DNA from: Rhodococcus gordoniae
GTDB lineage: Bacteria; Actinomycetota; Actinomycetes; Mycobacteriales; Mycobacteriaceae
Direction: 5' to 3'
Length of the DNA: 64,000 nucleotides
Assembly (NCBI RefSeq): GCF_001646655.1
Contig: NZ_LPZN01000017.1
Location: 124,001 to 188,000 of the forward strand
Part shown: positions 1-64,000 of the stretch, piece after piece
How positions within the stretch are numbered: the stretch's first letter is position 1
Layout: every line of letters begins with the position of its first letter
Program-made: the position numbers and the translations under genes
The notes under the pieces: generated by a model
What the model was told of the DNA's origin: nothing
The model's database searches: none
Seen by the model: the letters and a program-made list of their open reading frames with translations, nothing else

Positions 1-441
1 TCGTTGCACGCCGCCGGTTCCGGCATCACCGCCCTCGCCGACCACGAACAGCTCCCGGCACATCGGCGCCGATGCGAACGCGGTTCGCCCGCCCTCGCCG
101 ATCTGCAGGTCCGGTCCGCCTTCGAAGCAGAAGTAGGCCAGAGCGCCGGAATCGTCGAGATGGTAGGCGATCTCACGGCTCTTGAGCATGATGTTCAGCG
201 GCACTACGACGGCCCCGGCTTTGAGGATGCCGTAGTAGACGATCGCGAATTCCGGCACGTTGGGAAACGACATGGCCACGGTGTCACCGGGCGTGATACC
301 TCGCTCGACCAGCAGGTTCGCTACCTGGTTCGCGCGGGCGTCGAGTTCGCCGTAACTGATCCGGGTGTTTCCGATCACCACGGCATCGCGGTGCGGGTAC
401 CGGCGGGCGGAATCCTCCAGAAGAACGGACAGGTTGAGCAT
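1..441 (-). CDS. Acyl-CoA synthetase (AMP-forming), N-terminal part
   Basis: Partial gene running off the left edge; 147 codons are visible from an ATG at 441. The start reads MLNLSVLLEDSARRYPHRDA and is followed by ISYGELDARANQVANLL, GDTVAMSFPN and a GAVVVPLN stretch. This order is typical of the N-terminal domain of ANL-superfamily fatty-acid/aryl-CoA ligases, which make acyl-CoA from acid, ATP and CoA. The P-loop (SGTTG-type) and AMP-binding motifs would lie beyond the window, so chain-length class cannot be judged. It begins 13 bp after the CoA-transferase beta gene on the same strand and is probably the last visible gene of that operon. Family call firm, substrate unknown. Confidence 0.85.
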   Translation of the reverse strand, partial: MLNLSVLLEDSARRYPHRDAVVIGNTRISYGELDARANQVANLLVERGITPGDTVAMSFPNVPEFAIVYYGILKAGAVVVPLNIMLKSREIAYHLDDSGALAYFCFEGGPDLQIGEGGRTAFASAPMCRELFVVGEGGDAGTGGVQR

Positions 442-454
442 GATGGGGTCGCTT

Positions 455-1135
455 TCAGGATTCGGACAAGGCAGTGGATTCGGCGATCGAGGACAGCGGT
501 GCTCCGGTGGCGGCGCGCACCTGATCCTCGGTGACGCCCGGGGCGCACTCGGTCAGGACGAGGCCGTCGGCGGTCACGTCGATCACCGCGAGGTTGGTGA
601 CGATGCGCTGGACCACGCCCTCACCGGTGAGCGGCAGCGAGCACTGCGAGACGATCTTCGGGTTGCCCTGCTTGTCGGTGTGCTCCATGAGCACGATGAC
701 CGTGCGGGCCCCGTGGACGAGATCCATCGCCCCACCCATGCCCTTGACCATCTTGCCGGGCACCATCCAGTTCGCCAGATCACCGGTGGCCGAGACCTCC
801 ATGCCGCCGAGCACCGCGGTGTCGATGTGGCCGCCGCGGATCATGCCGAAGCTCAGCGCCGAGTCGAAGAAGGCCGCGCCGGGATCGACCGTCACGGTCT
901 CCTTGCCGGCGTTGATCAGATCCGGGTCGACGGCGTCCTCGGTCGGATACGGCCCGGTGCCCAGGATGCCGTTCTCGCTGTGCAAGGTCACGTGCACACC
1001 CTCGGGCAGGTAGTTGGGGATCAGTGTCGGCAACCCGATGCCGAGGTTGACGTACTCCCCCGGAGCGAGTTCGCGTGCGGCTCGCTCGGCCATCTGCGTG
1101 CGCGTCCAGCCCAGTGTCTCGACAGCTGTGGTCAT
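455..1135 (-). CDS. 3-oxoacid CoA-transferase, subunit B
   Basis: A 226-residue protein of the CoA-transferase family I beta subunit (ScoB/PcaJ/AtoA type). The catalytic-glutamate motif region reads [14 protein letters not shown] (about residues 52-65), preceded by [32 protein letters not shown] and [11 protein letters not shown] are further family blocks. With the alpha subunit it moves CoA between succinyl-CoA (or acetyl-CoA) and a 3-oxo acid. A BKACE enzyme two genes upstream releases acetoacetate, so acetoacetate activation is the likely job here (inference). Four bases separate it from the alpha gene, implying translational coupling. Succinyl-CoA:acetoacetate versus 3-oxoadipate specificity cannot be settled from sequence. 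Confidence 0.9.
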
Positions 1136-1139
1136 GTCT

Positions 1140-1898
1140 CTACGCTCCCTTCCCGGCGCTGACGGTGCGCTTTTCGATCTGCTTGTCCTGGACGCCGGTG
1201 TGCACGACCCGGTTCACGAAGATGCCCGGCAGGTGCACCTCGCCGGGATCGATCTCGCCCGGCTCGACGAGTTCTTCGACCTGGGCGATGCACACACGGC
1301 CGGCCATGGCGGCGAGCGGGTTGAAGTTCATCGCGGCCTTGTTGAACACGAGGTTGCCCTCGGTGTCGCCCTTGAGGGCGTGGACGAGCGAGAAGTCGGC
1401 GGTGATGGACTCCTCGAGCACGTACCGCTTGCCGCGGAACTCGCGGATCTCCTTCGCCGGCGACGCCACGGCGACCGATCCGTCGGCGTGGTACTTCCAG
1501 GGCAGTCCGCCCTGCGAGATGGGGGTGCCGACCCCGGCGGGGGTGAAGAAGGCGGGGATGCCGGCGCCACCGGCGCGGAGCTTCTCGGCGAGGGTGCCCT
1601 GCGGGGTCAGCTCGACCTCGAGCTCACCCGAGAGGTACTGCCGGGCGAATTCCTTGTTCTCCCCGACGTACGACGCGGTGACCCGGCGGATACGCTTGTC
1701 TGCCAGCAGGATTCCGAGACCGTGCCCGTCGACGCCACAGTTGTTGGAGAACACCTCGAGGTCGGTGGTGCCGGTGTCGGCGATGGCCTGGATCAGGACG
1801 TCGGGGATGCCGCACAATCCGAATCCGCCCACCGCGAGAGTCGCACCGTCACGGATATCGGCGACGGCCTCCGCGGCAGTGGCGTAGAGGCCGGTCAT
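1140..1898 (-). CDS. 3-oxoacid CoA-transferase, subunit A
   Basis: Alpha subunit of the same heterodimeric family I CoA-transferase, about 252 residues. It has the [16 protein letters not shown] glycine-rich CoA-binding block near the N-terminus, then [12 protein letters not shown] and [15 protein letters not shown]. The ATG at 1898 ([15 protein letters not shown]) is chosen because it overlaps the stop of the upstream hydrolase by the 4-base ATGA arrangement; a longer reading frame exists but would cover much more of that gene. It is co-transcribed with subunit B. The pair probably activates acetoacetate or a 3-oxoadipate-like acid. Confidence 0.9.
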
Positions 1899-2482
1899 GT
1901 CGTGACCCCTGACGGTCGCCGAAGCAGTTCCTGCAGGAGAACGTCGACCTCGGGCCAATCACCGTAACCGGACGCCGGATTGAGGTGTCCGACCTCGCCG
2001 AGGTCGACGAATCGACTGCCCCATACTTCCGCCATCCCTGCGACCCGACGCTTCTCTGCGAGCGGATCGTTGCTACTGGCTGCGACAATGCTGGGGAACG
2101 GAAGGCGGCGACGCGGTATCGGAAGCCAGCCACCCTGATCCAGATCATCCAGGCCGGGATACCCCTCGGGCAGGGGGTTTTCCAGATCGGCCGGGGTCGC
2201 GAGCAGCGCGCCTCGGACCGGCCGGGTGGTCTGCAGAGCCCAGTGCACGCTGATGAGAACGCCGGCGCTGTGCGCCACCAGCACCACCGGTCCGCCGATA
2301 TCGGCCACGACCGCGTCGAGGGCGGCGACCCGTGCGGCCAGGCTCAGGCGGTCACGCTCCAATGGAGGTACGGTGCGCACCCGGTCGAGCCGATCGGCGA
2401 GCAGGGTCTGCCAGTGCTCGGCGACGTGATCGCGCAAGCCGGGCACGATGACCACGGTCGGTTCGATGTCGTCGTTCATCAT
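1895..2482 (-). CDS. RBBP9/YdeN-type serine hydrolase
   Basis: A 195-residue alpha/beta hydrolase of the RBBP9/YdeN family (Ser_hydrolase, PF06821). The early VIVPGLRDHVAEHWQTLL segment is characteristic. The nucleophile elbow is AHSAGV, the acid is probably the Asp of ASSNDPLA, and the histidine lies in GEVGHLNPASGYGDWPE, so the triad is complete. It sits inside the catabolic operon between the BKACE and CoA-transferase genes and overlaps the latter by 4 bp. A thioesterase or esterase step in the same pathway is plausible but unproven; substrates of this family are poorly known. Confidence 0.8.
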   Translation of the reverse strand: MMNDDIEPTVVIVPGLRDHVAEHWQTLLADRLDRVRTVPPLERDRLSLAARVAALDAVVADIGGPVVLVAHSAGVLISVHWALQTTRPVRGALLATPADLENPLPEGYPGLDDLDQGGWLPIPRRRLPFPSIVAASSNDPLAEKRRVAGMAEVWGSRFVDLGEVGHLNPASGYGDWPEVDVLLQELLRRPSGVTT

Positions 2483-2529
2483 TCTCCGAAATCATTTCTT
2501 TCGCAACGGATTACCGTTCACTCCGACCA

Positions 2530-2606
2530 CCCGGGCGGTCAGCTCGCCCGGGAGGGTGGGAGACGGGGTTCGATCGGTCCCCGTCGCCGGCGACGGGGAC
2601 CGATCG
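2530..2606. terminator. Two strong hairpins between operon genes
   Basis: The 132-bp gap between the BKACE and hydrolase genes holds two inverted repeats. The first, 2530-2552, pairs CCCGGGC with GCCCGGG. The second, 2571-2606, is a perfect 36-bp palindrome whose left half is CGATCGGTCCCCGTCGCC. No T-tract follows on either strand. They may act as an attenuator or mRNA-stability element that lowers expression of the four downstream genes, or as a protein-binding site. Confidence 0.5.
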
Positions 2607-2614
2607 AGGCAGTG

Positions 2615-3667
2615 TCAGGCGTGCTGGGTGAAGCCGACCTGGCCGGGACGGCGATTGGGGGCGTAGCCGAGCTTGGCGAGGGTTTCGTCGGCGTCGCGGT
2701 AGGTTTCGCCGATCCGGTAGATCTCGCGGGCCTCCTTGCCGGTGGCGACCTCACGACCGAGTTCGCCCGCGATGCGGACCAGCTGCCGGATCTGCTGCAC
2801 CGAGGTCATCTTCTCACCCTTGCGGCCCCAGATCGTGTCCTCGTTGCCGCACCGGGTGTGCAGCCCCATCGCGATGGCCATGGCATTGACCGGCAGCACC
2901 GAACGCATGAGGGTTTCCAGGGTCAGGCATGCCCCGTCGGGCACACGCTGGATGAAGTTCATGATGTTGTACGGGTTCGGGCCGTCGAAGCCGCCGCCGA
3001 TACCGACCCAGGTCAGGTTCAGCGGGCCGGTGTAGATGCCGCGCCGGATCAGCCGTTCGACGGTCTCGAGCTGCGGGATGGACGAGAGCTGGAAGTGTGG
3101 CTGGATGCCGGCGGCCTGCAGTCGACGCAAATGCTCCTCGACCCATTCCGGCCCGGCGGGCACCGTCATCTCCCGGTAGGTCGTCGCGAGCTCCGGGCGT
3201 TCCATCGAAGTGCCGGCGATGTCGTCCGCGGTCATCAGTTCCATGATGTTCATCTGGCTGGTGTTGATGGCGATGGTCACCTGATCCGGCTTCGGATCCA
3301 GTTCGGCGAGCATGTGCCGAACATCGTCCGAAAGCCACTTCGCTTCGGCGCCTTCACCTTCCGGTGCGAACGAGATCGAACCGCCGACCTGCAGAATCAT
3401 GTCCGGGACTGCTTCGCGCAGACGGGAGAGCAGTTCGTTGAACTTCGACAGTCGCTTGCTGCCCTTGCCGTCGAGCTCGCGAACGTGGATGTGCAGCACC
3501 GTGGCACCGGCCTCGTAACAGTCCACCGCCTGCTGGACATGCTCGTCCATCGTCAGCGGCAGGTCCTCCGGGAAATCGTCCGGTTCCCATTCCGGTCCGT
3601 ACGGGGCCGCGGTGATGACCAGCTTCTCCTGGCATTCGGGGAACAAGGCATCGTCGTGGAAATGCAT
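2615..3667 (-). CDS. BKACE family beta-keto acid cleavage enzyme
   Basis: About 350 residues, member of the BKACE/DUF849 family (PF05853), which condenses a beta-keto acid with acetyl-CoA to give acetoacetate plus a new acyl-CoA. Recognisable blocks are LVITAAPYGP, VDCYEAGATVLHIHVREL (metal-binding HxH), ILQVGGSISF, VPAGPEWVEEHLRRLQAAGI, and RCGNEDTIWGRKG near the C-terminus. The start at 3667 (MHFHDDALFPECQEK) has a good GGAG site upstream. The family includes Kce and dehydrocarnitine cleavage enzyme, and its substrate range is broad. The neighbouring CoA-transferase fits removal of the acetoacetate product. The actual substrate is unknown. Confidence 0.88.
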   Translation of the reverse strand: MHFHDDALFPECQEKLVITAAPYGPEWEPDDFPEDLPLTMDEHVQQAVDCYEAGATVLHIHVRELDGKGSKRLSKFNELLSRLREAVPDMILQVGGSISFAPEGEGAEAKWLSDDVRHMLAELDPKPDQVTIAINTSQMNIMELMTADDIAGTSMERPELATTYREMTVPAGPEWVEEHLRRLQAAGIQPHFQLSSIPQLETVERLIRRGIYTGPLNLTWVGIGGGFDGPNPYNIMNFIQRVPDGACLTLETLMRSVLPVNAMAIAMGLHTRCGNEDTIWGRKGEKMTSVQQIRQLVRIAGELGREVATGKEAREIYRIGETYRDADETLAKLGYAPNRRPGQVGFTQHA

Positions 3668-3720
3668 GACAGTCTCCTGTGATCGGTTCGTGAAGTACTG
3701 GGGGAAAGAGATTTCGGTGG

Positions 3721-4620
3721 TCAGAAGGGGCGGTCGCCGATGATGCCGGCGCGCTCCATCTTTCGGACGGCCGGCCAGTAGTCCTGGACCGCGTAGTGCT
3801 GAGTGGAGCGGTTGTCCCAGATCGCCACGCTGTTCGGGGTCCACCGCCAACGGACCTGGTATTCGGGGATCGTTGCCTGGCTCTGCAGGTAACGGAGCAG
3901 CTCACCTGCTCCGGGGGCGTAGTCGATCCCGCAGCGGACGTTGTCCGCATTGTGGAAGTTCGTGAAATGTGTGGTGAAACTGTTGACGAACAGGACCTTT
4001 TCACCCGTGTCGGGATGAGTGCGGACGACGGGATGCTCCGCGTCCGGGAATCGGTCCTTCAACTCGAGGCGCTTGTCGATCGGCAGGCGCGCACCGAAGG
4101 ACGCTTCGATGCTGTGGCGTGCGCGCAGCTCGGAGATCTGTTCCTTCACGTGTTCGGGGAGCCGCTCGTAGGCGAGGGCCATGTTCACCCAGATCGTGTC
4201 GCCGCCGACGGCCGGGCCTTCGACGCAGCGAAGGACCGAGCCCATGGGCGGGTTCTGCCGCCAGGTGGCGTCGCAGTGGTAGGAATTCTCGAACGCCTCG
4301 GGTGGGCTGTCGAGCCCCTTGTAGATGCGGACCAGGCCGGGATGGTCCGGATCGCTGCCGAGGACCGGATGGTCCTCGAGCGGGCCGAACCGCTCGGCGA
4401 GGGCGACATGGTCGGCCCGGCTCATCTCTTGATCCCGGAAGAACAGCACCTTGTGTTCGAGCAGCAGCGCTTTCAGTTCGGCGAACCGTTCGTCGTCGTG
4501 GGTCACGTCGGCGAGGTCCACGCCGTGCAGTTCCGCACCGATGCTGGCGGTCAGCGGTTGTGCATTCATGGTGATGTGCGACTGTGTCTCGTCCCGAGTG
4601 CGGTCGGCGGTGGTGGTCAT
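3721..4620 (-). CDS. TauD/TfdA-family Fe(II)/2-oxoglutarate dioxygenase
   Basis: Around 299 residues. The facial triad is visible: the HxD pair in NSYHCDATWRQNPP and the distal histidine in DNRSTQHYAVQDYWP, followed by the arginine-bearing RKMERAGI that anchors 2-oxoglutarate. The N-terminal ASIGAELHGVDLA and EHKVLFFRDQEMS are family hallmarks. Members hydroxylate taurine, aryloxyalkanoates, alkyl sulfates and trimethyllysine-like compounds. The ATG at 4620 (MTTTADRTRD) has a GGAGGA site; an upstream in-frame ATG is possible. It lies 47 bp from the reductase gene and 53 bp from BKACE, so it likely catalyses an early oxidation in this operon. Confidence 0.88.
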   Translation of the reverse strand: MTTTADRTRDETQSHITMNAQPLTASIGAELHGVDLADVTHDDERFAELKALLLEHKVLFFRDQEMSRADHVALAERFGPLEDHPVLGSDPDHPGLVRIYKGLDSPPEAFENSYHCDATWRQNPPMGSVLRCVEGPAVGGDTIWVNMALAYERLPEHVKEQISELRARHSIEASFGARLPIDKRLELKDRFPDAEHPVVRTHPDTGEKVLFVNSFTTHFTNFHNADNVRCGIDYAPGAGELLRYLQSQATIPEYQVRWRWTPNSVAIWDNRSTQHYAVQDYWPAVRKMERAGIIGDRPF

Positions 4621-4667
4621 GACGGTCCTCCTGGGCATGACGGGAATGAATGGGCGTCCGGGGAAGG

Positions 4668-5645
4668 TCAGAGTGCGAACACCGACGAGCCGACGCTGAT
4701 GCCGGCTTCGAGGTCGCGGTGTGCTTGTTCGGCCTCGGCGAGCGTGTACCTCTGGTTGATGCCGATCTTGATGCGTCCGGTCGCGACATGGCCGAACAGT
4801 TCGTTCGCCAGGTCGGCCCGCTCGGCCGGATCGGCGATGTAGTCCGCCAATGCAGGCCGGGTGACGAACAATGAACCCTTGACCGCGAGCTGCATGGCGT
4901 CGATCGGGGGGATCGGACCCGACGCGGTGCCGAAGCAGACCAGCAGGCCCCGGCGGGCCAGGGAGTTCAGCGACGTCTCGTAGGTGGTGGCGCCGATGCT
5001 GTCGAACACCACCGGCACGCCGACACCGTCGGTCAGTTCGCGGACGCGGGTGGCGACATCCTCCCGGGTGTAGACGATGACTTCGCTGCAGCCGTGGGCC
5101 CGTGCCACTTCCGCTTTCGCGTCGCTGGACGTGGTGCCGATGACGTTGATGCCCAGGATCTTCGCCCACTGACAGAAGATCAGACCGACGCCGCCGGCTG
5201 CGGCGTGGAGCAGGACGGTGTCACCTGCCTTCAGCGTGGGGGCGATCCGGCGCAGCAGGTACGAGGTGGTGAGTCCGCGCATGGTCATCGCGGCTGCGGT
5301 ATCGAACTCGATGCCGTCGGGGAGCGCGATCAGGTGGTCGGCCGGCATGATCCGTTCGGTGCTGTATGCGCCGAGGGGGCTGCCGGTGTAGGTGACACGG
5401 TCGCCCTCGCGGAAGTCGGTGACATCCGGACCGACGGCCTCGATCACGCCTGCCGCCTCGACGCCCATTCCTGCCGGGAGCGGAGCCGGGTACATCCCGG
5501 TGCGGAAGTAGGTGTCCGCGAAGTTCAGGCCGACGGCTTCGTGCCGGATCCGCACCTCGCCGGGGCCGGGCTCGCCGACCTCCACGGTCTCCCATTTCAA
5601 GACCTCGGGGCCGCCCGTCTCGTAGAAGCGGATCGCATGCGCCAT
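4668..5645 (-). CDS. NADPH:quinone oxidoreductase (MDR family, QorA-like)
   Basis: A 325-residue zinc-independent medium-chain dehydrogenase. The sequence shows VGLNFADTYFRTGMYP, the GMGVEAAGVIEAVGPDV block, and the nucleotide-binding LLHAAAGGVGLIFCQWAK, with no structural-zinc cysteine lobe. This is the quinone reductase/enoyl reductase subfamily (QorA). It is the first gene of the minus-strand operon, starting at 5645 opposite the AraC-type regulator. Roles in the family range from quinone detoxification to enoyl reduction; in this cluster a reductive step on an unsaturated intermediate is plausible. Confidence 0.85.
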   Translation of the reverse strand: MAHAIRFYETGGPEVLKWETVEVGEPGPGEVRIRHEAVGLNFADTYFRTGMYPAPLPAGMGVEAAGVIEAVGPDVTDFREGDRVTYTGSPLGAYSTERIMPADHLIALPDGIEFDTAAAMTMRGLTTSYLLRRIAPTLKAGDTVLLHAAAGGVGLIFCQWAKILGINVIGTTSSDAKAEVARAHGCSEVIVYTREDVATRVRELTDGVGVPVVFDSIGATTYETSLNSLARRGLLVCFGTASGPIPPIDAMQLAVKGSLFVTRPALADYIADPAERADLANELFGHVATGRIKIGINQRYTLAEAEQAHRDLEAGISVGSSVFAL

Positions 5646-5818
5646 TTGTATTCTCCTCGAATGTGGGGGAGCTCTACTTCCCTCGCACGATGTGATGTCG
5701 ATAACACGACAGTAGGCGTATACTCGAGGAAATGCTTATCCCTGCGGGACATATTTATTATCATTTGGGGACCAGGCGTTATCCGGGCAAAGCTGAATTC
5801 GAAGAAGGAGAACCAGCC
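5646..5818. promoter_or_regulatory. Divergent control region of catabolic operon and AraC regulator
   Basis: The 173-bp gap between two divergent genes. It holds the dyad TGTCGATAACACGACA at 5696-5711, a candidate regulator site, and a TATACT -10-like hexamer at 5719-5724 for the plus-strand gene. A GAAGAAGGAGAACC ribosome-binding stretch precedes the ATG at 5819. Assignment of the dyad to the AraC protein is inference. Confidence 0.4.
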
Positions 5819-6829
5819 ATGGTCTCGCCGAAACCACTGGCGCGATACGCCTCCCTCACCGGCTTCGTCGACCTGGGGCGGTCCCTGTCGATCGATCCGG
5901 TTTCCCTGATGCGCAGCGTGGATCTCGACCCGAGCGGGCTCGAATTACAGGATCGATGGGTGCCCGCTGCCTCCATCGCCCGATTGCTGGAGCTCTCCGC
6001 CACGGCCACCAACCGGCAGGACGTCGGACTCAGGCTCGCCGAACGGCGGCGCCTGTCCAGTCTCGGCCCCTTGAGTGTGGCAATCCGCGAGGAACCGAAC
6101 GCCCGCAGTGCGGTGCACATGCTGATCCGCTACCAGCACACCTACAACGAAGCCCTGTTCATCGACGTCACCGAACGCGACGGATTGTCGAGGATCGCTC
6201 TGCGCGTCGAACCGGGGGAACCTATGCCCGTCCGCCAATCCACCGAGCTCGCCGTCGCCGTGATCCACCAATTGCTGCAGCATCTGCTCGGTGATCGTTG
6301 GCGGCCGGTGTCGGTGTCTTTCGAACACAGCCGACCCGAGGACGACAGCTCCCACCGTCGCATCTTCGATGCGCCACTGACGTTCGGCGGTGACTACTCG
6401 GGGATTGTCCTGTACACAAGTGATCTGGATCAGCCCAACCGCTTGTCCGACCCTCTGCTCCGCAACTACGCGCTGCAGTTCCTCGACGAACATGCTGCAC
6501 CCGAGACTCCGACGCTCGATCGACGCGTGAAAGAACTCGTCGAACTTCTGCTCCCGACCGGGCGTTGCTCGATCGATCAGGTGGCCTCGAGCATCGGCGT
6601 CGATCGGCGCACCATTCACCGCCACCTGGCCCGCTCGGGGCAAACCTTCACCGGCGTCGTCGACGCCACCCGCGCCGAGCTGGCCCAACGGTTGGTCGCG
6701 GGTCGACGACATACTTTCGCCGAGATATCTCAGATGCTGGCGTTCTCGGCACCGAGTGGGTTCTCACGATGGTTCACCCGCCGCTTCGGCATGACCCCCC
6801 GGGAATGGCGCGCACGCTCGGAAGAGTAA
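5819..6829 (+). CDS. AraC-family regulator with Arabinose_bd/OruR-type N-terminus
   Basis: A 336-residue transcription factor. The N-terminal two thirds matches the Arabinose_bd domain (PF12625): SLTGFVDLGRSLSIDPVSLM, LSSLGPLSVAIREEPNARSA and a YQHTYNEALF segment. The C-terminal AraC DNA-binding domain has two helix-turn-helix units, CSIDQVASSIGVDRRTIHRH and FAEISQMLAFSAPSGFSRWF, ending RRFGMTPREWRA. It starts at ATG 5819 behind a GGAGAA site. It is divergent from the catabolic operon, so it probably senses that pathway's substrate. Regulators of this subclass usually activate in response to a small acid or amine. Confidence 0.9.
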   Translation: MVSPKPLARYASLTGFVDLGRSLSIDPVSLMRSVDLDPSGLELQDRWVPAASIARLLELSATATNRQDVGLRLAERRRLSSLGPLSVAIREEPNARSAVHMLIRYQHTYNEALFIDVTERDGLSRIALRVEPGEPMPVRQSTELAVAVIHQLLQHLLGDRWRPVSVSFEHSRPEDDSSHRRIFDAPLTFGGDYSGIVLYTSDLDQPNRLSDPLLRNYALQFLDEHAAPETPTLDRRVKELVELLLPTGRCSIDQVASSIGVDRRTIHRHLARSGQTFTGVVDATRAELAQRLVAGRRHTFAEISQMLAFSAPSGFSRWFTRRFGMTPREWRARSEE

Positions 6830-6967
6830 CTGTCCCGAAATGTATGGATTGACGTCCCCACGGGATAATTCATTCGGCCTCACGGCGGATAAAGTGATAT
6901 GCACCACCATCCGCCACGGAAGACGTGTGCGACACACCCACGTCCCTCTGCGTGAAACGAGTGCCGC

Positions 6968-7357
6968 GTGACAAGACCCGAGCCCATCCCCACTCCGACA
7001 CTGGATGCCATGCACCAAGACGGAAAATGGAACCCGTTGTGGGACAAACTGTCCGAATGGGATCCGGAGTGGACCGAGCAGTTCATGGCGATGAACGCCA
7101 TCCCCATCCAACGCAAAGTTTTCACCCCGCAGTTCGTCGAACTGCTCAGCATCGCCATCGACGCCGCCGCAACCCATTTGTATGCGCCCGGCGTACGTCG
7201 CCACATCCGGGCCGCCCTCGACCTCGGTGTCTCCCGTGACGAGATCCTCGCCGTCCTGCAGATGGTCAGTGTTCTCGGCATCCACGCCTGCAATCTCGGC
7301 GTCCCCATCCTCGCCGAAGAACTCGACGCCCACCAGGCACGCCGCGCCGCATCCTGA
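6968..7357 (+). CDS. Carboxymuconolactone decarboxylase/AhpD-like protein
   Basis: A 129-residue all-helical protein with a GTG start. The core FTPQFVELLSIAIDAAATHLYAPGVRRHIRAALDLGVSRDEILAVLQM follows the CMD pattern (helix, then an H..AL..G.S..EI..VL signature). The CxxC pair of redox-active AhpD is absent: the corresponding site reads HLYAPG. A peroxidase-reductase role is therefore unlikely, and decarboxylase/lactonase-like or unknown activity is more probable. It lies between the AraC gene and the MFS gene and probably belongs to the same pathway, 30 bp upstream of the transporter. Confidence 0.75.
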   Translation: MTRPEPIPTPTLDAMHQDGKWNPLWDKLSEWDPEWTEQFMAMNAIPIQRKVFTPQFVELLSIAIDAAATHLYAPGVRRHIRAALDLGVSRDEILAVLQMVSVLGIHACNLGVPILAEELDAHQARRAAS

Positions 7358-7387
7358 CCACTCATCTGCCTCACCCGAGGAGCATCC

Positions 7388-8776
7388 ATGGCCAATCGAC
7401 TCCCCTCGATCGACATTTCCGTCGACATCGTTCCCGACTCACCACAGGGCGACGTCGACACTCACCACACCGATGTAGACGGTCGGGTACGCCGTCGTTC
7501 CGTCTATCCCTGGCTGGTCTTCGCGCTGACGTTCGCGCTGCTGCTGTCGGACTACATGTCCCGCCAGGTACTCAGCGCCGTCTTCCCGTTCCTGAAAGCG
7601 GACTGGGCCCTGTCGGACTCTCAACTCGCCTCGCTCACCAGCATCGTCGCCCTCATGGTCGGTCTGCTGACCTTCCCACTCTCGCTCCTCGCCGACCGCT
7701 GGGGTCGGGTACGCAGCCTGATCCTGATGGCAGTGCTCTGGAGCATCGCGACCCTGTTCTGCGCCATCGCAGCCAACTACGAACAGCTGCTGGCTGCACG
7801 CTTTCTGGTCGGAGTGGGCGAAGCCGCCTACGGCAGCGTCGGAATCGCCGTGGTCCTGAGCGTCTTCGCGCCCCGGGTGCACTCCGCCCTCAGCGGCGCA
7901 TTCATGGCCGGCGGCTCGTTCGGCTCGGTCATCGGTGTCTCACTCGGTGGCGTCATCGCGGTGCACCTGAGCTGGCGGTGGTCGTTCGCAGCCATGGCAG
8001 TGCTCGGTCTGATTCTCGTCGCGCTGTTCCGGGCCGTGGTCACCGAGCGGCGCTTGGCGGCGCACGCCGCAGACCAGGGCCCCGCGATGCCTGCCCGGCC
8101 GGATGCACTGCGGATCCGTGTACCCGTCTCGACCCTGTTCACCAGTCCCGCCGTGTGGTGCGCCTATCTCGGGGGCGGCCTCCAGATGTTCACCGCCGCC
8201 GTGTTGCTGGCGTGGACTCCCAGCTTCTTCAACCGCGAATACGGCATGGCCCCGGACAAGGCCGGCGTGATCGCATCGGTCTTCGTGCTGCTGGTCGGCA
8301 CGGGCATGGTGGTGTGCGGGATGATCACCGACCGGGTCGGCCGCGACAATCCGTCCCGGAAATGGTCCAGCGCCATCGTGTTCTGCGCCATCTCCTTGAC
8401 CTCCCTCGGGACTGCATTCCAACTGGAACCGGGAACGGCGCAACTGATCCTCATCGCGCTCGGGGCCTTCTTCTCCGCCGGCTCCTCCGGTCCGACCGCA
8501 GCGATGGTGGCCGGCTTGACCCACCCATCGGTACGGGCTTCGGCACTCGGCAGCCTCACCGTCGCCAACAACCTCCTCGGACTGGCGACCGGGCCCTTCA
8601 TCGTCGGCATTCTCGCCGATCGCCTGGGTCTGCTCGGGGCGCTGCAAATCACACCACTGGTGTACGTCTTGGCGATCATCGCTCTACTCTTCGGCCGACG
8701 GCTCTACCCTGCCGGTTTGAGGAAGCTCTCGGCTCACAGCGACGCCGCGACCGACCGTTGTAGCCGACAGCCGTAA
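7388..8776 (+). CDS. MFS permease (12 TM), likely uptake for the catabolic cluster
   Basis: A 462-residue membrane protein with about twelve hydrophobic segments after a 35-residue hydrophilic N-terminus. The loop 2-3 signature reads LADRWGRVRSL and its duplicate between TM8 and TM9 is MITDRVGRDNPSRK. SDYMSRQVLSAVFPFLKADW in TM1 resembles the spinster/hexuronate-like MFS subgroup. A central hydrophilic loop lies near residues 215-240. The genomic link with BKACE and the dioxygenase suggests import of the pathway substrate, most likely an organic acid; direction and substrate are not shown by sequence. Confidence 0.85.
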   Translation: MANRLPSIDISVDIVPDSPQGDVDTHHTDVDGRVRRRSVYPWLVFALTFALLLSDYMSRQVLSAVFPFLKADWALSDSQLASLTSIVALMVGLLTFPLSLLADRWGRVRSLILMAVLWSIATLFCAIAANYEQLLAARFLVGVGEAAYGSVGIAVVLSVFAPRVHSALSGAFMAGGSFGSVIGVSLGGVIAVHLSWRWSFAAMAVLGLILVALFRAVVTERRLAAHAADQGPAMPARPDALRIRVPVSTLFTSPAVWCAYLGGGLQMFTAAVLLAWTPSFFNREYGMAPDKAGVIASVFVLLVGTGMVVCGMITDRVGRDNPSRKWSSAIVFCAISLTSLGTAFQLEPGTAQLILIALGAFFSAGSSGPTAAMVAGLTHPSVRASALGSLTVANNLLGLATGPFIVGILADRLGLLGALQITPLVYVLAIIALLFGRRLYPAGLRKLSAHSDAATDRCSRQP

Positions 8777-8947
8777 CGATCCCCGGTACTACCGTTCTCG
8801 TGAAGACCCTCGACCGGCAACCGAACAGCCGGGTAGCCATCGCAATACGCCGAGAACTGCGTGCCTGGTCATCCCGCCGGTTGTCGCTCGGGGGCACATT
8901 CTTCTCGGGCATTCATGCGTTATCTGCAAATTCCGGGAGAACGCACG

Positions 8948-9400
8948 ATGACCGACTTTGCGCAGCCCGTCGTCGTTCTGCTCGTCGAGGACGACCCCGC
9001 GGACGAACTGTTGACCGCCGAAGCCCTGGGCGAGTACAAGATCACCAACCGGGTGCATGTCGTGCGGGATGGGTACCAGGCTCTGCGTTTTCTGCACCGG
9101 CACGGCCCGTACAGTGAGGCGCCCCGCCCGGATCTGATCCTCCTCGATGTGCACCTGCCCCGATGTAGCGGAGTCGAGGTCCTGGATCGGATCCGGGTCG
9201 ATCCGGATCTGCGGGCCATTCCCGTGGTGATGCTCACCGCCTCGGTCGCCGAGGAAGATCTCCTGCGCAGCCGCCGGCTGCCGGCCGATGCCTACATCGT
9301 CAAACCGGTCGATCTTGCGCAGCTCGCTGTGGTGGTCCGCCGCATCGACGACTTCTTCTTCCAGGTCGTCCACGCCCCCACCCCCGCTGATCCCCGCTGA
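8948..9400 (+). CDS. Stand-alone response regulator (Rcp1-like receiver)
   Basis: About 150 residues consisting only of a CheY-like receiver domain. Acidic pocket DD in LLVEDDPADELLTAE, phospho-acceptor Asp in DLILLDVHLPRCSG, Thr in VVMLTAS and Lys in YIVKPVD are all present. There is no output domain; the short C-terminus DFFFQVVHAPTPADPR is amphipathic. Receivers of this type usually partner with phytochrome-like or hybrid kinases, none of which is in this window. The ATG at 8948 follows GGGAGAACGC. Confidence 0.88.
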   Translation: MTDFAQPVVVLLVEDDPADELLTAEALGEYKITNRVHVVRDGYQALRFLHRHGPYSEAPRPDLILLDVHLPRCSGVEVLDRIRVDPDLRAIPVVMLTASVAEEDLLRSRRLPADAYIVKPVDLAQLAVVVRRIDDFFFQVVHAPTPADPR

Positions 9401-9439
9401 GACAGCGGAATCGAGCAGAGCGGCGCTTCGGGTCGTCAC

Positions 9440-9694
9440 TCACAGCCGACGTACCCGGCGGGCGTGGCGCCCTTTCGGGCCCACACCCACGTCGAATTCC
9501 ACCTCTTGGTCGTCCTGGAAGACGGGGACGTTGCTGCAGTCGATGTCGGTGTGCTCGACGAACAGGTCGCCGCCGGCGTCGTCGGGAGCGATGAAGCCGA
9601 ATCCTTTGTCACCGTTGAACCACCTGATCACCCCGCGTGCCACCGCCACCTGCCCTTCCTCGATACCGCCGAGGTCGATGCCTGATTGTGTCAT
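9440..9694 (-). CDS. Cold-shock domain protein
   Basis: Contains an OB-fold with the RNP motifs GVIRWFNGDKGFGFIAP and DLFVEHTDI, ending GPKGRHARRVRRL. It binds single-stranded nucleic acid as an RNA chaperone or transcription anti-terminator. From the ATG at 9694 the product is 84 residues; two GTG codons 45 and 51 bases further in (VAVARGVIRWF) would give the usual 67-69 residues and have GAGGAAGG just upstream, so the true start may be one of these. Confidence 0.9.
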   Translation of the reverse strand: MTQSGIDLGGIEEGQVAVARGVIRWFNGDKGFGFIAPDDAGGDLFVEHTDIDCSNVPVFQDDQEVEFDVGVGPKGRHARRVRRL

Positions 9695-10017
9695 CGCTTG
9701 GTTCGATGAGCGGTGGCATTCGACGAGGACGCGAGGACCTTCAGCACGGCAGGGCCGCCGCGAGGGCGGGGCAGGACCGATTCTCCGGGTCAGTCGCAGG
9801 GTGGTCCCTGGATGTAACGCTAGAGGCGAAAGTCCATATGTGTTTGTCGGCAGTCCCCGCTTTTTCTCCCTCCTCGGAGTGACGGGGCCGCTCGGTCCGC
9901 GCATTCCTCCCCCGGTGTGCGTGGATCGGCGGGAAGCCCGGTGGGTGCACACCCGGGTTTTCCGCGCCGCTGTCGGCGGTACTGCGGACCGCCGGGCGGT
10001 CGCTTTCGTCGGAACGA

Positions 10018-10761
10018 TCAGGGATTGTGGGCGCGGCCGTGCCGCTCGAGCATGGCGCGGGCCAGGTCGGCGACTTTGAGGTTCATCTGCTGGGAGGTGC
10101 GGCGCAGTGCGTCGAAGGCCTCGTCGGCGGTCATCTTCTCCAGTCCCATCAGCAGGCCGACGGCGGTGCCGATCTCGCGGTTGCTGAGCAGCCCGGCCCG
10201 CAAAGACGCGATGTCCTGATCGCGGCTGACCGCGGTCGCGGTCACCGACGCGAAGGCAGCAAGCACACCGGCCTGGGCGGCGGCCTGGGTGGTGAACGCG
10301 CCCGGAGTGGTGGAGAACAGGTTCAGGGCACCGATCTTGTGCTGGTCGATGGTCAACCGGAAGCCCATCACTGCGCGCACCGGGGTGGTCTCGACCACCG
10401 CGCGGGCGAGTTCGGGCCACTGGGAGGCGGTGCGCAGATCGGCGTCGATCTGCGGGATGTTCTCGGTGATCGCATCGACGCACGGGCCTTGTCCGAGGCG
10501 TCGCTCCAATGCGTCGATGCGGGCAGCGATGTCATCGGTGGCGGCGACGGTGACGTGCTGTCCGCGCTGCTGCAACATCACGCTGGCGTGGTCGCAACCC
10601 GGTACCAGCAGGGTGGCGGCGACGCAGATCGCCGCGTACACCTCGCTCGCGTCGGAGCCGCTGTACAAGATCTCGGCCAGCGCGGAGAACACCGTGGCCG
10701 GATCCGCCCGGGTCGGCTCGGGGATCAGCGGGGACTCGGCCACCGCGTCCTTGTCGGTCAT
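10018..10761 (-). CDS. GAF-ANTAR RNA-binding antiterminator
   Basis: About 247 residues: an N-terminal GAF-like sensor domain (residues about 25-165, with LVPGCDHASVMLQQRG and LGQGPCVDAI) followed by a C-terminal ANTAR domain (LLSNREIGTAVGLLMGLEKMTADEAFDALRRTSQQMNLKVADLARAML). ANTAR domains bind paired hairpins in nascent mRNA to prevent termination. This two-domain layout is very common in mycobacteria and rhodococci. Start is ATG 10761 or the adjacent GTG 10764. A decayed paralogue of its GAF half lies at 59600-59880. Confidence 0.9.
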   Translation of the reverse strand: MTDKDAVAESPLIPEPTRADPATVFSALAEILYSGSDASEVYAAICVAATLLVPGCDHASVMLQQRGQHVTVAATDDIAARIDALERRLGQGPCVDAITENIPQIDADLRTASQWPELARAVVETTPVRAVMGFRLTIDQHKIGALNLFSTTPGAFTTQAAAQAGVLAAFASVTATAVSRDQDIASLRAGLLSNREIGTAVGLLMGLEKMTADEAFDALRRTSQQMNLKVADLARAMLERHGRAHNP

Positions 10762-11520
10762 CACATAAGGATTTCACGCCCCCGATGGCAGCCGGCACCG
10801 GGGATGACCCGCACGGTAACCACCACCAGGTGGCCACCCGCGGTGAAGGCGAGCCCACCGACCGTGCCCATCCGCAGTGCGGACGGTGCCATCACTGTCC
10901 TACCGCAGAGGCGGCACGGACCCGGGATCTGTCGCAGGGGCACGCTCCTTCGGCATCGCGCCCCTGCTCGCGATCGTCGTCGAGCGGTGGCGGGACCTCA
11001 CGTAGGTCGCGGTCGGATGATGCGACCGAGGTGGAGAACCGAGCACCGATCTACGCGATGACCAGCCAGGGAACCCAGTTCACGGGGGCAATGAGCCGAA
11101 CCGAAGCAGGCTTACCGGATGGTACGTAAATCCGGTAGTTTCACTCGGGTCGAGAGCACACCCGAGGATAGTGGCACCGTCAGCTGCGCTACTGAACCGA
11201 CGGCACCTCTACCGTGCCGACCCGAAAGCCGACGACCGCTCCCACGCTACGCCTCTGCCCGGGTGTTCTATTCTCAGCGTCGCCGAGTCGCAATGCGATC
11301 AGTGCCCCCGACGGGTACGGACGGCCCCACGTCCCCTGCGGGAATCGGCCCCCGCACGATGCTCGCGCATCACTTCAGGGCGGAGCCGGTGCGAACCCGA
11401 AGTTTGTTTACTCAGGCAAATCCGAACGTATACTCGAATAACCCCTTCCCCCAGGGTGGTCGGCACCGTCGAATCCTACAAAAAGTCCACTTCTGCGGGG
11501 TTCGCCCGGCTCGACTCCCG

Positions 11521-11615
11521 GACGCGGCCCCGTCTGGCTGTGCCCACTTCTGAGCTGGGGGAACGCTGGGGGAGGGTCCTACCGGCACGAAGGCCAGGAT
11601 CCGACACGTCCCCGA
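11521..11615. repeat. Degenerate Tn7-like end relic (candidate)
   Basis: The sequence GGGTCCTACCGGCACGAAGG (from about 11575) and the following ATCCGACACG parallel the inner part of the mini-element's right end (GCCCTACCGACACGAAATCT, then ATGACACG, near 15003-15035). The preceding GCCCCGTCTGGCTGTGCCC parallels ACCCCGTCTCGCTGCGCGCC near 14950. No terminal CCTACA follows, so this would be a decayed end. Based on by-eye alignment only. Confidence 0.35.
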
Positions 11616-12109
11616 GGAAGCGGTGTCCTGCGTCATTCGACCTGAGGCACGAAGAGGCCACTGACCAGCAGTGCCTCAACCATGTGGCAAAGCGGCGCCG
11701 TGGCGTTTCTGCCACCTTGGTGAGGCAAGCCCTTGGCCGGCTATCGGGACATACGTTGCTCGACGGGTAGAGGCGCTCGCGTGACGAGCGATCCCTGGCG
11801 CTCGTGAGGCGTTGCGCAACGGTTATGACGAAGACGCACTGCTGCATGCCAAGACCAACCCCGGCGACCGGCACGACACATTCTTTGAGGACCAGAACGC
11901 GCAACACTGCATCGACAATTGCACACGTACGCAGCATCGCGGGCACTACGGTGCTCATCACGCCGCGGCGGAACGATGCCGCTGTCCCAGTCGTTCCTAT
12001 CGATGTACTGCAGATCCGATCTTTTCTTGTCTGCGCGTAGCCCGATAAACTGATCGGCACCACCGGCACCCCCTGCGCGGTGGTCGAGACCCCGCCGACG
12101 TGGCTTCCG

Positions 12110-12129
12110 CCCCGCCGACGGGGTTTCTC
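12110..12129 (+). terminator. Short GC hairpin followed by T-rich run
   Basis: CCCCG-CCGA-CGGGG followed directly by TTTCTC looks like an intrinsic terminator on the plus strand. The same block GCCCCGCCGACG-like sequence occurs 20 bp earlier as a direct repeat. No gene is seen immediately upstream, so it may end an unrecognised transcript. Confidence 0.35.
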
Positions 12130-12690
12130 GTCGATGTGAACACACAGCTATCGCTGGGGTCGGAATGATGGGACGCTGGGCGAGGCCGGATCGGCTGTGC
12201 CCTGCAGGGGGCTGCGCAGCCGTTCCGGCCGCCACCGGCGCATTTCTGCCACCACTGGCACGTTCGCTCGATGACAGAGGAACACGCATGTTTCCGATCC
12301 ACGGTGAGGGGGCACACGGTCGGTACCCAGGCCGGTCTATCCGGAGAGCTCAGCTCGGGGAGGCATCGCCAGTTCAACCCAGCAGCTGGCGATGCCGTCT
12401 TCGCACTCGTGCACCCGCACCAGCCTCCTCGAAACCTGATAAACAAACGTGAACTGCTGCGTCCATTCCGACCAGGACGATGAGCAACAGCAGCATGTGA
12501 GCTTTCAGCGAATTCAGGAGTTCATTGCTCACTGCTGCACCTGGTCTCGGCTGATCGGCGAGGCTTCCACGACAGATGATTCGCTCGTACCACTCCCCTT
12601 GGTGGTGGGCACCGATGCAGTTCGGAGTCGGAGCCCCGTTCCACGGAAGTCCCGCTTGATCCGGAGATGTTCCACCGACGAGGAGAGACC

Positions 12691-13032
12691 ATGAGTTTGG
12701 TGTACTACATCCTTCCCGATGGTCGTGAAGCCGGCTACGGAGTCGCCGCCGAATGCGACGATCCTCAGTGCCATCAGCTGATCGACCGGGGACGCGGGTA
12801 TCTGTGCGGGGACAATCCCCTCGGGCGTAAGGAGGACGACGAAGCGGGGTGCGGCAACTACTTCTGCCTCGTGCATCTGCCCGACCACCGGTGCCCGGTG
12901 CCGGGATGCGATGTGCCCTGCGATGACGCGTTGCCGTGTTCGCTGGTGCGTGGTCACGATCGGCCGCACCGGAACACCACCGCCCGGCCACGCACGCGTA
13001 CGCGTCGACGCTCACCCCCGAGACACCCGTGA
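12691..13032 (+). CDS. Small cysteine-rich protein, probable zinc binder
   Basis: 113 residues from the ATG at 12691, behind AGGAGAGACC. It has about nine cysteines and several histidines in a zinc-ribbon-like spacing: ECDDPQCHQLIDRGRGYLC, then GCGNYFCLVHLPDHRCPVPGCDVPC, then LPCSLV. The C-terminal tail RPRTRTRRRSPPRHP is strongly basic and could touch nucleic acid. I do not recognise the family. It is isolated from neighbours by gene-poor DNA on both sides. Confidence 0.65.
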   Translation: MSLVYYILPDGREAGYGVAAECDDPQCHQLIDRGRGYLCGDNPLGRKEDDEAGCGNYFCLVHLPDHRCPVPGCDVPCDDALPCSLVRGHDRPHRNTTARPRTRTRRRSPPRHP

Positions 13033-13628
13033 CCACCTCACACACCCGCGCTTGTCCCACCTCGATACCTGAGGGCGGTGCCCACACACCGGATCGGAGA
13101 ATTCGCCGGGCCGCATCCAGCGCCGAGACGGCCGTCGCAGGCGTGGGCCGTCGCTACGGCGCGGGCCGTCGCTACGGTCCTTCCGCCGGTGGTGTCGTCC
13201 CGGGGACAGACAGGTCCCACCGAGGGATGCGACCTGACCGGCTCTCCCGCAGGCCAACGCTGCGCCTTGGCGGTCTGTGCGCTGGCCGCCACGTGGGCTC
13301 TCTCGCGGTGTACCGGGCCACGGTGTGCCGATTGCCGACCACGTGACCGTGGTGACGGTAGGCTGAAGGTGCCGGGGCCTGAAGTGCGAGACCATGCCCG
13401 GTCTCGTCGGCGCCGTCGATATGAGCAGGCCGCTCTGCGGCCCAGTCAGGAGCGTCGCGATGACGCTGCACCACGCCCGGATCCGCTCGGATCGCTCTTT
13501 CTCTCGTTACCCCGCCGGACCTCGGCGACTGCGCGGTGATTGTCGCGAGTACCGGGTCCGGTGGACAGCCGCCACGGACCTCGGATGCCGGCACCGGCCT
13601 CCATCCGGACCCGACACGGGAGTATGAC
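13033..13628. other. Intergenic, nothing recognised
   Basis: About 600 bp without a plausible gene. It contains a local direct repeat near 13143-13175 (GGGCCGTCGCTACGG twice, 18 bp apart). GTACCGGGTCCGGTGG-like sequence precedes the downstream gene. Confidence 0.4.
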
Positions 13629-14090
13629 ATGAGCAGACTTCCGCGGCGCCTGTTCACCAATCGTGACCTGGGGCGTTTCCGCGCTGCCGCCGACGGTGGA
13701 CAGCCCTTCGACGCCCCGACCCGCACGGTGCGGCTGCTTCTGCGCGACCCCGACGAGCACTCCGCCGGCGTCGACGGCGCCTGGTGGCCGCGGGGCGACA
13801 ATGTCACCGCCGAACTCCACAACCTGGTCTCCGCACTGACCTCCCGCCTGGGACGAACCGAACGGATCGCCTTCGACTGGAATGCCCTGAGCATCTCCCA
13901 GCGAGGTATCGATCCTCCGGACGGTCTCGACTTCGTCGGACCGGCACCGGATCAGCCACGCAACCAGATGTACGTTTTCGGCCGGAACGGAACCTGCCTC
14001 CGGTTGTTGATCATCGAGCCCATGCTCGATGCCGACCGAGCGTACGAAGACATGCAGAAGACCGTGGCACCGAATACCGAACAAGCCTGA
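13629..14090 (+). CDS. DUF5994 family protein
   Basis: 153 residues. The core RTVRLLLRDPDEHSAGVDGAWWPRGDNVTAELHNLVSALTSRLG, followed by RIAFDWNALS and a region where the LRLLIIEPM strand closes the domain, matches DUF5994, a family frequent in Rhodococcus, Mycobacterium and Gordonia and of unknown function. It is often found beside ANTAR regulators and stress genes, as here. The ATG at 13629 is the first good start. Confidence 0.75.
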   Translation: MSRLPRRLFTNRDLGRFRAAADGGQPFDAPTRTVRLLLRDPDEHSAGVDGAWWPRGDNVTAELHNLVSALTSRLGRTERIAFDWNALSISQRGIDPPDGLDFVGPAPDQPRNQMYVFGRNGTCLRLLIIEPMLDADRAYEDMQKTVAPNTEQA

Positions 14091-14298
14091 GCAACCTAGG
14101 TGTTCGGTCATCGACAGACCCTCGCGGTGCTGCCGTGTCACCACGACAGGCCTGAATGTGCGTAGCGTTCATCCGGTCCTACCAGCTCCCAGCCGAGGAT
14201 CACACCCGCACACCGAAGACCACCGGGGATTCGGACCCGCGACGAACCCATCCGCCTCCAGGTGAGGATCTGCACAGCTGAACGAAAGGCGCCGGACG

Positions 14299-14703
14299 AT
14301 GCCCATGCTCCCCATGATCGAGGCAGTGCTGCGGACCCATTACCGCCTCCTCCGAGTCCCGCTGGCGGTATTCGAGCAACACCTATCTCGTCCTGCCGGG
14401 CAGGGCTCTGCCGTGCATTCGGCCTGCCGACAAGTACTGATCACGTGTGACCGCACGGCCGCGCACGTTCTGCGTGACGGGACGGCCGGCCATGCCGCCG
14501 ACCGGACCGAGCAGCGCCACACCGCCGACCGCCACGCTCACGCCCGGAAACAACACGACCGAGACCTGCGGGACGCAGCAGTACTCGACGAGCACCGCCG
14601 TCGATTCCTCGACAGCCACTACCGGGCTGGACACACCTCGCCACCGGCCCATTCATCGGAGACACCACCGAAAGCCGCCAACGGTAGCGTTGAACAACGA
14701 TGA
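14299..14703 (+). CDS. Hypothetical protein, charged C-terminal half
   Basis: 134 residues, not recognised. The N-terminal 30 residues (MPMLPMIEAVLRTHYRLLRV) look like a genuine amphipathic helix; the rest is rich in Arg, His, Asp and Ala (RTEQRHTADRHAHARKQHDR) and probably helical or disordered. A GAACGAAAGG site lies 12 bases before the ATG. Coding status is moderately supported only. Confidence 0.45.
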   Translation: MPMLPMIEAVLRTHYRLLRVPLAVFEQHLSRPAGQGSAVHSACRQVLITCDRTAAHVLRDGTAGHAADRTEQRHTADRHAHARKQHDRDLRDAAVLDEHRRRFLDSHYRAGHTSPPAHSSETPPKAANGSVEQR

Positions 14704-14840
14704 TCCCCGATATTCGGATGTGCGCTCCGGGGGCCTCCCGCACCGAGAACCGCCAAACGATCTGAAGGAATGCGCAGACGAGGGGATCTCCCGTCACGAG
14801 ATACGGGCAGTGCACCTCATCCTAAAATCCACAAATAGGC

Positions 14841-15052
14841 TGTAGGTTCTCGCCCAACTTGTCAGTCGGGCAGCGCGTGGACCTGCGGCGTTCCAATTTC
14901 GTGTCCGTCAGTGATTCTCGCGAACTTGTCGGAGGCCTCAGAAATTCCGACCCCGTCTCGCTGCGCGCCTGCCCTGAACTGGGGAAACGCGGAGATGAGG
15001 GCGCCCTACCGACACGAAATCTGGAAAATGACACGTTCCAGCGGAACCTACA
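14841..15052. mobile_element. 212-bp mini-element with Tn7-like ends
   Basis: It starts TGTAGGTTCTCG and ends GGAACCTACA, the TGT...ACA termini of Tn7-like elements, and contains no gene. Its first ~110 bp align with the left end of the large transposon at 15060 (shared TTCCAATTTCGTGTC and CTTGTCGGA blocks); its last ~50 bp carry GACACGAAATCTGGAAAATG, the right-end type of repeat. It is therefore either a non-autonomous derivative moved by related transposases or the remnant of an element that lost its interior. The 5 bp flanks (TAGGC left, CCGCT right) do not match, so no target duplication supports a clean insertion. Confidence 0.7.
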
Positions 15053-15054
15053 CC

Positions 15055-15059
15055 GCTGA
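15055..15059. repeat. Target-site duplication, left copy (GCTGA)
   Basis: GCTGA directly precedes the TGTAGG left terminus of the large transposon and is repeated exactly after its right terminus at 42505-42509. Five-bp duplications are the hallmark of Tn7/Tn5053/Mu-like transposition. Confidence 0.85.
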
Positions 15060-15125
15060 TGTAGGTTCCCGCCGGAGGTGTCAGTAGTGCGGCGCACGGG
15101 CCTGCGGCTTTCCAATTTCGTGTCA
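15060..15125. repeat. Transposon left end with transposase-site repeats
   Basis: The terminus TGTAGGTTCCCGCCGGAGG is followed by TGTCAGT at 15079. A second site, CTTTCCAATTTCGTGTCA, lies at 15108-15125; its reverse complement TGACACGAAATTGGAAAG matches the repeats at the right end. These are the probable TnsB binding sites. Confidence 0.75.
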
Positions 15126-15244
15126 GTCAGGGATTCTCACGATCTTGTCGGAATCCTCAGGCATCCCGGACGATGTTTCGGTCCTGTGCCCAAGCCGCGA
15201 GAACCGAATCGAAGAGTCTGCTGCCTCGAAGCCTGAGTTCTGAC

Positions 15245-15784
15245 TCAATGCGGACGATCGAGAGTGAGCTGTCGTTCGTGGAAATCGAAATGTCTGACGG
15301 GATATCGGTACAGCTCACCAATGGTCATGTAATCGGTGAAGAACGGGTCCCAGCGCACCGGGAAGAACATTCCCCGTCCCAACGCCTGCTCCGATTCGCG
15401 TTGCAGTCGGCGGCTCAGCGCACCGATGACCCGGTCGGCTTTCGTGCCCATCCGGTTCCGGTCAAACACCAGGGCTGCAGCGCATGAACCGTAGTAATTC
15501 ACCACGTCAAAAGGCCGCGTACCGGCATCGAGGACCTGGGCGAATCGACGCTCCACTCCGGCGGGCAGCCGGCTGACCATCCGCACCAAGGGCAGCAGCG
15601 CCGCCACCACCATGTACCCGAAGACCATGTGGAACAACAGTTGCTCGTTGGTCCACCGCGTCCCCGCCGATCGACTCCGCAACGAGGTGTCGGAAGCGTC
15701 GGCGAGGAGCCGGTGCAGATGCACACGGGTGCGTTCGAGCTCGCCGGCGATAGCGGCCCTGTCCACCCGCTCGGAATGGCCCAT
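15245..15784 (-). CDS. DinB/maleylpyruvate isomerase-like metalloprotein
   Basis: 179 residues from the ATG at 15784 (MGHSERVDRAAIAGELERTR). The four-helix DinB-fold pattern is clear, with potential metal histidines in TNEQLLFHMVFGYM and in RYPVRHFDFHERQL at the C-terminus. Such proteins often act in thiol-dependent (mycothiol/bacillithiol) transfers or in detoxification. It is the first cargo gene inside the transposon's left end and reads toward that end. A thiol-linked role would suit the arsenic cargo, but that is inference. Confidence 0.7.
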   Translation of the reverse strand: MGHSERVDRAAIAGELERTRVHLHRLLADASDTSLRSRSAGTRWTNEQLLFHMVFGYMVVAALLPLVRMVSRLPAGVERRFAQVLDAGTRPFDVVNYYGSCAAALVFDRNRMGTKADRVIGALSRRLQRESEQALGRGMFFPVRWDPFFTDYMTIGELYRYPVRHFDFHERQLTLDRPH

Positions 15785-16027
15785 GATCCACCACCTGTCC
15801 AGGGAGCCGACGGCACTCGATGGCCGTCGATACCAGACTTCCCCCTCCCGGGCGGCCTCCACAACTGCCGGCCGAATTCAGTCTCATGTCGCGAATCGAT
15901 ATAGCGCCCCCGTCGACCCTCGGATGCCACGTCGGACGTACCTGCCGCAGTGGCGCGGCGCGGATCGCCGTGTCGTGACCGCCGGACGGCTGGCGTAACA
16001 GCAGCAGCGCGGGATGACGTGCGCCGC

Positions 16028-16267
16028 TCAGAGATCGAACAGCGAGAATTGGTCCTTCTGTGCTCGAGTCTCGGAGTCGGCGAGGTATCGGTCGGCCATG
16101 GCCCGGGCGACGGTTTCGTCGCAGCCGAGCTCGGCGGCGACTTCACTCCAGTCGTGTCCGTTGTGCTGGAGTTGCCACGCCAGCTGGTGCAACTGTTCGT
16201 CCATGTCCATCAGCGCCGCTCCCGCGGTCGTGTCGGCCGGAACCCGTTCGACGACGCGGGTTCTCAT
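16028..16267 (-). CDS. Small helix-turn-helix-like protein
   Basis: 79 residues from ATG 16267. The middle reads DEQLHQLAWQLQHNGHDWSEVAAELGCDETVARAMADRYL, whose second half resembles an HTH of the sigma-70 region 4/resolvase type (W..VA.ELGC....A). The tail TRAQKDQFSLFDL is a common C-terminal extension in small actinobacterial ORFs. Function unknown; it may be a regulator or accessory factor of the transposon cargo. Confidence 0.55.
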   Translation of the reverse strand: MRTRVVERVPADTTAGAALMDMDEQLHQLAWQLQHNGHDWSEVAAELGCDETVARAMADRYLADSETRAQKDQFSLFDL

Positions 16268-16361
16268 TGAGACAGATGGTAAACGCGGATGCGGGCATGC
16301 GGCGGCAGACATGCCGCCCACCGTCTCGAATCGGCGACGGATCGCACGAGAGATAGGTAAA

Positions 16362-16384
16362 CCCGCCCCCGAGGGGACGGGCGG
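16362..16384 (-). terminator. Hairpin terminating the leftward arsenic operon
   Basis: On the minus strand CCGCCCGTCCCC pairs with GGGGGCGG across a 2-base loop and is followed by GTTTACC. It lies about 55 bp past the stop of the ArsO-like gene, a natural end for that operon. Confidence 0.55.
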
Positions 16385-16437
16385 TGTGCCGTCCATGGTG
16401 TCACCGTTTCCGTGAACATCTATGGACGCAGCGCCGG

Positions 16438-17511
16438 TCAGGGACCGGTGGGCAATGCGCGTCGGGACCGGGCGGCGACCACCCGATCGGCGACCCGGCC
16501 CGCGTCGCGACCGACACCGCGCAACGACGCCGACGACAGACTGCGCTGCCATTCGAGACCGACATACCCCAGCCCCGGGGGAGTGGTGGAGAGGCCCTGC
16601 CGGCGCCGGGGCCGGCCCGTCTCGTCGAGGGCGCCGAGACCCGTCAAATAGGGCAGGTGCGGGCGATAACCGGTGCCCAACAGCACCGTGTCGGCGGTGG
16701 TGCTCGTGCCGTCGGGCCAGAACACCCGGCGATCGTCGAGCCCGGTGAACAGCGGCCGCGGCCGCGGGTTGCCGCTGGCCAGGGCGCGGCGGTAGCGGCC
16801 GGTGTCGAGGACCTGCTGGGTCGGCGGCGCAGGCAGCCACGGCCCGACCGGGGCGCGGTCGACTCCGGTGATCGTGAGCCAGAAATGCACATCACGGCCG
16901 AACGGTCGCTGCGGCAAGAACTTCGGAGGTCGGCGGCTGGCGAGGGTGACGGAGGCGACCTCGGTGAGCTCGGTGGCGATCTGCACCGCGGAGTTACCGG
17001 CACCGACCACGATGATGTTCTGACCGGCCAGCGCAGCAGGCTCGCGGTAGTCGCTGGTGTGCAGCACCGTGCCGCCGAACGTCTCCAGGCCCGGCAGCGG
17101 CGGGATATTCGGGGACCCGAAGTAGCCGGTGGCCGCGATCAGGACCGGCGCGGTGGCACTGGCACCGGCGGCGGTCTGGGCGGTGTAGACGCCCGTGTCG
17201 TAGGTAACGGTCTCGACGCGGGAGCCGGTCACGATGTCGACGTCGAGTCCGGCGGCGTAGCGACGCAGATAGTCGACCACCTCGTCGCGCCGCGGATAGC
17301 GCTGCGGGTCGCCTGGAAACGCCAGGCCCGGTAGTGCGCTGTATTTCGCCGGGGAAAACAGGGTGAGGCTGTCGTAGTAGTGCGGCCAGGCCCCGACGGG
17401 CTCGTCGCCGGCTTCGAGCAGTCCGGTGCGCAGGCCTCGGGTGGATAGGGCGTGGGCGGCGGCGAGGCCGGACTGGCCACCACCGATGACGAGGGCGTCG
17501 TAGTCGGTCAT
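16438..17511 (-). CDS. arsO: ArsO-like NAD(P)/FAD-dependent monooxygenase
   Basis: 357 residues. N-terminal FAD-binding Rossmann motif VIGGGQSGLAAAHAL, the central FATGY-like IAATGYFGSPNIPPLPG, a second dinucleotide motif IIVVGAGNSAVQIATEL and the late VLLGTGYRPHLPYLTGLG together define the flavin-containing monooxygenase/ArsO group. ArsO genes recur in ars operons and are thought to oxidise organoarsenicals or arsenite-linked metabolites; biochemical proof is limited. The start overlaps the MFS gene by ATGA. The C-terminal about 25 residues (RVADRVVAARSRRALPTGP) are basic and low-complexity, longer than needed. Confidence 0.8.
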   Translation of the reverse strand: MTDYDALVIGGGQSGLAAAHALSTRGLRTGLLEAGDEPVGAWPHYYDSLTLFSPAKYSALPGLAFPGDPQRYPRRDEVVDYLRRYAAGLDVDIVTGSRVETVTYDTGVYTAQTAAGASATAPVLIAATGYFGSPNIPPLPGLETFGGTVLHTSDYREPAALAGQNIIVVGAGNSAVQIATELTEVASVTLASRRPPKFLPQRPFGRDVHFWLTITGVDRAPVGPWLPAPPTQQVLDTGRYRRALASGNPRPRPLFTGLDDRRVFWPDGTSTTADTVLLGTGYRPHLPYLTGLGALDETGRPRRRQGLSTTPPGLGYVGLEWQRSLSSASLRGVGRDAGRVADRVVAARSRRALPTGP

Positions 17512-18743
17512 GAGGTTCCTTCAGTGGACGGAGGGGCGGTCAGGCGCGGCACGGACGCGACCGCGAGGAGCGCGGCGATCACGGCGACGACTGCGAGGAC
17601 GAGGTAAGCGGTGGCGTAGCTGCCGGTCGCCGACGCCAGGGCGGTTCCCGCCCACGGCGCCAACGCCATCACCACCACGATCGGGGCGGACATCAGCCCC
17701 CCGAGCCGGCCGTAGTGGGTCGAGCCCCACCGGTCGGTGATGGCGGTGGCCTGGATCAAGGTGAACAATCCGCGTACCAGTCCCGCGCCGATCGCCGCGC
17801 CGATCAACGCCGCGGCCGTGGTCACCGCCCCGAGCAGCGCGGTGGTTGCCGCGGTGCCGGCCAGGATCACCACGATGCGGCTGCGGACGCTGGTACGGGC
17901 GACCAGGGTCAGATAGCCGAGGCGGCCGAGGACCTGTCCGGCGCCGCCGAGCCCGAGCGTCACCGCCGCCACCGACGGGGAGAAGCCCTGTTCGAGCAGC
18001 AACGGCACCAGATTGAAGACCCCGGCGAAGGCGGTGAACGCACCGAGAGCCAACGCGGCCACCAGTGCGAGGAACGCGGGGCTGCGGGCGATCTCCCGGT
18101 GCCCCAGGGCCGCGCCGTTCGCCGGTGGGGCCGCGGTGGGCCAGGATCCGCGTAGTCCCCACCAGTGTCCGGGGATGGTGATCGCGGCGAGGATCGCCGC
18201 GAGGATCAGGTAGGTGGTGCGCCAGTCCGACTGCTGATCCACTGCGGAGGTCAAGGGGGCGAAGATGGTGCTGGCCAGGCCCGCGGCGAGGGTCAGGATC
18301 ATCAGGGCGTGCACGGAGCGGTCGCCGTACCAGCGGGTCAGCGCGGCGAACGCCGGTGGGTAGAGCACCGCGCCCATCGCGGTGCCGGCCAGCAGCCATC
18401 CGGCGTAGAACACCGGCAGCGTGGGGGCGAGCGCGATCAGGACCAGCGCGGGGACGGCGAGGACCGAGCCGGCGGTCATGATCGTGCGCGGTCCGACCCG
18501 GTCGAGGATGCGCCCGACCGGGATACCCGCGAGCGCGGTGGCGAGCTGACCGAGCGAGAACGCCGCGGTGATCGACGTGGGCGACCAGCCGGTATCGGCG
18601 GAGATCGAGACCGACAGGACCGGGAACGCGTAGTACAGGATGCCCCAGCTGGTGATCTCGGTCAGGCACAGCACCGCCAGCACCCGCCGCAGCCCGGCGC
18701 CGGTGAGAGCGCCGGGCTGCGGGCGGGTCGACGTGTCGGTCAC
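17508..18743 (-). CDS. MFS permease in arsenic cluster
   Basis: 411 residues, about twelve hydrophobic segments. The signature loop reads GIPVGRILDRVGPRTIM. ITSWGILYYAFPVLSVSISADTGWS at TM1 resembles monocarboxylate-type (MCT-like) MFS proteins. The GTG start at 18743 lies 5 bp after the upstream flavoprotein gene. Placed between two flavin monooxygenase-like genes under a divergent ArsR-type regulator, it most likely exports an arsenic species or organoarsenical; equivalent genes occur in other arsO-containing clusters. Substrate not established. Confidence 0.8.
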   Translation of the reverse strand: MTDTSTRPQPGALTGAGLRRVLAVLCLTEITSWGILYYAFPVLSVSISADTGWSPTSITAAFSLGQLATALAGIPVGRILDRVGPRTIMTAGSVLAVPALVLIALAPTLPVFYAGWLLAGTAMGAVLYPPAFAALTRWYGDRSVHALMILTLAAGLASTIFAPLTSAVDQQSDWRTTYLILAAILAAITIPGHWWGLRGSWPTAAPPANGAALGHREIARSPAFLALVAALALGAFTAFAGVFNLVPLLLEQGFSPSVAAVTLGLGGAGQVLGRLGYLTLVARTSVRSRIVVILAGTAATTALLGAVTTAAALIGAAIGAGLVRGLFTLIQATAITDRWGSTHYGRLGGLMSAPIVVVMALAPWAGTALASATGSYATAYLVLAVVAVIAALLAVASVPRLTAPPSTEGTS

Positions 18744-18748
18744 CGGCG

Positions 18749-20095
18749 TTATCCGCCGGTGCGGGAGAGGGTGACCAACTGCGGCTCGGGCGCACCGCAG
18801 CACCCACCGGCCGCGGCCTCGGTGGCGGTGTCGGCGGCGGGGTCGTCGAACACTCCGGCGCCGCCGCACACCCCGGTCTCGGGCAGGGTCAGCTCGACGC
18901 GGGCGGCGGCATCGTGGTCGCCGGCCAGGGCGGCGGCGATGCTGCGGACCTGCTCGTAGCCGGTCATCGCCAGGAACGTCGGGGCCCGCCCGTAGCTCTT
19001 CATCCCGACCACATAGAAGCCGGGTTCGGGGTGGGTGAGCTCGGCGACGCCGTGCGGGTAGACGGTCCCGCACGAGTGCACGTTCGGGTCGATCAGCGGG
19101 GCGAGCGCGGTCGGGGCCTGCAGCACCGGGTCGAGGTCGAGACGGATTTCCGAGAGCCACGACAGGTCCGGCCGGAAGCCGGTCGAGGCGATGACCTCGT
19201 CCACCGCCTCGAGGCGGGCGCCGGTATCGGACACCATGACGACCTGACCGTCGGTGGCGGGTTCGACGGCGGCGGTGCGGAACCCGGTGACCACGGTGAG
19301 CAGCCCGTCGTCGACGGCCTTTTTCGCGCGCAGTCCCAGGGCGCCGCGGGCAGGCAGTTGGTCGTCCTGGCCGCCGCCGAACGCGGCGCCGACCTCGCCG
19401 CGGCGCACCGCCCAGGTCAGCCGGGTGCCGGGGTCGGTGCGGGCGAGCTCGGCCAGCGCCACGATCGCGTTGAGTGCCGAGTGGCCGCTACCGGCGATGA
19501 CGGTGTGCCGGCCGGCGTAGCGGTCGCGCACCGCATCGTCGCCCAGGTCGGGGACGCGGTAAGTGATCTTCTCGGCTGCGGCGCGTTCCCCGAGGGCGGG
19601 CAGGCCTTCGCCGCCGAGCGGGTTGGGAGTGCCCCAGGTGCCGGAGGCATCGAGGACGGCGCGGGCGAGCAGGCGGGTTTCCGTGCCGTCGCGGTGGCGC
19701 ACGTGCACCGACAGGGGTTCGGTGTCGCGGCCGGCGTCGACGATGCGGTCGCGGCCGCGGCGAGCGATGCCGACGACCTCGTGATCGAGGCGGACCGCGT
19801 CACCGAGAGCATCCGCCAGTGGGGTCAGGTACTGCCCGGCCCAGTCCTGGCCGGTGGGGTAGGCGTCGTCCTCGGGCGCGGTCCAGCCGGTGGTGTCGAG
19901 GAGGCGGCGGGCGGCGGGGTCGATCAGTTCGGCCCAGCGGGAGAAGGTGCGGACGCTGTGCCATTGCGTGATGGCGGCTCCGGCGGCGTCGCCGCGTTCG
20001 AGCACCAGCGGTTCGAGGCCGCGTTCGCGCAGGTGGGCGGCGGCGGCCAGGCCGATCGGTCCCGCTCCGACGACGACAATGGGCAACTCGCTCAT
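18749..20095 (-). CDS. FAD-dependent oxidoreductase with cysteine-rich tail
   Basis: 448 residues. It opens with IVVVGAGPIGLAAAAHLRER (FAD site) and carries VIAGSGHSALNAIVAL (second nucleotide site), ASTGFRPD and GFYVVGMKSYGRAPTFLAMTGYEQ. It ends with GVCGGAGVFDD and AAAGGCCGAPEPQLV, vicinal cysteines that could bind trivalent arsenic. It is first in the minus-strand operon, facing the arsR-arsN fusion across three operator-like repeats. Similar flavoproteins are annotated near ars genes as FAD-dependent oxidoreductases of unknown substrate. The ATG at 20095 has GAAAGGATC upstream. Confidence 0.8.
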   Translation of the reverse strand: MSELPIVVVGAGPIGLAAAAHLRERGLEPLVLERGDAAGAAITQWHSVRTFSRWAELIDPAARRLLDTTGWTAPEDDAYPTGQDWAGQYLTPLADALGDAVRLDHEVVGIARRGRDRIVDAGRDTEPLSVHVRHRDGTETRLLARAVLDASGTWGTPNPLGGEGLPALGERAAAEKITYRVPDLGDDAVRDRYAGRHTVIAGSGHSALNAIVALAELARTDPGTRLTWAVRRGEVGAAFGGGQDDQLPARGALGLRAKKAVDDGLLTVVTGFRTAAVEPATDGQVVMVSDTGARLEAVDEVIASTGFRPDLSWLSEIRLDLDPVLQAPTALAPLIDPNVHSCGTVYPHGVAELTHPEPGFYVVGMKSYGRAPTFLAMTGYEQVRSIAAALAGDHDAAARVELTLPETGVCGGAGVFDDPAADTATEAAAGGCCGAPEPQLVTLSRTGG

Positions 20096-20108
20096 GACAG
20101 ATCCTTTC

Positions 20109-20184
20109 ATCGATGGGTATCGATCTAATCTGCTGTCAGAGTATCGATGGTCGTCGATGTATGCAACCATCGATGCCGATCGAT
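20109..20184. promoter_or_regulatory. Triple ArsR operator between divergent ars genes
   Basis: Three 16-bp dyads of the form ATCGAT-N4-ATCGAT lie in the 100-bp divergent gap: 20109-20124, 20143-20158 (one mismatch, right half GTCGAT) and 20169-20184. This is the layout expected for a dimeric winged-helix repressor controlling both directions, here presumably the ArsR domain of the adjacent fusion. Confidence 0.7.
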
Positions 20185-20195
20185 ATAGTGGGGGT

Positions 20196-21083
20196 ATGAC
20201 AGCACTCGGTCTACCGATCACGGCGACCCCCGGCGCGGAGGTGGACCTCGACGCCCTGAGCCCGCAGGACGCGGCCACCTACGCCGGATGGTTCGCCTGC
20301 CTGGCCGAACCCACGCGGGTGCGGCTGCTGCACCACGTTGCCGCGCATCCGTCCGGCATCACCGTCGGCGAGCTCGCCGACAGGCTTGGGATCGGCCAGC
20401 CCACCATCTCCCATCACGTCCGCAAACTCGCCGACGTCGGCTTCGTCACCACCGGCAAACAGGGCACCAGCACCGTGGTGCGGATCAACCCGAGCTGCTG
20501 CAGCGACCTGCCCAGTGCCGCCGATGCGGTCATGGGGGTGCTCACCGCCCGCCCGTGCTGCCCCGAGGACGTCCCCGCCGACGTGGCCGTGCGCCCACTC
20601 GCAGGCGGTGACTGGGAGGCGGTGCGCCGCATCTACGCCGACGGCATCGCCACCGGCGCCGCGACGTTCACCACCGAAGTCCCCAGCCGCGACCACCTCG
20701 AGCACCAGTGGTTGCCCGAGCATCGCTGGGTCGCCGAGATCGACGGACAGGTCGTCGGCTGGGCAGCCTTGAGCCCGGTATCGAACCGCGAGTGCTATCG
20801 GGGGGTGGCCGAAAATTCGGTGTATGTCGGCGACGGCATGCGCGGGCGCGGCGTCGGCAAGGCCCTGCTGCGCACCCAGGTCATCGCCGCCGATCAGGGC
20901 GGATTGTGGACGCTGCAGACCTCGATTTTCCCGGAGAACCGGGCCAGCCTGGCGCTGCACCATTCGGCGGGTTTCCGCACCGTGGGGGTGCGCGAACGCA
21001 TCGGCCGGCTCGACGGCATCTGGCGCGACACCGTGCTGCTCGAACGCCGCTCCGAGGCCGTTCCCGCCACCGAGAACCAGTGA
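20196..21083 (+). CDS. ArsR repressor fused to ArsN-like GNAT acetyltransferase
   Basis: 295 residues in two parts. Residues about 28-100 are an ArsR winged helix (FACLAEPTRVRLLHHVA, VGELADRLGIGQPTISHHVRKL) followed by Cys-rich NPSCCSDLPS and ARPCCPEDV, candidate arsenite or organoarsenic ligands. From about residue 128 a GNAT domain begins (VRPLAGGDWEAVRRIYADGI), with the acetyl-CoA site MRGRGVGKALLRTQV. This GNAT subgroup includes phosphinothricin acetyltransferase and ArsN1, which detoxifies arsinothricin. The fusion would join sensing to detoxification. ATG 20196 follows GGGGGT; alternatives upstream would cross the operators. Confidence 0.85.
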   Translation: MTALGLPITATPGAEVDLDALSPQDAATYAGWFACLAEPTRVRLLHHVAAHPSGITVGELADRLGIGQPTISHHVRKLADVGFVTTGKQGTSTVVRINPSCCSDLPSAADAVMGVLTARPCCPEDVPADVAVRPLAGGDWEAVRRIYADGIATGAATFTTEVPSRDHLEHQWLPEHRWVAEIDGQVVGWAALSPVSNRECYRGVAENSVYVGDGMRGRGVGKALLRTQVIAADQGGLWTLQTSIFPENRASLALHHSAGFRTVGVRERIGRLDGIWRDTVLLERRSEAVPATENQ

Positions 21084-21100
21084 GAGCGAATCGGGTGGAG

Positions 21101-21412
21101 ATGGACATCGAACTGCCGTACTTCGACGGCTGCCCGAACTGGGAGCTGATGCGCGACCGCCTCGCCGAGGCCCTGGCAGCGACCGGCAACGCCGGTACCC
21201 CGATCCGGCTGCGCCGTATCGAGACCCCGGAGGCCGCCGAGCGCGTCGCCTTCCCCGGATCCCCGACCATCCGCATCGACGGGACCGATCCGTTCGGCCC
21301 CACCGAGGGCGTCGGATTGACGTGCCGCGTCTACCGCACCGCCGACGGGCACGGGGGTGTCCCGAGCACCGCCGATCTGATCACCGTGCTGCGGCAGGCC
21401 GAACACCGGTAG
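21101..21412 (+). CDS. Thioredoxin-like small protein of metal clusters
   Basis: 103 residues: MDIELPYFDGCPNWELMRDR, ETPEAAERVAFPGSPTIRIDG, then LTCRVYRTADG. It follows a thioredoxin-like fold pattern with one cysteine at the usual first position (FDGCPNW) and the cis-proline region GSPTI. Similar proteins are encoded next to mercury and arsenic resistance genes in actinobacteria; activity unknown. It lies 17 bp after the arsR-arsN stop and is surely co-transcribed. A GTG six bases upstream is an alternative start. Confidence 0.7.
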   Translation: MDIELPYFDGCPNWELMRDRLAEALAATGNAGTPIRLRRIETPEAAERVAFPGSPTIRIDGTDPFGPTEGVGLTCRVYRTADGHGGVPSTADLITVLRQAEHR

Positions 21413-21427
21413 AGACCGGGTATCGGC

Positions 21428-21460
21428 TTGACCTTCGAGTCGACTCGAGGGTTCACCGTC
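21428..21460. promoter_or_regulatory. Inverted repeat in convergent gap
   Basis: TTGACC at 21428 overlaps the dyad CCTTCGAGTCGACTCGAGGG (21432-21451). The position between two convergent genes suggests a bidirectional terminator; the TTGACC plus central dyad also looks like a MerR-type operator, though no merR gene is nearby. Undecided. Confidence 0.4.
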
Positions 21461-21485
21461 GCGGAGTGAGCATGCTCCTCCGGGG

Positions 21486-22325
21486 TCAGTTCAGCGGATA
21501 GAGCATCTGGGCGGTCGCGGCGTAGGCGGTGTCGAAGTCGACGGCCAGCACTGCCTCGACCGGCCCGAGCACCGCGCGTGGCTCCCAAGCCTGGCCGGTG
21601 CGGCTACGCCACGCGGTGCCGGCGGTGTCGATACCCCACAACGAGCCATCCGGCGCCGCGGACAGCAACGCCAGCGGTGGGGCGTCCGGCACCACGGCGA
21701 AGGTGAGCCCGCCGTCGATGCTGTGCTGCAACCCGGCGGTAGTGGTCGCCCACACCCCGGCGTCGGTGACGGCGAGGGCGGCCGCGGCCACCGGGGCGCC
21801 CGCGGTCCAGCTGCTGCCGCCGTCGGTGGAGGTCAGCAATCCGGTGACGCCGTCGAAGCCGACCAGCAGCTCACCGTCGGTGGCCAAGGCGTGAAAATCC
21901 ACCTCGCCGCTCAAGGATTTGGGTATCCAGGTGTGGCCGCCATCAGTGCTGTCGATCAGCCCCAGCGGATTCGGCGCCGAACTCGACGCCCCCGGATGCC
22001 CGGAGGCGAACAGACGGTCGGTGCCCGGCGCCCCGGTCAGTCCCATGAAGTCGTCGTCGGAGACGCCGACGCGGGTGGTGCGCCCGTTGTCGGCGATCTC
22101 GACGAGGCCGGTGTGGGTACCGGCCAGCACCACACCGCCGGAATCGAGGTGCAGACCGTGCAGATGATCGAGGGCCGGTTCCAACGCGACGCCGGGCACC
22201 TCCGAGACCGCCGCCGGCTCGGTGGTCGTGGTGGATTGTTCACCGGTCGCACAGCCGGCGAGCACAGCCACCGCAGCAACAGGCACCAGGACACGCGCCC
22301 ACCGGCGCAGGGAAAAACTCGACAT
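21486..22325 (-). CDS. BNR-repeat (sialidase-like) lipoprotein of copper operon
   Basis: 279 residues. A signal peptide with lipobox (VAAVAVLAGCATGEQ) marks a membrane-anchored exported protein. At least three Asp-box/BNR-like blades appear (DSTDGGHTWIPKS, TSTDGGSSWTAG, HSIDGGLTFAVV), giving a beta-propeller. NCBI-style annotation for such genes is F510_1955 family glycosylhydrolase, and they are repeatedly found beside copper ATPases and DUF305 proteins. Its direct role is unknown. It is 39 bp downstream of copB. Confidence 0.75.
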   Translation of the reverse strand: MSSFSLRRWARVLVPVAAVAVLAGCATGEQSTTTTEPAAVSEVPGVALEPALDHLHGLHLDSGGVVLAGTHTGLVEIADNGRTTRVGVSDDDFMGLTGAPGTDRLFASGHPGASSSAPNPLGLIDSTDGGHTWIPKSLSGEVDFHALATDGELLVGFDGVTGLLTSTDGGSSWTAGAPVAAAALAVTDAGVWATTTAGLQHSIDGGLTFAVVPDAPPLALLSAAPDGSLWGIDTAGTAWRSRTGQAWEPRAVLGPVEAVLAVDFDTAYAATAQMLYPLN

Positions 22326-22364
22326 GAGAAGAAGGAACTCGTTTCGGATCGATCGGACGGCGGT

Positions 22365-24512
22365 TCAGGTACGAGCCAGACGGGTGGGGTCGAGGTCGAG
22401 GCGGCGCAACAGTTGGGCGTTGAGCGCCACGACGATGGTCGAGACGGACATGAGGATCGCGGCGACCGCGGGGGAGATCGCAACCCCGGCGAAGGCCAGC
22501 ACCCCGGCGGCCAGTGGCACGGCGATGACGTTGTAGCCGGTGGCCCACACCAGGTTCTGCCACATCTTGCGGTAGCTGGCATGCGAGAGTGCGATGATCG
22601 ACAGCACCGCCCGCGGATCGTTCGCCGCCAGCACGACCCCGGCGGATTCGATGGCCACATCGGTGCCGGCACCGATCGCGACACCGACATCGGCGCGGGC
22701 CAATGCGGGGGCGTCGTTGACCCCGTCCCCGACCATCGCAACCTTGTGCCCGCGATTCTGTAGTTCGGTGACCTTGGCGTCCTTGTGCTCGGGCAGCACC
22801 TCGGCGAACACCTCGTCGATCCCGAGGTCGGCGGCCACCGCGTCGGCGACCTGCCGGGCGTCGCCGGTGATCATGGCGACCTTGACCCCACGGGCGTGCA
22901 GGGCATCGATGGCCTGACGGGATTCTTCGCGCACGGCATCTTCGAGCGCGACGGCACCGAGCACCCGGTCCCCGTGGGCCAGATGCAGTACCGAGGCCCC
23001 GCGCCGGACCCATCCGGCAGTGACCGCGGTGATGTCCTCGGGCACCGACAGGTGCCGGTCGGCCAGCATGGCCGGTCCGCCGACCGTCACCTCGGTGTCG
23101 TCGACGAGCGCGCGGACCCCGCGGCCGGGCAAGGACCGAAAGTCGGTGGCGGTGACCTGCGCGGCGGCCGGGACCCGAGTTTCCGCAGCGGCGACGATGG
23201 CTCGGGCAACGGGGTGCTCGCTGTCGGCCTCGACCGCCGCAGCGAGCGCCAACAGGTCTTCTTCGGAGGTGCCGGCCGTGGCGACCACACCGGTGACCTG
23301 ATGCCGACCCTGGGTCAAGGTGCCGGTCTTGTCGAACAGCACCACATCGACGGTGCGCATGCGTTCGAGCGAGAGCCGGTCCTTGACCAGCACCCCCGAT
23401 TTGGCGGCGCGTTCGGTGGAAATCGCGATCACCAAAGGGATCGCCAATCCGAGAGCGTGGGGGCAGGCGATGACGAGCACGGTGACGGTGCGCACCACCG
23501 CTTCGTCGACGTTACCGACGAGCAGCGTCCAGACCGCGAAGGTGAGGACGCCGGCGATGGTGGCGAAGTAGAACAGGAACGCCGCGGCCTTGTCCGCCAG
23601 CGCCTGGGCACGGGACGAGGAGGCCTGCGCGTCGGCGACCATCCGCTGGATGCCGGCCAGGGCGGTGTTCTCGCCGACCGCGGTGATGCGCACCCGCAGG
23701 GCGCTGTCGGTCGCGACGGTGCCGGCGACCACCGTGTCACCCACTTCGCGGGTGACCGCCTTGGATTCGCCGGTGATCATCGATTCGTCGACCTCGGCGC
23801 GGCCGTCAGTGACGGTGCCGTCGGCGGGCACCCGGGCTCCGGCGCGCACGAGCACCAGATCCCCGAGCGCCAGTTCCGACAAGGGCACGTCGGTGGTGCC
23901 GGTCTCGGTGATTTTCTCGGCGGTGTCCGGCAGCATCGCGGCGAGCGCGTCGAGGGCGCCGGAGGCCGAGCCGAGGGCACGCATCTCGAGCCAATGCCCG
24001 AGCAGCATGATCACGATCAGCAGGGCCAGTTCCCACCAGAAGTCCAGGTTGAACCCGCCGAGACCCAAAGTGGTGACCCACGAGGCGAGGAACGCGACGC
24101 TGATCGCCATGGCGATCAGCAGCATCATCCCGGGCCGGCGTGAGCGGAGTTCGGCCCAGCCGCCGGTGAGGAACGGCATGCCGCCGTAAACGAAGATCAC
24201 CGTGCCCAGCACCGGGGGAATCCATATGGCCCCAGGGAAATTCGGCATGGTGTAGCCGAGCAGGTCGGCGACCATGTGACTGAAGAACACCACCGGTATC
24301 GACAGCACCAGCGACACCCAGAACCGGCGGCGGAACATTTCTCCGTGTGCCCCGTGCCCGGCATGCCGATCGTGACCATCGTGCCCGGTGTGCTCACCCG
24401 GCCCGGCGTGAGCATCATGCTCGTCGGGGGGCGGGCTCTGGACCTCGGCGCCGTGAACGTGTCCGGCGGGCGCCGGGTCCGGGTGGGGGTGTCCGTGCTG
24501 CGGGTGCGACAT
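22365..24512 (-). CDS. copB: CopB-type copper-translocating P-type ATPase
   Basis: 715 residues. The N-terminus (about 55 residues) is histidine-rich (HPQHGHPHPDPAPAGHVHG; DGHDRHAGHGAHGE). The transmembrane metal motif is CPH (VIACPHALGLAIP), the mark of the P1B-3 subgroup, rather than CPC. Other motifs: TGES actuator, DKTGTLT phosphorylation site, SEHPVARAI nucleotide-domain HP, and GDGVNDAPAL. Members export Cu(I)/Cu(II) or Ag. It lies between the DUF305 gene and the BNR lipoprotein in one operon, all within the transposon. Confidence 0.93.
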   Translation of the reverse strand: MSHPQHGHPHPDPAPAGHVHGAEVQSPPPDEHDAHAGPGEHTGHDGHDRHAGHGAHGEMFRRRFWVSLVLSIPVVFFSHMVADLLGYTMPNFPGAIWIPPVLGTVIFVYGGMPFLTGGWAELRSRRPGMMLLIAMAISVAFLASWVTTLGLGGFNLDFWWELALLIVIMLLGHWLEMRALGSASGALDALAAMLPDTAEKITETGTTDVPLSELALGDLVLVRAGARVPADGTVTDGRAEVDESMITGESKAVTREVGDTVVAGTVATDSALRVRITAVGENTALAGIQRMVADAQASSSRAQALADKAAAFLFYFATIAGVLTFAVWTLLVGNVDEAVVRTVTVLVIACPHALGLAIPLVIAISTERAAKSGVLVKDRLSLERMRTVDVVLFDKTGTLTQGRHQVTGVVATAGTSEEDLLALAAAVEADSEHPVARAIVAAAETRVPAAAQVTATDFRSLPGRGVRALVDDTEVTVGGPAMLADRHLSVPEDITAVTAGWVRRGASVLHLAHGDRVLGAVALEDAVREESRQAIDALHARGVKVAMITGDARQVADAVAADLGIDEVFAEVLPEHKDAKVTELQNRGHKVAMVGDGVNDAPALARADVGVAIGAGTDVAIESAGVVLAANDPRAVLSIIALSHASYRKMWQNLVWATGYNVIAVPLAAGVLAFAGVAISPAVAAILMSVSTIVVALNAQLLRRLDLDPTRLART

Positions 24513-24561
24513 CGCAAAGCCTCCTGGGGTGGCGGGCCGAGTGGAAACCGGGTGGTACCGG

Positions 24562-25272
24562 TTACAGGGTGGTCAGCAACTGGCGCATGGTCTCGATCTC
24601 CCGCTGCTGGGTCTCGACGATGGTGCGGGCCATCTCGACGGCGTCGGGGTACTGCCCGTCTCGGATCACGGCTTCGGCCATGTCGATCGCCCCTTCGTGG
24701 TGGGTGATCATGTGGGTCAGGAACAGACGGGTGGCCTCGGTGCCCTGCGCGTCGGACAGAGCCTGCATATCCTGCGCGCTCATCATGCCGCCCATGCCGC
24801 CCATGCCACCCATACCGGGCATGTCGTCCGAATCGGGCATGCCGCGGCCCATACCGGGCATAGAGGTCATGGGCATGGAGGTCATTCCGGGCATGTTGTG
24901 CCCCGGCCCGGGCATGCCACCCGGCATCTGCGGTTCGCCCCACTGTTCGAGCCAGGAGTTCATCTCATCGATCTCCGGGCCTTGGGCGGCCTTGATCTGT
25001 TCGGCCAGGGCGGTCACCTCCTCGGGGATACCTTCTTTGGCGAGGAGCATGTCGCTCATCTCGATCGCCTGGGCATGGTGCGGGATCATCATGCGCGCGA
25101 ACATCACATCGGATTGATTGTGCGGTGCCGTGTCGTCGGCGGCGGAGGTGGTGGCCGAGGTGGTGGCGCTCGATGTGGCGGCGGTGGTGCCGGTGTCGGA
25201 GTCGCTGCACGCGGCTGCGGTGAACACCACCGCGAGCGCCATGGCGCCGACGGCGAGAGTCTTCTTGTTCAT
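24562..25272 (-). CDS. DUF305 methionine-rich copper-binding lipoprotein
   Basis: 236 residues. Signal sequence MNKKTLAVGAMALAVVFTAAACSDSD gives a lipoprotein. Two DUF305 (PF03713) halves are seen: FARMMIPHHAQAIEMSDMLL near residue 60 and FLTHMITHHEGAIDMAEAVI near residue 190, each with the HH metal pair. The linker is extremely Met/Gly-rich (GMTSMPMTSMPGMGRGMP and repeated MGGMGGM), a typical periplasmic Cu(I) binder. It probably passes copper to, or buffers it for, the neighbouring multicopper oxidase and CopB. Confidence 0.9.
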   Translation of the reverse strand: MNKKTLAVGAMALAVVFTAAACSDSDTGTTAATSSATTSATTSAADDTAPHNQSDVMFARMMIPHHAQAIEMSDMLLAKEGIPEEVTALAEQIKAAQGPEIDEMNSWLEQWGEPQMPGGMPGPGHNMPGMTSMPMTSMPGMGRGMPDSDDMPGMGGMGGMGGMMSAQDMQALSDAQGTEATRLFLTHMITHHEGAIDMAEAVIRDGQYPDAVEMARTIVETQQREIETMRQLLTTL

Positions 25273-25349
25273 GAGTGGATCCTTTCCTCGAACGGTCAGA
25301 GCCCAGGTGAACCAACGACGGGGTATCCCCGCATCCGGCGCACCCCGGA

Positions 25350-26867
25350 CTAGGCCAGGTAGGACACGGTGGTCATCATTCCGGCTTCCTGGTGATACGC
25401 GTTGTGGCAGTGCAGCGCCCACTGGCCCGGGTTGTCGGTGTCGAATTCGATCTCCACGGTGCGCATCGGCCCGATCGTGACGGTGTCCTTGCGCAGGCCG
25501 GTGTCGGTGAGCGCGAAGGTGTGGCCGTGCAGGTGCATCGGGTGGAACATGTCCGACATGTTCCGCATCCGCATGCGCACCCGCTGCCCTTCGGCCACGT
25601 TCAGCGGCGGGATGTCGGGGTGGGCGCGGCCGTTGAGGGTCCACCGGTACGGCGACATGGTCCCTCCCATGTCCACGCTGTGATACACATCGTGTTCCTT
25701 CTCAGCCAGGCGCACATAGTCCCGGGGCGCGAGGTCGGTGCCGAGCAGCACCTGCCGGTCCAGCTCGCCCGGGCGGGTCTGTGCGGGCAGCGCGCCGGTG
25801 GCGGTGCGCACCAGCGCCTGCCCGTGCCCGGTCTTGCCTTCGGCCTGCGCGAACAGGGGGAAGACGCCGTCGCCGAGGGTGACGAGCACATCGACACGCT
25901 CACCCATGCCGAGCAGCAGCGCATCGGTGTCGTGCGGCACGACGGGGAAGCCGTCGGTGTGGGTCACGGTCATCCGGTGCCCACCGAGCGCGACGCGGAA
26001 CGCGGTGTCCGCGCCGGCGTTGATGAACCGGATCCGTGCCCGCTGCCCGGGTGTCGCGGTCAAGACCATCGGATCCTCCGGGACCCGTCCGCCGACCAGG
26101 AAAAGCGGATAGCTCACGTCCCCGGCGCCGCCGAGCAGCGGGGAGAGCATCGTCTCCGCCCCCATATCCATCCCGCCCATACCGCCCATGGCGCCGTGGT
26201 CCATCCCGCCCATCGAGGCGTCGCCACTCTCGCCGGTGGCGCCGATGCCGAGGTCGCGGGCCACATCGTCGGGGGTGCGGCCGGTGCCGTCGAGCCAGTC
26301 GTCGAGCACCACGATCCACTCGTGGTCATAGTCGCCGGGCTCATTCGGATCGTCGATGATCAGGGCGCCGTAGAGGCCGCGATCGAGCTGCAATCCCGAA
26401 TGCGAGTGGTAGAAGTACGTGCCCGGATCCGGGACGGTGAACTCGTAGGCGAACCGCGCCCCGGCGGCGATCGGGTCCTGGGTCAGCCCGGGCACTCCGT
26501 CCATGTCGTTGCTCAACGCCAGCCCATGCCAATGCACACTCGTCTGCGCCGGCAGCTGGTTGTCCACGTCCACCCGCAGCAGATCCCCGGCGCGGGCACG
26601 CACCAGCGGACCAGGAAGAGTGTCGTCGTATCCCCAGGTCGAGACGATGCGCCCGCCGAGGTCCACCTCGACCGGACGCGGCGTCAACCGCGCCGAGACC
26701 ATCTGCTGACCCGGGCGACGGCGTTGTTGCTCGAGACGGCGCACCGCAGTCGACGAGGGCTGCACGGGGGCGCCGGTCGGTGAGCCCGACCCGGAACAGG
26801 CCATCAGGACTCCGGCTCCGGCAAGTATTGATCCGAGAAGGAAGGATCGACGGCCGAGTTCAGTCAT
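25350..26867 (-). CDS. Multicopper oxidase (MmcO/CopA-like)
   Basis: 505 residues. The start GRRSFLLGSILAGAGVLMAC combines a twin-arginine-like motif with a lipobox. The four copper-ligand clusters are intact: HWHGLAL, YHSHSGLQ, FHPMHLHGHTF and HCHNAYHQEAGMM. A Met-rich segment SMGGMDHGAMGGMGGMDM lies near residues 215-235, as in copper-resistance cuprous oxidases. It oxidises Cu(I) to less toxic Cu(II) outside the membrane; mycobacterial MmcO is the closest described role. Overlaps the upstream SHOCT gene by 8 bp. Confidence 0.93.
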   Translation of the reverse strand: MTELGRRSFLLGSILAGAGVLMACSGSGSPTGAPVQPSSTAVRRLEQQRRRPGQQMVSARLTPRPVEVDLGGRIVSTWGYDDTLPGPLVRARAGDLLRVDVDNQLPAQTSVHWHGLALSNDMDGVPGLTQDPIAAGARFAYEFTVPDPGTYFYHSHSGLQLDRGLYGALIIDDPNEPGDYDHEWIVVLDDWLDGTGRTPDDVARDLGIGATGESGDASMGGMDHGAMGGMGGMDMGAETMLSPLLGGAGDVSYPLFLVGGRVPEDPMVLTATPGQRARIRFINAGADTAFRVALGGHRMTVTHTDGFPVVPHDTDALLLGMGERVDVLVTLGDGVFPLFAQAEGKTGHGQALVRTATGALPAQTRPGELDRQVLLGTDLAPRDYVRLAEKEHDVYHSVDMGGTMSPYRWTLNGRAHPDIPPLNVAEGQRVRMRMRNMSDMFHPMHLHGHTFALTDTGLRKDTVTIGPMRTVEIEFDTDNPGQWALHCHNAYHQEAGMMTTVSYLA

Positions 26868-27147
26868 GAACCTGCCCCCGCCGGTGCTCGACCGACGTGG
26901 TGTCGCCGGGGTGCATCAGCAGCCGGCGACGGGCCACGAATTCCTCGGAGTCGATGTCACCGCGGGCGAACCGCGCCTCGAGCAGCCGCAGCGGATCGGA
27001 CTCCGGGCTGGTGCGGCCAGGCCCGTTTGCGCGGTCGGTGCGGAACATCATGGCCACCAGATAGATCACCACCGCCCAGAATGCGAACATGCACACGGCC
27101 ATGACGATCCATCCGGTCCAGGTCAGCTCACCTGCCCAGCCCATCAT
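26860..27147 (-). CDS. SHOCT-domain small membrane protein
   Basis: 95 residues: one membrane segment near the N-terminus (WTGWIVMAVCMFAFWAVVIYLV), then a linker, then a SHOCT helix pair (DPLRLLEARFARGDIDSEEFVARRRLL). SHOCT proteins are short oligomerisation modules common at membranes and in copper operons of actinobacteria. It is the first gene of the leftward copper operon, opposite the two-component regulator pair, with a 121-bp divergent gap that should hold both promoters. Confidence 0.85.
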   Translation of the reverse strand: MMGWAGELTWTGWIVMAVCMFAFWAVVIYLVAMMFRTDRANGPGRTSPESDPLRLLEARFARGDIDSEEFVARRRLLMHPGDTTSVEHRRGQVHD

Positions 27148-27268
27148 GGTCGCCTCCTTTCTCCGGTTCGTGCCTTCAGCCTGGTGTGCCTACCCCTGGA
27201 TTCCTGTGGAGGTCGTATGAAGATTTGCTCAAGAAGCCCCACGGCATCGTCGACAGTGGTGCCCGCTG

Positions 27269-28051
27269 GTGAAGATGGACACCATGGACTCCTCCGCTCG
27301 CACTCCCACCGCGACCAGCGATCCTGCGGCGCCGCCGCGCCCGTCGACCGGGTTGCGGGCGATGGTCGTCGAGGACGAGGCACCGTTGGCGAACCTGATC
27401 GGCTCGTATCTCGAACGCGACGGGTTCGAGACCGCGATTACCGGTGACGGCGCCGACGCCGTCACCCTCGCCCGGCAGGTCGACCCCGATGTCGTGGTCC
27501 TCGATCTGGGGCTGCCTCATCTGGACGGGGTTGAGGTGTGCCGGCAACTGCGGACCTTCTCCGACGCTTATGTCGTGATGCTCACCGCCCGCACCGAAGA
27601 AATCGATACCCTCATCGGGTTGTCCGTGGGCGCGGATGACTACATGAGCAAACCGTTCAGCCCCCGCGAATTGATGGCCCGCATCCAGGCCATGCTGCGC
27701 CGTCCCCGCACCGGTATCGCCGCACCGGCCGAGGCCGCCCCCGGCCTGATCCGCAGCGTCGGGGACCTGGTCATCGATGTGGACGGACGGGAAGTCACCG
27801 TCGCCGGGCTGCCGGTGTCCTTGACCCGCACCGAATTCGACGTCCTGGCCGCCCTGGCCCGCGATCCCGGTGTTGTGCTGACCCGTGCCCAGTTGATCGA
27901 GGCGGTGTGGGGGCCGAGCTGGACCGGCGACGACCACCTGGTCGACGTGCACATCGGTCATCTGCGCCGCAAACTCGGCGACGATGTCGTCCGCGGCCGC
28001 TACGTGCGCACCGTCCGCGGTGTGGGCTACCGGATGGGCACCGGAGCATGA
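27269..28051 (+). CDS. OmpR/PhoB-type response regulator
   Basis: About 258 residues. Receiver domain: MVVEDEAPLANLIGSYL, phospho-Asp in VVLDLGLPHLDGVE, MLTAR, and MSKPFSPREL. The C-terminal winged helix reads VSLTRTEFDVLAALARDPG, then VLTRAQLIEAVWG, then VDVHIGHLRRKLG. Adjacent to and divergent from the copper operon, it likely activates it in response to metal (inference from CusRS/CopRS systems). The start could be GTG 27269 or ATG 27275/27284. Confidence 0.9.
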   Translation: MKMDTMDSSARTPTATSDPAAPPRPSTGLRAMVVEDEAPLANLIGSYLERDGFETAITGDGADAVTLARQVDPDVVVLDLGLPHLDGVEVCRQLRTFSDAYVVMLTARTEEIDTLIGLSVGADDYMSKPFSPRELMARIQAMLRRPRTGIAAPAEAAPGLIRSVGDLVIDVDGREVTVAGLPVSLTRTEFDVLAALARDPGVVLTRAQLIEAVWGPSWTGDDHLVDVHIGHLRRKLGDDVVRGRYVRTVRGVGYRMGTGA

Positions 28052-29193
28052 ATCCCCAGAGCCCCGCTCCACGAGGGTCGGTACGGCGGGCACTGGCCGG
28101 GTCGAGTTTCGGCACCCGGCTGTTCCTCGCCTTGACCGTGGTGGTGGTCGGCTGCGCCGTCAGCGCCTGGCTCGTCGCTTCCGCCCTCGCGCCCGGCATC
28201 TTCCATGATCACCTCGGTCAGGCCGGCATCGACCACAACTCGAGTCAGGCCGCCCATGTTGAAGAGGCGTTCGCCTGGGCGATCGTCCTGGCGTGGGGTC
28301 TGGCGGTCGCGGTCGCGGTGCTGCTGGCGTTGGCGGTGAGCTGGTATATCACCCGCCGTGTTCAACGCTCGTTGACCGCGGTGACCACCTCGACCGCCCG
28401 GATCGCCGGCGGCCGGTACGACACTCGCGTGTCCAGCCCCGGTCTCGGCCGCGAATTCGACGACCTTGCCCTGACCGTCAACGAACTCGCCCGCCGCCTC
28501 GAGGCCACCGAGGCCACCCGCCGCCGGATGCTCGCCGATCTCGGCCACGAGATGCGCACCCCGATCGCTACCCTCGACTCCTACCTCGAAGCCCTCGACG
28601 ACGGCGTCCGCACCCTCGACGACGACACCCGACAGATCCTCCGCGCCGCCACCCACCGGCTGGGTCGTCTCGCCCAGGACATCACCGCGGTCTCGCGCGC
28701 CGAAGAACACCTCACCCGCATCCGGCCGGTGCCCACCACCACCGGCGCCCTGGTCACCGCCGCGGTCGATGCGGTGCGCGAACGGTACGAGAGCAAAGGC
28801 GTCGCACTGCACAGCCGGATCACCGACTCGATGGTCGTGTCGGTCGATCCCGACCGGCTCGGGCAGGTCCTGGGCAACCTGCTCGACAATGCCCTGCGCC
28901 ACACCGCTTGTGGCGGCACGGTCACGGTCACCAGCAGACGAGCGAACCGCGATCGGGTGGAGATCACGGTGGCCGACACCGGTGAGGGCATTGCTCCTGA
29001 GCACCTCGACCACCTCTTCGATCGCTTCTACCGCGCCGATACTGCCCGTGATCGCCGACACGGCGGCAGCGGTATCGGCCTGACCATCACCCGTGCCCTC
29101 GTCGAAGCCCACCACGGGCGCATCCGAGCACACAGTGACGGGCCGGGCCGTGGGGCACGCTTTACGATCGAACTGCCCGTCATTGCAGTCTGA
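28048..29193 (+). CDS. Sensor histidine kinase, partner of adjacent regulator
   Basis: 381 residues, start ATG 28048 overlapping the regulator stop by ATGA. Two membrane helices (LFLALTVVVVGCAVSAWLVA; AIVLAWGLAVAVAVLLALAV) flank a short external loop of about 35 residues containing FHDHLGQAGIDHNSSQAAH, whose three histidines could sense metal. HAMP follows (ITRRVQRSLTAVTTSTARI), then HisKA with LGHEMRTPIATLDSYLEAL, and an ATPase domain with NLLDNALRHT, DTGEGIAPEHL and GGSGIGLTI. The very short His-bearing sensor loop fits a copper or silver sensor. Confidence 0.9.
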   Translation: MNPQSPAPRGSVRRALAGSSFGTRLFLALTVVVVGCAVSAWLVASALAPGIFHDHLGQAGIDHNSSQAAHVEEAFAWAIVLAWGLAVAVAVLLALAVSWYITRRVQRSLTAVTTSTARIAGGRYDTRVSSPGLGREFDDLALTVNELARRLEATEATRRRMLADLGHEMRTPIATLDSYLEALDDGVRTLDDDTRQILRAATHRLGRLAQDITAVSRAEEHLTRIRPVPTTTGALVTAAVDAVRERYESKGVALHSRITDSMVVSVDPDRLGQVLGNLLDNALRHTACGGTVTVTSRRANRDRVEITVADTGEGIAPEHLDHLFDRFYRADTARDRRHGGSGIGLTITRALVEAHHGRIRAHSDGPGRGARFTIELPVIAV

Positions 29194-29331
29194 CCTCGGA
29201 GCCTGCTTCGGTGTTGCCGTATCCGGCACATCTCAATCCGTGGACTCACGACCTCCGAGTGCGGGCCCTCGACTGGGGGACTGAACGCCTCCGCCATGTT
29301 TGTTGTCGTCGGCGCCGACGGACCACCTCTG

Positions 29332-29766
29332 TCAGGCGTGGGCGCCGTCGGGAACGAGCTCGGCGATCAGCGCCTCGACCTTGGCTTTGATCTCGTCGCG
29401 GATCGGACGCACCGCCTCGACCCCTTGCCCGGCCGGATCCTCGAGCACCCAATCCCGATAGGACTTGCCCGGAAACACCGGGCACGTGTCGCCGCACCCC
29501 ATGGTGATCACCACATCGGAGGCCTGCACCGCGTCGACGGTGAGGATCTTCGGGTTCTGCGCGGAAATGTCGATACCCACCTCGGCCATCGCCTCGACGG
29601 CGGCCGGGTTGACCTGCTCGGCCGGTGCGGAGCCTGCGGAACGGACCTCGACCCGGTCGCCGGCCAGCGCGGTGAGGAATCCCGCGGCCATCTGGGAACG
29701 GCCGGCGTTGTGCACACACACGAACAACACCGAGGGTGTGCGTGCGGTCGAGGAATCGGTGGTCAT
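29332..29766 (-). CDS. arsC: Arsenate reductase ArsC (LMW-phosphatase type)
   Basis: 144 residues. P-loop VLFVCVHNAGRSQMAAGF (C-x5-R catalytic motif), then SAGSAPAEQVNPAAVEAM and the resolving-cysteine segment TMGCGDTCPVFPGKSYRDW. This is the thioredoxin- or mycothiol-coupled class. It lies 27 bp downstream of a second arsC and is the last gene of the leftward arsR-acr3-arsC-arsC operon, converging on the sensor kinase gene. Confidence 0.92.
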   Translation of the reverse strand: MTTDSSTARTPSVLFVCVHNAGRSQMAAGFLTALAGDRVEVRSAGSAPAEQVNPAAVEAMAEVGIDISAQNPKILTVDAVQASDVVITMGCGDTCPVFPGKSYRDWVLEDPAGQGVEAVRPIRDEIKAKVEALIAELVPDGAHA

Positions 29767-29793
29767 GAAAACAGACGTCCTTTCGAAGAGAAT

Positions 29794-30444
29794 TCAGGCA
29801 GAAACGGTGTCGAGTTCGGCCAGCAAAGCCTGCACGCGAGTGTCGATATCGTCGCGGACGGCGCGTACCGTCTCGAGCGACTCGTCGTTCGGATCGAGCA
29901 ACGACCAGTCGAGGTAGCGCTTACCCGGATACACCGCGCACGCGTCGCCGCACCCCATGGTGATCACCACATCGGCGGCTGCCACCACATCGTCGGTCAG
30001 GGGTTTGGGATATTCGGCACCGAGATCGAGCCCGATCTCGGCCATCGCCTCGACCACGACAGGATGAATCGCCGCCGCAGGAGCCGATCCGGCGGAGCGC
30101 ACGTGCACCCGCCCGGCGCCGTGATGGGCCAGCAGTGCCGCGGCCATCTGCGAGCGTCCGCTGTTGCGCACGCACACGAACAGCACCTCCGGCACATCCT
30201 TCGGCACGGCGCCCTCGGCCTGCGCCAGAGCCGTGAGGCGTTCGCCCGCGAAGCGGGTGGCCAGCGAGGGCAGGTGAGTGTGGATCTTGGCGGTGCGCCG
30301 CAGCGCCGCATACGACTCGAACACCATCCGCTCGACGGTCTGCGCCGAGAACACCCCGGCATACTTCTCGGCGAGATGTTCGGCGCTGCGGTGCAGCACC
30401 GCCTGCGGCATCAGTAGTTCCGGCTGAGCAGCGTGCTGGGACAT
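29794..30444 (-). CDS. arsC: Arsenate reductase with N-terminal three-helix domain
   Basis: 216 residues. Residues about 12-75 (RSAEHLAEKYAGVFSAQTVERMVFESYAALRRTA) form a helical extension known in actinobacterial ArsC proteins, followed by the catalytic part: VLFVCVRNSGRSQMAAAL, SAGSAPAAAIHPVVVEAM, TMGCGDACAVYPGKRYLDW. The ATG at 30444 has AGGAG at proper spacing; an ATG six bases upstream is too close to it. The gene follows acr3 by 25 bp. It probably reduces arsenate for export by Acr3. Confidence 0.9.
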   Translation of the reverse strand: MSQHAAQPELLMPQAVLHRSAEHLAEKYAGVFSAQTVERMVFESYAALRRTAKIHTHLPSLATRFAGERLTALAQAEGAVPKDVPEVLFVCVRNSGRSQMAAALLAHHGAGRVHVRSAGSAPAAAIHPVVVEAMAEIGLDLGAEYPKPLTDDVVAAADVVITMGCGDACAVYPGKRYLDWSLLDPNDESLETVRAVRDDIDTRVQALLAELDTVSA

Positions 30445-30469
30445 CGACATCTCCTGACGTGGGCGGTCC

Positions 30470-31546
30470 TTACGACACAGCGGGGGCAGACGAACGGGTG
30501 AAACGCTTCCGCAGAGCAAGCGAGACGTAGATCAGAGCAACAAGAACGGGCACCTCGATGAGCGGGCCCACCACCCCGGCCAACGCCTGACCGGAGGTGA
30601 CCCCGAAGGTGCCGATCGCGACGGCGATGGCGAGCTCGAAGTTGTTTCCGGCGGCGGTGAACGCGAGCGTGGTGGTGCGCTCGTAACCGAGCCCGACCGC
30701 CGCACCGAACAGGAACCCGCCGCCCCACATGAGGATGAAGTACGCGAGCAGCGGCAACGCAATCCGCACCACGTCCCACGGCTGCGAGGTGATCTGCTCG
30801 CCCTGCAGCGCGAACAGGATCACGATCGTGAACAGCAGCCCGTAGAGCGCCCACGGACCGATCTTCGGCAGGAACGTCTCCTCGTACCACTCGCGGCCCT
30901 TGGCCTTCTCGCCGAAATGGCGGGTCAAGAAACCGGCGACGAGCGGGATACCGAGGAAGATCAGCACCGACTTGGCGATCTGCCACGGCGAGACATCGAG
31001 GGTGGTCTGTTCGAGACCGAGCCAGCCGGGCAGGACCGACAGGTAGAACCAGCCGAGCACCGCGAACATGATCACCTGGAACATCGAGTTGATCGCAACC
31101 AGTACGGCGGCGGCTTCGCGGTCGCCGCAGGCGAGGTCGTTCCAGATGATGACCATCGCGATGCAGCGAGCCAGGCCGACGATGATCAGGCCGGTGCGAT
31201 ACTCGGGCAGGTCGGGCAGCAGCAGCCAGGCGAGGGCGAACATCAATGCCGGGCCGAGCACCCAGTTGAGGATCAGCGAGGAGATCAGCAGCTTGCGATC
31301 GCCCGTGACGGTGTCGAGGCGGTCGTAGCGCACCTTCGCGAGCACCGGGTACATCATGATCAACAGACCGAGGGCGATCGGCAGGGAGATGTTGTCGATC
31401 TCGATGACGCTCAGTGCGTCGCCGAGCCCAGGTATGAGGCGGCCGAGCAGCAGACCGGCGACCATGGCGATGCCGATCCACACGGCCAGGAACCGGTCGA
31501 GGACCGACATCTTGCCGGCGACGGACCGGTGTTCGGTGGTGGTCAC
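30470..31546 (-). CDS. acr3: Acr3 arsenite efflux permease
   Basis: 358 residues, ten membrane segments expected. Conserved Acr3 features: YPVLAKVRYD, IIVGLARCIAMVIIWNDLACGD with the essential cysteine after AR, and TAAGNNFELAIAVAIGTFG with the key glutamate. It exports As(III) by proton exchange. Uses a GTG start overlapping the arsR stop (GTGA). Unlike ArsB it does not usually need ArsA, yet arsA and arsD lie just across the divergent promoter, so an Acr3-ArsA-ArsD pump is possible. Confidence 0.94.
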   Translation of the reverse strand: MTTTEHRSVAGKMSVLDRFLAVWIGIAMVAGLLLGRLIPGLGDALSVIEIDNISLPIALGLLIMMYPVLAKVRYDRLDTVTGDRKLLISSLILNWVLGPALMFALAWLLLPDLPEYRTGLIIVGLARCIAMVIIWNDLACGDREAAAVLVAINSMFQVIMFAVLGWFYLSVLPGWLGLEQTTLDVSPWQIAKSVLIFLGIPLVAGFLTRHFGEKAKGREWYEETFLPKIGPWALYGLLFTIVILFALQGEQITSQPWDVVRIALPLLAYFILMWGGGFLFGAAVGLGYERTTTLAFTAAGNNFELAIAVAIGTFGVTSGQALAGVVGPLIEVPVLVALIYVSLALRKRFTRSSAPAVS

Positions 31547-31956
31547 GAGACGATCTCCTGAAGGGCTTCGGTCGGGGCGCAGGTGCAGGTGCAGGCCGAC
31601 CCTGGCAACACCCCGGATTCGGTGGCGAGCACCGCGGAGAGTTGCTCGAGGGCGGCGGGGATCACCCGGTAGTACACCCAGGTGCCGCGGCGCTCACAGT
31701 CGAGCAGTCCGGCTTCGCGCAGCACCTTGAGGTGATGTGAGATGGTCGGTTGCGACAGGTCGAAGGCGGGGCTGATGTCGCACACACAGCTCTCCCCGCC
31801 CTGGTGGCTGGCGATCATGCTGAGCATGCGCAGCCGCACCGGATCACCGAGCGCTTTGAACATGCGGGCCAGATCGCCGGCCCAATCGGAGGTGAGAGGC
31901 TCCCGTGCGAGCGGTGGGCAGCACGGCTCGGTCTCACTCGACAGCTGATTCGACAT
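31543..31956 (-). CDS. arsR: ArsR arsenite-responsive repressor
   Basis: 137 residues. Winged helix with LARMFKALGDPVRLRMLSMIA, the arsenite-binding GGESCVCDISPAFDLSQPTISHHLKVL (CVC at the start of the recognition helix) and a wing GTWVYYRV. Additional vicinal cysteines are EPCCPP at the N-terminus and SACTCTCAPTE at the C-terminus. It represses itself, acr3 and probably the divergent arsC-arsD-arsA genes through the dyad at 31965-31992. Confidence 0.93.
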   Translation of the reverse strand: MSNQLSSETEPCCPPLAREPLTSDWAGDLARMFKALGDPVRLRMLSMIASHQGGESCVCDISPAFDLSQPTISHHLKVLREAGLLDCERRGTWVYYRVIPAALEQLSAVLATESGVLPGSACTCTCAPTEALQEIVS

Positions 31957-31964
31957 GCGTCTAT

Positions 31965-31992
31965 ATTGACTGTCATCAATTCAGTAGTCAAT
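31965..31992. promoter_or_regulatory. ArsR operator in divergent promoter
   Basis: ATTGACT at 31965-31971 and AGTCAAT at 31986-31992 form a perfect dyad with a 14-base centre, in the 63-bp gap between arsR and the divergent arsC. It differs from the ATCGAT-type sites at 20109-20184, implying two separately regulated arsenic modules. Confidence 0.65.
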
Positions 31993-32019
31993 CCGAGAAC
32001 CTCGGGAAGGACCACTCTC

Positions 32020-32442
32020 GTGCCCACTGCTTCGGTGCTGTTCGTGTGTGTCAAGAACGGCGGCAAATCCCAGATGGCTGCCGCCCTCATGCGTAAGACC
32101 ACAGGCGACCGGATCGCTGTCCATTCCGCCGGCACCACGCCCGGATCGTCGCTGAACGCACTGTCGATGCAGGTCCTCGGCGAGGTCGGCGCCCCCATCG
32201 CAGGTGAGTATCCCAAGCCGATCGACCCGCAGCTCCTCACCGAAGTCGACCTGGTGGTCACCCTCGGCGGCGAAGCCCGCGTCGATGCGCCCACCGGGGT
32301 ACGCGTGGAGAACTGGGACACCGATGAGCCGTCCGAGCGCGGCATCGACGGCATCGAGCGGATGCGCCTGGTGCGCGATGACATCGCCGTCCGCGTCGAG
32401 GAGCTCGCTACCCGGCTGCTTTCCGACGCCGACGCCCGATAA
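32020..32442 (+). CDS. arsC: Arsenate-mycothiol transferase-type ArsC
   Basis: 140 residues from a GTG at 32020 behind GGGAAGG. The catalytic loop reads VLFVCVKNGGKSQMAAAL: the usual Arg is Lys, as in the Corynebacterium mycothiol-dependent ArsC1/ArsC2 enzymes. There is no second resolving cysteine pair like that of the two other ArsC proteins here (the region reads LVVTLGGEARVDAP), consistent with mycothiol/mycoredoxin turnover. First gene of the rightward arsC-arsD-arsA operon. Confidence 0.88.
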   Translation: MPTASVLFVCVKNGGKSQMAAALMRKTTGDRIAVHSAGTTPGSSLNALSMQVLGEVGAPIAGEYPKPIDPQLLTEVDLVVTLGGEARVDAPTGVRVENWDTDEPSERGIDGIERMRLVRDDIAVRVEELATRLLSDADAR

Positions 32443-32500
32443 CCGAGTTCGTCCCGGAAACTCTGTTCGCCCTCGAGCACTGAAGGAATACCTGATACCT

Positions 32501-32893
32501 ATGAGCACCATCGCAGTCTTCGAACCGGCCCTGTGCTGCAACACCGGCGTGTGCGGCGAGGACCTCGACCAGAACCTGGTCACCTTCACCGCCGACATGG
32601 CCGCGCTGACCGAGCAGGGCGCCGCCATCACCCGCCACAACCTGGCCAACGACCCGCTCGCGTTCGCCCACAACGAGACCGTCAAGAAATTCCTCGAACT
32701 CGCCGGATCGGACGGGCTGCCGCTCGTGCTCGTCGACGACGTCACCGTCGCTACCGGGCGCTACCCGACCCGCACCGAGCTCGCCACCTGGGCCGGCCTC
32801 GAGGTACCCGCGCCGCCGTCCGGGGTGACGATGCTCGGGCTCGCCGACGACAGCGACTCCTGCTGCACCCCGGGCGAGTCCACCTGCTGCTGA
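32501..32893 (+). CDS. arsD: ArsD arsenite metallochaperone
   Basis: 130 residues. FEPALCCNTGVCGEDLD carries the conserved C-C-x4-C arsenite site; NDPLAFAHNETVKKFLELAG and LPLVLVDDVTVATGRYPTRTEL are family blocks. Two more vicinal pairs close the protein (DSCCTPGESTCC). ArsD passes As(III) to ArsA, whose gene is 57 bp downstream. ATG 32501 follows GAAGGAATACC. Confidence 0.93.
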   Translation: MSTIAVFEPALCCNTGVCGEDLDQNLVTFTADMAALTEQGAAITRHNLANDPLAFAHNETVKKFLELAGSDGLPLVLVDDVTVATGRYPTRTELATWAGLEVPAPPSGVTMLGLADDSDSCCTPGESTCC

Positions 32894-32950
32894 CCATGTA
32901 GATCCGTATCCCGCCCGCCGATACCCGTCCGACGAGGAGTACCTGTTTTC

Positions 32951-34744
32951 ATGGCTGCCGCCGACCTCACGTTCCTGACCGACCCGCCCCGGTTCGTGTT
33001 CTTCACCGGTAAAGGTGGGGTCGGTAAGACCTCCATCGCGTGCGCGTCGGCGGTGCGCCTGGCCCGGGCCGGAAAGAAGGTGCTGCTCGTCTCGACCGAC
33101 CCCGCCTCCAATGTCGGGCAGGTCTTCGGTCTGAGCATCGGCAACACGATCACCGAGGTCCCCGCGGTGCCGGGGCTCTGCGCGCTCGAGATCGACCCCG
33201 AGGAGGCCGCCGCCGCCTACCGCGAACGGATCGTCGGCCCTGTCCGCGGACTGCTCCCGGAGGCGGAGATCGCCTCGATCACCGAACAGCTGTCCGGCTC
33301 GTGCACCACCGAAGTCGCCTCGTTCGACGAATTCACCTCGCTGCTTACCGATCCCGACGGCCGGGTCGCCGGGTTCGATCACGTGCTGTTCGACACCGCC
33401 CCCACCGGCCATACCATCCGGCTGCTGCAACTGCCCGGTAACTGGACCGAATTCCTCGACCACGGCAAAGGCGACGCGTCCTGCCTCGGACCGCTGGCCG
33501 GGCTCGACAAGCAGAAAGCCATGTACGCCGGCGCGGTCGAGGCGTTGTCAGACCCCGGCCGCACCCGCCTGGTGCTCGTGGCACGCGCGAACCGCGCCGC
33601 TCTGGCCGAGATCGCCCGCACCCACAGCGAACTCGCCGCGATCGGCATGACGAGACAGCATGTGGTCGTCAACGGCGTGCTGCCCGACCCGGCCGACGAC
33701 ACCGACCCGCTGGCTACCGCCGTGTACCAGCGTGAACAGGCCGCACTGGCGGGTCGCGGCGCCGCGATCGCCGCGCTGCCCACCGATCTGGTGGAACTCA
33801 AGCCGGTCAACATGGTCGGCCTCGACGCTTTGAGCACCCTGTTCGACACCACCACCACCACGGCAATGACCACCGGGACCGATCCGGGGCTTGCCGCGGT
33901 CGCCGAGGCCCCGTTAGCGGATCTGGTCGATGCGATCGAGGCCGACGGGCCCGGACTGGTGATGTGCATGGGCAAAGGCGGGGTCGGCAAAACCACTGTT
34001 GCCGCCGCGATCGCGGTGGCCCTGGCCTGCCGTGGCCACGATGTGCATCTGACCACCACCGACCCCGCCGCGCATCTGACCGAGACTCTCGCCGGGGAGC
34101 TCGATCACCTCGAGGTGTCCCGCATCGACCCTCATGAGGCGAGCGAGACCTACCGAGACCAGGTGCTGGCTACCAAGGGCGCCGGGCTCGATGAGGCCGG
34201 CCGCGCCACTCTCGCCGAGGACCTGCTCTCCCCGTGCACCGAGGAGGTCGCGGTGTTCCAGGCCTTTTCGAAGGTGATTCACGAATCACGCCGCAAGTTC
34301 GTCGTCGTCGATACCGCCCCCACCGGGCATACCCTGCTGTTGCTCGATGCGACCGGGTCGTATCACCGGGAGATCGCCCGGCAGATGGGCGATGGCGGGC
34401 GCTTCACCACCCCGCTGATGCGGCTGCAGGACCCCGCGCAGACCAAGATCGTGCTGGTCACTCTTGCCGAGACCACCCCGGTGCTCGAGGCGGCCGGTTT
34501 GCAGGATGATTTGCGGCGCGCCGGTATCGCACCGTGGGCGTGGGTGGTCAACAATTCCCTGGCCGCGGCGGCGCCCACCGCGCCGCTGCTGCGGCAGCGA
34601 GCGGTTGCCGAATTCGAGCAGATCGACACGGTCCGGGACGAACTCGCCAATCGGTGCGCGGTGATTCCGCTGGCCGTCAGCGAACCGGTCGGAATCACCG
34701 CGTTGGGACAGCTGGCCGAACGGCATCCGGCACCGGTGCGTTGA
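32951..34744 (+). CDS. arsA: ArsA arsenite-stimulated ATPase (two-domain)
   Basis: 597 residues, a tandem duplication as in plasmid ArsA. Half one: FFTGKGGVGKTSIACASAVRL, STDPASNVGQVF and FDTAPTGHTIRLLQLPG. Half two (from about residue 335): CMGKGGVGKTTVAAAIAVAL, TTDPAAHLTETL and VDTAPTGHTLLLLDATG. Arsenite cysteines lie in SGSCTTEVASFDEF and LLSPCTEEVAVFQAF. It energises arsenite extrusion with a membrane permease, here presumably Acr3. Confidence 0.94.
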   Translation: MAAADLTFLTDPPRFVFFTGKGGVGKTSIACASAVRLARAGKKVLLVSTDPASNVGQVFGLSIGNTITEVPAVPGLCALEIDPEEAAAAYRERIVGPVRGLLPEAEIASITEQLSGSCTTEVASFDEFTSLLTDPDGRVAGFDHVLFDTAPTGHTIRLLQLPGNWTEFLDHGKGDASCLGPLAGLDKQKAMYAGAVEALSDPGRTRLVLVARANRAALAEIARTHSELAAIGMTRQHVVVNGVLPDPADDTDPLATAVYQREQAALAGRGAAIAALPTDLVELKPVNMVGLDALSTLFDTTTTTAMTTGTDPGLAAVAEAPLADLVDAIEADGPGLVMCMGKGGVGKTTVAAAIAVALACRGHDVHLTTTDPAAHLTETLAGELDHLEVSRIDPHEASETYRDQVLATKGAGLDEAGRATLAEDLLSPCTEEVAVFQAFSKVIHESRRKFVVVDTAPTGHTLLLLDATGSYHREIARQMGDGGRFTTPLMRLQDPAQTKIVLVTLAETTPVLEAAGLQDDLRRAGIAPWAWVVNNSLAAAAPTAPLLRQRAVAEFEQIDTVRDELANRCAVIPLAVSEPVGITALGQLAERHPAPVR

Positions 34745-34814
34745 TCCGCCAGCACCGGGCCGGGTCGTCCACTCATGTCGTTCGTGTGAGACATGCCTGA
34801 AGCCACGATTCGGA

Positions 34815-35162
34815 TCACGCTGTGCCAGTGAGGACGTCGGTCAGATCGGCGGGAATCGGCATGGGGGTCATCAACCCTGCAGCGACGCGGCCGGTGTTGC
34901 CTTCGGGGTAACCCCCGAGCGCGGAACCGGGGGCAGCAACCATGATCCGGATGATCTGCCCAAGGGCTTCGCGACGGTCGCGTTGACGCACCGCGAGACC
35001 GAGCATGGCGAGGTGATTGCGAGTGTGCGGCCACGGGTAGGGCTGCGACAGGATGTGCGCGCGTTCGAGATGGGTCCACCGCTCGGCTGCAGTGTGAGTG
35101 TGTCGAGCGGCGGTCATCTCCGCGGCATACCAGGCTCGGACAGTTGCAGGCATTGGACTCAT
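34815..35162 (-). CDS. DUF3703 protein of metal-resistance clusters
   Basis: 115 residues. The block AERWTHLERAHILSQPYPWPHTRNHLAMLGLAVRQRDRREALGQIIRIM, followed by APGSALGGYPEGNTGR, matches DUF3703 (PF12487), small proteins commonly beside heavy-metal P-type ATPases and mercury genes. The conserved H/R-rich centre suggests ligand binding but function is unknown. It lies 10 bp downstream of the ATPase gene in the same operon and converges with arsA. Confidence 0.8.
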   Translation of the reverse strand: MSPMPATVRAWYAAEMTAARHTHTAAERWTHLERAHILSQPYPWPHTRNHLAMLGLAVRQRDRREALGQIIRIMVAAPGSALGGYPEGNTGRVAAGLMTPMPIPADLTDVLTGTA

Positions 35163-35172
35163 GGAAGGCCCT

Positions 35173-37137
35173 TCAGGAAGAAAAGGATTCTCGTACCCCA
35201 GGATTCGACGCAGGTGCCGCCGATCCGGAGATTGTCAGGGGGCGAGCGCGTCCGGCGCGGACCCCGTTGGCGATCACGATGATCTCGGCGACCTCGTGAA
35301 CCAGGACAACCGCCGCCAGGCCGAGTACCCCGAACAGGGCCAGGGGCATCAGGACGGTGATGATCGCGAGCGAGAGGCCGACGTTCTGCAACATGATCGT
35401 TCGTGATCGGCGGGCATGCTGCAGGGCTTGAGGTAGATGCCGTAGGTCCTCACCCATCAGGGCGACGTCGGCGGTTTCGATGGCCACGTCGGTGCCCATC
35501 GCGCCCATCGCGATCCCCAGATCGGCGGTGGCCAGGGCCGGGGCGTCGTTGACACCGTCGCCGACCATCGCCGTCGGCCGTGTACCGCGGAGGGTGTCGA
35601 TGATGTGGGCCTTGTCCTCCGGACGCAGATCGGCGTGCACCTCGTCGATACCGACATCGGTGGCCAACGCTCGTGCGGTGCGCTCGTTGTCGCCGGTGAG
35701 CATCGCCACGGTGTAACCGTCGCGGCGCAGCCCCGCGACGACGTCGCGGGCTTCGGGACGCAGTTCGTCGCGCACCGCGATCGCCCCGATCAGGGTGCCG
35801 TCGCGTTCGATGAGCACCGCAGTGGCTCCGGCGTGCTGCATCCGCTCGATATCGGCAGCCAGAGAGCCCGGGTCGATCCACCCGGGCCGGCCCAGACGGG
35901 CAGGAATGCCGCCGACGTGACCGGTCAGTCCGGCACCGGGGACCGCGTCGACGTCCTCGGCGGGGGTGTAGTCGTCGACGGCGGCGAGGATCGCTGCAGC
36001 GAGGGGGTGCTCACTGCGTGCCTCGAGCGCAGCGGCGACATTCAGAACGTCGGCGCGGGTGGCGCCGCCGGTGGTGGCAACGTCGATGACCTCGGGGCGG
36101 TTCCGGGTCAGGGTGCCCGTCTTGTCCAACGCGACGGTGCGGATCCGGCCCAACGCTTCGAGGGCGGCACCGCCCTTGACCAGGACGCCGAGCTTGGAGG
36201 CGGCGCCGATCGCGGCGACCACGGTCACCGGGATCGCGATGGCCAGCGCACACGGGGACGCGGCGACCAGCACGACGAGGGCGCGTTCGATCCACACCAG
36301 CGGATCACCGAATACGCTGCCGATCGCGGCGATCAACGCCGCGGCAACCATCACTCCCGGCACCAGGGGCTTGGCGATCTTGTCGGCCAGACGCTGGGCC
36401 TCGCCCTTGCGGGATTGCTCGGCCTCCACGATTTTCACGATCTTGGCCAGCGAGTTGTCCTGCGCGCCGGCGGTGACCTCGACCTCGAGCACGCCGGTGC
36501 CGTTGATCGACCCGGCGAACACCTCGGAGCCCGGTCCGGCCTCGACCGGCACCGATTCCCCGGTGATCGCGGAGGTGTCCAGGGCGGTGCGCCCGGTGCG
36601 GATGGTGCCGTCGGTGGCGAGCCGCTCCCCGGGTTTGACGATCATGATCTCCCCGAGCCCCAACTCCGCGGGGGCGACGGTCTGTTCACGGCCGCCGCGC
36701 AGGACGGTGGCAGTGTCCGGCACCAGATTCAGCAGGGCGCGCAGGCCCCGTCGGGTGCGAGTGACCGCGTACTCTTCGAGACCCTCACTGATGGCGAACA
36801 GGAACGCGAGCATCGCGGCTTCGCCGACCTCGCCGAGCAGCACGGCGCCGACGGCAGCGATCGTCATCAGGGTCCCGACCCCGATCTTGCCGCGGGCCAG
36901 CCGCTTGAGGGTCGAGGGGACGAAGGTGTAGCCGGCGACGACCAGCGCCACCGCCTCGAAGCCCGTCCCGAGAGCGTCGGGCCCACCGGTGACGCGGACG
37001 ATCAGGGCCGCAATCAGCAGGACACCCGCGGCGGCGGCCGCCCGGATCTCGGTGACCTGCCACCACTTGTCGGGCTCCTGGTCGTCTTCGCCCTCGACGC
37101 GGGGTTCGTCGGGGCCGCATCCGCAGGCGTCGCTCAT
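35173..37137 (-). CDS. cadA: Cd2+/Zn2+/Pb2+-exporting P-type ATPase
   Basis: 654 residues of P1B-2 type. Membrane metal motif SPC (LVAASPCALAIAIP), TGES, DKTGTLT, SEHPLAAAIL and GDGVNDAPALATADLGIAMG are present. The last helix carries LVHEVAEIIVIANGVRAGR; the HE pair is typical of bacterial Cd/Zn ATPases. The N-terminus starts MSDACGCGPDEP with a short Cys motif but no full heavy-metal-associated domain. The ATG at 37137 overlaps the repressor stop (ATGA), so it is coupled to the CmtR-like regulator. Confidence 0.9.
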   Translation of the reverse strand: MSDACGCGPDEPRVEGEDDQEPDKWWQVTEIRAAAAAGVLLIAALIVRVTGGPDALGTGFEAVALVVAGYTFVPSTLKRLARGKIGVGTLMTIAAVGAVLLGEVGEAAMLAFLFAISEGLEEYAVTRTRRGLRALLNLVPDTATVLRGGREQTVAPAELGLGEIMIVKPGERLATDGTIRTGRTALDTSAITGESVPVEAGPGSEVFAGSINGTGVLEVEVTAGAQDNSLAKIVKIVEAEQSRKGEAQRLADKIAKPLVPGVMVAAALIAAIGSVFGDPLVWIERALVVLVAASPCALAIAIPVTVVAAIGAASKLGVLVKGGAALEALGRIRTVALDKTGTLTRNRPEVIDVATTGGATRADVLNVAAALEARSEHPLAAAILAAVDDYTPAEDVDAVPGAGLTGHVGGIPARLGRPGWIDPGSLAADIERMQHAGATAVLIERDGTLIGAIAVRDELRPEARDVVAGLRRDGYTVAMLTGDNERTARALATDVGIDEVHADLRPEDKAHIIDTLRGTRPTAMVGDGVNDAPALATADLGIAMGAMGTDVAIETADVALMGEDLRHLPQALQHARRSRTIMLQNVGLSLAIITVLMPLALFGVLGLAAVVLVHEVAEIIVIANGVRAGRARPLTISGSAAPASNPGVRESFSS

Positions 37138-37505
37138 GCCGTCACTCCCGTGTCGGTGTCGGTGCCGTAGTTCGGGCACAGCGCGACGGCGTTGCCCGTG
37201 GCGGCCAGGAGGGTTTCGGCCGAGGCCAGCAGGTCGAGCAGTTCCAGTCGGGCCAGCGAGTAGAACACCTGCCGGCCCTGCGGGCGGCCTTGCACCAGGC
37301 CGCAGTCCCGCAGGCATGCCACGTGCGCCGACACTGTCGATTGCGCCAATCCCAGCTCGCCGACCAGGTCCGCTACTCGGGATTCCCCGGCGGCGAGGCG
37401 GCGCACGATGGCCAGGCGGGTGCCGTCGGAGAGACTGTGGAACAACGCTGCTGCAGAGTCGAGACTTTCACCGAAGCAGGTCGTCGCTCGCTCATTCATC
37501 GTCAT
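37134..37505 (-). CDS. cmtR: CmtR-like Cd/Pb-sensing ArsR-family repressor
   Basis: 123 residues. ArsR-family winged helix: LFHSLSDGTRLAIVRRLAAGE, LGLAQSTVSAHVACLRDCGLV, and a wing QGRQVFYSL. The recognition helix Cys-x3-Cys (ACLRDC) together with a C-terminal cysteine (AVALCPNYG) reproduces the three cysteine ligands described for mycobacterial CmtR, a cadmium/lead sensor. It heads the operon with cadA and DUF3703. Start ATG 37505 or the next ATG two codons in. Confidence 0.85.
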   Translation of the reverse strand: MTMNERATTCFGESLDSAAALFHSLSDGTRLAIVRRLAAGESRVADLVGELGLAQSTVSAHVACLRDCGLVQGRPQGRQVFYSLARLELLDLLASAETLLAATGNAVALCPNYGTDTDTGVTA

Positions 37506-37653
37506 AAAACGATGATATTGAGGAAACATGATTAATCAAGCGGAGGGAGCGGGACAACGCGCGTTCTACTCCGCCAGTGCGGACTCCGACAACGGTCGCG
37601 AATGATGACGGCTGGCGGATTCTCGGACCGGCTCGTCACGACTCAAGGGACGT

Positions 37654-38520
37654 TCACAGACTGGCCGGCTGGCTCCCAGCCTGGAACGGCCAACGGGTCG
37701 CATGCCAGTTCTGCCTCGCGGGAGGATCGCCTTGCTCAGACTGTCCAGGCCGGTCGCCAGGTCCTCGCACGGGAGAGCCGATCGTGTCGACGAATCGACG
37801 GCACAGCTCGTCGAGCACCTCGGTGATGGGCATGTCGGTGGTGCCGTAGCGCAACTGTCGGCTCGGCTGAAGGTCGGCGAGGGCAGCGAACTCGATCAGA
37901 TTCTGCTGGGCATGACACAGCTTCGCCGGTGCAGCGAGGACAGCAGCGTCACGCAGGTCGTATCGGCAGAACGGTCTCACACGCCCCGGGCGTTGCGGTT
38001 CGCGAGCATGGCGCTGCGGGCACTGCCACGGCGGGGCCAGAGCGCTCATCCACGCCGTTCCTGTCCACGGCACCTGACCGCAGCCTTCGCATGTCGACTG
38101 CAGATACACCTGGTGGCGTACACAGAGCGGCAGCAGCGGATTGGCCCAGCCTGCATGCCACCACGGATCGGGTTCGGCCAGGCATCGGGCACAGAAACGC
38201 GATCCTCCCCGGTCGGGCCGAATGTGGCGGTGGTGCACCAGGTACCGTGCCGCGGCGGCATCGATCGGCCGGCCCCACAGGGCGGCGCGCAGGTCACCGG
38301 CAGGGACACCGAGGTAAGCGGCGATCCACCGAGCGTGCAGGCTCAGGTGCTCGAGAACGAGGTGATATCCGGTCGGGCTCCGCGGCACACGGAGCTCGCG
38401 CAAAATCTGGATCGGGGTCAGTTGGTAGCGACAGCCGACGCGCATCAGCCAGCCCGGCAGATACTCGGCGGGATGTAGTTGCACGGTGATCGGCCACCGG
38501 TCGACTCTTATCGTGGCCAT
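37654..38520 (-). CDS. tniQ: TniQ/TnsD-like target-selection protein
   Basis: 288 residues from ATG 38520 (MATIRVDRWPITVQLHPAEYLPGWLMRVG); a longer frame from 38598 would overlap tnsC by 32 bases. The zinc-binding part is visible: FCARCLAEPDPWWHAGWANPLLPLCVRHQVYL, then CEGCG, the C-x2-C...C-x2-H...C-x2-C layout of TniQ. At under 300 residues it resembles short TniQ proteins of Tn5053-type and CRISPR-associated elements more than full TnsD. It likely recognises the target and recruits TnsC. The end (RPGQSEQGDPPARQNWHAT) appears disordered. Confidence 0.85.
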   Translation of the reverse strand: MATIRVDRWPITVQLHPAEYLPGWLMRVGCRYQLTPIQILRELRVPRSPTGYHLVLEHLSLHARWIAAYLGVPAGDLRAALWGRPIDAAAARYLVHHRHIRPDRGGSRFCARCLAEPDPWWHAGWANPLLPLCVRHQVYLQSTCEGCGQVPWTGTAWMSALAPPWQCPQRHAREPQRPGRVRPFCRYDLRDAAVLAAPAKLCHAQQNLIEFAALADLQPSRQLRYGTTDMPITEVLDELCRRFVDTIGSPVRGPGDRPGQSEQGDPPARQNWHATRWPFQAGSQPASL

Positions 38521-38566
38521 AGTGGTTCCCCAACCACTGAGCCGGCCAGGGCGGGACCAGCCGGTA

Positions 38567-39631
38567 TCAGCCGGTGCGGGCGGCGGATTCGCTGGCATTG
38601 TCGACGGTCGCGGTCGTAATCAACTCAGCAGTGACGGCTTCGACGCCGGTGACGATCGCGAGATACGAGATCCGGTCGAGCAGATTCGTCAACGACGCGA
38701 TCCGCCCCTGGGTGCGGCGGTGCAGCAGCCGAGCATGCTCGCACAGCATCCCGTCATGGCTGCCGGCGAGGGTGAGGTGTTCTTCGGCGGTGCGCAGCAG
38801 CGCGAGCCAGCCGCGCATCCCGGTGTCGGTGTCGATGCTGAACGGGGCAACCGGGCAGCGGGTGGCGCGGCGGCTGGTCTGGGCGTAGACGGTGTGCTCG
38901 CCGAGCAGGCCTTCGTCGAAGAAGCGTTTGGCGGTCAGATTCACCCCGACGTAAATGAAGGTAGCGGCCATGTCGTTGGCCAAACCCTTGAGATGGTTCG
39001 ATACCTCCAGGCCGTTGCGGTGCCGGAAGTCGACGAAGTGCAGATCGTCGAGCACGATCAACCGGGTACCGCAGGAGGTGACACAGTCCACCGCCAAGGC
39101 CCCGAGTTTCGAGGTGGAGGCACGGTCCACGGCCGGATGGCCGTAGAACCGCAGGATCTGCTGATTGAGGCCTTTGAGGGTGACCCCGGCGCTGAGCGGG
39201 ATGAACGCCACCGGCCACCGTTGATGCCCCTCCACGGTGAGGGGTCCGTCGCGGCGCAGAACTCGCCGGTGGACGTCGCGGGCATAGCGGGTGGCGATGG
39301 TGGTCTTGCCGAGGCCGGGTTCGGCGTCGATGACCACCGAGCCGCGCAGCTTGTCGCCGTCCCGATACGCCGAGGCCATCACCTGATCGCAGATCCCGTA
39401 GGCGGCGGCGAGTTGGCTGGTCTTGATCGTCGGCAGGTTCGCGTTCCACACCATCCGGGCTTCGTTGTAGTCCTCGAGCTCCTCCTGCGACAGTCGGGAC
39501 ATCGCGGTGCGGGAGAGGACCTCGAACGGTTCACGCGGTGGGGCGGTGACGAAGGCGTGCCAGCCCTGTTTGCGGGAGAGCTGGTAGCGGACAGTGCCAT
39601 ACGTTGCCAGCCAGGTGGCCCAGGGGTTCAT
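38567..39631 (-). CDS. tnsC: TnsC/TniB-like AAA+ transposition regulator
   Basis: 354 residues from ATG 39631, overlapping the tnsB stop by ATGA. AAA+ ATPase: Walker A VVIDAEPGLGKTTIATRYA (about residue 100), Walker B TRLIVLDDLHFVDF, and sensor region MAATFIYVGVNLT. TnsC links the target protein (TniQ) to the transposase TnsB and activates insertion. The N-terminal YNEARMVWNANLPTIKTSQ is the typical lead-in segment of TniB/TnsC. Confidence 0.92.
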   Translation of the reverse strand: MNPWATWLATYGTVRYQLSRKQGWHAFVTAPPREPFEVLSRTAMSRLSQEELEDYNEARMVWNANLPTIKTSQLAAAYGICDQVMASAYRDGDKLRGSVVIDAEPGLGKTTIATRYARDVHRRVLRRDGPLTVEGHQRWPVAFIPLSAGVTLKGLNQQILRFYGHPAVDRASTSKLGALAVDCVTSCGTRLIVLDDLHFVDFRHRNGLEVSNHLKGLANDMAATFIYVGVNLTAKRFFDEGLLGEHTVYAQTSRRATRCPVAPFSIDTDTGMRGWLALLRTAEEHLTLAGSHDGMLCEHARLLHRRTQGRIASLTNLLDRISYLAIVTGVEAVTAELITTATVDNASESAARTG

Positions 39632-41682
39632 TCGTCGAACACCTCGAACACGTCTTCGTCGGGATGCTCCGCGTAGTACCGGTCGAATACGTCGACGTCG
39701 TCGACCACCTCCAACCGTTGAGTTCGACTGGTGGCGAGTTCGTCGAGCAGCTCGGCGACGCCCGGCACGGACGCAGTGTCGCGTTCGTCGTCGATACCGG
39801 ACTGCTGTCCTTCGGTTTCCGGATGCGGGCGGTGGGCACTGAGTCGGCGGGCCAGGGCGCGGTCGCGGCGTGTCGCGACGTCGTCTCGGCTCCACGCGAG
39901 CAGCAGATCCCGTACCGCGGCGGCGGGATCGAAGTGGCGATGCTCGCGCACGGCGATGCGTTTGGCGTAGTCGGCGGCGTCCCTGCTGAACGGCTGGTTC
40001 AGGCAAGCGCCGTGCTCCCACACCAACTGATGCCAACGGTGGCTGTCCGGGTCCTGGAACCAGGCGTGCCGGATGTCGTGATTGTCGACGAAGATCGGCC
40101 ACTTGCCGGCGTGCACACCGCCATACGGCGAACGGGTGGTGCGATACAAGGTGAGCCCGGATCCGTCGTAACGCAGTCCGTCGACCTCGACGCCGTAGTG
40201 CTGGATCGTACGCCAACGCACATCGAGGAACTCATACGCCAGATCCGGATTCGCCGGCAACAGCAGACCACCCGATTTGGCGACCCCGATCTCGAACATC
40301 TCGCTCGGCGAAAACCCCACCCGCGGCAGTTCCGGCACGCACAGCCCGTCATGTCGGGTGTGGTGATAGACCCGGCCCACCCATTCCCGGATGATCTGCT
40401 CGAGTTCGCTGGCGTAGTAGAACGCGGCGTCTTCGACGTCTTTGCCCCGTGAGTACACGTCCGGGCCCTTGTAGGCGGGCAGGTGCTGTAGCAGTGATTC
40501 GCGCAGGGTGCGGAAGAAGCGTTCGACGGTGGGTTTGTCGGTGGGCTTGTGCGGGATCGCCGGCTGAACGGTGATACCCAGTCGGGCGCAGACTCCGATC
40601 ACATGAGAGGACAGGTACTGCTTGCCGTGATCGACGACGATCGCCTCGGGCAGACATGCCGGTAGATCCCCGACGCGTCGCTGGGAGATCCCGTCCGGGG
40701 ACTCGGTGCCGACGAGCAGGTTTCGCGGCACCCCGTGATACGGCCAGAGTTGATCCGCAGTCGGGTCGGTGTCGCGGGCGGGAGTGATGCACTGGTACAG
40801 CACATTCGCCACGTCCTGGGACCGCGTCGATAGCGGTGTCAGGCGCAGTCCGAGGATGCAGCGGGTGAACAGGTCCATCGCCACGGTCAACTCCACCCCA
40901 ACCCAGCGCATGGTGACCGGTTCCATCGCGAACACATCCAGCGCGGTGGTATCGAGCACCACGTACTCCCCCGGACGGGTCGCGCGCAGTCGGCCGAGGA
41001 CACCGCGGGGCCGGTCCGCCACCGACCGCCGGCCTTTCGCGCTACCGAACGCGTGCCGCCCCTTCGACAATGTCTTCACCCGCCGGTATGCCGTGCTCAG
41101 GGAGGGCAACGGCACCATGCCCGGCCCGAATTCTGCTTCCAGGTCCTTGGCAACGGCATCGATGACCGCGCCGATCGTCGGGGTCGAGACGGTGACGTAC
41201 CTATCGAGCACCCGCACACATGCTGCGTCCCACCGGTGATCGACACTGGTGGCGTAGCGGCTACGGATCCGACTGTCCGTGAGTCCGGCAACTCCTGCCG
41301 CGCGGTATCCGGCGATCCAGCGGTACAGGGTGCGCACAGAGACGTGAAGTTCCGCCGCTCTGGTGGCCAACACCGATTCGAGTTCGGCGCCGGAGGTCGC
41401 AACCTCGGTCAGGATGCCGCGGACGTGTTCGGCTCGTGTTTCCAGTTCCTGAATCTGGGTTGCGGTCAGCGAGGAGAGCACTACGGCAGCAGGGTCAGCG
41501 GAGGCGGTGTCGTCCGGCGGTGAGATCGCTGTTCCCCGTGCCGCGATCTCGGTGACCGCGACACGCTGCATCCGCTCTCCGGACCGGAGGGTGACATCGT
41601 GTCCCTGCAGCGCCACGACTTCCCATGAGCAGCCGTCGAGCCAGACCTTGATTCCTGCACGTAGTTCGACGATGTTGGTCAC
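39628..41682 (-). CDS. tnsB: TnsB-like DDE transposase
   Basis: 684 residues from a GTG at 41682, preceded by AAGGAGCACGCC and overlapping the tnsA stop (GTGA). N-terminal DNA-binding region with HTH-like VSVRTLYRWIAGYRAAGVAGL (about residue 140). RNase H-fold core: first Asp in EYVVLDTTALDVF, second Asp in AIVVDHGKQYLSSHVIG, Glu in KPTDKPTVERFFRTL. The C-terminal Mu-type beta-barrel follows. It binds the end repeats, cuts the 3' ends and joins them to the target with 5-bp staggering, matching the observed duplication. Confidence 0.93.
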   Translation of the reverse strand: MTNIVELRAGIKVWLDGCSWEVVALQGHDVTLRSGERMQRVAVTEIAARGTAISPPDDTASADPAAVVLSSLTATQIQELETRAEHVRGILTEVATSGAELESVLATRAAELHVSVRTLYRWIAGYRAAGVAGLTDSRIRSRYATSVDHRWDAACVRVLDRYVTVSTPTIGAVIDAVAKDLEAEFGPGMVPLPSLSTAYRRVKTLSKGRHAFGSAKGRRSVADRPRGVLGRLRATRPGEYVVLDTTALDVFAMEPVTMRWVGVELTVAMDLFTRCILGLRLTPLSTRSQDVANVLYQCITPARDTDPTADQLWPYHGVPRNLLVGTESPDGISQRRVGDLPACLPEAIVVDHGKQYLSSHVIGVCARLGITVQPAIPHKPTDKPTVERFFRTLRESLLQHLPAYKGPDVYSRGKDVEDAAFYYASELEQIIREWVGRVYHHTRHDGLCVPELPRVGFSPSEMFEIGVAKSGGLLLPANPDLAYEFLDVRWRTIQHYGVEVDGLRYDGSGLTLYRTTRSPYGGVHAGKWPIFVDNHDIRHAWFQDPDSHRWHQLVWEHGACLNQPFSRDAADYAKRIAVREHRHFDPAAAVRDLLLAWSRDDVATRRDRALARRLSAHRPHPETEGQQSGIDDERDTASVPGVAELLDELATSRTQRLEVVDDVDVFDRYYAEHPDEDVFEVFDE

Positions 41683-42401
41683 GGCGTGCTCCTTACACCG
41701 GACACCTGCGACTGTCCGGACAGCGGCACCGTCAGGTCCACCGACCACAGACCGGACCACAGCTTCGCCAGCACCGCGATTCGCGAGCCGGGCCTGTTCA
41801 CCGATGCGGCGAGGTCGTCGAGGGTCATCCCGGGCACTGCGACGCTGTCGAGTGCCCTCATCACCGCGGGGTCGATCCACTCGCTACGACGAGCGCCCCC
41901 GAGGATTCGGAGGTTCGCCAGCACTACTGGGTTTGCACCGGTCCACACTTCATACGACCAGCCCCGACTCGAACACAGTCGTTCGGTCCAGGCGAACACC
42001 TGCGCAACTGCGTCGCGACGGGCGAACTCGGCGGGTTTGACGTCGACGACCGTGAATCCGCCGTCTGTGCGTTGGAGCAGCAGATCGGGCGCATGCCGAC
42101 GCATGGTCTTCCCGTCCGGGCCGCACAGCCACATCGGCTGTGCGGCGATCCGCACCACTTCCGGTGCGTAGTCCGCCAGCCACAACCGGTCCAGTTCGAG
42201 TCGGCTCTCGTAGAGGACGTGGCCACGGTTGGTGGCCGACCAGAACATCCCGGAATAGTGGCGCTGATGGGGGTGACTGCGGACTTTCCGTACCGGCAGG
42301 CCCAGGATCATCCGATAGGGATCTGCCGCAGCGAGGGTCGTCGCGACAGGATCACCTGATTCCTGCACGTACCTGACCTCAACCTCGCTGGTCCGGGGCA
42401 C
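41679..42401 (-). CDS. tnsA: TnsA-like endonuclease
   Basis: 240 residues. Restriction-endonuclease fold typical of TnsA N-domain (PF08722): Glu in VLYESRLELDRLWLADYAPE, Asp in RRHAPDLLLQRTDGG, and the D-x-K of FTVVDVKPAEFARR. The C-terminal part is compact (SEWIDPAVMRALDSVAVPGMTLDDLAASV). It cuts the 5' ends so that transposition is cut-and-paste. It is the gene nearest the right terminus, 20 bp from the first end repeat, as in Tn7. Confidence 0.88.
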   Translation of the reverse strand: MPRTSEVEVRYVQESGDPVATTLAAADPYRMILGLPVRKVRSHPHQRHYSGMFWSATNRGHVLYESRLELDRLWLADYAPEVVRIAAQPMWLCGPDGKTMRRHAPDLLLQRTDGGFTVVDVKPAEFARRDAVAQVFAWTERLCSSRGWSYEVWTGANPVVLANLRILGGARRSEWIDPAVMRALDSVAVPGMTLDDLAASVNRPGSRIAVLAKLWSGLWSVDLTVPLSGQSQVSGVRSTP

Positions 42402-42420
42402 TTTTTCAGGGTCCCGCTAC

Positions 42421-42504
42421 TGACACGAATTTGAGAAACCGACACGCCGCTGACAGGCGACTGACATGAAATTGAGAAACTGACACCGAATCCGAGAACC
42501 TACA
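42421..42504. repeat. Transposon right end with three tandem transposase sites
   Basis: Three 19-bp repeats of the form TGACAYGAAATTGAGAAAC: 42421-42439 (TGACACGAATTTGAGAAAC), 42462-42480 (TGACATGAAATTGAGAAAC) and 42481-42499 (TGACACCGAATCCGAGAAC), the last merging into the CCTACA terminus. An uneven number of sites (about two left, three right) matches Tn7-type end asymmetry. Confidence 0.85.
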
Positions 42505-42509
42505 GCTGA
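42505..42509. repeat. Target-site duplication, right copy (GCTGA)
   Basis: Identical to 15055-15059 and directly abutting the ACA terminus; with its partner it fixes the transposon boundaries. Confidence 0.85.
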
Positions 42510-42566
42510 GCGAAACCGCACGATAAGGCGACCCGATCCCTTGTCACTCACGGTTTGTGCGGAGTC

Positions 42567-42593
42567 GGTGCTGCTAATTGCCATTAGCGCACC
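42567..42593. promoter_or_regulatory. Palindrome upstream of tyrosine recombinase
   Basis: GGTGCTGCTAAT-TGCC-ATTAGCGCACC: 11- to 12-base arms, perfect in the inner six bases, one base missing in the outer right arm. It lies 74 bp before the recombinase start. Size and form suit an operator or a recombinase core site. Purely positional inference. Confidence 0.4.
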
Positions 42594-42666
42594 ATCAACG
42601 TCGAAACCCCAGCTGAGCGCGTTTTCCTACCGGAAGCATCGGTGCGGACCGGTAGGCTCTCGTTCC

Positions 42667-43550
42667 GTGCCCGACGACCTGCTGATGCGCCATCCGGATC
42701 CCTCCGACGCCCCTGCGCCGGCCTCGTCGGACTCCGCCGCGCCGTCCGTGCCGGCGTTGCCGGCCGAGACCATTGCTCGGGTAGCCGGGACGGCGGCGCG
42801 GTCGCGCTCCGAGTTGACGCGCCGCAACTATGCCGCCGACTGGGCCCGGTTCACCGCCTGGTGCCAGCGCGAAGGGCATGCCGTGTTGCCGGCGCATCCG
42901 CTCACCGTCGCCGCCTACCTCCACGACGCGGCCGCCACCGTCACGGAGACAGGGGAGCGGGCCTACTCACCCTCAACGTTGGCACGGTGGGTCGCCGGCA
43001 TCGGCTACCACCACCGCCGCGCCGGCCATCCGGCCCCCGGAGCCGACGAGCTGGTCACCGCGACCCTGTCCGGGATCCGCCGGGACTACGCCGCGGCGGG
43101 GGAGCGGCCCCGGAGTCCCCGGGCGCCGTTGCTCACCGCCGACGTCGTCACCATCGTCGAGAAGATGCGGGCCGACAGCGGCAGTTGGGCCGCGGAGGTC
43201 CTCGAACGCCGTGACAGTGCGATCCTGCTGCTCGGCTTCGCCGGGGCGTTCCGCCGCAGCGAACTCGTCGCTCTCACCTGTAATGACGTCTCACTGCACC
43301 GGCTCGACGGGTTGCACATCCGCCTCCGCAAATCGAAGACGGATCAGGAAGGGCGGGGGAGTGTCCGGGCGCTGCCGTTCACTCACAGTCATGCGAGTTG
43401 TCCGCCGTGTGCGTGGATGCGGTGGGCGCAGGTCGTCGCCGCCTTCGACGCCGGCGGCCGGCCCGCCGTCATCCGACTGCTGCGCACCGCCGAACCGTTC
43501 GAGACGCACGTGTGCCGCGGGACCCGGCCCCGCATGGTCCCGTCGGGCCT
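42667..43550 (+). pseudogene. Tyrosine recombinase, 3' end lost to IS insertion
   Basis: About 295 residues remain from GTG 42667. The SAM-like core-binding domain is present (RSRSELTRRNYAADWARFTAWCQREG, ARWVAGIGYHHRRAG) and the catalytic domain begins with the first active arginine in LLGFAGAFRRSELVALTCNDV. The H-x-x-R box and tyrosine are missing: the frame runs into the IS3-type left terminus at 43551 and stops a few codons later. The remainder is not found on the other side of the IS, so a deletion accompanied or followed insertion. Confidence 0.75.
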
Positions 43551-43613
43551 TGACCCTGGTTCTTGGACACGCTGAATCCAGCACCTGCTGGGGAAGCGAG
43601 ATGATCTTCAGTC

Positions 43614-43979
43614 ATGTCACGAAAGAACTACTCGGAGGAGTTCCGGCGCCAGGCCGTCGAGTTGTACGAGTCCACACCCGGAGCGACGATCCGAGGTATC
43701 GCCGCTGATCTCGGGGTCGTGCGCGGCACCCTGACAGACTGGATCGAGCACTACGGGACCGGAACCAAAACCCACGTCGACGGCACCCGGATGAACACCC
43801 CGTCACGACCCCACCGTCAACAGTCCGCTTCGCCCGACATGCCGGAGACCGTCGAGCAGAAGCTCGCCCGCCTCGAAGCCGAGAACGCTGCCCTGCGAGC
43901 AGAGACCACGAAGCTCACCACCGAACGCGAGATCCTTCGTAAGGCGGCCGAGTATTTCGCCGGGGAGACGAGCTGGTGA
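43614..43979 (+). CDS. IS3-family OrfA (HTH protein)
   Basis: 121 residues. N-terminal helix-turn-helix of the HTH_Tnp_1 type (KNYSEEFRRQAVELYESTPGATIRGIAADLGVVRGTLTDWI) and a C-terminal leucine-zipper-like coiled coil (QKLARLEAENAALRAETTKLTTEREILRKAAEYF). The end overlaps orfB by 4 bp (43976-43979). OrfA binds the IS ends and is normally fused to OrfB by frameshifting. Confidence 0.9.
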   Translation: MSRKNYSEEFRRQAVELYESTPGATIRGIAADLGVVRGTLTDWIEHYGTGTKTHVDGTRMNTPSRPHRQQSASPDMPETVEQKLARLEAENAALRAETTKLTTEREILRKAAEYFAGETSW

Positions 43980-44871
43980 CCCGCTTCCAGTTCGTTGCCG
44001 ACCACTCCGACACCTATCAGGTGAAGCGGTTGTGCGAGCTCGTCGAGCTCGAGCGTTCGTCCTACTACGCCTGGAAGTCCGCCGAGCCAGCACGAGCAGC
44101 GCGCGTCGAGGCCGAGGTGCAGCTGGCCGAACGGATCCGGGCGATCCACGCCGAGGACAACACCTACGGCGCTCCGAGGATCACCGCCGAGCTCAACGAT
44201 GGAGCCTCCGCAGGCGGCAAGGTCAACCACAAGCGGGTGGCCCGGGTGATGCGCGAGAACAACATTGTCGGCTACCGCCGTCGACGACGGATCACGACCA
44301 CGATTCCCGAACCCGCGGACCAGAAGGTGCCCGACCTGCTCGAACGGGACTTCACCGCCGACGCACCGAACCGCATTTACGTCGGTGACATTACGTACTT
44401 GCCGATCGGAGGCGGAGCCAACCTGTATCTGGCGACGGTGATCGATTGCTACTCCCGCAAACTCGTCGGCTGGGCGATCGCTGATCAATGCGCACCGAGC
44501 TCGTCGCCGACGCCCTTCATGCCGCCGCCCAGGCTCGTAACGGGCTGGCCGGGGCAGTCTTTCACAGCGACCACGGAAGTCAATACACGTCAAAGGAATT
44601 CGCTGCCCTCTGCGCCCGCTTCGGCGTCATCCAGTCGATGGGCAAGGTCGGCACGAGTGCCGACAACAGCCTCGCCGAATCTTTCAACGCCGCGCTCAAA
44701 CGAGAAGTTCTTCAGGACGCGAACGCTTGGCCCGACGAGGCGACATGCCGGCGTCAAGTGTTCCGCTGGGTCACCCGCTACAACACCAGAAGAAGGCACT
44801 CCTGGTGCGGACACCGGTCCCCGGACACCTACGAGAGCTCGCACGCCGTTACGCTGGCGTCCGCCGCGTAA
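43976..44871 (+). pseudogene. IS3-family OrfB integrase, single frameshift
   Basis: DDE integrase with YVGDITYLPIGGG (first Asp), FHSDHGSQYTSKEF (second Asp) and NSLAESFNAALKREVL (Glu). The frame breaks near 44487: WAIADQ is followed, one frame over, by MRTELVADALHAAAQ, consistent with one missing base. Both halves are otherwise well conserved, ending NTRRRHSWCGHRSPDTYES. Either an inactivated copy or a sequencing indel. Confidence 0.85.
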
Positions 44872-44901
44872 TCCACCACCTGTGTCCACGGACTGGGGTC
44901 A

Positions 44902-45356
44902 AGGCCCCATCTCGGGAGGGCTGCCCATCAGATCGGGGCACGTTCTCGTGCTCGAGGGTGTGGACCGGGTTGGCAGGCGAAGCGTTTTTCCGTGCGATCG
45001 GTGGCGGCATCGAGTTCGGTGAGATGGCCGAGGCGGCGTTGCGGCGGGAGTTCACCGAGGAGTTGGGTGTCACGCTCGGAGCTGTCGAACTACTCGGCGT
45101 GGTCGAGAACATCTTCGAGTACGAAGCCAATCGGGGGCACGAGATCGCCCATGTTTTCGCGGTGGAATCGGCCGAGATCGATGCGATCCCTTTGATGCGC
45201 GGTTGCGGGTGCTCGACGAAGGCAGCCCGATTCGATGGGGTCTCGATCGACGAGACGAACCGCCCTTTCTTCCCGGCCGGTGTCACCGCCGAACGGCGAA
45301 CGCCGGCCCGGGGGCGTCACCTTGAGATTGGTGAGTGCTCATCGAGTGCGGCGTGA
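44902..45356 (+). pseudogene. NUDIX hydrolase, 5' end removed by IS
   Basis: The NUDIX box is intact (IGGGIEFGEMAEAALRREFTEELG) followed by VENIFEYEANRGHEIAHVFAVESAEID, typical of nucleoside-diphosphate-X hydrolases with an ADP-ribose-like body. The natural start and first strand are missing: the frame reads out of the IS3 right terminus (CPSDRGTFSCSRVW). The 3' end converges with and slightly overlaps another NUDIX gene. Confidence 0.7.
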
Positions 45357-45785
45357 TCGAGCATCGCGCCGATCAGTGCCCCGAATCCTGCTGCCAGTAC
45401 GTGGGCCTGTGTTATTGGGAGCCACCAGCAGTCCCACGTCACGGTCGGTCCTCCGACGGCAGGGTCGGATTCTTCTGCCGGCCAGCGTTCGGTGACATCG
45501 GCACCGGGCATGTTCATCCGGTAGTAGTGCCGCACGGCGACTTCGTCTCTCATGGGACGCACGTCGTATCTCTGTACCCCTACGCGCCGCACCACGTGCC
45601 CGTGTCTGCCGGTCTCTTCGAACAGTTCGCGTACAGCGGCCTGGTCGGGGGACTCGCCGGATTTGATGGTGCCGGCGGGCACCTGTACGCCGGTGACCGT
45701 CATCGGCTGGTCACGGCGGGTGAAACACCAGCAGGTGACCGTCGTGCAGGACGTAACACACGGCCTTGTGGACTTCGCGCGGCAT
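45317..45785 (-). pseudogene. NUDIX hydrolase with frameshift near its start
   Basis: From ATG 45785 the product begins MPREVHKAVCYVLHDGHLLVFH and then stops; one base shift near 45717 restores RRDQPMTVTGVQVPAGTIKSGE and the NUDIX box GTIKSGESPDQAAVRELFEETG. The body ends with the YYRMNMPGADVTERW and WWLPITQAHVLAAG segments. The family is clear; whether the gene is dead or the base call is wrong cannot be seen. Confidence 0.7.
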
Positions 45786-45946
45786 CCTGCCACTGTACGA
45801 ACAGTGTGTCGCAGCGGTGATGTTCGGTTGTCGCACAGGCGCGGAGTATTCGCAGGACTGCCCTGGGTCGATACATCGCCATGCCTTCGGCCGCCGGACT
45901 CTCCGCTGCGGGAACGGATCTGTGACCGGAGTGAGTGCGTCGGTGC

Positions 45947-46843
45947 TCAGAACAGGGTCACGGCGTCGGTGAGCATGCGGTGGCCTTCGTTTTCGAAGGG
46001 TTCGTCGCCGACCTGATAGGCCCAGACCGCGGTGCCGATCGCCTCTCGGAGGGTGAAGATCGCCCACAGTTCCGGATCTCGGGGGTCGGTGCCGTAGCCG
46101 TCGAGGAAGGCGTGCTCCAGGTCCGGGTGCGTGCGCCAGTGTCGTGCTGCAAGCCGGCAGAAGTCGCTGAGTGCCGGACGGAAATCGAAGCGCCCGAAGT
46201 CGATGATCTTGACAATCCTGTGGTCGACGAGCCAGTTCCGCGGGGACCAGTCACCATGGGTGGGCACGACCGTCACGGGTCGAGGACGGTAGGTCGTCAG
46301 TATCCGGCGCACGGCGGCGACGGTGGACGGATCGATTCGATGTGATTGATCGAGCCAGGCAAGGGCCTTCGTCGTAGCGCGGGCTTCCGCGTCGTCGTCG
46401 CAACGTTCTGCTTGGTCGTGGAAGGTGCGGAGAAGGGCGCCGGCCTGGTGATGGATGTCGGCGTCAAACTCTGAGCCGCTGCCCATGACCAGAGTGCCCT
46501 CGAGGTAGTCGGTGACGAGGATGTTCGCGGCGCGATCGTGCTGGATCATGCGGGCGGCGCGGCCGCTGTCGATCAGGCACGCGGTGGCGCCCTGGTGAGC
46601 GGTGATCTCACGGCCGATGTGGGTGTTGGCCGGGCCTGCGGCTTTGACAATGAAACGGCCGAGGATACTGGTGACGTCGAGTACGACGGTGTCGGTGAGG
46701 TTCCAACTCAGCTCGGCTCGGAGTCGGGCATCGGGGAGCCAGCGCAGCAGCTGGGCGTTTTGGTCGAGACTGAGTCGAGGGAAAAGGTCGGCCCGCTTCT
46801 GGTCGTCGTCCACTCGGGTGAACGTATCAGGGCGGGACCGCAT
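45947..46843 (-). CDS. APH/choline-kinase-like phosphotransferase
   Basis: 298 residues from ATG 46843. Catalytic loop THGDWSPRNWLVD (H-x-D-x4-N) and metal site IIDFGRFDF place it in the aminoglycoside phosphotransferase/APH superfamily; FIVKAAG is the likely ATP-lysine. LEGTLVMGSGSEFDADIHHQAGALLRTFH is the hinge to helical region. Members modify aminoglycosides, macrolides, sugars or choline; no specific signature for antibiotic resistance is evident. It lies among damaged NUDIX genes. Confidence 0.8.
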   Translation of the reverse strand: MRSRPDTFTRVDDDQKRADLFPRLSLDQNAQLLRWLPDARLRAELSWNLTDTVVLDVTSILGRFIVKAAGPANTHIGREITAHQGATACLIDSGRAARMIQHDRAANILVTDYLEGTLVMGSGSEFDADIHHQAGALLRTFHDQAERCDDDAEARATTKALAWLDQSHRIDPSTVAAVRRILTTYRPRPVTVVPTHGDWSPRNWLVDHRIVKIIDFGRFDFRPALSDFCRLAARHWRTHPDLEHAFLDGYGTDPRDPELWAIFTLREAIGTAVWAYQVGDEPFENEGHRMLTDAVTLF

Positions 46844-46945
46844 TGAAGGTGATGGTCGACCATGGCGCTGACCTGTCGTGGTGCTTCGGATGCGGCGCTT
46901 CGGGGCGGGGCGTTGTGTGTCGTGATCGCCCGCTACCGTGGGCGA

Positions 46946-47415
46946 GTGACCGATCGCTTTCGGTTGGTGCCGGCTATCTATGTGCTGCTGCGTCGCACAC
47001 GTGGTGGACGTGAGCAGGTCCTGCTCCAGCTGCGGGAGGGAACCGGCTATCTGGATGGGCATTGGCCCATGCTGCGGCCGGACATGTCGAGCGGGGCGAG
47101 TCGGTCTTCGACGCGGCGGTGCGGGAGTGCGCCGAGGACTCGGAATCGCGGTCAATCCCGAGGATTTCGGGGCGTTGACGACGTTTGCATCGTCAGCAGC
47201 TGCCCGGCCTGTCCTACAAGGATCACCGAGTGGACTTCTTCGTCGAGTGCCGCAGGTGGTCATCCGAGCCGCGGCTGATGGAGCCGGAACAGGCCGCGGC
47301 GCTGCAATGGTGGTCGGTAGCGGACCTTCCGACTCCGATGGTTGCACACGACAAATTCGTACCCGACGCTCTGCTCGCTGGTCAGCTGTCTTCTATGTAC
47401 TGCGTGGGGTTCTGA
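46946..47415 (+). pseudogene. NUDIX hydrolase with several frameshifts
   Basis: Fragments in successive frames line up as one protein: VTDRFRLVPAIYVLLRRT and GYLDGHWPM (first frame), AAGHVERGESVFDAAVRECAED (next, NUDIX box), LGIAVNPEDFGALTTF (next), then LHRQQLPGLSYKDHRVDFF and QAAALQWWSVADLPTPMVAH to the stop. At least three indels within 250 bp make this a pseudogene, unless the assembly is poor here. Confidence 0.7.
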
Positions 47416-47424
47416 ACTGCCCGT

Positions 47425-48194
47425 TCAGAGCACAGGCTCTCGATTCACGAACCGATCGTTCTCCAGGACCGGTACCGACCGGCTCGTGTCGACCTCGGCG
47501 GCGATGCCCACATCGGTGGGATAGCCAGCAGCGATGAGTTCCTGTCCGGATGCGCAATGTTCCAGGGCGCCGCCGACCCGGTCGCGTATCGAATACCAGG
47601 ACGCCGCCGCCACTTCGGCTTCGGGAGACACTGCCGGATAAGGCCTGCGCTCGAGTAACTCCGCAAGGACGGCACCGGCGCCCCACAGATCCTCGACCGA
47701 GGGCCGCAAGGATCCATCAGGCCAGCGCTCACCCGCTGCGATCACCGACGCGACGGCTCCCTCGCGGTAGTTGGTGTGTATCCACTCGGCGACCGCAGGT
47801 GCGTTACGCAACGAGGCTCCGAGGCACACACCCGATGAGGCGCGGCCAACGCGTGTGCGATCGAGGAGCCATTCGGTGACGGCAGCACCAACCGCTCGAG
47901 TCCCGAAGCGGATCGGACGCTGGCAGGTGACAGGCTCACGGCTGCCCCGCGCATGTCGCTTCGACCGACCGCGAGGACGGCATGATGATCGGCGGCGTAC
48001 TGCTGTGCCCTGTTGTCTTTCCAACGGTAGGGAAACACCTCGATCCCCTGCTCCACGGCAACAGACAATGTGGTGGTGAAGGACAGCACGTCGACGACGA
48101 CCGACACATCGGCGTCGAGGGCGATGGCCGACGCACCGGTGAGTCCCCACTCGAACCGGACGGAATAGGGGCGTTGCTGGTGGGTGGGGTTCAT
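47425..48194 (-). pseudogene. ComB-like 2-phosphosulfolactate phosphatase, frameshifted
   Basis: The first half (SVRFEWGLTGASAIALDADVSVVVDVLSFTTTLSVAV, then LPSPNGSSIAHAL) matches the ComB family (PF04029), Mg-dependent phosphatases named from coenzyme M synthesis but widespread in bacteria. The second half lies one frame over after about 47840: SSGVCLGASLRNAPAVAEWI, then AAGERWPDGSLRPSVEDLWGAGAVLAEL. A single indel explains the break. Role in this host unknown. Confidence 0.75.
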
Positions 48195-48425
48195 GCGGTT
48201 ACTTTGACAGACGCCGCGTGAAGCAACAGGTGACGACGCTGCTTGCGACGGCGCAGCAGGGAGAATGTGCCTACGGATTTCGATCCGAGGGCCGGGTTGC
48301 GTCCATCAGAGTGGTGTACGAGCCACAGCTGAATGAGCTTGCTGGCGTGTCGTAACCGAACGAAAGACGGTCACCGCGTGATCCTCAGAGAGACCGACCA
48401 AAGTCACTCGAGACAGGACCACACG

Positions 48426-49671
48426 ATGACCACTGCCCACGATATCGACCTGCGCAAGCTTGTCGACGACCGACTCACCGGTGCCAGCCCTGACCTGCTG
48501 CGCGAACTGCTGGCGATGTTCCTCGACGCCCTGATGAGCGCCGAAAGCCGACGCACTGTGCGGCGCCAGCTACGGCCAACGCTCCGACGAACGGAGCAAT
48601 ACCCGCAACGGGTACCGGCACCGCGACTTCGACACCCGTGTCGGCACTCTCGACGTCGCCATCCCCAAACTGCGGCAAGGCTCCTACTTCCCTGATTGGC
48701 TGCTGCAACGCCGGAAGCGGGCCGAGAGGGCCCTGACCACCGTGGTCGCGACGTGCTACCTACTCGGGGTCTCGACCCGACGAATGGAGAAGCTCGTCGA
48801 CACCCTCGGCATCACGTCGTTGTCGAAATCGCAGGTCAGCGTCATGGCGAAAGAACTCGACGAACAGGTCGAAGCCTTCCGAAACCGGCCACTCGATGCC
48901 GGGCCATATGCATTCGTCGCCGCCGACGCTCTCGTGCTCAAAGTCCGCGAAAACGGCCGTGTCGTCAATGTCCACACGCTGGTGGCGGTCGGGGTCAACG
49001 CCGACGGCTACCGCGAGATTCTCGGTGTCGATGTCACTTCTGCCGAAGACGGCGCCGGCTGGTTGACCTTCTTCCGCGGGCTCGTCGCCCGAGGCCTGTC
49101 CGGAGTGCAGCTCGTGACCTCCGATGCACATGCCGGCCTTGTGGGAGCGGTCGGCGCGACCCTGCCCGGCGCATCGTGGCAGCGATGCCGGACGCACTAT
49201 TCGACCAACCTGATGGCGGTGACACCGAAAGCGTCGTGGCCGTGGGTGAAGACGCTGTTGCATTCCGTTCACGACCAACCGGATGCGGATTCGGTTCACG
49301 CGCAGTACAACCGGGTGATCGACGCCTTGGAGGAGAAGCTGCCGAAGGTGGCCGAGCATCTCGACGGGGCGCGAGCGGATCTGCTGGCATTCACTGCGTT
49401 CCCGAAGCAGATCTGGCGGCAGATCTGGTCCAACAATCCGCAGGAGCGGCTGAACAAGGAGATCCGCCGCAGAACCGACGTCGTCGGGATCTTCCCGGAT
49501 CGGACTGCGCTGATCCGGCTGGTCGGTGCCGTGCTCGCCGAGCAGCACGACGAGTGGATCGAAGGGCGACGCTATCTCGGACTCGACGTCCTCGCTCGCT
49601 CTCGTAGCGATAGGACCGCTCAGAACGTCACTGAGTCTGACGAGGAGGTGGTACCGGCTTTGACCGCATAA
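48426..49671 (+). mobile_element. IS256-family transposase (mutator type), one frameshift
   Basis: Start MTTAHDIDLRKLVDDRLTGA; after MSAE the frame shifts by one extra A near 48542, then continues ADALCGASYGQRSDERSNTR and RKRAERALTTVVATCYLLGV through to the stop. DDE core: AADALVLKVRENGRVV (Asp), VTSDAHAGLVGAVG (Asp) and WSNNPQERLNKEIRRRTDVV (Glu). The ends of the IS are not certain; CGCGTGAT(T)CCTC near 48377 and, inverted, near 49690 are candidate inverted repeats. Confidence 0.85.
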
Positions 49672-50056
49672 CCCGACAACGAGGAATCACGCGACGACGT
49701 CGCACACCACCTCACGGGACTTGACCGAGGGCCGTTCGAGTTGAGTGATGCGCTCGATGGACTCGAGACCGACGGTCCATGTCCTAACTCAGATGTGTTT
49801 TCACGGGCCGTCCGAACCGCCGAACACGAGGTGGGGTGTACCGACGACCGGCTCGTGAGGATGGAGTTGGTGTTGCAGCGATGTCAGGGCGTCGTCGTCG
49901 AGCGTTCCCGGGTGAATCTCTCCGGGTTCCCAGACCGGTCGACGGCGCCTGGGTCGCCCCCTCCAGCTCAGCGAACCGCCGTAACGGCAAGGTCCTGCGG
50001 GCGTGCGGCCAGGACGTGAGCGTCACCTGCCGAACTATGCGAATCGCTGCCTCACT
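49672..50056. other. Intergenic after IS256, no gene recognised
   Basis: About 385 bp; probably contains the right inverted repeat of the IS256 element near 49683-49700. No credible reading frame. Confidence 0.4.
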
Positions 50057-50557
50057 TCAGTACGACCTGTTCGGCGTGGGGAAGTCGATCTGTTCGCGGA
50101 TGATGTCGCCGTGGCCTGCGTGTCTGGCGAACTCTTGGATGAGCAGGAGAAGTGTCCACCGCATGCTGACGGTTCCCTCGCGTGGACGGCATTTGGTGTC
50201 GTCGAGGTCGAATCGCGCAGCAATGTCCCGTGATCGTTGGCTCGCCCGCTCGAACTCGGCAATGACGTCTTCGAGCGACTCGTCGTCGCCAACGGCGAAG
50301 GTGCCCTCGTCGCGGCGTGAATATCCATCGCACTCGGACTCGTCGAGACCCGCCCAGAACCGTTGGAACCAGATGCGTTCTGCCGCGGCGGCGTGCTTGA
50401 TCAGGGAGATCGGTGTGGTCAGCGACGCGACGAGGCGACGGCGGGCGTCGTCCTCGGACAGGCCGCGTGCAGTGTCGGTCAGTGCCGCGCGGTTGCGGTC
50501 GAGCATGTCGTTGATGACTGCGCGCTCGGCGCCGGTGGTGATCCCGAAGTTGCTCAT
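50057..50557 (-). CDS. DinB/DUF664 family protein
   Basis: 166 residues from ATG 50557 (MSNFGITTGAERAVINDMLDRNR). Four-helix DinB pattern with LISLIKHAAAAERIWFQRFWAG (first His), EGTVSMRWTLLLLIQEFARHAGHGDIIREQID (paired His in the last helix). DUF664 proteins are putative thiol-dependent metalloenzymes of unknown substrate, very abundant in actinobacteria. It is one of the few intact genes between the transposon and the repeat region. Confidence 0.85.
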   Translation of the reverse strand: MSNFGITTGAERAVINDMLDRNRAALTDTARGLSEDDARRRLVASLTTPISLIKHAAAAERIWFQRFWAGLDESECDGYSRRDEGTFAVGDDESLEDVIAEFERASQRSRDIAARFDLDDTKCRPREGTVSMRWTLLLLIQEFARHAGHGDIIREQIDFPTPNRSY

Positions 50558-50783
50558 GCAGTGCACTCCATGTCTGTTGGGCAGGTTCGTCTGCGGTGCG
50601 TGTTGTGGTGCTGGGTGGCGCAGATGTGGCGGCAGTCGGCAGGAAGAAGCGAAGGCACGATGCCGGGGACAGGCTGGGCTGGCGGAAGGCAATCCGTGCG
50701 GATCGTCGCAAAAACCCTGCACGGCGCGGAAAGAAGTGGGTGGACGTTACCGTCGGCCGCGCTACGAAGCGCTGCTGTCTAGG

Positions 50784-51717
50784 TCACTGTATGTCCCACG
50801 CTGCCAATCCGGAAGCCCTTGAACCGAGCCCGTTGGCGGCGGCGGTGAAAGTGGCGGGTGGCAAGCACTCGTTCTTCCTCGATCCGGCGAAAGCGGCACG
50901 GTCGTCCTCGACTGCCACCGCCGAGTGCTCCGAACTCACGGTCACCACAGTGGACAGCCTCACCACCGTGACGATTCCTGCCTGGGCGCGGTGTCGAACG
51001 AGTTGCAGCAACGCTACGCCGACGCCGCAGCTGTCGGCATCGGCAGCGCGGCGACACCGCGGCCGGGACGAGCGTCGGCGTAATGGCGGTGGTGGTACGT
51101 CGTCGAGGTCGCGATCGTCCAGCCCCCCGCTTTCGCTGATCCGGTCTACGCCACGAGTCGGATGGGCGGGTGTCGTCGCGGAAGACTCCGGTCGCCGCCG
51201 CCAGGTCCTGGAATCGGCGGGTGCCGGGGACCGGAACCCAGCGTGGCGGACGGGCAGGTTCCGACGAGGATTGCTCGGCGAGTCGGTAGGTGTCGGAAAC
51301 GATCCGGGCGCGCAGGATCCGGCCGGTGACCGAGCCGGTGGTGGCGTAGCCGAGGTCTCCGATGATCCGGCCGGTGAGTCGTTGCCGGCCGAGGAGGGGG
51401 CGTCGGCTGTACCAGGTGGCCGTCCACCCGTCGCCGCGCAGGAACAGTCGCCATTCCCACCAGCGTTCCTCGTCCCGAAAACCTGTAGTGGCTGCGGGCT
51501 GGAACAACGGGACACCGTCGTCGAGGGGTTCGACGTCGACGGTGACGGTGACGATGCTCGGGTCGGTCTCGTCCGGTGGGGTCTCGGTGAACAGCAGGGC
51601 GTAGCGGCCGGTGTCGCCGACCTGCGGTGGTGCGACCTCACCGTCGCCGATGGCCAGGTCGGTCACCAGCACCGACAGTCTCCGGTGTGGTCGAACCGGT
51701 GGCTGCGAGGTCGGCAT
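50784..51717 (-). pseudogene. Unrecognised protein, likely frameshifted
   Basis: From ATG 51717 the first part reads LSVLVTDLAIGDGEVAPPQVGD, then SIVTVTVDVEPLDDGVPLFQP and WEWRLFLRGDGWTATWYSRR, convincing soluble-protein sequence. Around 51175 its quality collapses and resumes one frame over (HPTRGVDRISESGGLDD ... QAGIVTVVRLSTVVTVSSEH), ending WDIQ at 50784. I do not recognise the family. A single indel is the simplest explanation. Confidence 0.5.
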
Positions 51718-51880
51718 GCGGCAGTGTGCCATCACGACCGGAAACCTCCGGTCCCAGCGATGGCAACGGCGAGGCGAGGAACCGTAGCCCCCTAAAGTTC
51801 TGCTCGGCACCGCAATCGACACCCGCCAGCAGCGTTTGCGACAACGACGCGCACCCGTCGGCCACCGGGGAACGGTGCTG

Positions 51881-52768
51881 TCACTGTCCGCCTCCGGTGC
51901 TGGGGTTCTGGGCTGTGATCGATCGTGGCGTGAGGTGCCGCTGGTCGGTGCCGTCGGGGTTCATCGAGGCCAGTTCTGGACGGGTCGAGGTCGCGATATC
52001 GGTGACCGGTGTGCCGTCGGGGCTGGTGGCGCGGGTGTAGAGAATGCGCGAGCCGTCGGGGGTGAACTGCGGGTGCACCGCGTAGGTGGCGGTCAACGGG
52101 GTGATGGGCCCGCCGCCGGCAGGCATCGCATAGATCTCCGAGCCGTTGTTGCCACCGCGGTTGCTCACGAACACCAAGGTGGAACCGTCGGGGGAGTAGA
52201 CAGGGTCCTGGTTCCAGAACTGATCGCGCAGAAGCACTGTCGGGTCACCCCCGGTGACCGGCACCTCGACGAGGTGGCCGTCGGTAGCGAAGACCACGCG
52301 GGAGCCGTCCGGGGAGAACGCCGCACCGAAAGCGGAGTCCTGTTCGACGATGACGCGCACGTCGGAGCCGTCGGCGTTCATGATGCTGATTCCGTCGCTG
52401 CTGCTGAATGCGATCGAGGTGCCGTCCGGGGAGAAGACCGGTTGATAGCCACCCTCGTACAGAGTGCGTGATTGACCGGAGTCGAGATCGACGATGTCGA
52501 TGAACCGGCCGGCGCGGGTGTAGGCCAACTGTGTGCCGCCGGGGGAGAGGGCGGGATAGGTGCTGTACCGGTCATCGGTGTTGTCGACGGTTGTGGTGGG
52601 GGTGATCTGCTGCAGAGCGCTGCCGTCGGCGTCGGCGAGGAAAACCTGTCCCCATCCGTCGTCGAAGGCCACTTTCACCGGTGACGGTTCGGATGATGGC
52701 TCGTCCGCACATCCGACCGTCACGAGGGCAGCGGTGATGAGCACGGGCGGCAACCGGAAGCAGCGCAT
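51881..52768 (-). CDS. TolB-like PD40 beta-propeller lipoprotein
   Basis: 295 residues from ATG 52768. Signal peptide and lipobox (LPPVLITAALVTVGCADEPS) indicate an exported lipoprotein. At least five PD40-type blades occur: YPALSPGGTQLAYTRAG, QPVFSPDGTSIAFSS, GAAFSPDGSRVVFATDG, DPVYSPDGSTLVFVSNRGG and HPQFTPDGSRILYTRA. Such propellers bind proteins or peptides at the cell surface; no enzymatic domain is fused. Probably a monocistronic gene. Confidence 0.88.
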   Translation of the reverse strand: MRCFRLPPVLITAALVTVGCADEPSSEPSPVKVAFDDGWGQVFLADADGSALQQITPTTTVDNTDDRYSTYPALSPGGTQLAYTRAGRFIDIVDLDSGQSRTLYEGGYQPVFSPDGTSIAFSSSDGISIMNADGSDVRVIVEQDSAFGAAFSPDGSRVVFATDGHLVEVPVTGGDPTVLLRDQFWNQDPVYSPDGSTLVFVSNRGGNNGSEIYAMPAGGGPITPLTATYAVHPQFTPDGSRILYTRATSPDGTPVTDIATSTRPELASMNPDGTDQRHLTPRSITAQNPSTGGGQ

Positions 52769-52899
52769 CGCGTGATCATCGCAGCCGGGCGGGCCGACTG
52801 CGCGCCGACCGGACGATCGGAGGGCTGGGCTACGGATGGCTGCTCGGAACATTTCTTTCCGGTGTCGCGGAAGCAGCAGGACAGCGGCCGCCTGCGGGG

Positions 52900-53160
52900 T
52901 TGTGGGCGTGTTCGTTCCCGGATGTGTGGGAGGGGGAGCTCGGATGCTGTGGCCCAGTGTTCGGCGTCGACCGACTCATGGTGTCCCCACGCCGTCACCC
53001 GCACCCGAGGTGTCGGGGCCGGGCGGGAACTCGTGCAGATAGAACGTCGCTCCGTCCTCGATCTCGTCCATGCTGAAAAACAGGCGACTCGACGCCTCCG
53101 CGCCGGCCCGAAGGTCTCCGCCCCTGGAGTGCAGGACGTACCTGACGATCCGAACCGGGA
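52900..53160 (-). pseudogene. Relic coding fragment, family unknown
   Basis: On the minus strand RIVRYVLHSRGGDLRAGAEA and SSRLFFSMDEIEDGATFYLH read like genuine protein but lack a start and hit a stop near 52980; one frame over RVRVTAWGHHESVDAEHWAT continues plausibly. This looks like the remnant of a broken gene. No family recognised. The rest of the 525-bp gap from 52769 holds nothing else that I can support. Confidence 0.35.
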
Positions 53161-53293
53161 CTCAACTTGGGCCGAGACCGCGGAACGGATCCACGGCCGC
53201 AGCGACAAGGCGTTGTAACAGCTTGGGTGCCGGCCGGACGCTGCGCGAGGCAGGCGGGCACGGGGCCACGCCACCGCAGCGTGCCGGCACGGA

Positions 53294-53420
53294 GTGGAAA
53301 AGAAGGATCGGGTGCATTCGGTCGCCTCTCGGCGAAAGGCGCAGCACGGCTCCAGCCGAACGGAACTCCGTGAAGGCAAAGGGTTGAGCCCGGGGGACAC
53401 GAAAACGCACCCGATCCGGC
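53294..53420 (+). ncRNA. Probable structured RNA element, copy A
   Basis: A ~125-nt unit closed by an 11-bp helix, GGATCGGGTGC (53305-53315) with GCACCCGATCC (53407-53417). Internal hairpins: TCGCC-TCTC-GGCGA (53322-53335), CGGCT-CC-AGCCG (53347-53358), ACGGA-AC-TCCGT (53360-53371) and GGG-TTGAG-CCC (53381-53391). A second copy at 54136-54262 keeps every helix with compatible base changes. Strand is not certain. I cannot assign a known RNA family. Confidence 0.55.
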
Positions 53421-53501
53421 TAGTGCAACATGACCGTGCCTCAAGCTATTCCCGCCGGAATTGTCGGGGCCTAACCGCGTGAGCTGCGCCAGCGGCGGGA
53501 T

Positions 53502-53577
53502 CCAGGACTTCGTGAATCCGTGTCGGCGCGGATGCGTGCAGTGCGTGCGATGCGTGCACGCATCGCGAGTCACGCAT
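53502..53577. repeat. Repeat with GC-rich palindrome 1
   Basis: Contains a perfect 20-bp palindrome GCGATGCGTGCACGCATCGC at 53547-53566. The preceding CCAGGACTTCGTGAATCCG and GTCGGC recur at 54590 ahead of palindrome 3, so the unit of about 75-80 bp is duplicated. Confidence 0.7.
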
Positions 53578-53665
53578 GCATATTCTGCCGATGCTGAGGG
53601 TAGAGCTCGTGATGTCGCGGTTTGGTGCTCTGGTCCGAGGTCGGTGAGTGAACGCGTCCTCATAT

Positions 53666-53693
53666 CGCATGGATAACCAGGATTATCCATCAA
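53666..53693. other. dif-like site 1 (ATGGATAA-CCAGGA-TTATCCAT)
   Basis: Two 11-bp arms, CGCATGGATAA and TTATCCATCAA, around a 6-bp centre CCAGGA. The ATAA-N6-TTAT core is the architecture of XerC/XerD dif and plasmid pdif sites. The 8-bp inner arms are a perfect inverted repeat. A repressor operator is the alternative. Same arms as the site at 57568. Confidence 0.5.
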
Positions 53694-54135
53694 TATCAGT
53701 CAGGGAAGGTTGCCCACGGCCAGGGAGTCATTTCAGATGTAGCTGCGACGAGTGCTGGGGCGGCTGGCGCGCCCTCGGTAGGCATGCTGCCACCCGGGAT
53801 GGCCCCGGGGCCGCCGCGATCATCGGCCGCCTGCCGGAGGTGTACGCCCGCCAGGCTATGGAGTAATCAACGTCCGCCCGGGACGCATGGATCCGGTGGC
53901 CGCGGGACTGTGGTGCGCGTCGACGGGCCGCGCGATCGGGACAGGTCGCTGGGGCCCGTCATTTACAGCCACGAGGCAGTCAAGTTACTAGTGAACATAA
54001 GAGCGCCTATCGGCCCGCCGGCACCGGGGCACCCGGGTGAGGGAGCGAGGTGCGCACTCGTCGCTGCCGTGCGGCCGCATCAGTCGGGTGACAAGCCCGC
54101 GGTTTGTACCGCCGCAGGGGCGTTGTCGAGGCGGG
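53694..54135. other. No gene recognised; contains short repeat
   Basis: About 440 bp without a convincing reading frame. It includes ACTAGTGAACATAA at 53987-54000, nearly identical to ACTAGTTAACATAA at 59192-59205. Confidence 0.4.
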
Positions 54136-54262
54136 GTGGAAACGAAGAAGGATCGGGTACGTTCGGTCGCCTCTCGGCGAAAGGCGCAGCACGGTTCCAG
54201 CCGAGCGGAAATCCGTGACGGCAACTGGGTTGAGCCCGGGGGACACGAAGACACCCGATCCG
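54136..54262 (+). ncRNA. Probable structured RNA element, copy B
   Basis: Same unit as at 53294. Closing helix GGATCGGGT (54150-54158) with ACCCGATCC (54253-54261). The TCGCC-TCTC-GGCGA hairpin is unchanged; CGGTT-CC-AGCCG (54192-54203) replaces a C-G pair by U-G; GCGGA-AA-TCCGT (54205-54216) replaces A-U by G-U. Substitutions thus fall in loops or keep pairing. TTGAGCCCGGGGGACACGAA near the 3' end is invariant between copies. Confidence 0.55.
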
Positions 54263-54378
54263 CTCAGCGAAACACGACCCAAGGACGAGGTATTCCCGGG
54301 TGTCGAACTGTGGCGGACGGAGCAGGGTGACCTGCAGAAATCGTTCGGATTCCGGGATGTTGAACCGAGTCATCCCCC

Positions 54379-54417
54379 TGCGTGCTGTGCGTGCACGCAT
54401 TGCACGCACAGCACGCA
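54379..54417. repeat. GC-rich palindrome 2
   Basis: Perfect 17-bp arms: TGCGTGCTGTGCGTGCA (54379-54395) and its exact reverse complement at 54401-54417, loop CGCAT. It lies about 115 bp after RNA copy B. Confidence 0.8.
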
Positions 54418-54589
54418 CGATGTCGAGAAGATCGACTGGCTCCCGAAGAAGGGTGCACGGGGCGCATCGAGTCTCGGGATGCGGCGAGTTCGAGGACCTG
54501 CATGTTGGTCAACCCCTGCTAGGGGGAGATCTGCGGTGTTCGACGGTTCGACGGAGCATGCCGTGTCACCGCAGGACCAACGGGTGGAC

Positions 54590-54668
54590 CCAGGACTTCA
54601 TGAATCCGCGTCGGCACAGATGAGTGCAGTGCGTGTGATGCATGCACGCATCACACGCAGTGCACGCG
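54590..54668. repeat. Repeat with GC-rich palindrome 3
   Basis: Second copy of the unit at 53502. Arms GTGCAGTGCGTGTGATGC (54624-54641) and GCATCACACGCAGTGCAC (54648-54665) pair with one mismatch around ATGCAC. It lies about 50 bp past the 3' end of the leftward toxin gene, so it could also act as its terminator. Confidence 0.75.
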
Positions 54669-54717
54669 GAGTGGCTCACGCAACGTGCGAGAGGGTTCCT
54701 CCCAAGCGAGGGCGGAC

Positions 54718-55695
54718 TCACAGCCCCATTTCGGGGCCGGTCTGGGGACTGTGGTCGGGTGGTTCCGGCTGGGGCGGGGTCGTACTGCCGCCGGGTGTGC
54801 CGGGTTTCGCGCGGTGCGGGTGACCGGACGCGGCGGCGCGCAGAGCAGACAGCAACGACTCCTGTCCGTTGGCATCACGAGCGACGTGCTGCGCGGTGCC
54901 GGTATCGGTAGGTGGTCGGGGTGTGTGGCGGTCGGCGACGTAGCGGCGGATGAGGCCGGACAGACGCGCCGGGGTGATGGTCAGCCCGTCGATGCGCTGG
55001 CCGCGGTCGAGCATGGTGACCAGCTCGTGCAGCGCCCGGGCTGCGTCCTTGCGGGCACCGGTGCGGGCGGTGTGCAGCTTCCACTCGGACAGCCGGTCTC
55101 GGTGTTCGTGGGTGATCGACAGCAGGGTGCACAGGTCGGCGACATCCTTGGCGGCGAGGCGGCTGCGCCAGGCGAGCGCCTTGAGCACCACCGCCTGCTC
55201 GACGCCGGGCACCGGCACCTCGAAACGCAATGTCTCGCTGGTCGTCAACCGTGCTCGCACCCGCACCCGTAGAGGGTCGGAGGCAAGCGCGAGGGTCAGG
55301 CCGGGGATGGCGTCGAAGCCGCGCCCGGCGTACTCGATGCGTTCGAGCCGGCGACCACCGGTGCCGGGAACCAGCAGATCCACGGACAGGGGAGTGTCGT
55401 CGCCGGAGGGTGCCTCGTAGTGGTTGCCGGTCACCAGCCGATAGCCGCGGGCGAGCAGCGCGGTGTGGAAGGTGGCGTCGGCTGCGGCGACAGGGTCCAT
55501 GCCGGCATCGGCGTCGGCGGTGACCCGGGCAGCGGTGTCGGTGGGGTAGAGGCGACCGAGCAGGTGCACCATGTGCCCGCCGACGACCCGATAGTTGGCC
55601 CCGGCCGCAGCGGCGGCGAGATCGGCCAACGCCCGCAGGCCGCGGTCGGCGGCATTCGACGCGGCGAGGATCTCCACCTCGGCCATATCAGTCAC
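54718..55695 (-). CDS. AbiEii-like nucleotidyltransferase (candidate toxin)
   Basis: 325 residues. Nucleotidyltransferase features: NYRVVGGHMVHLLGRLYP (GG motif), ARVTADADAGMDP (D-x-D), SVDLLVPG, and VVLKALAWRSRLAAKDVADLCTLL, the K...KD..D signature of AbiEii/DUF1814 proteins. The C-terminal 60 residues are Pro/His-rich and probably disordered. AbiEii toxins transfer nucleotides to tRNA or other targets and drive abortive infection. It overlaps the upstream antitoxin-like gene by ATGA. Confidence 0.75.
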   Translation of the reverse strand: MTDMAEVEILAASNAADRGLRALADLAAAAAGANYRVVGGHMVHLLGRLYPTDTAARVTADADAGMDPVAAADATFHTALLARGYRLVTGNHYEAPSGDDTPLSVDLLVPGTGGRRLERIEYAGRGFDAIPGLTLALASDPLRVRVRARLTTSETLRFEVPVPGVEQAVVLKALAWRSRLAAKDVADLCTLLSITHEHRDRLSEWKLHTARTGARKDAARALHELVTMLDRGQRIDGLTITPARLSGLIRRYVADRHTPRPPTDTGTAQHVARDANGQESLLSALRAAASGHPHRAKPGTPGGSTTPPQPEPPDHSPQTGPEMGL

Positions 55696-56681
55696 AGAGC
55701 AGCCTTCTGACGGATCGTGGCGAACACATGATCGGCGGCTTCGGCGGCATCAGCGCCACCGGTGCGCAGCACATCGCCCGCAGTGATCAGCGGATCGGCC
55801 AACAGCACTGGCTCGCTGATCTCCGCGGTGCGCCACAGGGTCGGATCGGCGGGGACCTGCACGGCCATGGTGTGTTCGGCCTCGGTGGCGGGACTGAAGC
55901 CCGCGGCGCTCAGGTCGACGAACCGATCGGTGTAGAGCAGCGCCCGGGTCGGCAGCCGCCATGGGGCGTACACATCGGCCGCGGCATCGCCGCTGATCAA
56001 CACTGCCACATCCTGCCGGGCGCAGAAGTCAACAACGGCGGTGGCCTGTGCAATCACCGGATCCAGGCCGTACCAGTAGGTCACGGCGCCACCGGGACCG
56101 GGATAGCCGGCCAGATAGTCCGCGAGCAACTCCTCGGGGGATGCGGCGAACCAGCCGTGCTCGGTGCGCCGCACCGCCTGTAGCTGTTTGAGGGCGAGTG
56201 AGACTGCCTGCTGGGAGACCTCCAGTGTCTCGGCGAGCCGGTGTTGGGTTTGCGCCCTATCCGAGAGCAGCAGGACCCGGGCCAGAGCCCAGCGCACCCA
56301 GGGTTTGCGGCCCCGGGCAGCAGATGCGGCAGGGGATGTAGGGGTTGCGTTTTCGGTCACGTCGTAGCGCGCGCCGGCGAATACGAGTAGGTCTTCGTCC
56401 ACGGCGATGAGATCGATTTCGCCGTTTGTCGCGAGAGTGCGCAGATGCGCCGTGGCGTGTGGGGTTACCACGAGCACGCGCCGGGCTGGGCTCGGTTCGG
56501 CGAGCAGCCGGGCGAGGACCGTGGGGGTGGGTGGCCGCCGGGATATGCGCACCCGGGTCGGCAATTCCCGGCCGTCGGGCAGAGTCAGGTCCCAGGCGTC
56601 GAGGGAACCGGAGACAAGGCGGATGCCGGCACGACGCAGCAGCGCGATCGCGCCGGAGAGAAGCTGTGATGTTTCGGCCAT
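55692..56681 (-). CDS. AbiEi-like antitoxin/regulator with HTH
   Basis: 329 residues. The centre holds a winged-helix/HTH, VLLLSDRAQTQHRLAETLEVSQQAVSLALKQLQ (about residues 139-172), followed by GWFAASPEELLADYLAGYPGPGG and YWYGLDPVIAQA. This layout (N-terminal unknown domain, HTH, C-terminal AbiEi-like domain) is found in actinobacterial type IV antitoxins paired with AbiEii nucleotidyltransferases. It is first in a two-gene operon and likely autoregulates it. The gap upstream (56682-56760) is AT-rich (ATCCTACTTTATCTTG) and probably holds the promoter. Confidence 0.7.
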   Translation of the reverse strand: MAETSQLLSGAIALLRRAGIRLVSGSLDAWDLTLPDGRELPTRVRISRRPPTPTVLARLLAEPSPARRVLVVTPHATAHLRTLATNGEIDLIAVDEDLLVFAGARYDVTENATPTSPAASAARGRKPWVRWALARVLLLSDRAQTQHRLAETLEVSQQAVSLALKQLQAVRRTEHGWFAASPEELLADYLAGYPGPGGAVTYWYGLDPVIAQATAVVDFCARQDVAVLISGDAAADVYAPWRLPTRALLYTDRFVDLSAAGFSPATEAEHTMAVQVPADPTLWRTAEISEPVLLADPLITAGDVLRTGGADAAEAADHVFATIRQKAAL

Positions 56682-56899
56682 GCTCGTCCCCTCGACGTGT
56701 ACAAGCTTAGATGAGAAATCCTACTTTATCTTGTATTAGCTGCTAGAGCGTATAAGGATGTCGAAGTTCGCCCGGTCGCTGGTCGACTGGAGGCACGAGC
56801 GGGCACCGAACGGTGGAGCGGCTCGGCGCCGGCGTGCCTAACGTGACGGTGTCCGGTTCTGGTCCACCCTTCCGTGACGATCCAGCGGCGGGGTCGGTA

Positions 56900-57343
56900 T
56901 CACCGGTTGTCGGGGTGAGACGGTCGCCGGGTCCCGATCCAGTGAATACCGTCGGGGCCAGGCGAATACGGGTGCGGCAGGTAGCTGGGACAGAACTCGC
57001 CGGTGTGCCAGGCGCTCGCGACTGTCTCCGGATCGTCGGGTGCGAAACCTGCTCGGATTGTGGGCAGGTGTTCGCGCCAACCGACCAGGCCGGAGTCATC
57101 GCGACCCCATACCCGCACCACCAACGTCATGACCGAATCCGCCCAGCTCAGCCGTTCGATCTCGTACACCCCAGTGTCCCAGGGTCGTGCCGACAGATGT
57201 CTGGTCAGCGCGGACAAAAAGCGCATATCCCAGTCCGCTTGTTCGAAGTCACCGTGCCGGACGGTCGGCAGTTCCTCACCGACGTCGCTGGTGCTGTAGT
57301 ACTCGTGGCGACCGTTGTTTCCGGTGCCTCGGTTCCGGTACAT
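56900..57343 (-). CDS. Hypothetical protein, family not recognised
   Basis: 147 residues. It reads as a soluble globular protein: RNRGTGNNGRHEYYSTSDVG, then ADWDMRFLSALTRHLSARPW, VYEIERLSWADSVMTLVVRVWGRDDSGLVG and ASAWHTGEFCPSYLPHPYSP. Strand-rich, with conserved-looking Trp residues. It lies between the AbiE-like operon and dif-like site 2, on the same strand as the operon. No function assigned. Confidence 0.55.
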   Translation of the reverse strand: MYRNRGTGNNGRHEYYSTSDVGEELPTVRHGDFEQADWDMRFLSALTRHLSARPWDTGVYEIERLSWADSVMTLVVRVWGRDDSGLVGWREHLPTIRAGFAPDDPETVASAWHTGEFCPSYLPHPYSPGPDGIHWIGTRRPSHPDNR

Positions 57344-57567
57344 GGCCGAAGTCTGCCAGGCGGAATTGCCAGGATCCCTACCCTGAGTCGCAGTGTCGCA
57401 CCATCACACACAGTGGTCCAGAACCCGGTTTCCGACCCCACAGAGGATCCCCGGTAGCAACTCGCACGTGCCAGCGGGCTTGACGGCCTCTCGACGTGGC
57501 GTCCTTCGGATCGCAGGATGGCGCTGATTGGCGGGGTCACCCTTGCGCAGTTCCGCCACTGCGATAA

Positions 57568-57595
57568 ATCATGGATAACCCCGATTATCCATCGA
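57568..57595. other. dif-like site 2 (ATGGATAA-CCCCGA-TTATCCAT)
   Basis: Arms identical to site 1 at 53666 (ATGGATAA and TTATCCAT at 57571-57578 and 57585-57592), centre CCCCGA instead of CCAGGA. The two sites lie in the same orientation 3.9 kb apart. The next gene could formally start inside this site. Confidence 0.5.
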
Positions 57596-57615
57596 AGTCG
57601 AGCATTTCGTGCACA

Positions 57616-59154
57616 ATGCAACCAGAGCAGCACCACGCCCCGTTCGAACTGACGGGTCTCACGGTGACAGTGCCTGGCTCGAATACGATCCTGTCCGTGG
57701 CATTTGAGAAGTTTCCAGATCCGACCTCGGAGTCGATCGGTCAATTCCAAGTCGTTGACTCGAACGGCAAGGGACAAAGCCCGCAACGGACTGGTGTACT
57801 GCGGTTCAGCGACAATCGCGTCACTCTGGAGGTGAGTCCAGGTTTTACGCCGACTGTGAGGTGGAGTCAGCAGCCGAGCGGTGGATGGGTCGGAAGCAAC
57901 AACGACTCGGAGCCTGCTCGATTCGCCGTTCTGGGTTCGCTTGCGGTGAACCCAAGCGCGGTAACTCTCTGGGGCGTGCGCACGACCCGCCGCCGCTCAA
58001 TCGGATTCGCGATGCCTGACGAGGAGGCTCCAGGCAACCATGAGATGCGAATGGATTGGTGTCTCGTCGGCGACCACATCCCTGACGAAACCCAGCGGTT
58101 CGGCGAGATCCGGGTAGAAGCCACGAACCTGCACGACTGGGCCGGGATTCCGACGACGACGCACACCATTCCTTCGAGTGGTCGCGGCCCACGCGGATTC
58201 TCCGTTGAACTCCCCGACGCTCCACAAGCTGTACTGATCAACCCGCCGGGGCAGGTCCGTCTGGTCTCATCGGCCACGATCTCACCGCCAGCGTTCGACG
58301 GCTTCAAGGTCTCGACGAACACCGCCGCGGTGTTCAACATCGACGACGGACTGGTCCTGACTGACGCCCTCTCTCAAGTCGCGACACCGATCGCGAGCTT
58401 GATGACGATGCTGTCCGGAGCTGAAAGCTCAGTTCGACGACTCGGGTTGATCGAGGGCGACATCAGCGTGAACGTGCTGGGATACCAGGTCGACGCAGCC
58501 GCCCCGAAAAGTGCTGGTGAGCTGTTTCTATACCGCGGCGACGTCGACAACGACTTCCTCTCCCGATGGCTGGACCTGTCGCCGCGGGTGTCCCCAGTCC
58601 CGCAAATCCTCGCCGCCGCGTGGAGCGGCGAATTCGCCACCGTTGATACTGAGGCTCTCACGCTCGCCACCGCCGCCGAAATGCTTCACCGCCGGCTCTA
58701 CCCGAATGCAGTGCGGTTCTCGGATGCTCAGATCGAGCAGGCAGTCGAAGCGTTACGTGACTCAATGGTCGAGGAACCGGTCAAGGAGAGCTTATTGAAC
58801 GCTCTGGGGACATGGTGGGCGGACCAGTCGTACCCCCAGCGGCTCAGAGGAATCGCCGAGCCCGTCGCCGAAGCAGTCCCTTCGGCCGTCGGCAAAATCG
58901 GTCGATGGAGAAACGCCGTGCACGCCCAACGCGTTGCTGGCGCCCACGGTTTGGGTGAGAACGAAGCAGGGCGCAATCCAGACATCCTCGACGTCCATGC
59001 ACTCAACCAGTCGCTGCGGTGGGTCTTAACGTTCAGGCTCCTTCTTGAGACTGGCGTTACACCAGAACAGCTCGCCGCCGTAGCCGGACGTAGTCGACGG
59101 TATGAGGCCGACTCGCGGCAGTGGAAGTATCAACTGCCGGACATCTTCGGCTGA
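57616..59154 (+). CDS. ApeA/HEPN-like candidate defence protein
   Basis: About 512 residues from ATG 57616; an ATG at 57571 is disfavoured because it lies in the dif-like palindrome that recurs elsewhere. N-terminal half is beta-rich (FELTGLTVTVPGSNTILSVA, RTGVLRFSDNRVTLEV, TTRRRSIGFAMPDEE), like the ApeA N-terminal domain. The C-terminal half is helical (LSRWLDLSPRVSPVPQILAA, ATAAEMLHRRLYPN) and includes RWRNAVHAQRVAGAHGLGEN, with R-x4-H (RVAGAH) as in HEPN ribonucleases. ApeA proteins give abortive phage defence. Domain calls are by eye; other large HEPN proteins remain possible. Confidence 0.5.
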   Translation: MQPEQHHAPFELTGLTVTVPGSNTILSVAFEKFPDPTSESIGQFQVVDSNGKGQSPQRTGVLRFSDNRVTLEVSPGFTPTVRWSQQPSGGWVGSNNDSEPARFAVLGSLAVNPSAVTLWGVRTTRRRSIGFAMPDEEAPGNHEMRMDWCLVGDHIPDETQRFGEIRVEATNLHDWAGIPTTTHTIPSSGRGPRGFSVELPDAPQAVLINPPGQVRLVSSATISPPAFDGFKVSTNTAAVFNIDDGLVLTDALSQVATPIASLMTMLSGAESSVRRLGLIEGDISVNVLGYQVDAAAPKSAGELFLYRGDVDNDFLSRWLDLSPRVSPVPQILAAAWSGEFATVDTEALTLATAAEMLHRRLYPNAVRFSDAQIEQAVEALRDSMVEEPVKESLLNALGTWWADQSYPQRLRGIAEPVAEAVPSAVGKIGRWRNAVHAQRVAGAHGLGENEAGRNPDILDVHALNQSLRWVLTFRLLLETGVTPEQLAAVAGRSRRYEADSRQWKYQLPDIFG

Positions 59155-59191
59155 GCCGAAGGTCAGGTGAGTGGTGAACGAAGCTACGATC

Positions 59192-59205
59192 ACTAGTTAA
59201 CATAA
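59192..59205. repeat. Short repeat ACTAGTTAACATAA
   Basis: Thirteen of fourteen bases match 53987-54000. It lies 38 bp after the ApeA-like gene. Its meaning is unknown: a recombination half-site, promoter element or chance. Confidence 0.4.
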
Positions 59206-59234
59206 CGGGTGGAATTATCGGGAGGCAAACGCGA

Positions 59235-59267
59235 GCGTGCATTGCACGCAGTGCGTGTAATGCACGC
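59235..59267. repeat. GC-rich palindrome 4
   Basis: GCGTGCATTGCACGCA (59235-59250) and TGCGTGTAATGCACGC (59252-59267) pair with one mismatch around a single base. It belongs to the same family as palindromes 1-3, built from GCGTGCA/TGCACGC. Confidence 0.75.
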
Positions 59268-59269
59268 GT

Positions 59270-59540
59270 GACGCGCATCGAGTCCGCGTCACGCAGGAAG
59301 GGCTCCACGGCGCGGCGAGCGCCACCGAGCGCGTCGAGCTCGGTGAAGGTGAGCCCCCGGCGGAAACCTCCGGTGCGAGGATGTCGCGCAGAACCGGCGT
59401 GGGGTCGCCGCGTGCACCTTGATGCCGACGACGGGCGCGATGATGATGACCGCGAACATCGGTACGAAATGAGGACCGGGTGGCCGGCAGCCAGGGCCTC
59501 GATCGAGGCCCAGATCGCGTGCAGCAGCATCGCGGTAACA
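59270..59540 (-). pseudogene. Relic of a small membrane protein
   Basis: On the minus strand MLLHAIWASIEALAAGHPVL, then FVPMFAVIIIAPVVGIKVHA in another frame, then FTELDALGGARRAVEPFLRD. Together they resemble a short membrane protein broken by at least two frameshifts. No family recognised. Confidence 0.4.
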
Positions 59541-59599
59541 GCCAACGCTGGCCCGGGGTCGATCCGGTGAGGTTCGGCCGACCCGGTGAATCAACCCGG

Positions 59600-59880
59600 C
59601 TCAGGAGACGGCGCTGTAAAGAAGCTGCTCGTAGATGGCATCCACGCACGGACCCCTGGCCGAGTCGCTGTTCGAGCGGTCGATGCGCGCAGCGAGATCA
59701 CTGGTGGCCGCGGCGGTGACACTCTGCTTACCGCGACGCAGCACAGGCTCGCATGATCACAACCGGAGACCGACAAGGTGGCCGCGACACAGATCGCCGC
59801 ATGCCCCCGCTCGGGTCCGAGCCGCTGCAGGGGATCTCTACCAGCGCGAAGAACACCGTCGCCGGGACCGACGAAGAAGG
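59600..59880 (-). pseudogene. Decayed GAF-ANTAR paralogue
   Basis: Nucleotide similarity to the GAF part of the intact gene at 10018-10761: GCATCCACGCACGGACCCCTGGCCGAG here versus GCATCGACGCACGGGCCTTGTCCGAG there (compared in part), and GCGACACAGATCGCCGC versus GCGACGCAGATCGCCGC. The reading frame is interrupted and the ANTAR half is absent. A duplicated, dead copy. Confidence 0.6.
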
Positions 59881-60045
59881 AATCGGGACGGGGAAGATAT
59901 CGACCTGGTGATTGTGAACCGGATCACTTATTTTCTGCAGGAGGGGGGTTATTCCTCTGTTTCGACGGGTAGCCAGATGCCAGCCCGGGAAAATCCGGGC
60001 GACCCGGTACGAATCGGGCCGGGTTCGAATCGACACGAGGAGAAG

Positions 60046-60144
60046 ATGATGACCGAGATCCTGAATGCCTTCATCGAGAACTTCAACGTCGTTCTGCAGA
60101 CCCTGTCGACCGGTAGCGCGGACCTGATCGACACCGTGGTCTGA
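60046..60144 (+). CDS. Micro-protein of 31-32 residues
   Basis: MTEILNAFIENFNVVLQTLS then TGSADLIDTVV, preceded by a strong CGAGGAGAAG site and followed by a hairpin at 60200-60243. It is amphipathic and acidic. Size and style recall small mycolata envelope peptides (PorA/PorH-like), but the resemblance is only general. Two adjacent ATGs at 60046 and 60049. Likely translated; function unknown. Confidence 0.55.
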   Translation: MMTEILNAFIENFNVVLQTLSTGSADLIDTVV

Positions 60145-60199
60145 CCGGAGTCCACCGGGAAGATCGGAGGGTTCTTCCCGAAAACTCCACTGCCCCTGA

Positions 60200-60243
60200 G
60201 GAGATCTGCCACGCTGACTCAGCTGCCACCGTGGCAGATCTCC
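60200..60243 (+). terminator. Strong hairpin after micro-protein
   Basis: GGAGATCTGCCAC (60200-60212) pairs perfectly with GTGGCAGATCTCC (60231-60243); the stem is followed by TTATGCC rather than a T-run. Probable terminator of the 60046 gene. Confidence 0.65.
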
Positions 60244-60592
60244 TTATGCCAACTGACGGTCGACCATTGCAGCTCGGCCGCCGAGGCAATGTCGATCACC
60301 TCGCGGAATGTCCGATCCTTCGTCTGCGAGAGACAACCACGAATACGTGTGGATATGCATGAATAAGGCGTCATGTGTTATCGATACGATCACACACGTC
60401 ATTGTCGCGTTTGTCAGGGGGTTCCTGGTGAATGATTCGAAAGCGCATTACCTCAGAGGGCGCCGTGATATTAATGCGTTCGGCTTCCCGGATTGCGCGT
60501 GGCGTACTGACGATGGGGCTCGTGTCCTGTGGTACGCGTGACGACACCGACCCCGGTCTCTGCTCGAAACCCCGACATCAGCCGGCGCGACG
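60244..60592. other. No gene recognised
   Basis: About 350 bp, somewhat AT-richer than surroundings (ATACGTGTGGATATGCATGAATAAGG). No reading frame with protein character on either strand; might carry the promoter for the next gene. Confidence 0.35.
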
Positions 60593-60949
60593 GTGACCTC
60601 GGAAACCGCACCGCAGAAGCGGCAACCGGGTGGCGACGACGAAGGACTGCCCGTCGAGACGTCGGACAGCAGTGTCGAGGCCCGACTGAAAGCAGCGGGG
60701 GTGAGCGATGCGCTGGTGTGTGAGCTCGGTGCCCGCGCCGACGGTACCGGTTACGGACTCGACGGCGAAGCCGCCACATTCGCCCAGCGGGAGGATTTCG
60801 CGGTGATGATCGCGCAGACCTGCGCGGAGGTGGCCAGCGGATACCGCAGCTGGGAACAGGCGATCGACGACGACGTCGCCCAGGGGACACCGGTAGCGTC
60901 GGCGTCGAGACTGTGCAGTTATCTGCGCACCGCCTTCGGCCCCAGGTGA
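60593..60949 (+). CDS. Hypothetical protein, 118 residues
   Basis: GTG start. Disordered N-terminus (TSETAPQKRQPGGDDEG), then a helical body VEARLKAAGVSDALVCELGARA, FAQREDFAVMIAQTCAEVAS and SASRLCSYLRTAFGPR. Unknown family. The next gene starts about 50 bp downstream, suggesting a small operon. Confidence 0.5.
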   Translation: MTSETAPQKRQPGGDDEGLPVETSDSSVEARLKAAGVSDALVCELGARADGTGYGLDGEAATFAQREDFAVMIAQTCAEVASGYRSWEQAIDDDVAQGTPVASASRLCSYLRTAFGPR

Positions 60950-61004
60950 GCGCCTCGACTCTGTCCTGGTACCAGGGACGCTTCGAGGCGGTGCCACTGT
61001 CCGA

Positions 61005-61465
61005 GTGCACCTCCCGCCTGGGGAGTTCACCTTCGGTCGGGGATACGCGTTCCGCTTCGCCGCCGACACCGTGCTGTGCCTCGAGGATTACTCCGATCGG
61101 GGTGACCGTGGCGGGCACGAATTGTGGAGCGCTGATGTGGTGTTCGCTGACGCGGTGGCCGAGGATGTGGCCCTGGATGCCGCCCGGCAACTGCTGCCCG
61201 AAGATGCGGTCGAGGACAGTCGACCGGTGGCACGAACGCGACCGGTCCCAACAGTTGCCTGAGCGTCGATCACCACTCGGAACGTCTCGAAGGCCACGCC
61301 CGGGATGCGGTGTCACGACGGACGAACGATCCGGACTACGTCAACATCCACCTGTATTCCGAGCGTGAATCGGATCTGGGATCGTCGGCGCCGTATACCG
61401 GCACCGTGCAGCTCGCGTTGCTGAGCGCCTCCCTCAGCAACGACACCGACGATCCGGTGTGTTGA
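61005..61465 (+). pseudogene. Hypothetical protein, apparent frameshift
   Basis: The first part from GTG 61005 reads HLPPGEFTFGRGYAFRFAAD, then VLCLEDYSDRGDRGGHELWS and DVALDAARQLLPEDAVED before stopping at 61262. In the next frame, coding-quality sequence continues (SVDHHSERLEGHARDAVSRR, NDPDYVNIHLYSERESDLGS, TVQLALLSASLSNDTDDPVC) to 61465. One indel near 61230-61255 would join them; two overlapping genes are less likely. Confidence 0.45.
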
Positions 61466-61918
61466 CCCACACCCTTCGGCATCCGTTACCGCATGGCCTG
61501 GTGGTCGTGTCGGCTCGTTCACTTGGCGTTGGGGCGATAACACCCTTGGCATTCGCACGCCCGAGCCTGCTCGGTGGTCATTGTGTGCTGCCGTGACCCT
61601 CGGTTCAGCCACTGTCGAACAAGCGCATCGAGCTGGTATGGGTGGTGAACCAGCGCACCGGCCCGAAGTCGTCGGCACCGGAGACCAGTTCGTGCTGCCC
61701 CCTCCTTTCACCCGGGCCGGAGCTCGCGATCGCGCTGCGCGTCGGATGCTCTCCGATCAGCCCGGGTGATGTCGGCGCCGACCGCACCGAGGTCACTGTC
61801 CGATAACAAGCACATTTTTGATAAAGCTCATGTGTCGAAAGCGCTGCGACGGGTATTCCTGGACCAGCGTCCGACACAGGATGCACATTCGATCCCACAC
61901 TGCACAGGAGGAATACAC
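61466..61918. other. Intergenic, nothing recognised
   Basis: About 450 bp without a supportable gene. The last 100 bp presumably hold the promoter of the micro-protein at 61919. Confidence 0.35.
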
Positions 61919-61984
61919 ATGCTTCTCGGATCTCTCGCCCTGACCCTCGGCGGCCTGCTTGCAGCCCTGGGCATCGTGCTCTGA
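61919..61984 (+). CDS. Hydrophobic micro-protein of 21 residues
   Basis: MLLGSLALTLGGLLAALGIV plus a final L; a single transmembrane-like segment with no charges. The start is preceded by CAGGAGGAATACAC, among the best ribosome-binding sites in the window, and the stop is followed 19 bp later by a strong terminator. This tight design argues for a real gene (membrane peptide, or type I toxin-like). No antisense partner was identified. Confidence 0.65.
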   Translation: MLLGSLALTLGGLLAALGIVL

Positions 61985-62003
61985 ACCCGCTCACCGACCG
62001 CAT

Positions 62004-62050
62004 CCGCGTCCGTCCCCATCCCTCCGGGGGCGGACGCGGTCCCCTTTTTA
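62004..62050 (+). terminator. Intrinsic terminator of micro-protein gene
   Basis: CCGCGTCCGTCCCC (62004-62017) pairs with GGGGGCGGACGCGG (62026-62039), followed by TCCCCTTTTTA. Fourteen-base GC stem plus T-run: a textbook rho-independent terminator, rare in this genome type. Confidence 0.85.
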
Positions 62051-62111
62051 CCCTGGAATCTCGGTGGGGTGCAGGGTAGTCCGAAGAGTTTCCCGGGCCC
62101 GCCCCGCCGCC

Positions 62112-62249
62112 GTGGCCCAGACCTGGTTCCCCGGCCTGAACCCGCTCCTCGACGACCGTCCGCCGGCGCTGCTGCTGCGCGAAGGAGACCTCCCCGACGT
62201 CGGCCCGAAGGTCCTCGCCGCGGCCCGGCAGTTCGCGGCGGTCGGATGA
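62112..62249 (+). pseudogene. C-terminal relic resembling an MbcA/Xre-type antitoxin
   Basis: The 45-residue fragment from GTG 62112 reads QTWFPGLNPLLDDRPPALLL, then REGDLPDVGPKVLAAARQF. W...NP.LDDRPPALLL with a closing VL.AAR.F helix is the C-terminal pattern of DUF2384/MbcA-type antitoxins. Its stop overlaps an ATG (GGATGAACG) whose first codons NAPDPTLIRIPRGDI resemble the start of a RES-domain toxin before the frame degenerates. Likely a dead toxin-antitoxin remnant. Confidence 0.35.
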
Positions 62250-62740
62250 ACGCACCGGACCCGACGCTGATCCGGATCCCGCGCGGCGATATCGCTGCAT
62301 CCACGTCGACGGCGTGGTCGCCTACCTGCCTGGCGCTCACCACTCGAGTTCGTGTCGGTACTCGATTTCCTGGTCGCAGTCCTGTCACGGTGAGGACCGG
62401 GGTGTTGCCGATGCTCCCGCATAGCAACAAGGACCGGAACAAGAACGACCGGAACAAGGCAGAAGTGCCGCCGACACCGCTACCGGTGCCAGCACCGCCG
62501 TCACGCATGCCGACGGGTCGAAAACGGGATGAAAACAGAACGACTGGTCTGATAAGTTGGATTCGCTGTCATGCAACTGGCATCGGGACGGTTCACTGCG
62601 AGAGCTTTCGAAGCGGATACCGGTTCGCGTCAGCGCTGGGTCTCGAGGGGCTCGGTGATCGAACCGCAGCCTACAAGAAATTCCCGACCGGAAGGGTGAG
62701 TTGACGCCAATGCCAAGACAACCCGGGAGAGCGCCCTTCA
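62250..62740. other. Degraded sequence before aminotransferase
   Basis: About 490 bp. The first ~90 bp may be the start of a decayed RES-like toxin gene (see 62112-62249). A short direct repeat GACCGGAACAAG at about 62430 and 62448 is present. The last 40 bp hold the promoter and ribosome-binding region of the next gene. Confidence 0.35.
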
Positions 62741-63961
62741 ATGAGTAGCCCCATCAACCAGGCTCGCAAACTCGAACAGGTGCGATACGACATCCGCGGA
62801 CGCATCCTGGACAAGACGGAAGAACTCGAAGCCGAGGGTCACACTATCCTCAGGCTGAATGTGGGTAACCCGGCGCCGTTCGGGTTCGAAGCTCCCGACG
62901 AGATCATGATGGCGATGATCCGGAATCTCCCCACCTCTCAGGGATACTGCGACTCACGCGGGTTGTTCTCCGCCCGGACCGCGGTGGTGCAGTATTACCA
63001 AAGCAGGGGCATTACTGCACTCGACGTAGACGATGTCTACCTCGGAAACGGCGTTTCCGAGCTGATCACGATGACCCTCCAAGCGATGTGCGATCCTGGG
63101 GACGAGATCCTCATTCCAGCACCGGACTATCCGCTGTGGACTGCCTCCGTGGCGCTTGCGGGCGGAACACCGGTGCACTACTTGACGGATGAGGTCAGCG
63201 CCTGGGCTCCGGATTTCGAAGACCTCGAGGCGCGCATCACCGACCGCACCCGGGGCATCGTCGTGATCAATCCGAACAATCCCACAGGTGCCGTCTATTC
63301 GCCGGCAGTGCTCCAACGATTCGCCGGCATCGCACGCAGACATGACCTCGTACTGTTCGCGGACGAAATCTACGAGAAAATCGTCTACGACAACCAGGAC
63401 GTGACCAATCTGGCTTCATTGACCGGCAGCGACGTCCTGTGTTTGACCTACTCGGGGCTGTCCAAGGCCTACCGGGTGTGCGGGTTCCGCGCGGGCTGGT
63501 TGGCCATTACCGGTCCACGTCACCGCGCCTTCAGTTTCATCGAGGGCATCAAGCTCCTCGCCAATATGCGGATGTGTGCCAATGTCCCGGCGCAGCATGC
63601 CATTCAGACGGCGCTCGGCGGCTATCAATCCATCAACGACCTGCTTCTGCCGAAGGGGCGGTTGACCGAACAGCGCAACCTCGCTCACCGGATGCTCAAC
63701 GAGATCGACGGTGTCAGTTGTGAGCAAGCGCGAGGGTCGCTATACCTGTTTCCGCGCCTTGATACCGATCGATTCGGCATCGTCGACGACGAGAAGTTCG
63801 CCCTGGACCTCCTCAGCTCGGAAAAGATCCTCATCAGTCACGGCCGGGCATTCAACTGGTCCAAGCCCGACCACTTTCGGCTGGTGACTCTGCCGAGGGT
63901 CGATGAACTCGGTACGGCGCTCGATCGCCTCGGTAACTTCTTGAGCCACTATCGGCAATAG
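62741..63961 (+). CDS. PLP-dependent aminotransferase (AlaA/AspC-like)
   Basis: 406 residues, complete. Class I/II aminotransferase: NVGNPAPFGFEAPDEIMMAM, LPTSQGYCDSRGLFSARTAVVQYY, the NPNNPTGAVYSPAVL loop, FADEIYEKIVYD, the PLP lysine in SGLSKAYRVCGFRAGWL, and the substrate arginine in DHFRLVTLPRVDEL. The similarity style is that of AlaA (glutamate-pyruvate aminotransferase) and mycobacterial AspC. It interconverts pyruvate and alanine or oxaloacetate and aspartate. It is the first clearly chromosomal housekeeping gene after the repeat region. Confidence 0.92.
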   Translation: MSSPINQARKLEQVRYDIRGRILDKTEELEAEGHTILRLNVGNPAPFGFEAPDEIMMAMIRNLPTSQGYCDSRGLFSARTAVVQYYQSRGITALDVDDVYLGNGVSELITMTLQAMCDPGDEILIPAPDYPLWTASVALAGGTPVHYLTDEVSAWAPDFEDLEARITDRTRGIVVINPNNPTGAVYSPAVLQRFAGIARRHDLVLFADEIYEKIVYDNQDVTNLASLTGSDVLCLTYSGLSKAYRVCGFRAGWLAITGPRHRAFSFIEGIKLLANMRMCANVPAQHAIQTALGGYQSINDLLLPKGRLTEQRNLAHRMLNEIDGVSCEQARGSLYLFPRLDTDRFGIVDDEKFALDLLSSEKILISHGRAFNWSKPDHFRLVTLPRVDELGTALDRLGNFLSHYRQ

Positions 63962-64000
63962 CCTTCCGGCTGGGAGGAAGGGCCACGGGTCTATGGTCGC

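Follow-up and report, generated by a model that had tools for sequence, protein, structure and literature searches.

Background

Tn7-like elements are studied for their choice of target. Tn7 itself carries tnsA-tnsB-tnsC beside its right end, makes a 5-bp duplication and targets glmS, and Tn5053 uses the resolvase at res as its targeting cue; titles by Minakhina (1999) and Petrovski (2010) are said to deal with the res-site hunters of the Tn5053/Tn402 family. That TnsA and TnsB cut and join, that TnsC is the link and that TniQ finds the target is established for Tn7, and a small TniQ is given as a hallmark of elements using another selector (both in the accessible part of PMC10293859). From Rhodococcus, the accessible part of a 2026 paper presents the Tn7-like Tn7706 of R. 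erythropolis (PMC12915292). A 2021 survey delimits, in its accessible part, an Actinobacteria-dominated Tn7-like clade without an experimentally characterised member (PMC8649781), which does not imply that the element described here belongs to it.

The transposon and its copies

The window, the whole stretch of 64,000 nucleotides of Rhodococcus gordoniae DNA that was analysed, holds a Tn7-like transposon that is a real, mobile unit.

15060..42504, strand unassigned: Tn7-like transposon, 27,445 bp, TGTAGG...CCTACA
15055..15059, plus strand: left GCTGA copy of the 5-bp target duplication, a single copy in the empty site (L118)
42505..42509, plus strand: right GCTGA copy of the duplication, an exact repeat of the left copy
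15060..15250, plus strand: left end region, identical in the copies G001, G010 and G011 and, over its first 183 bases, in G017
42400..42504, plus strand: right end region with repeated inner, putative TnsB-binding sites
41679..42401, minus strand: tnsA (Pfam PF08722 and NCBIfam NF033179, TnsA_like_Actin)
39628..41682, minus strand: tnsB (sub-threshold rve plus helix-turn-helix; matches solved TnsB proteins)
38567..39631, minus strand: tnsC (TniB/AAA; TniB family match)
37654..38598, minus strand: tniQ, short core form (TniQ family match; start uncertain, 289-314 aa)

The first-pass annotation had proposed TGTAGG/CCTACA termini, a perfect GCTGA duplication, repeated inner sites and a tnsA-tnsB-tnsC-tniQ set by the right end with 4-base overlaps, and all of this was borne out. 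TGTAGG begins at 15060, CCTACA runs to 42504, the duplication is exact, and the right end has three copies of a 30-nt unit at 60-87% identity to the reference copy. All four genes lie on the minus strand; coordinates and translations place the tnsA/tnsB overlap at 41679-41682 (GTGA) and that of tnsB/tnsC at 39628-39631 (ATGA). The locus thus combines TGT...ACA ends, inner repeats and a 5-bp duplication with jointly encoded TnsA, TnsB, TnsC and TniQ, and its right end adjoins tnsA and is oriented to the target landmark, as in Tn7-like elements.

The N-terminal domain of TnsA scores just below the Pfam cut-off (PF08722, 25.5 against 26.5 bits), and the protein matches the NCBIfam family TnsA_like_Actin at 199.8 bits (cut-off 110). 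TnsB reaches solved TnsB proteins by sequence search (best E 5.7e-14), its family matches being the sub-threshold rve and a helix-turn-helix. The structure model of TniQ is a bare TniQ core in which order ends at residue 276. For this protein phmmer found no match among solved structures at E up to 5, Foldseek found none below E 0.001, and a clear structural placement came solely from the VIA second look. Neither tnsE nor a target selector beyond the core TniQ was seen in the element, no resolvase or tnsF was found among the element genes scanned or compared, and the neighbouring gene is not comM. No Cas family was found among the element reading frames scanned with Pfam; an ArsR gave one NCBIfam match, below cut-off, to a Csa3 helix-turn-helix.

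Outside the element the window resembles the backbone of Rhodococcus plasmids, with 54% of 2-14.8 kb covered at 99.5% identity and 55% of 46-63.9 kb covered at 97.1% identity in R. gordoniae NZ_CP101468.1. The transposition module matches 81 PLSDB plasmids, five of them at 99% or more. A 110-bp right-end query matched 9 of 41 genomes, all 9 among the 18 that belong to the genus (its own genome included), and 48 loci of relatives were taken from genome contigs. Among the large complete copies compared, those in G010, G011 and G001 span 99-100% of its length, with blocks 93-98% identical apart from one 289-base block of only 77% in G010. The G017 copy covers 72% (blocks 92.6-100% identical), and two plasmid copies with partial sequence cover about 90%.

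Exact 5-bp repeats flank 8 of the 12 copies with both ends, and every repeat is different, so the duplication is beyond chance. They are GCTGA in the window, CAAAC in G017, TCTCA in G001, GCGCG in G011, CTGAG in G010, CCTGG in G041, CCAGG in G042 (ends on two contigs) and ACCAG in a 1.17-kb derivative on contig C71 of the G042 genome. The flanks of the other four (pGD02.2.2, R. pyridinivorans YF3 plasmid 4, pNAPH and G014) do not match, which is compatible with recombination between copies as described for Tn7706 in the accessible part of PMC12915292.

An empty site was found in R. ruber Y14 plasmid unnamed3 (L118), where the left flank of the window is joined to the right flank over 120 of 120 identical bases with a single GCTGA; further out, identity to the window is 94% over 2 kb on the left and 88% over 1 kb on the right. 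None of the sequences examined carried the cargo with both flanks and without these ends, and at other locations the same ends enclose most of the cargo, 93-98% identical.

Metal-resistance cargo

Cargo genes were mostly identified with Pfam and NCBIfam, and the remainder from the annotated 98%-identical copy on plasmid pGD02.2.2.

37134..37505, minus strand: ArsR/SmtB metalloregulator (Pfam/NCBIfam)
35173..37137, minus strand: cadmium-type P-type ATPase (TIGR01512 above cut-off)
34815..35162, minus strand: DUF3703 protein (family match)
32951..34744, plus strand: arsA (family match)
32501..32893, plus strand: arsD (start taken from the pGD02.2.2 comparison)
32020..32442, plus strand: low-molecular-weight phosphatase, arsenate reductase-like
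31543..31956, minus strand: arsR
30470..31546, minus strand: ACR3-type arsenite efflux protein (SBF family)
29794..30519, minus strand: ArsC-like phosphatase
29332..29766, minus strand: arsC-like gene
28045..29193, plus strand: sensor histidine kinase (start approximate)
27350..28051, plus strand: response regulator (start approximate)
25350..27147, minus strand: multicopper oxidase and SHOCT-domain protein (SHOCT 26.8 bits, cut-off 27)
22365..25260, minus strand: copper-type P-type ATPase and DUF305 protein (upper limit approximate)
16438..22325, strand unassigned: F510_1955 glycosylhydrolase-like and thioredoxin-like genes (both assigned by comparison only), ArsR-GNAT fusion, FAD oxidoreductases, MFS transporter

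The description of the locus as a boundary-resolved Tn7-like metal island is upheld. The metal genes would be passenger cargo. Of the two arsenic systems claimed in the first-pass annotation, one stands as ArsR-ACR3-ArsC-ArsD-ArsA; the second, at 16.4-21.4 kb, consists of FAD oxidoreductases, an MFS transporter and the ArsR-GNAT fusion and is arsenic-related by resemblance only. The copper system does have its own two-component pair, and the cadmium ATPase is accompanied by the ArsR/SmtB regulator.

The landing site

Beyond the right end lie a conserved box, an inverted repeat and a recombinase gene.

42543..42562, plus strand: conserved target box GTCACTCACGGTTTGTGCGG, 38 bp from the right end
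42567..42593, plus strand: imperfect inverted repeat GGTGCTGCTAAT-TGCC-ATTAGCGCACC, candidate recombinase site
42667..43575, plus strand: target Cre-like tyrosine recombinase gene, N-terminal part, broken by an IS3-family insertion

In the window the IS3-family insertion (about 43576-45030) interrupts the recombinase gene after some 300 codons. The intact relative in L078 matches PF00589 (Phage_integrase) above cut-off, its closest solved relative is Cre (E 5.3e-6), and by eye it has what we take to be the catalytic H-x-x-R, H and Y. Copies by the recombinase follow one order: the right end, a spacer of varying sequence, GTCACTCAYGGTTTGTGCGG and then an inverted repeat, for example GCTAAT-TGCC-ATTAGC. 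Box and repeat are highly conserved, the spacer only poorly. At 26 of the 38 distinct sites the recombinase gene starts 116-128 bp past the site start. Scanning the target for promoters yielded a single weak site. As to an oriT reading of the box, the relaxase gene of pDF03 lies about 10 kb from it.

The query for the target region starts 25 bp past the transposon and so contains no transposon sequence. This 131-bp region matched 49 plasmids, all Rhodococcus, and 12 of the 18 genus genomes (21 matches in total, some without the box). Seventeen of the 49 plasmids were hand-picked in two batches with their upstream DNA unseen, leaving out records already known to hold the element. A recognised transposon end stood 31-42 nt from the model start in 16 of the 17, where 11 sites had CCTACA and 7 had CATCTCRACA, two carrying both; CCTACA is expected at a rate of 0.0013 per 8-base window on these plasmids. 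Many plasmid sites may share one old inherited insertion, and hence the sites are not all independent.

Across the 38 distinct box sites, transposon-derived ones included, 22 have CCTACA, 9 CATCTCRACA and 28 either, while 10 have neither pattern at the spacing; 24 counted sites had seeded the target model that later found them. Twenty distinct spacers lie behind CCTACA, 19 of them 35-38 nt long to the model start (one 31) or, measured to GTCACTC, 38-41 bp (one 34). A right-end profile matched 17 of 39 upstream regions at E <0.001, six of the 17 having seeded it, and the left end (TGTAGG) faced the site in none of the 39. In every copy of this end family at the site, the CCTACA right end points towards the box. 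We consider it very probable that the short TniQ of this TnsABC transposon directs it, on Rhodococcus plasmids, to a point about 38 bp upstream of the box, which lies beside the inverted repeat of the Cre-like recombinase.

Some copies break the pattern. No box lies beside those in G011 (inside a reading frame, TauD-like by eye), G041, Millisia (G042) and Gordonia p1, or beside a related element on R. qingshengii pLP1, and the element can thus also insert elsewhere. The G010 copy adjoins a degenerate box missed by the model, and the recombinase lies about 4.5 kb further on. Eight boxes had no recombinase gene within the 1.8-6 kb of downstream DNA examined; two of them do have one farther downstream on the same strand, at about 5 kb in G007 and about 10 kb in G015. 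In L150 and L151, which have the recombinase and no box, the repeat pattern was not found.

Shared use of the landing site

The target site, an older relic at the left border and the stacking of elements were absent from the first-pass annotation.

14841..15052, plus strand: 212-bp relic of an older element, left-end-like and right-end-like, at the same target

The older right end, CCTACACC, forms the left flank in both the window and L118, and in the window it is part of this relic. The left flank is likewise an older element's right end in G017, G010 and C71, so that the newcomer inserted between the older end and the target; the older and newer landing points are 2 bp apart in the window. 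Other elements share the spot. A family of 180-bp mini-elements (TGTCGAGATGCAG...CTGCATCTCGACA) occurs at the same site, with a CAAAC duplication in pDF03, where a TnsA gene lies outside the TGTCGAG mini-element. The canonical place and orientation are taken in G007 by a divergent TnsABC set, whose TnsB is about 34% identical and whose end, by eye CACTACA, lies 36 nt from the model start; a second TnsABC set lies beyond the box on the far side. In G015, divergent tnsA and tnsB pieces are found on the far side of the box only. These stacked insertions suggest that, at least between diverged relatives, there is no exclusion of the kind exerted by target immunity. Sharing of the spot suggests that plasmids are found by recognising the recombinase's control site, and that metal-resistance islands on Rhodococcus plasmids may gather through repeated landing and stacking at one hot spot.

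Relatives with a long TniQ

Relatives of the same TnsABC group with similar ends encode a TniQ mostly of 516-707 aa, about twice the length of that in the window (the tniQ frame is split in L045, and the DNA examined of L054 holds no tniQ). Their targets were compared at 23 loci, the Microbacterium-type relatives L057-L070 and L072-L074 being left aside. The gene next after the right end is dnaK at 19 of the 23 (18 by tblastn, L050 from its first residues); L040 has clpB there and L037 has lon. Another left end comes next in L047 and L048, which leaves 21 resolved loci. All 21 have GTTGAG, with which an HspR-type operator begins, at positions +54 to +61 counted from the right end (+54 to +58 in 19), and 19, the exceptions being L036 and L038, have a GGGAAT-like sequence at +29 to +37.

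Before a ChIP study added sites, HspR of S. coelicolor was found to bind just the dnaK, clpB and lon promoters, and its minimal operator is TTGAGY-N7-ACTCAA (accessible part of PMC2687793). Since dnaK, clpB and lon form one regulon, the operator or promoter, and not the gene, is the likely target. dnaK itself was rejected as the target, as clpB and lon replace it at two loci where the operator stays constant.

In an unrooted tree of 33 TnsB rows, one clade with 100/100 support unites the short-TniQ group, which has five rows, four of them at the box. The C-terminal half of TniQ was presumably lost in the Rhodococcus branch along with the switch of target. The group as a whole, long and short forms together, appears to read operator-like, protein-bound repeats, the Rhodococcus branch with a short TniQ at plasmid recombinase sites.

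How the site may be recognised

By analogy with Tn7, TnsA and TnsB would excise and join the element, TnsC would connect them to the target and TniQ would locate it. An element with a core-only TniQ would require a selector of another kind, and this element showed none; the recombinase, which presumably occupies the adjacent inverted repeat, is the obvious candidate. Bound at its own site, it would be the beacon for TniQ/TnsC, a tentative reading with slightly less than even odds. The mode of action would then parallel that of Tn5053, a res-site hunter, with a tyrosine recombinase in place of the resolvase; at other locations the element can insert without such a site.

A serious rival is that TniQ, with TnsC, reads the box DNA directly, the recombinase protein being uninvolved and its gene simply lying safely next to a plasmid landmark. 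In favour of this, conservation is slightly higher in the non-palindromic box than in the repeat (mean information about 1.5 against 1.3 bits), L105, L106 and L114, which have the repeat but not the box, show neither end pattern in the 130 bases upstream, and boxes in L031 and L136 carry ends with no recombinase gene nearby. Direct reading is harder to reconcile with a TniQ that has no counterpart of the roughly 280-residue C-terminal part of its long relatives, with the element of R. zopfii, which lies at the same target although its TniQ shares only about 46% identity with the window's (75% for TnsB), and with a spot common to two end families and a divergent TnsABC set. We think it somewhat improbable that the box is read in this way.

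The reverse origin, in which a mobile recombinase unit repeatedly joins right ends or a single ancient junction is passed among plasmids by homologous recombination, is already disfavoured and seems to us highly improbable. The left halves at the repeat do differ in L105, L106 and L114, as if recombination at the repeat swaps the left DNA, and the non-matching flanks of pGD02.2.2, YF3 plasmid 4 and pNAPH look recombined. Against this, exact and different duplications occur at the box in the window, G001 and G017, and also in G010 (degenerate box) and the C71 derivative; the empty site has box and recombinase without the element; and twenty different spacers are of nearly constant length. Untargeted Tn7-like insertion with a coincidental recombinase neighbour, for which one could cite the four near-identical copies and the pLP1 element away from any box, is so improbable given an end at the spacing in 16 of 17 plasmid sites that it can be set aside, and chance insertion beside the recombinase gene is rejected for the window site on the same count, unless the spacing was inherited throughout.

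Returning to the recombinase as beacon, a wider scheme can be drawn up, which we regard as unlikely. The whole actinobacterial clade would sense operators occupied by host DNA-binding proteins, the long TniQ at the HspR-bound operators of dnaK, clpB and lon. The core TniQ would have as its outside selector the plasmid recombinase or else Int2, the partner of that enzyme, for which Pfam shows no catalytic domain. If true, this would be a natural precursor of TnsF, where an inactivated recombinase was later taken up into an element to serve as its selector. Within one group, long TniQ with heat-shock operators and short TniQ with plasmid recombinase sites form a natural pair, which makes the question of short-TniQ recognition directly testable.

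Comparison with known systems

The first-pass annotation had called such an island little described. That holds for this metal element in the open-access papers searched, but not for its kind, which is represented by an NCBIfam TnsA family, the PLSDB plasmids and Tn7706. Among the papers listed in searches of open-access PMC we found no report of a recombinase-site or an HspR-operator target for such elements; the kind of transposon is known and the target logic appears to be new.

Two Rhodococcus insertions are on record. Tn7706 resembles the present element in residing on Rhodococcus plasmids, in its tnsA, tnsB, tniB and tniQ and in flank exchange between plasmids, but it is 19.4 kb long and the accessible part of its description gives no recombinase-linked target (PMC12915292). 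For the 27-kb insertion of R. equi pVAPB1413, no target mechanism is proposed in the accessible part of PMC5434932. The long-TniQ actinobacterial elements differ in their chromosomal HspR-operator target by dnaK, clpB or lon.

With Tn7 the element shares tnsA-tnsB-tnsC by the right end, a 5-bp duplication, a TniQ-domain targeting protein, a fixed distance and a single orientation; it differs in that no tnsE was seen, in a core-only TniQ in place of a full TnsD, and in a plasmid recombinase site in place of glmS. With Tn6022 it shares a short TniQ and targeting tied to a tyrosine-recombinase fold, but Tn6022 encodes TnsF, which has no catalytic site, and targets comM, whereas here the recombinase is the plasmid's (accessible part of PMC10293859). 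With the Tn5053/Tn402 family it shares a TniQ without a further selector in the element, and insertions elsewhere too. By position it would also match that family's use of a plasmid recombinase's site, the site here being a candidate only; unlike that family, the element has TnsA and no resolvase (TniR) was seen in it, and where Tn5053/Tn402 target a serine resolvase, the enzyme here is a Cre-like tyrosine recombinase.

Stacked elements at the recombinase sites

Older and derived elements are stacked at the sites upstream of the Cre-like tyrosine recombinase gene. In the window, a 212-bp relic of an older element (14841-15052), with both end-like sequences present, abuts the insertion on its left. 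A second recombinase site in the same genome (contig C71, locus L026) carries an internally deleted derivative of 1.17 kb (6150-7320), which retains both ends and a tnsA fragment and is flanked by an ACCAG duplication. Mini-elements of about 180 bp, with termini TGTCGAGATGCAG...CTGCATCTCGACA, were found inserted in or next to older CCTACA ends at three loci:

L127, 1279-1457: mini-element of about 180 bp
L128, 1278-1456: mini-element of about 180 bp
L129, from 1280: mini-element of about 180 bp

Genome G007 (L113 8347-16500) has one box with two divergent TnsABC gene sets, one facing it from each side; further to the left there is also a fragment of tnsA that belongs to the window's family.

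Target recombinase and exchange of flanks

The target recombinase gene in the window is broken by an IS3-family element (43576-45030), and tblastn over the window detected neither the other half of the recombinase gene nor a partner gene. Int2, the second gene of the recombinase pair (L078 26203-27213), has local similarity of about 30% to the recombinase and no Pfam matches, and perhaps encodes an inactive partner of it.

The flank repeats are mismatched in the copies on pGD02.2.2, YF3 plasmid 4, and pNAPH (L076, L078, L080), which suggests that flanks were swapped between plasmids. Three recombinase copies (L105, L106, L114) lack the box and have the inverted repeat with a different left half, a pattern that might come from recombination at the repeat with exchange of the left DNA.

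Cargo and long-TniQ relatives

Window positions 20205-21080 encode a GNAT acetyltransferase domain fused to an ArsR-type regulator. In the element on pLP1 of R. qingshengii, genes for DnaK and for a general stress protein (L153 1-1780) are located 2-4 kb from tniQ and are perhaps cargo of that element.

Long-TniQ relatives, in which TniQ is about twice as long as that encoded in the window, have HspR-type operators at a nearly fixed distance in their right flanks (L035-L056 and L075), for example:

L037, 6601-9090: long-TniQ relative with the HspR-type operator upstream of lon
L040, 6459-9095: long-TniQ relative with the HspR-type operator upstream of clpB

At two of the 23 loci (L047 and L048) another left end comes after the right end. 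The gene downstream of the operator is dnaK at 19 of the 23, and clpB and lon at one each.
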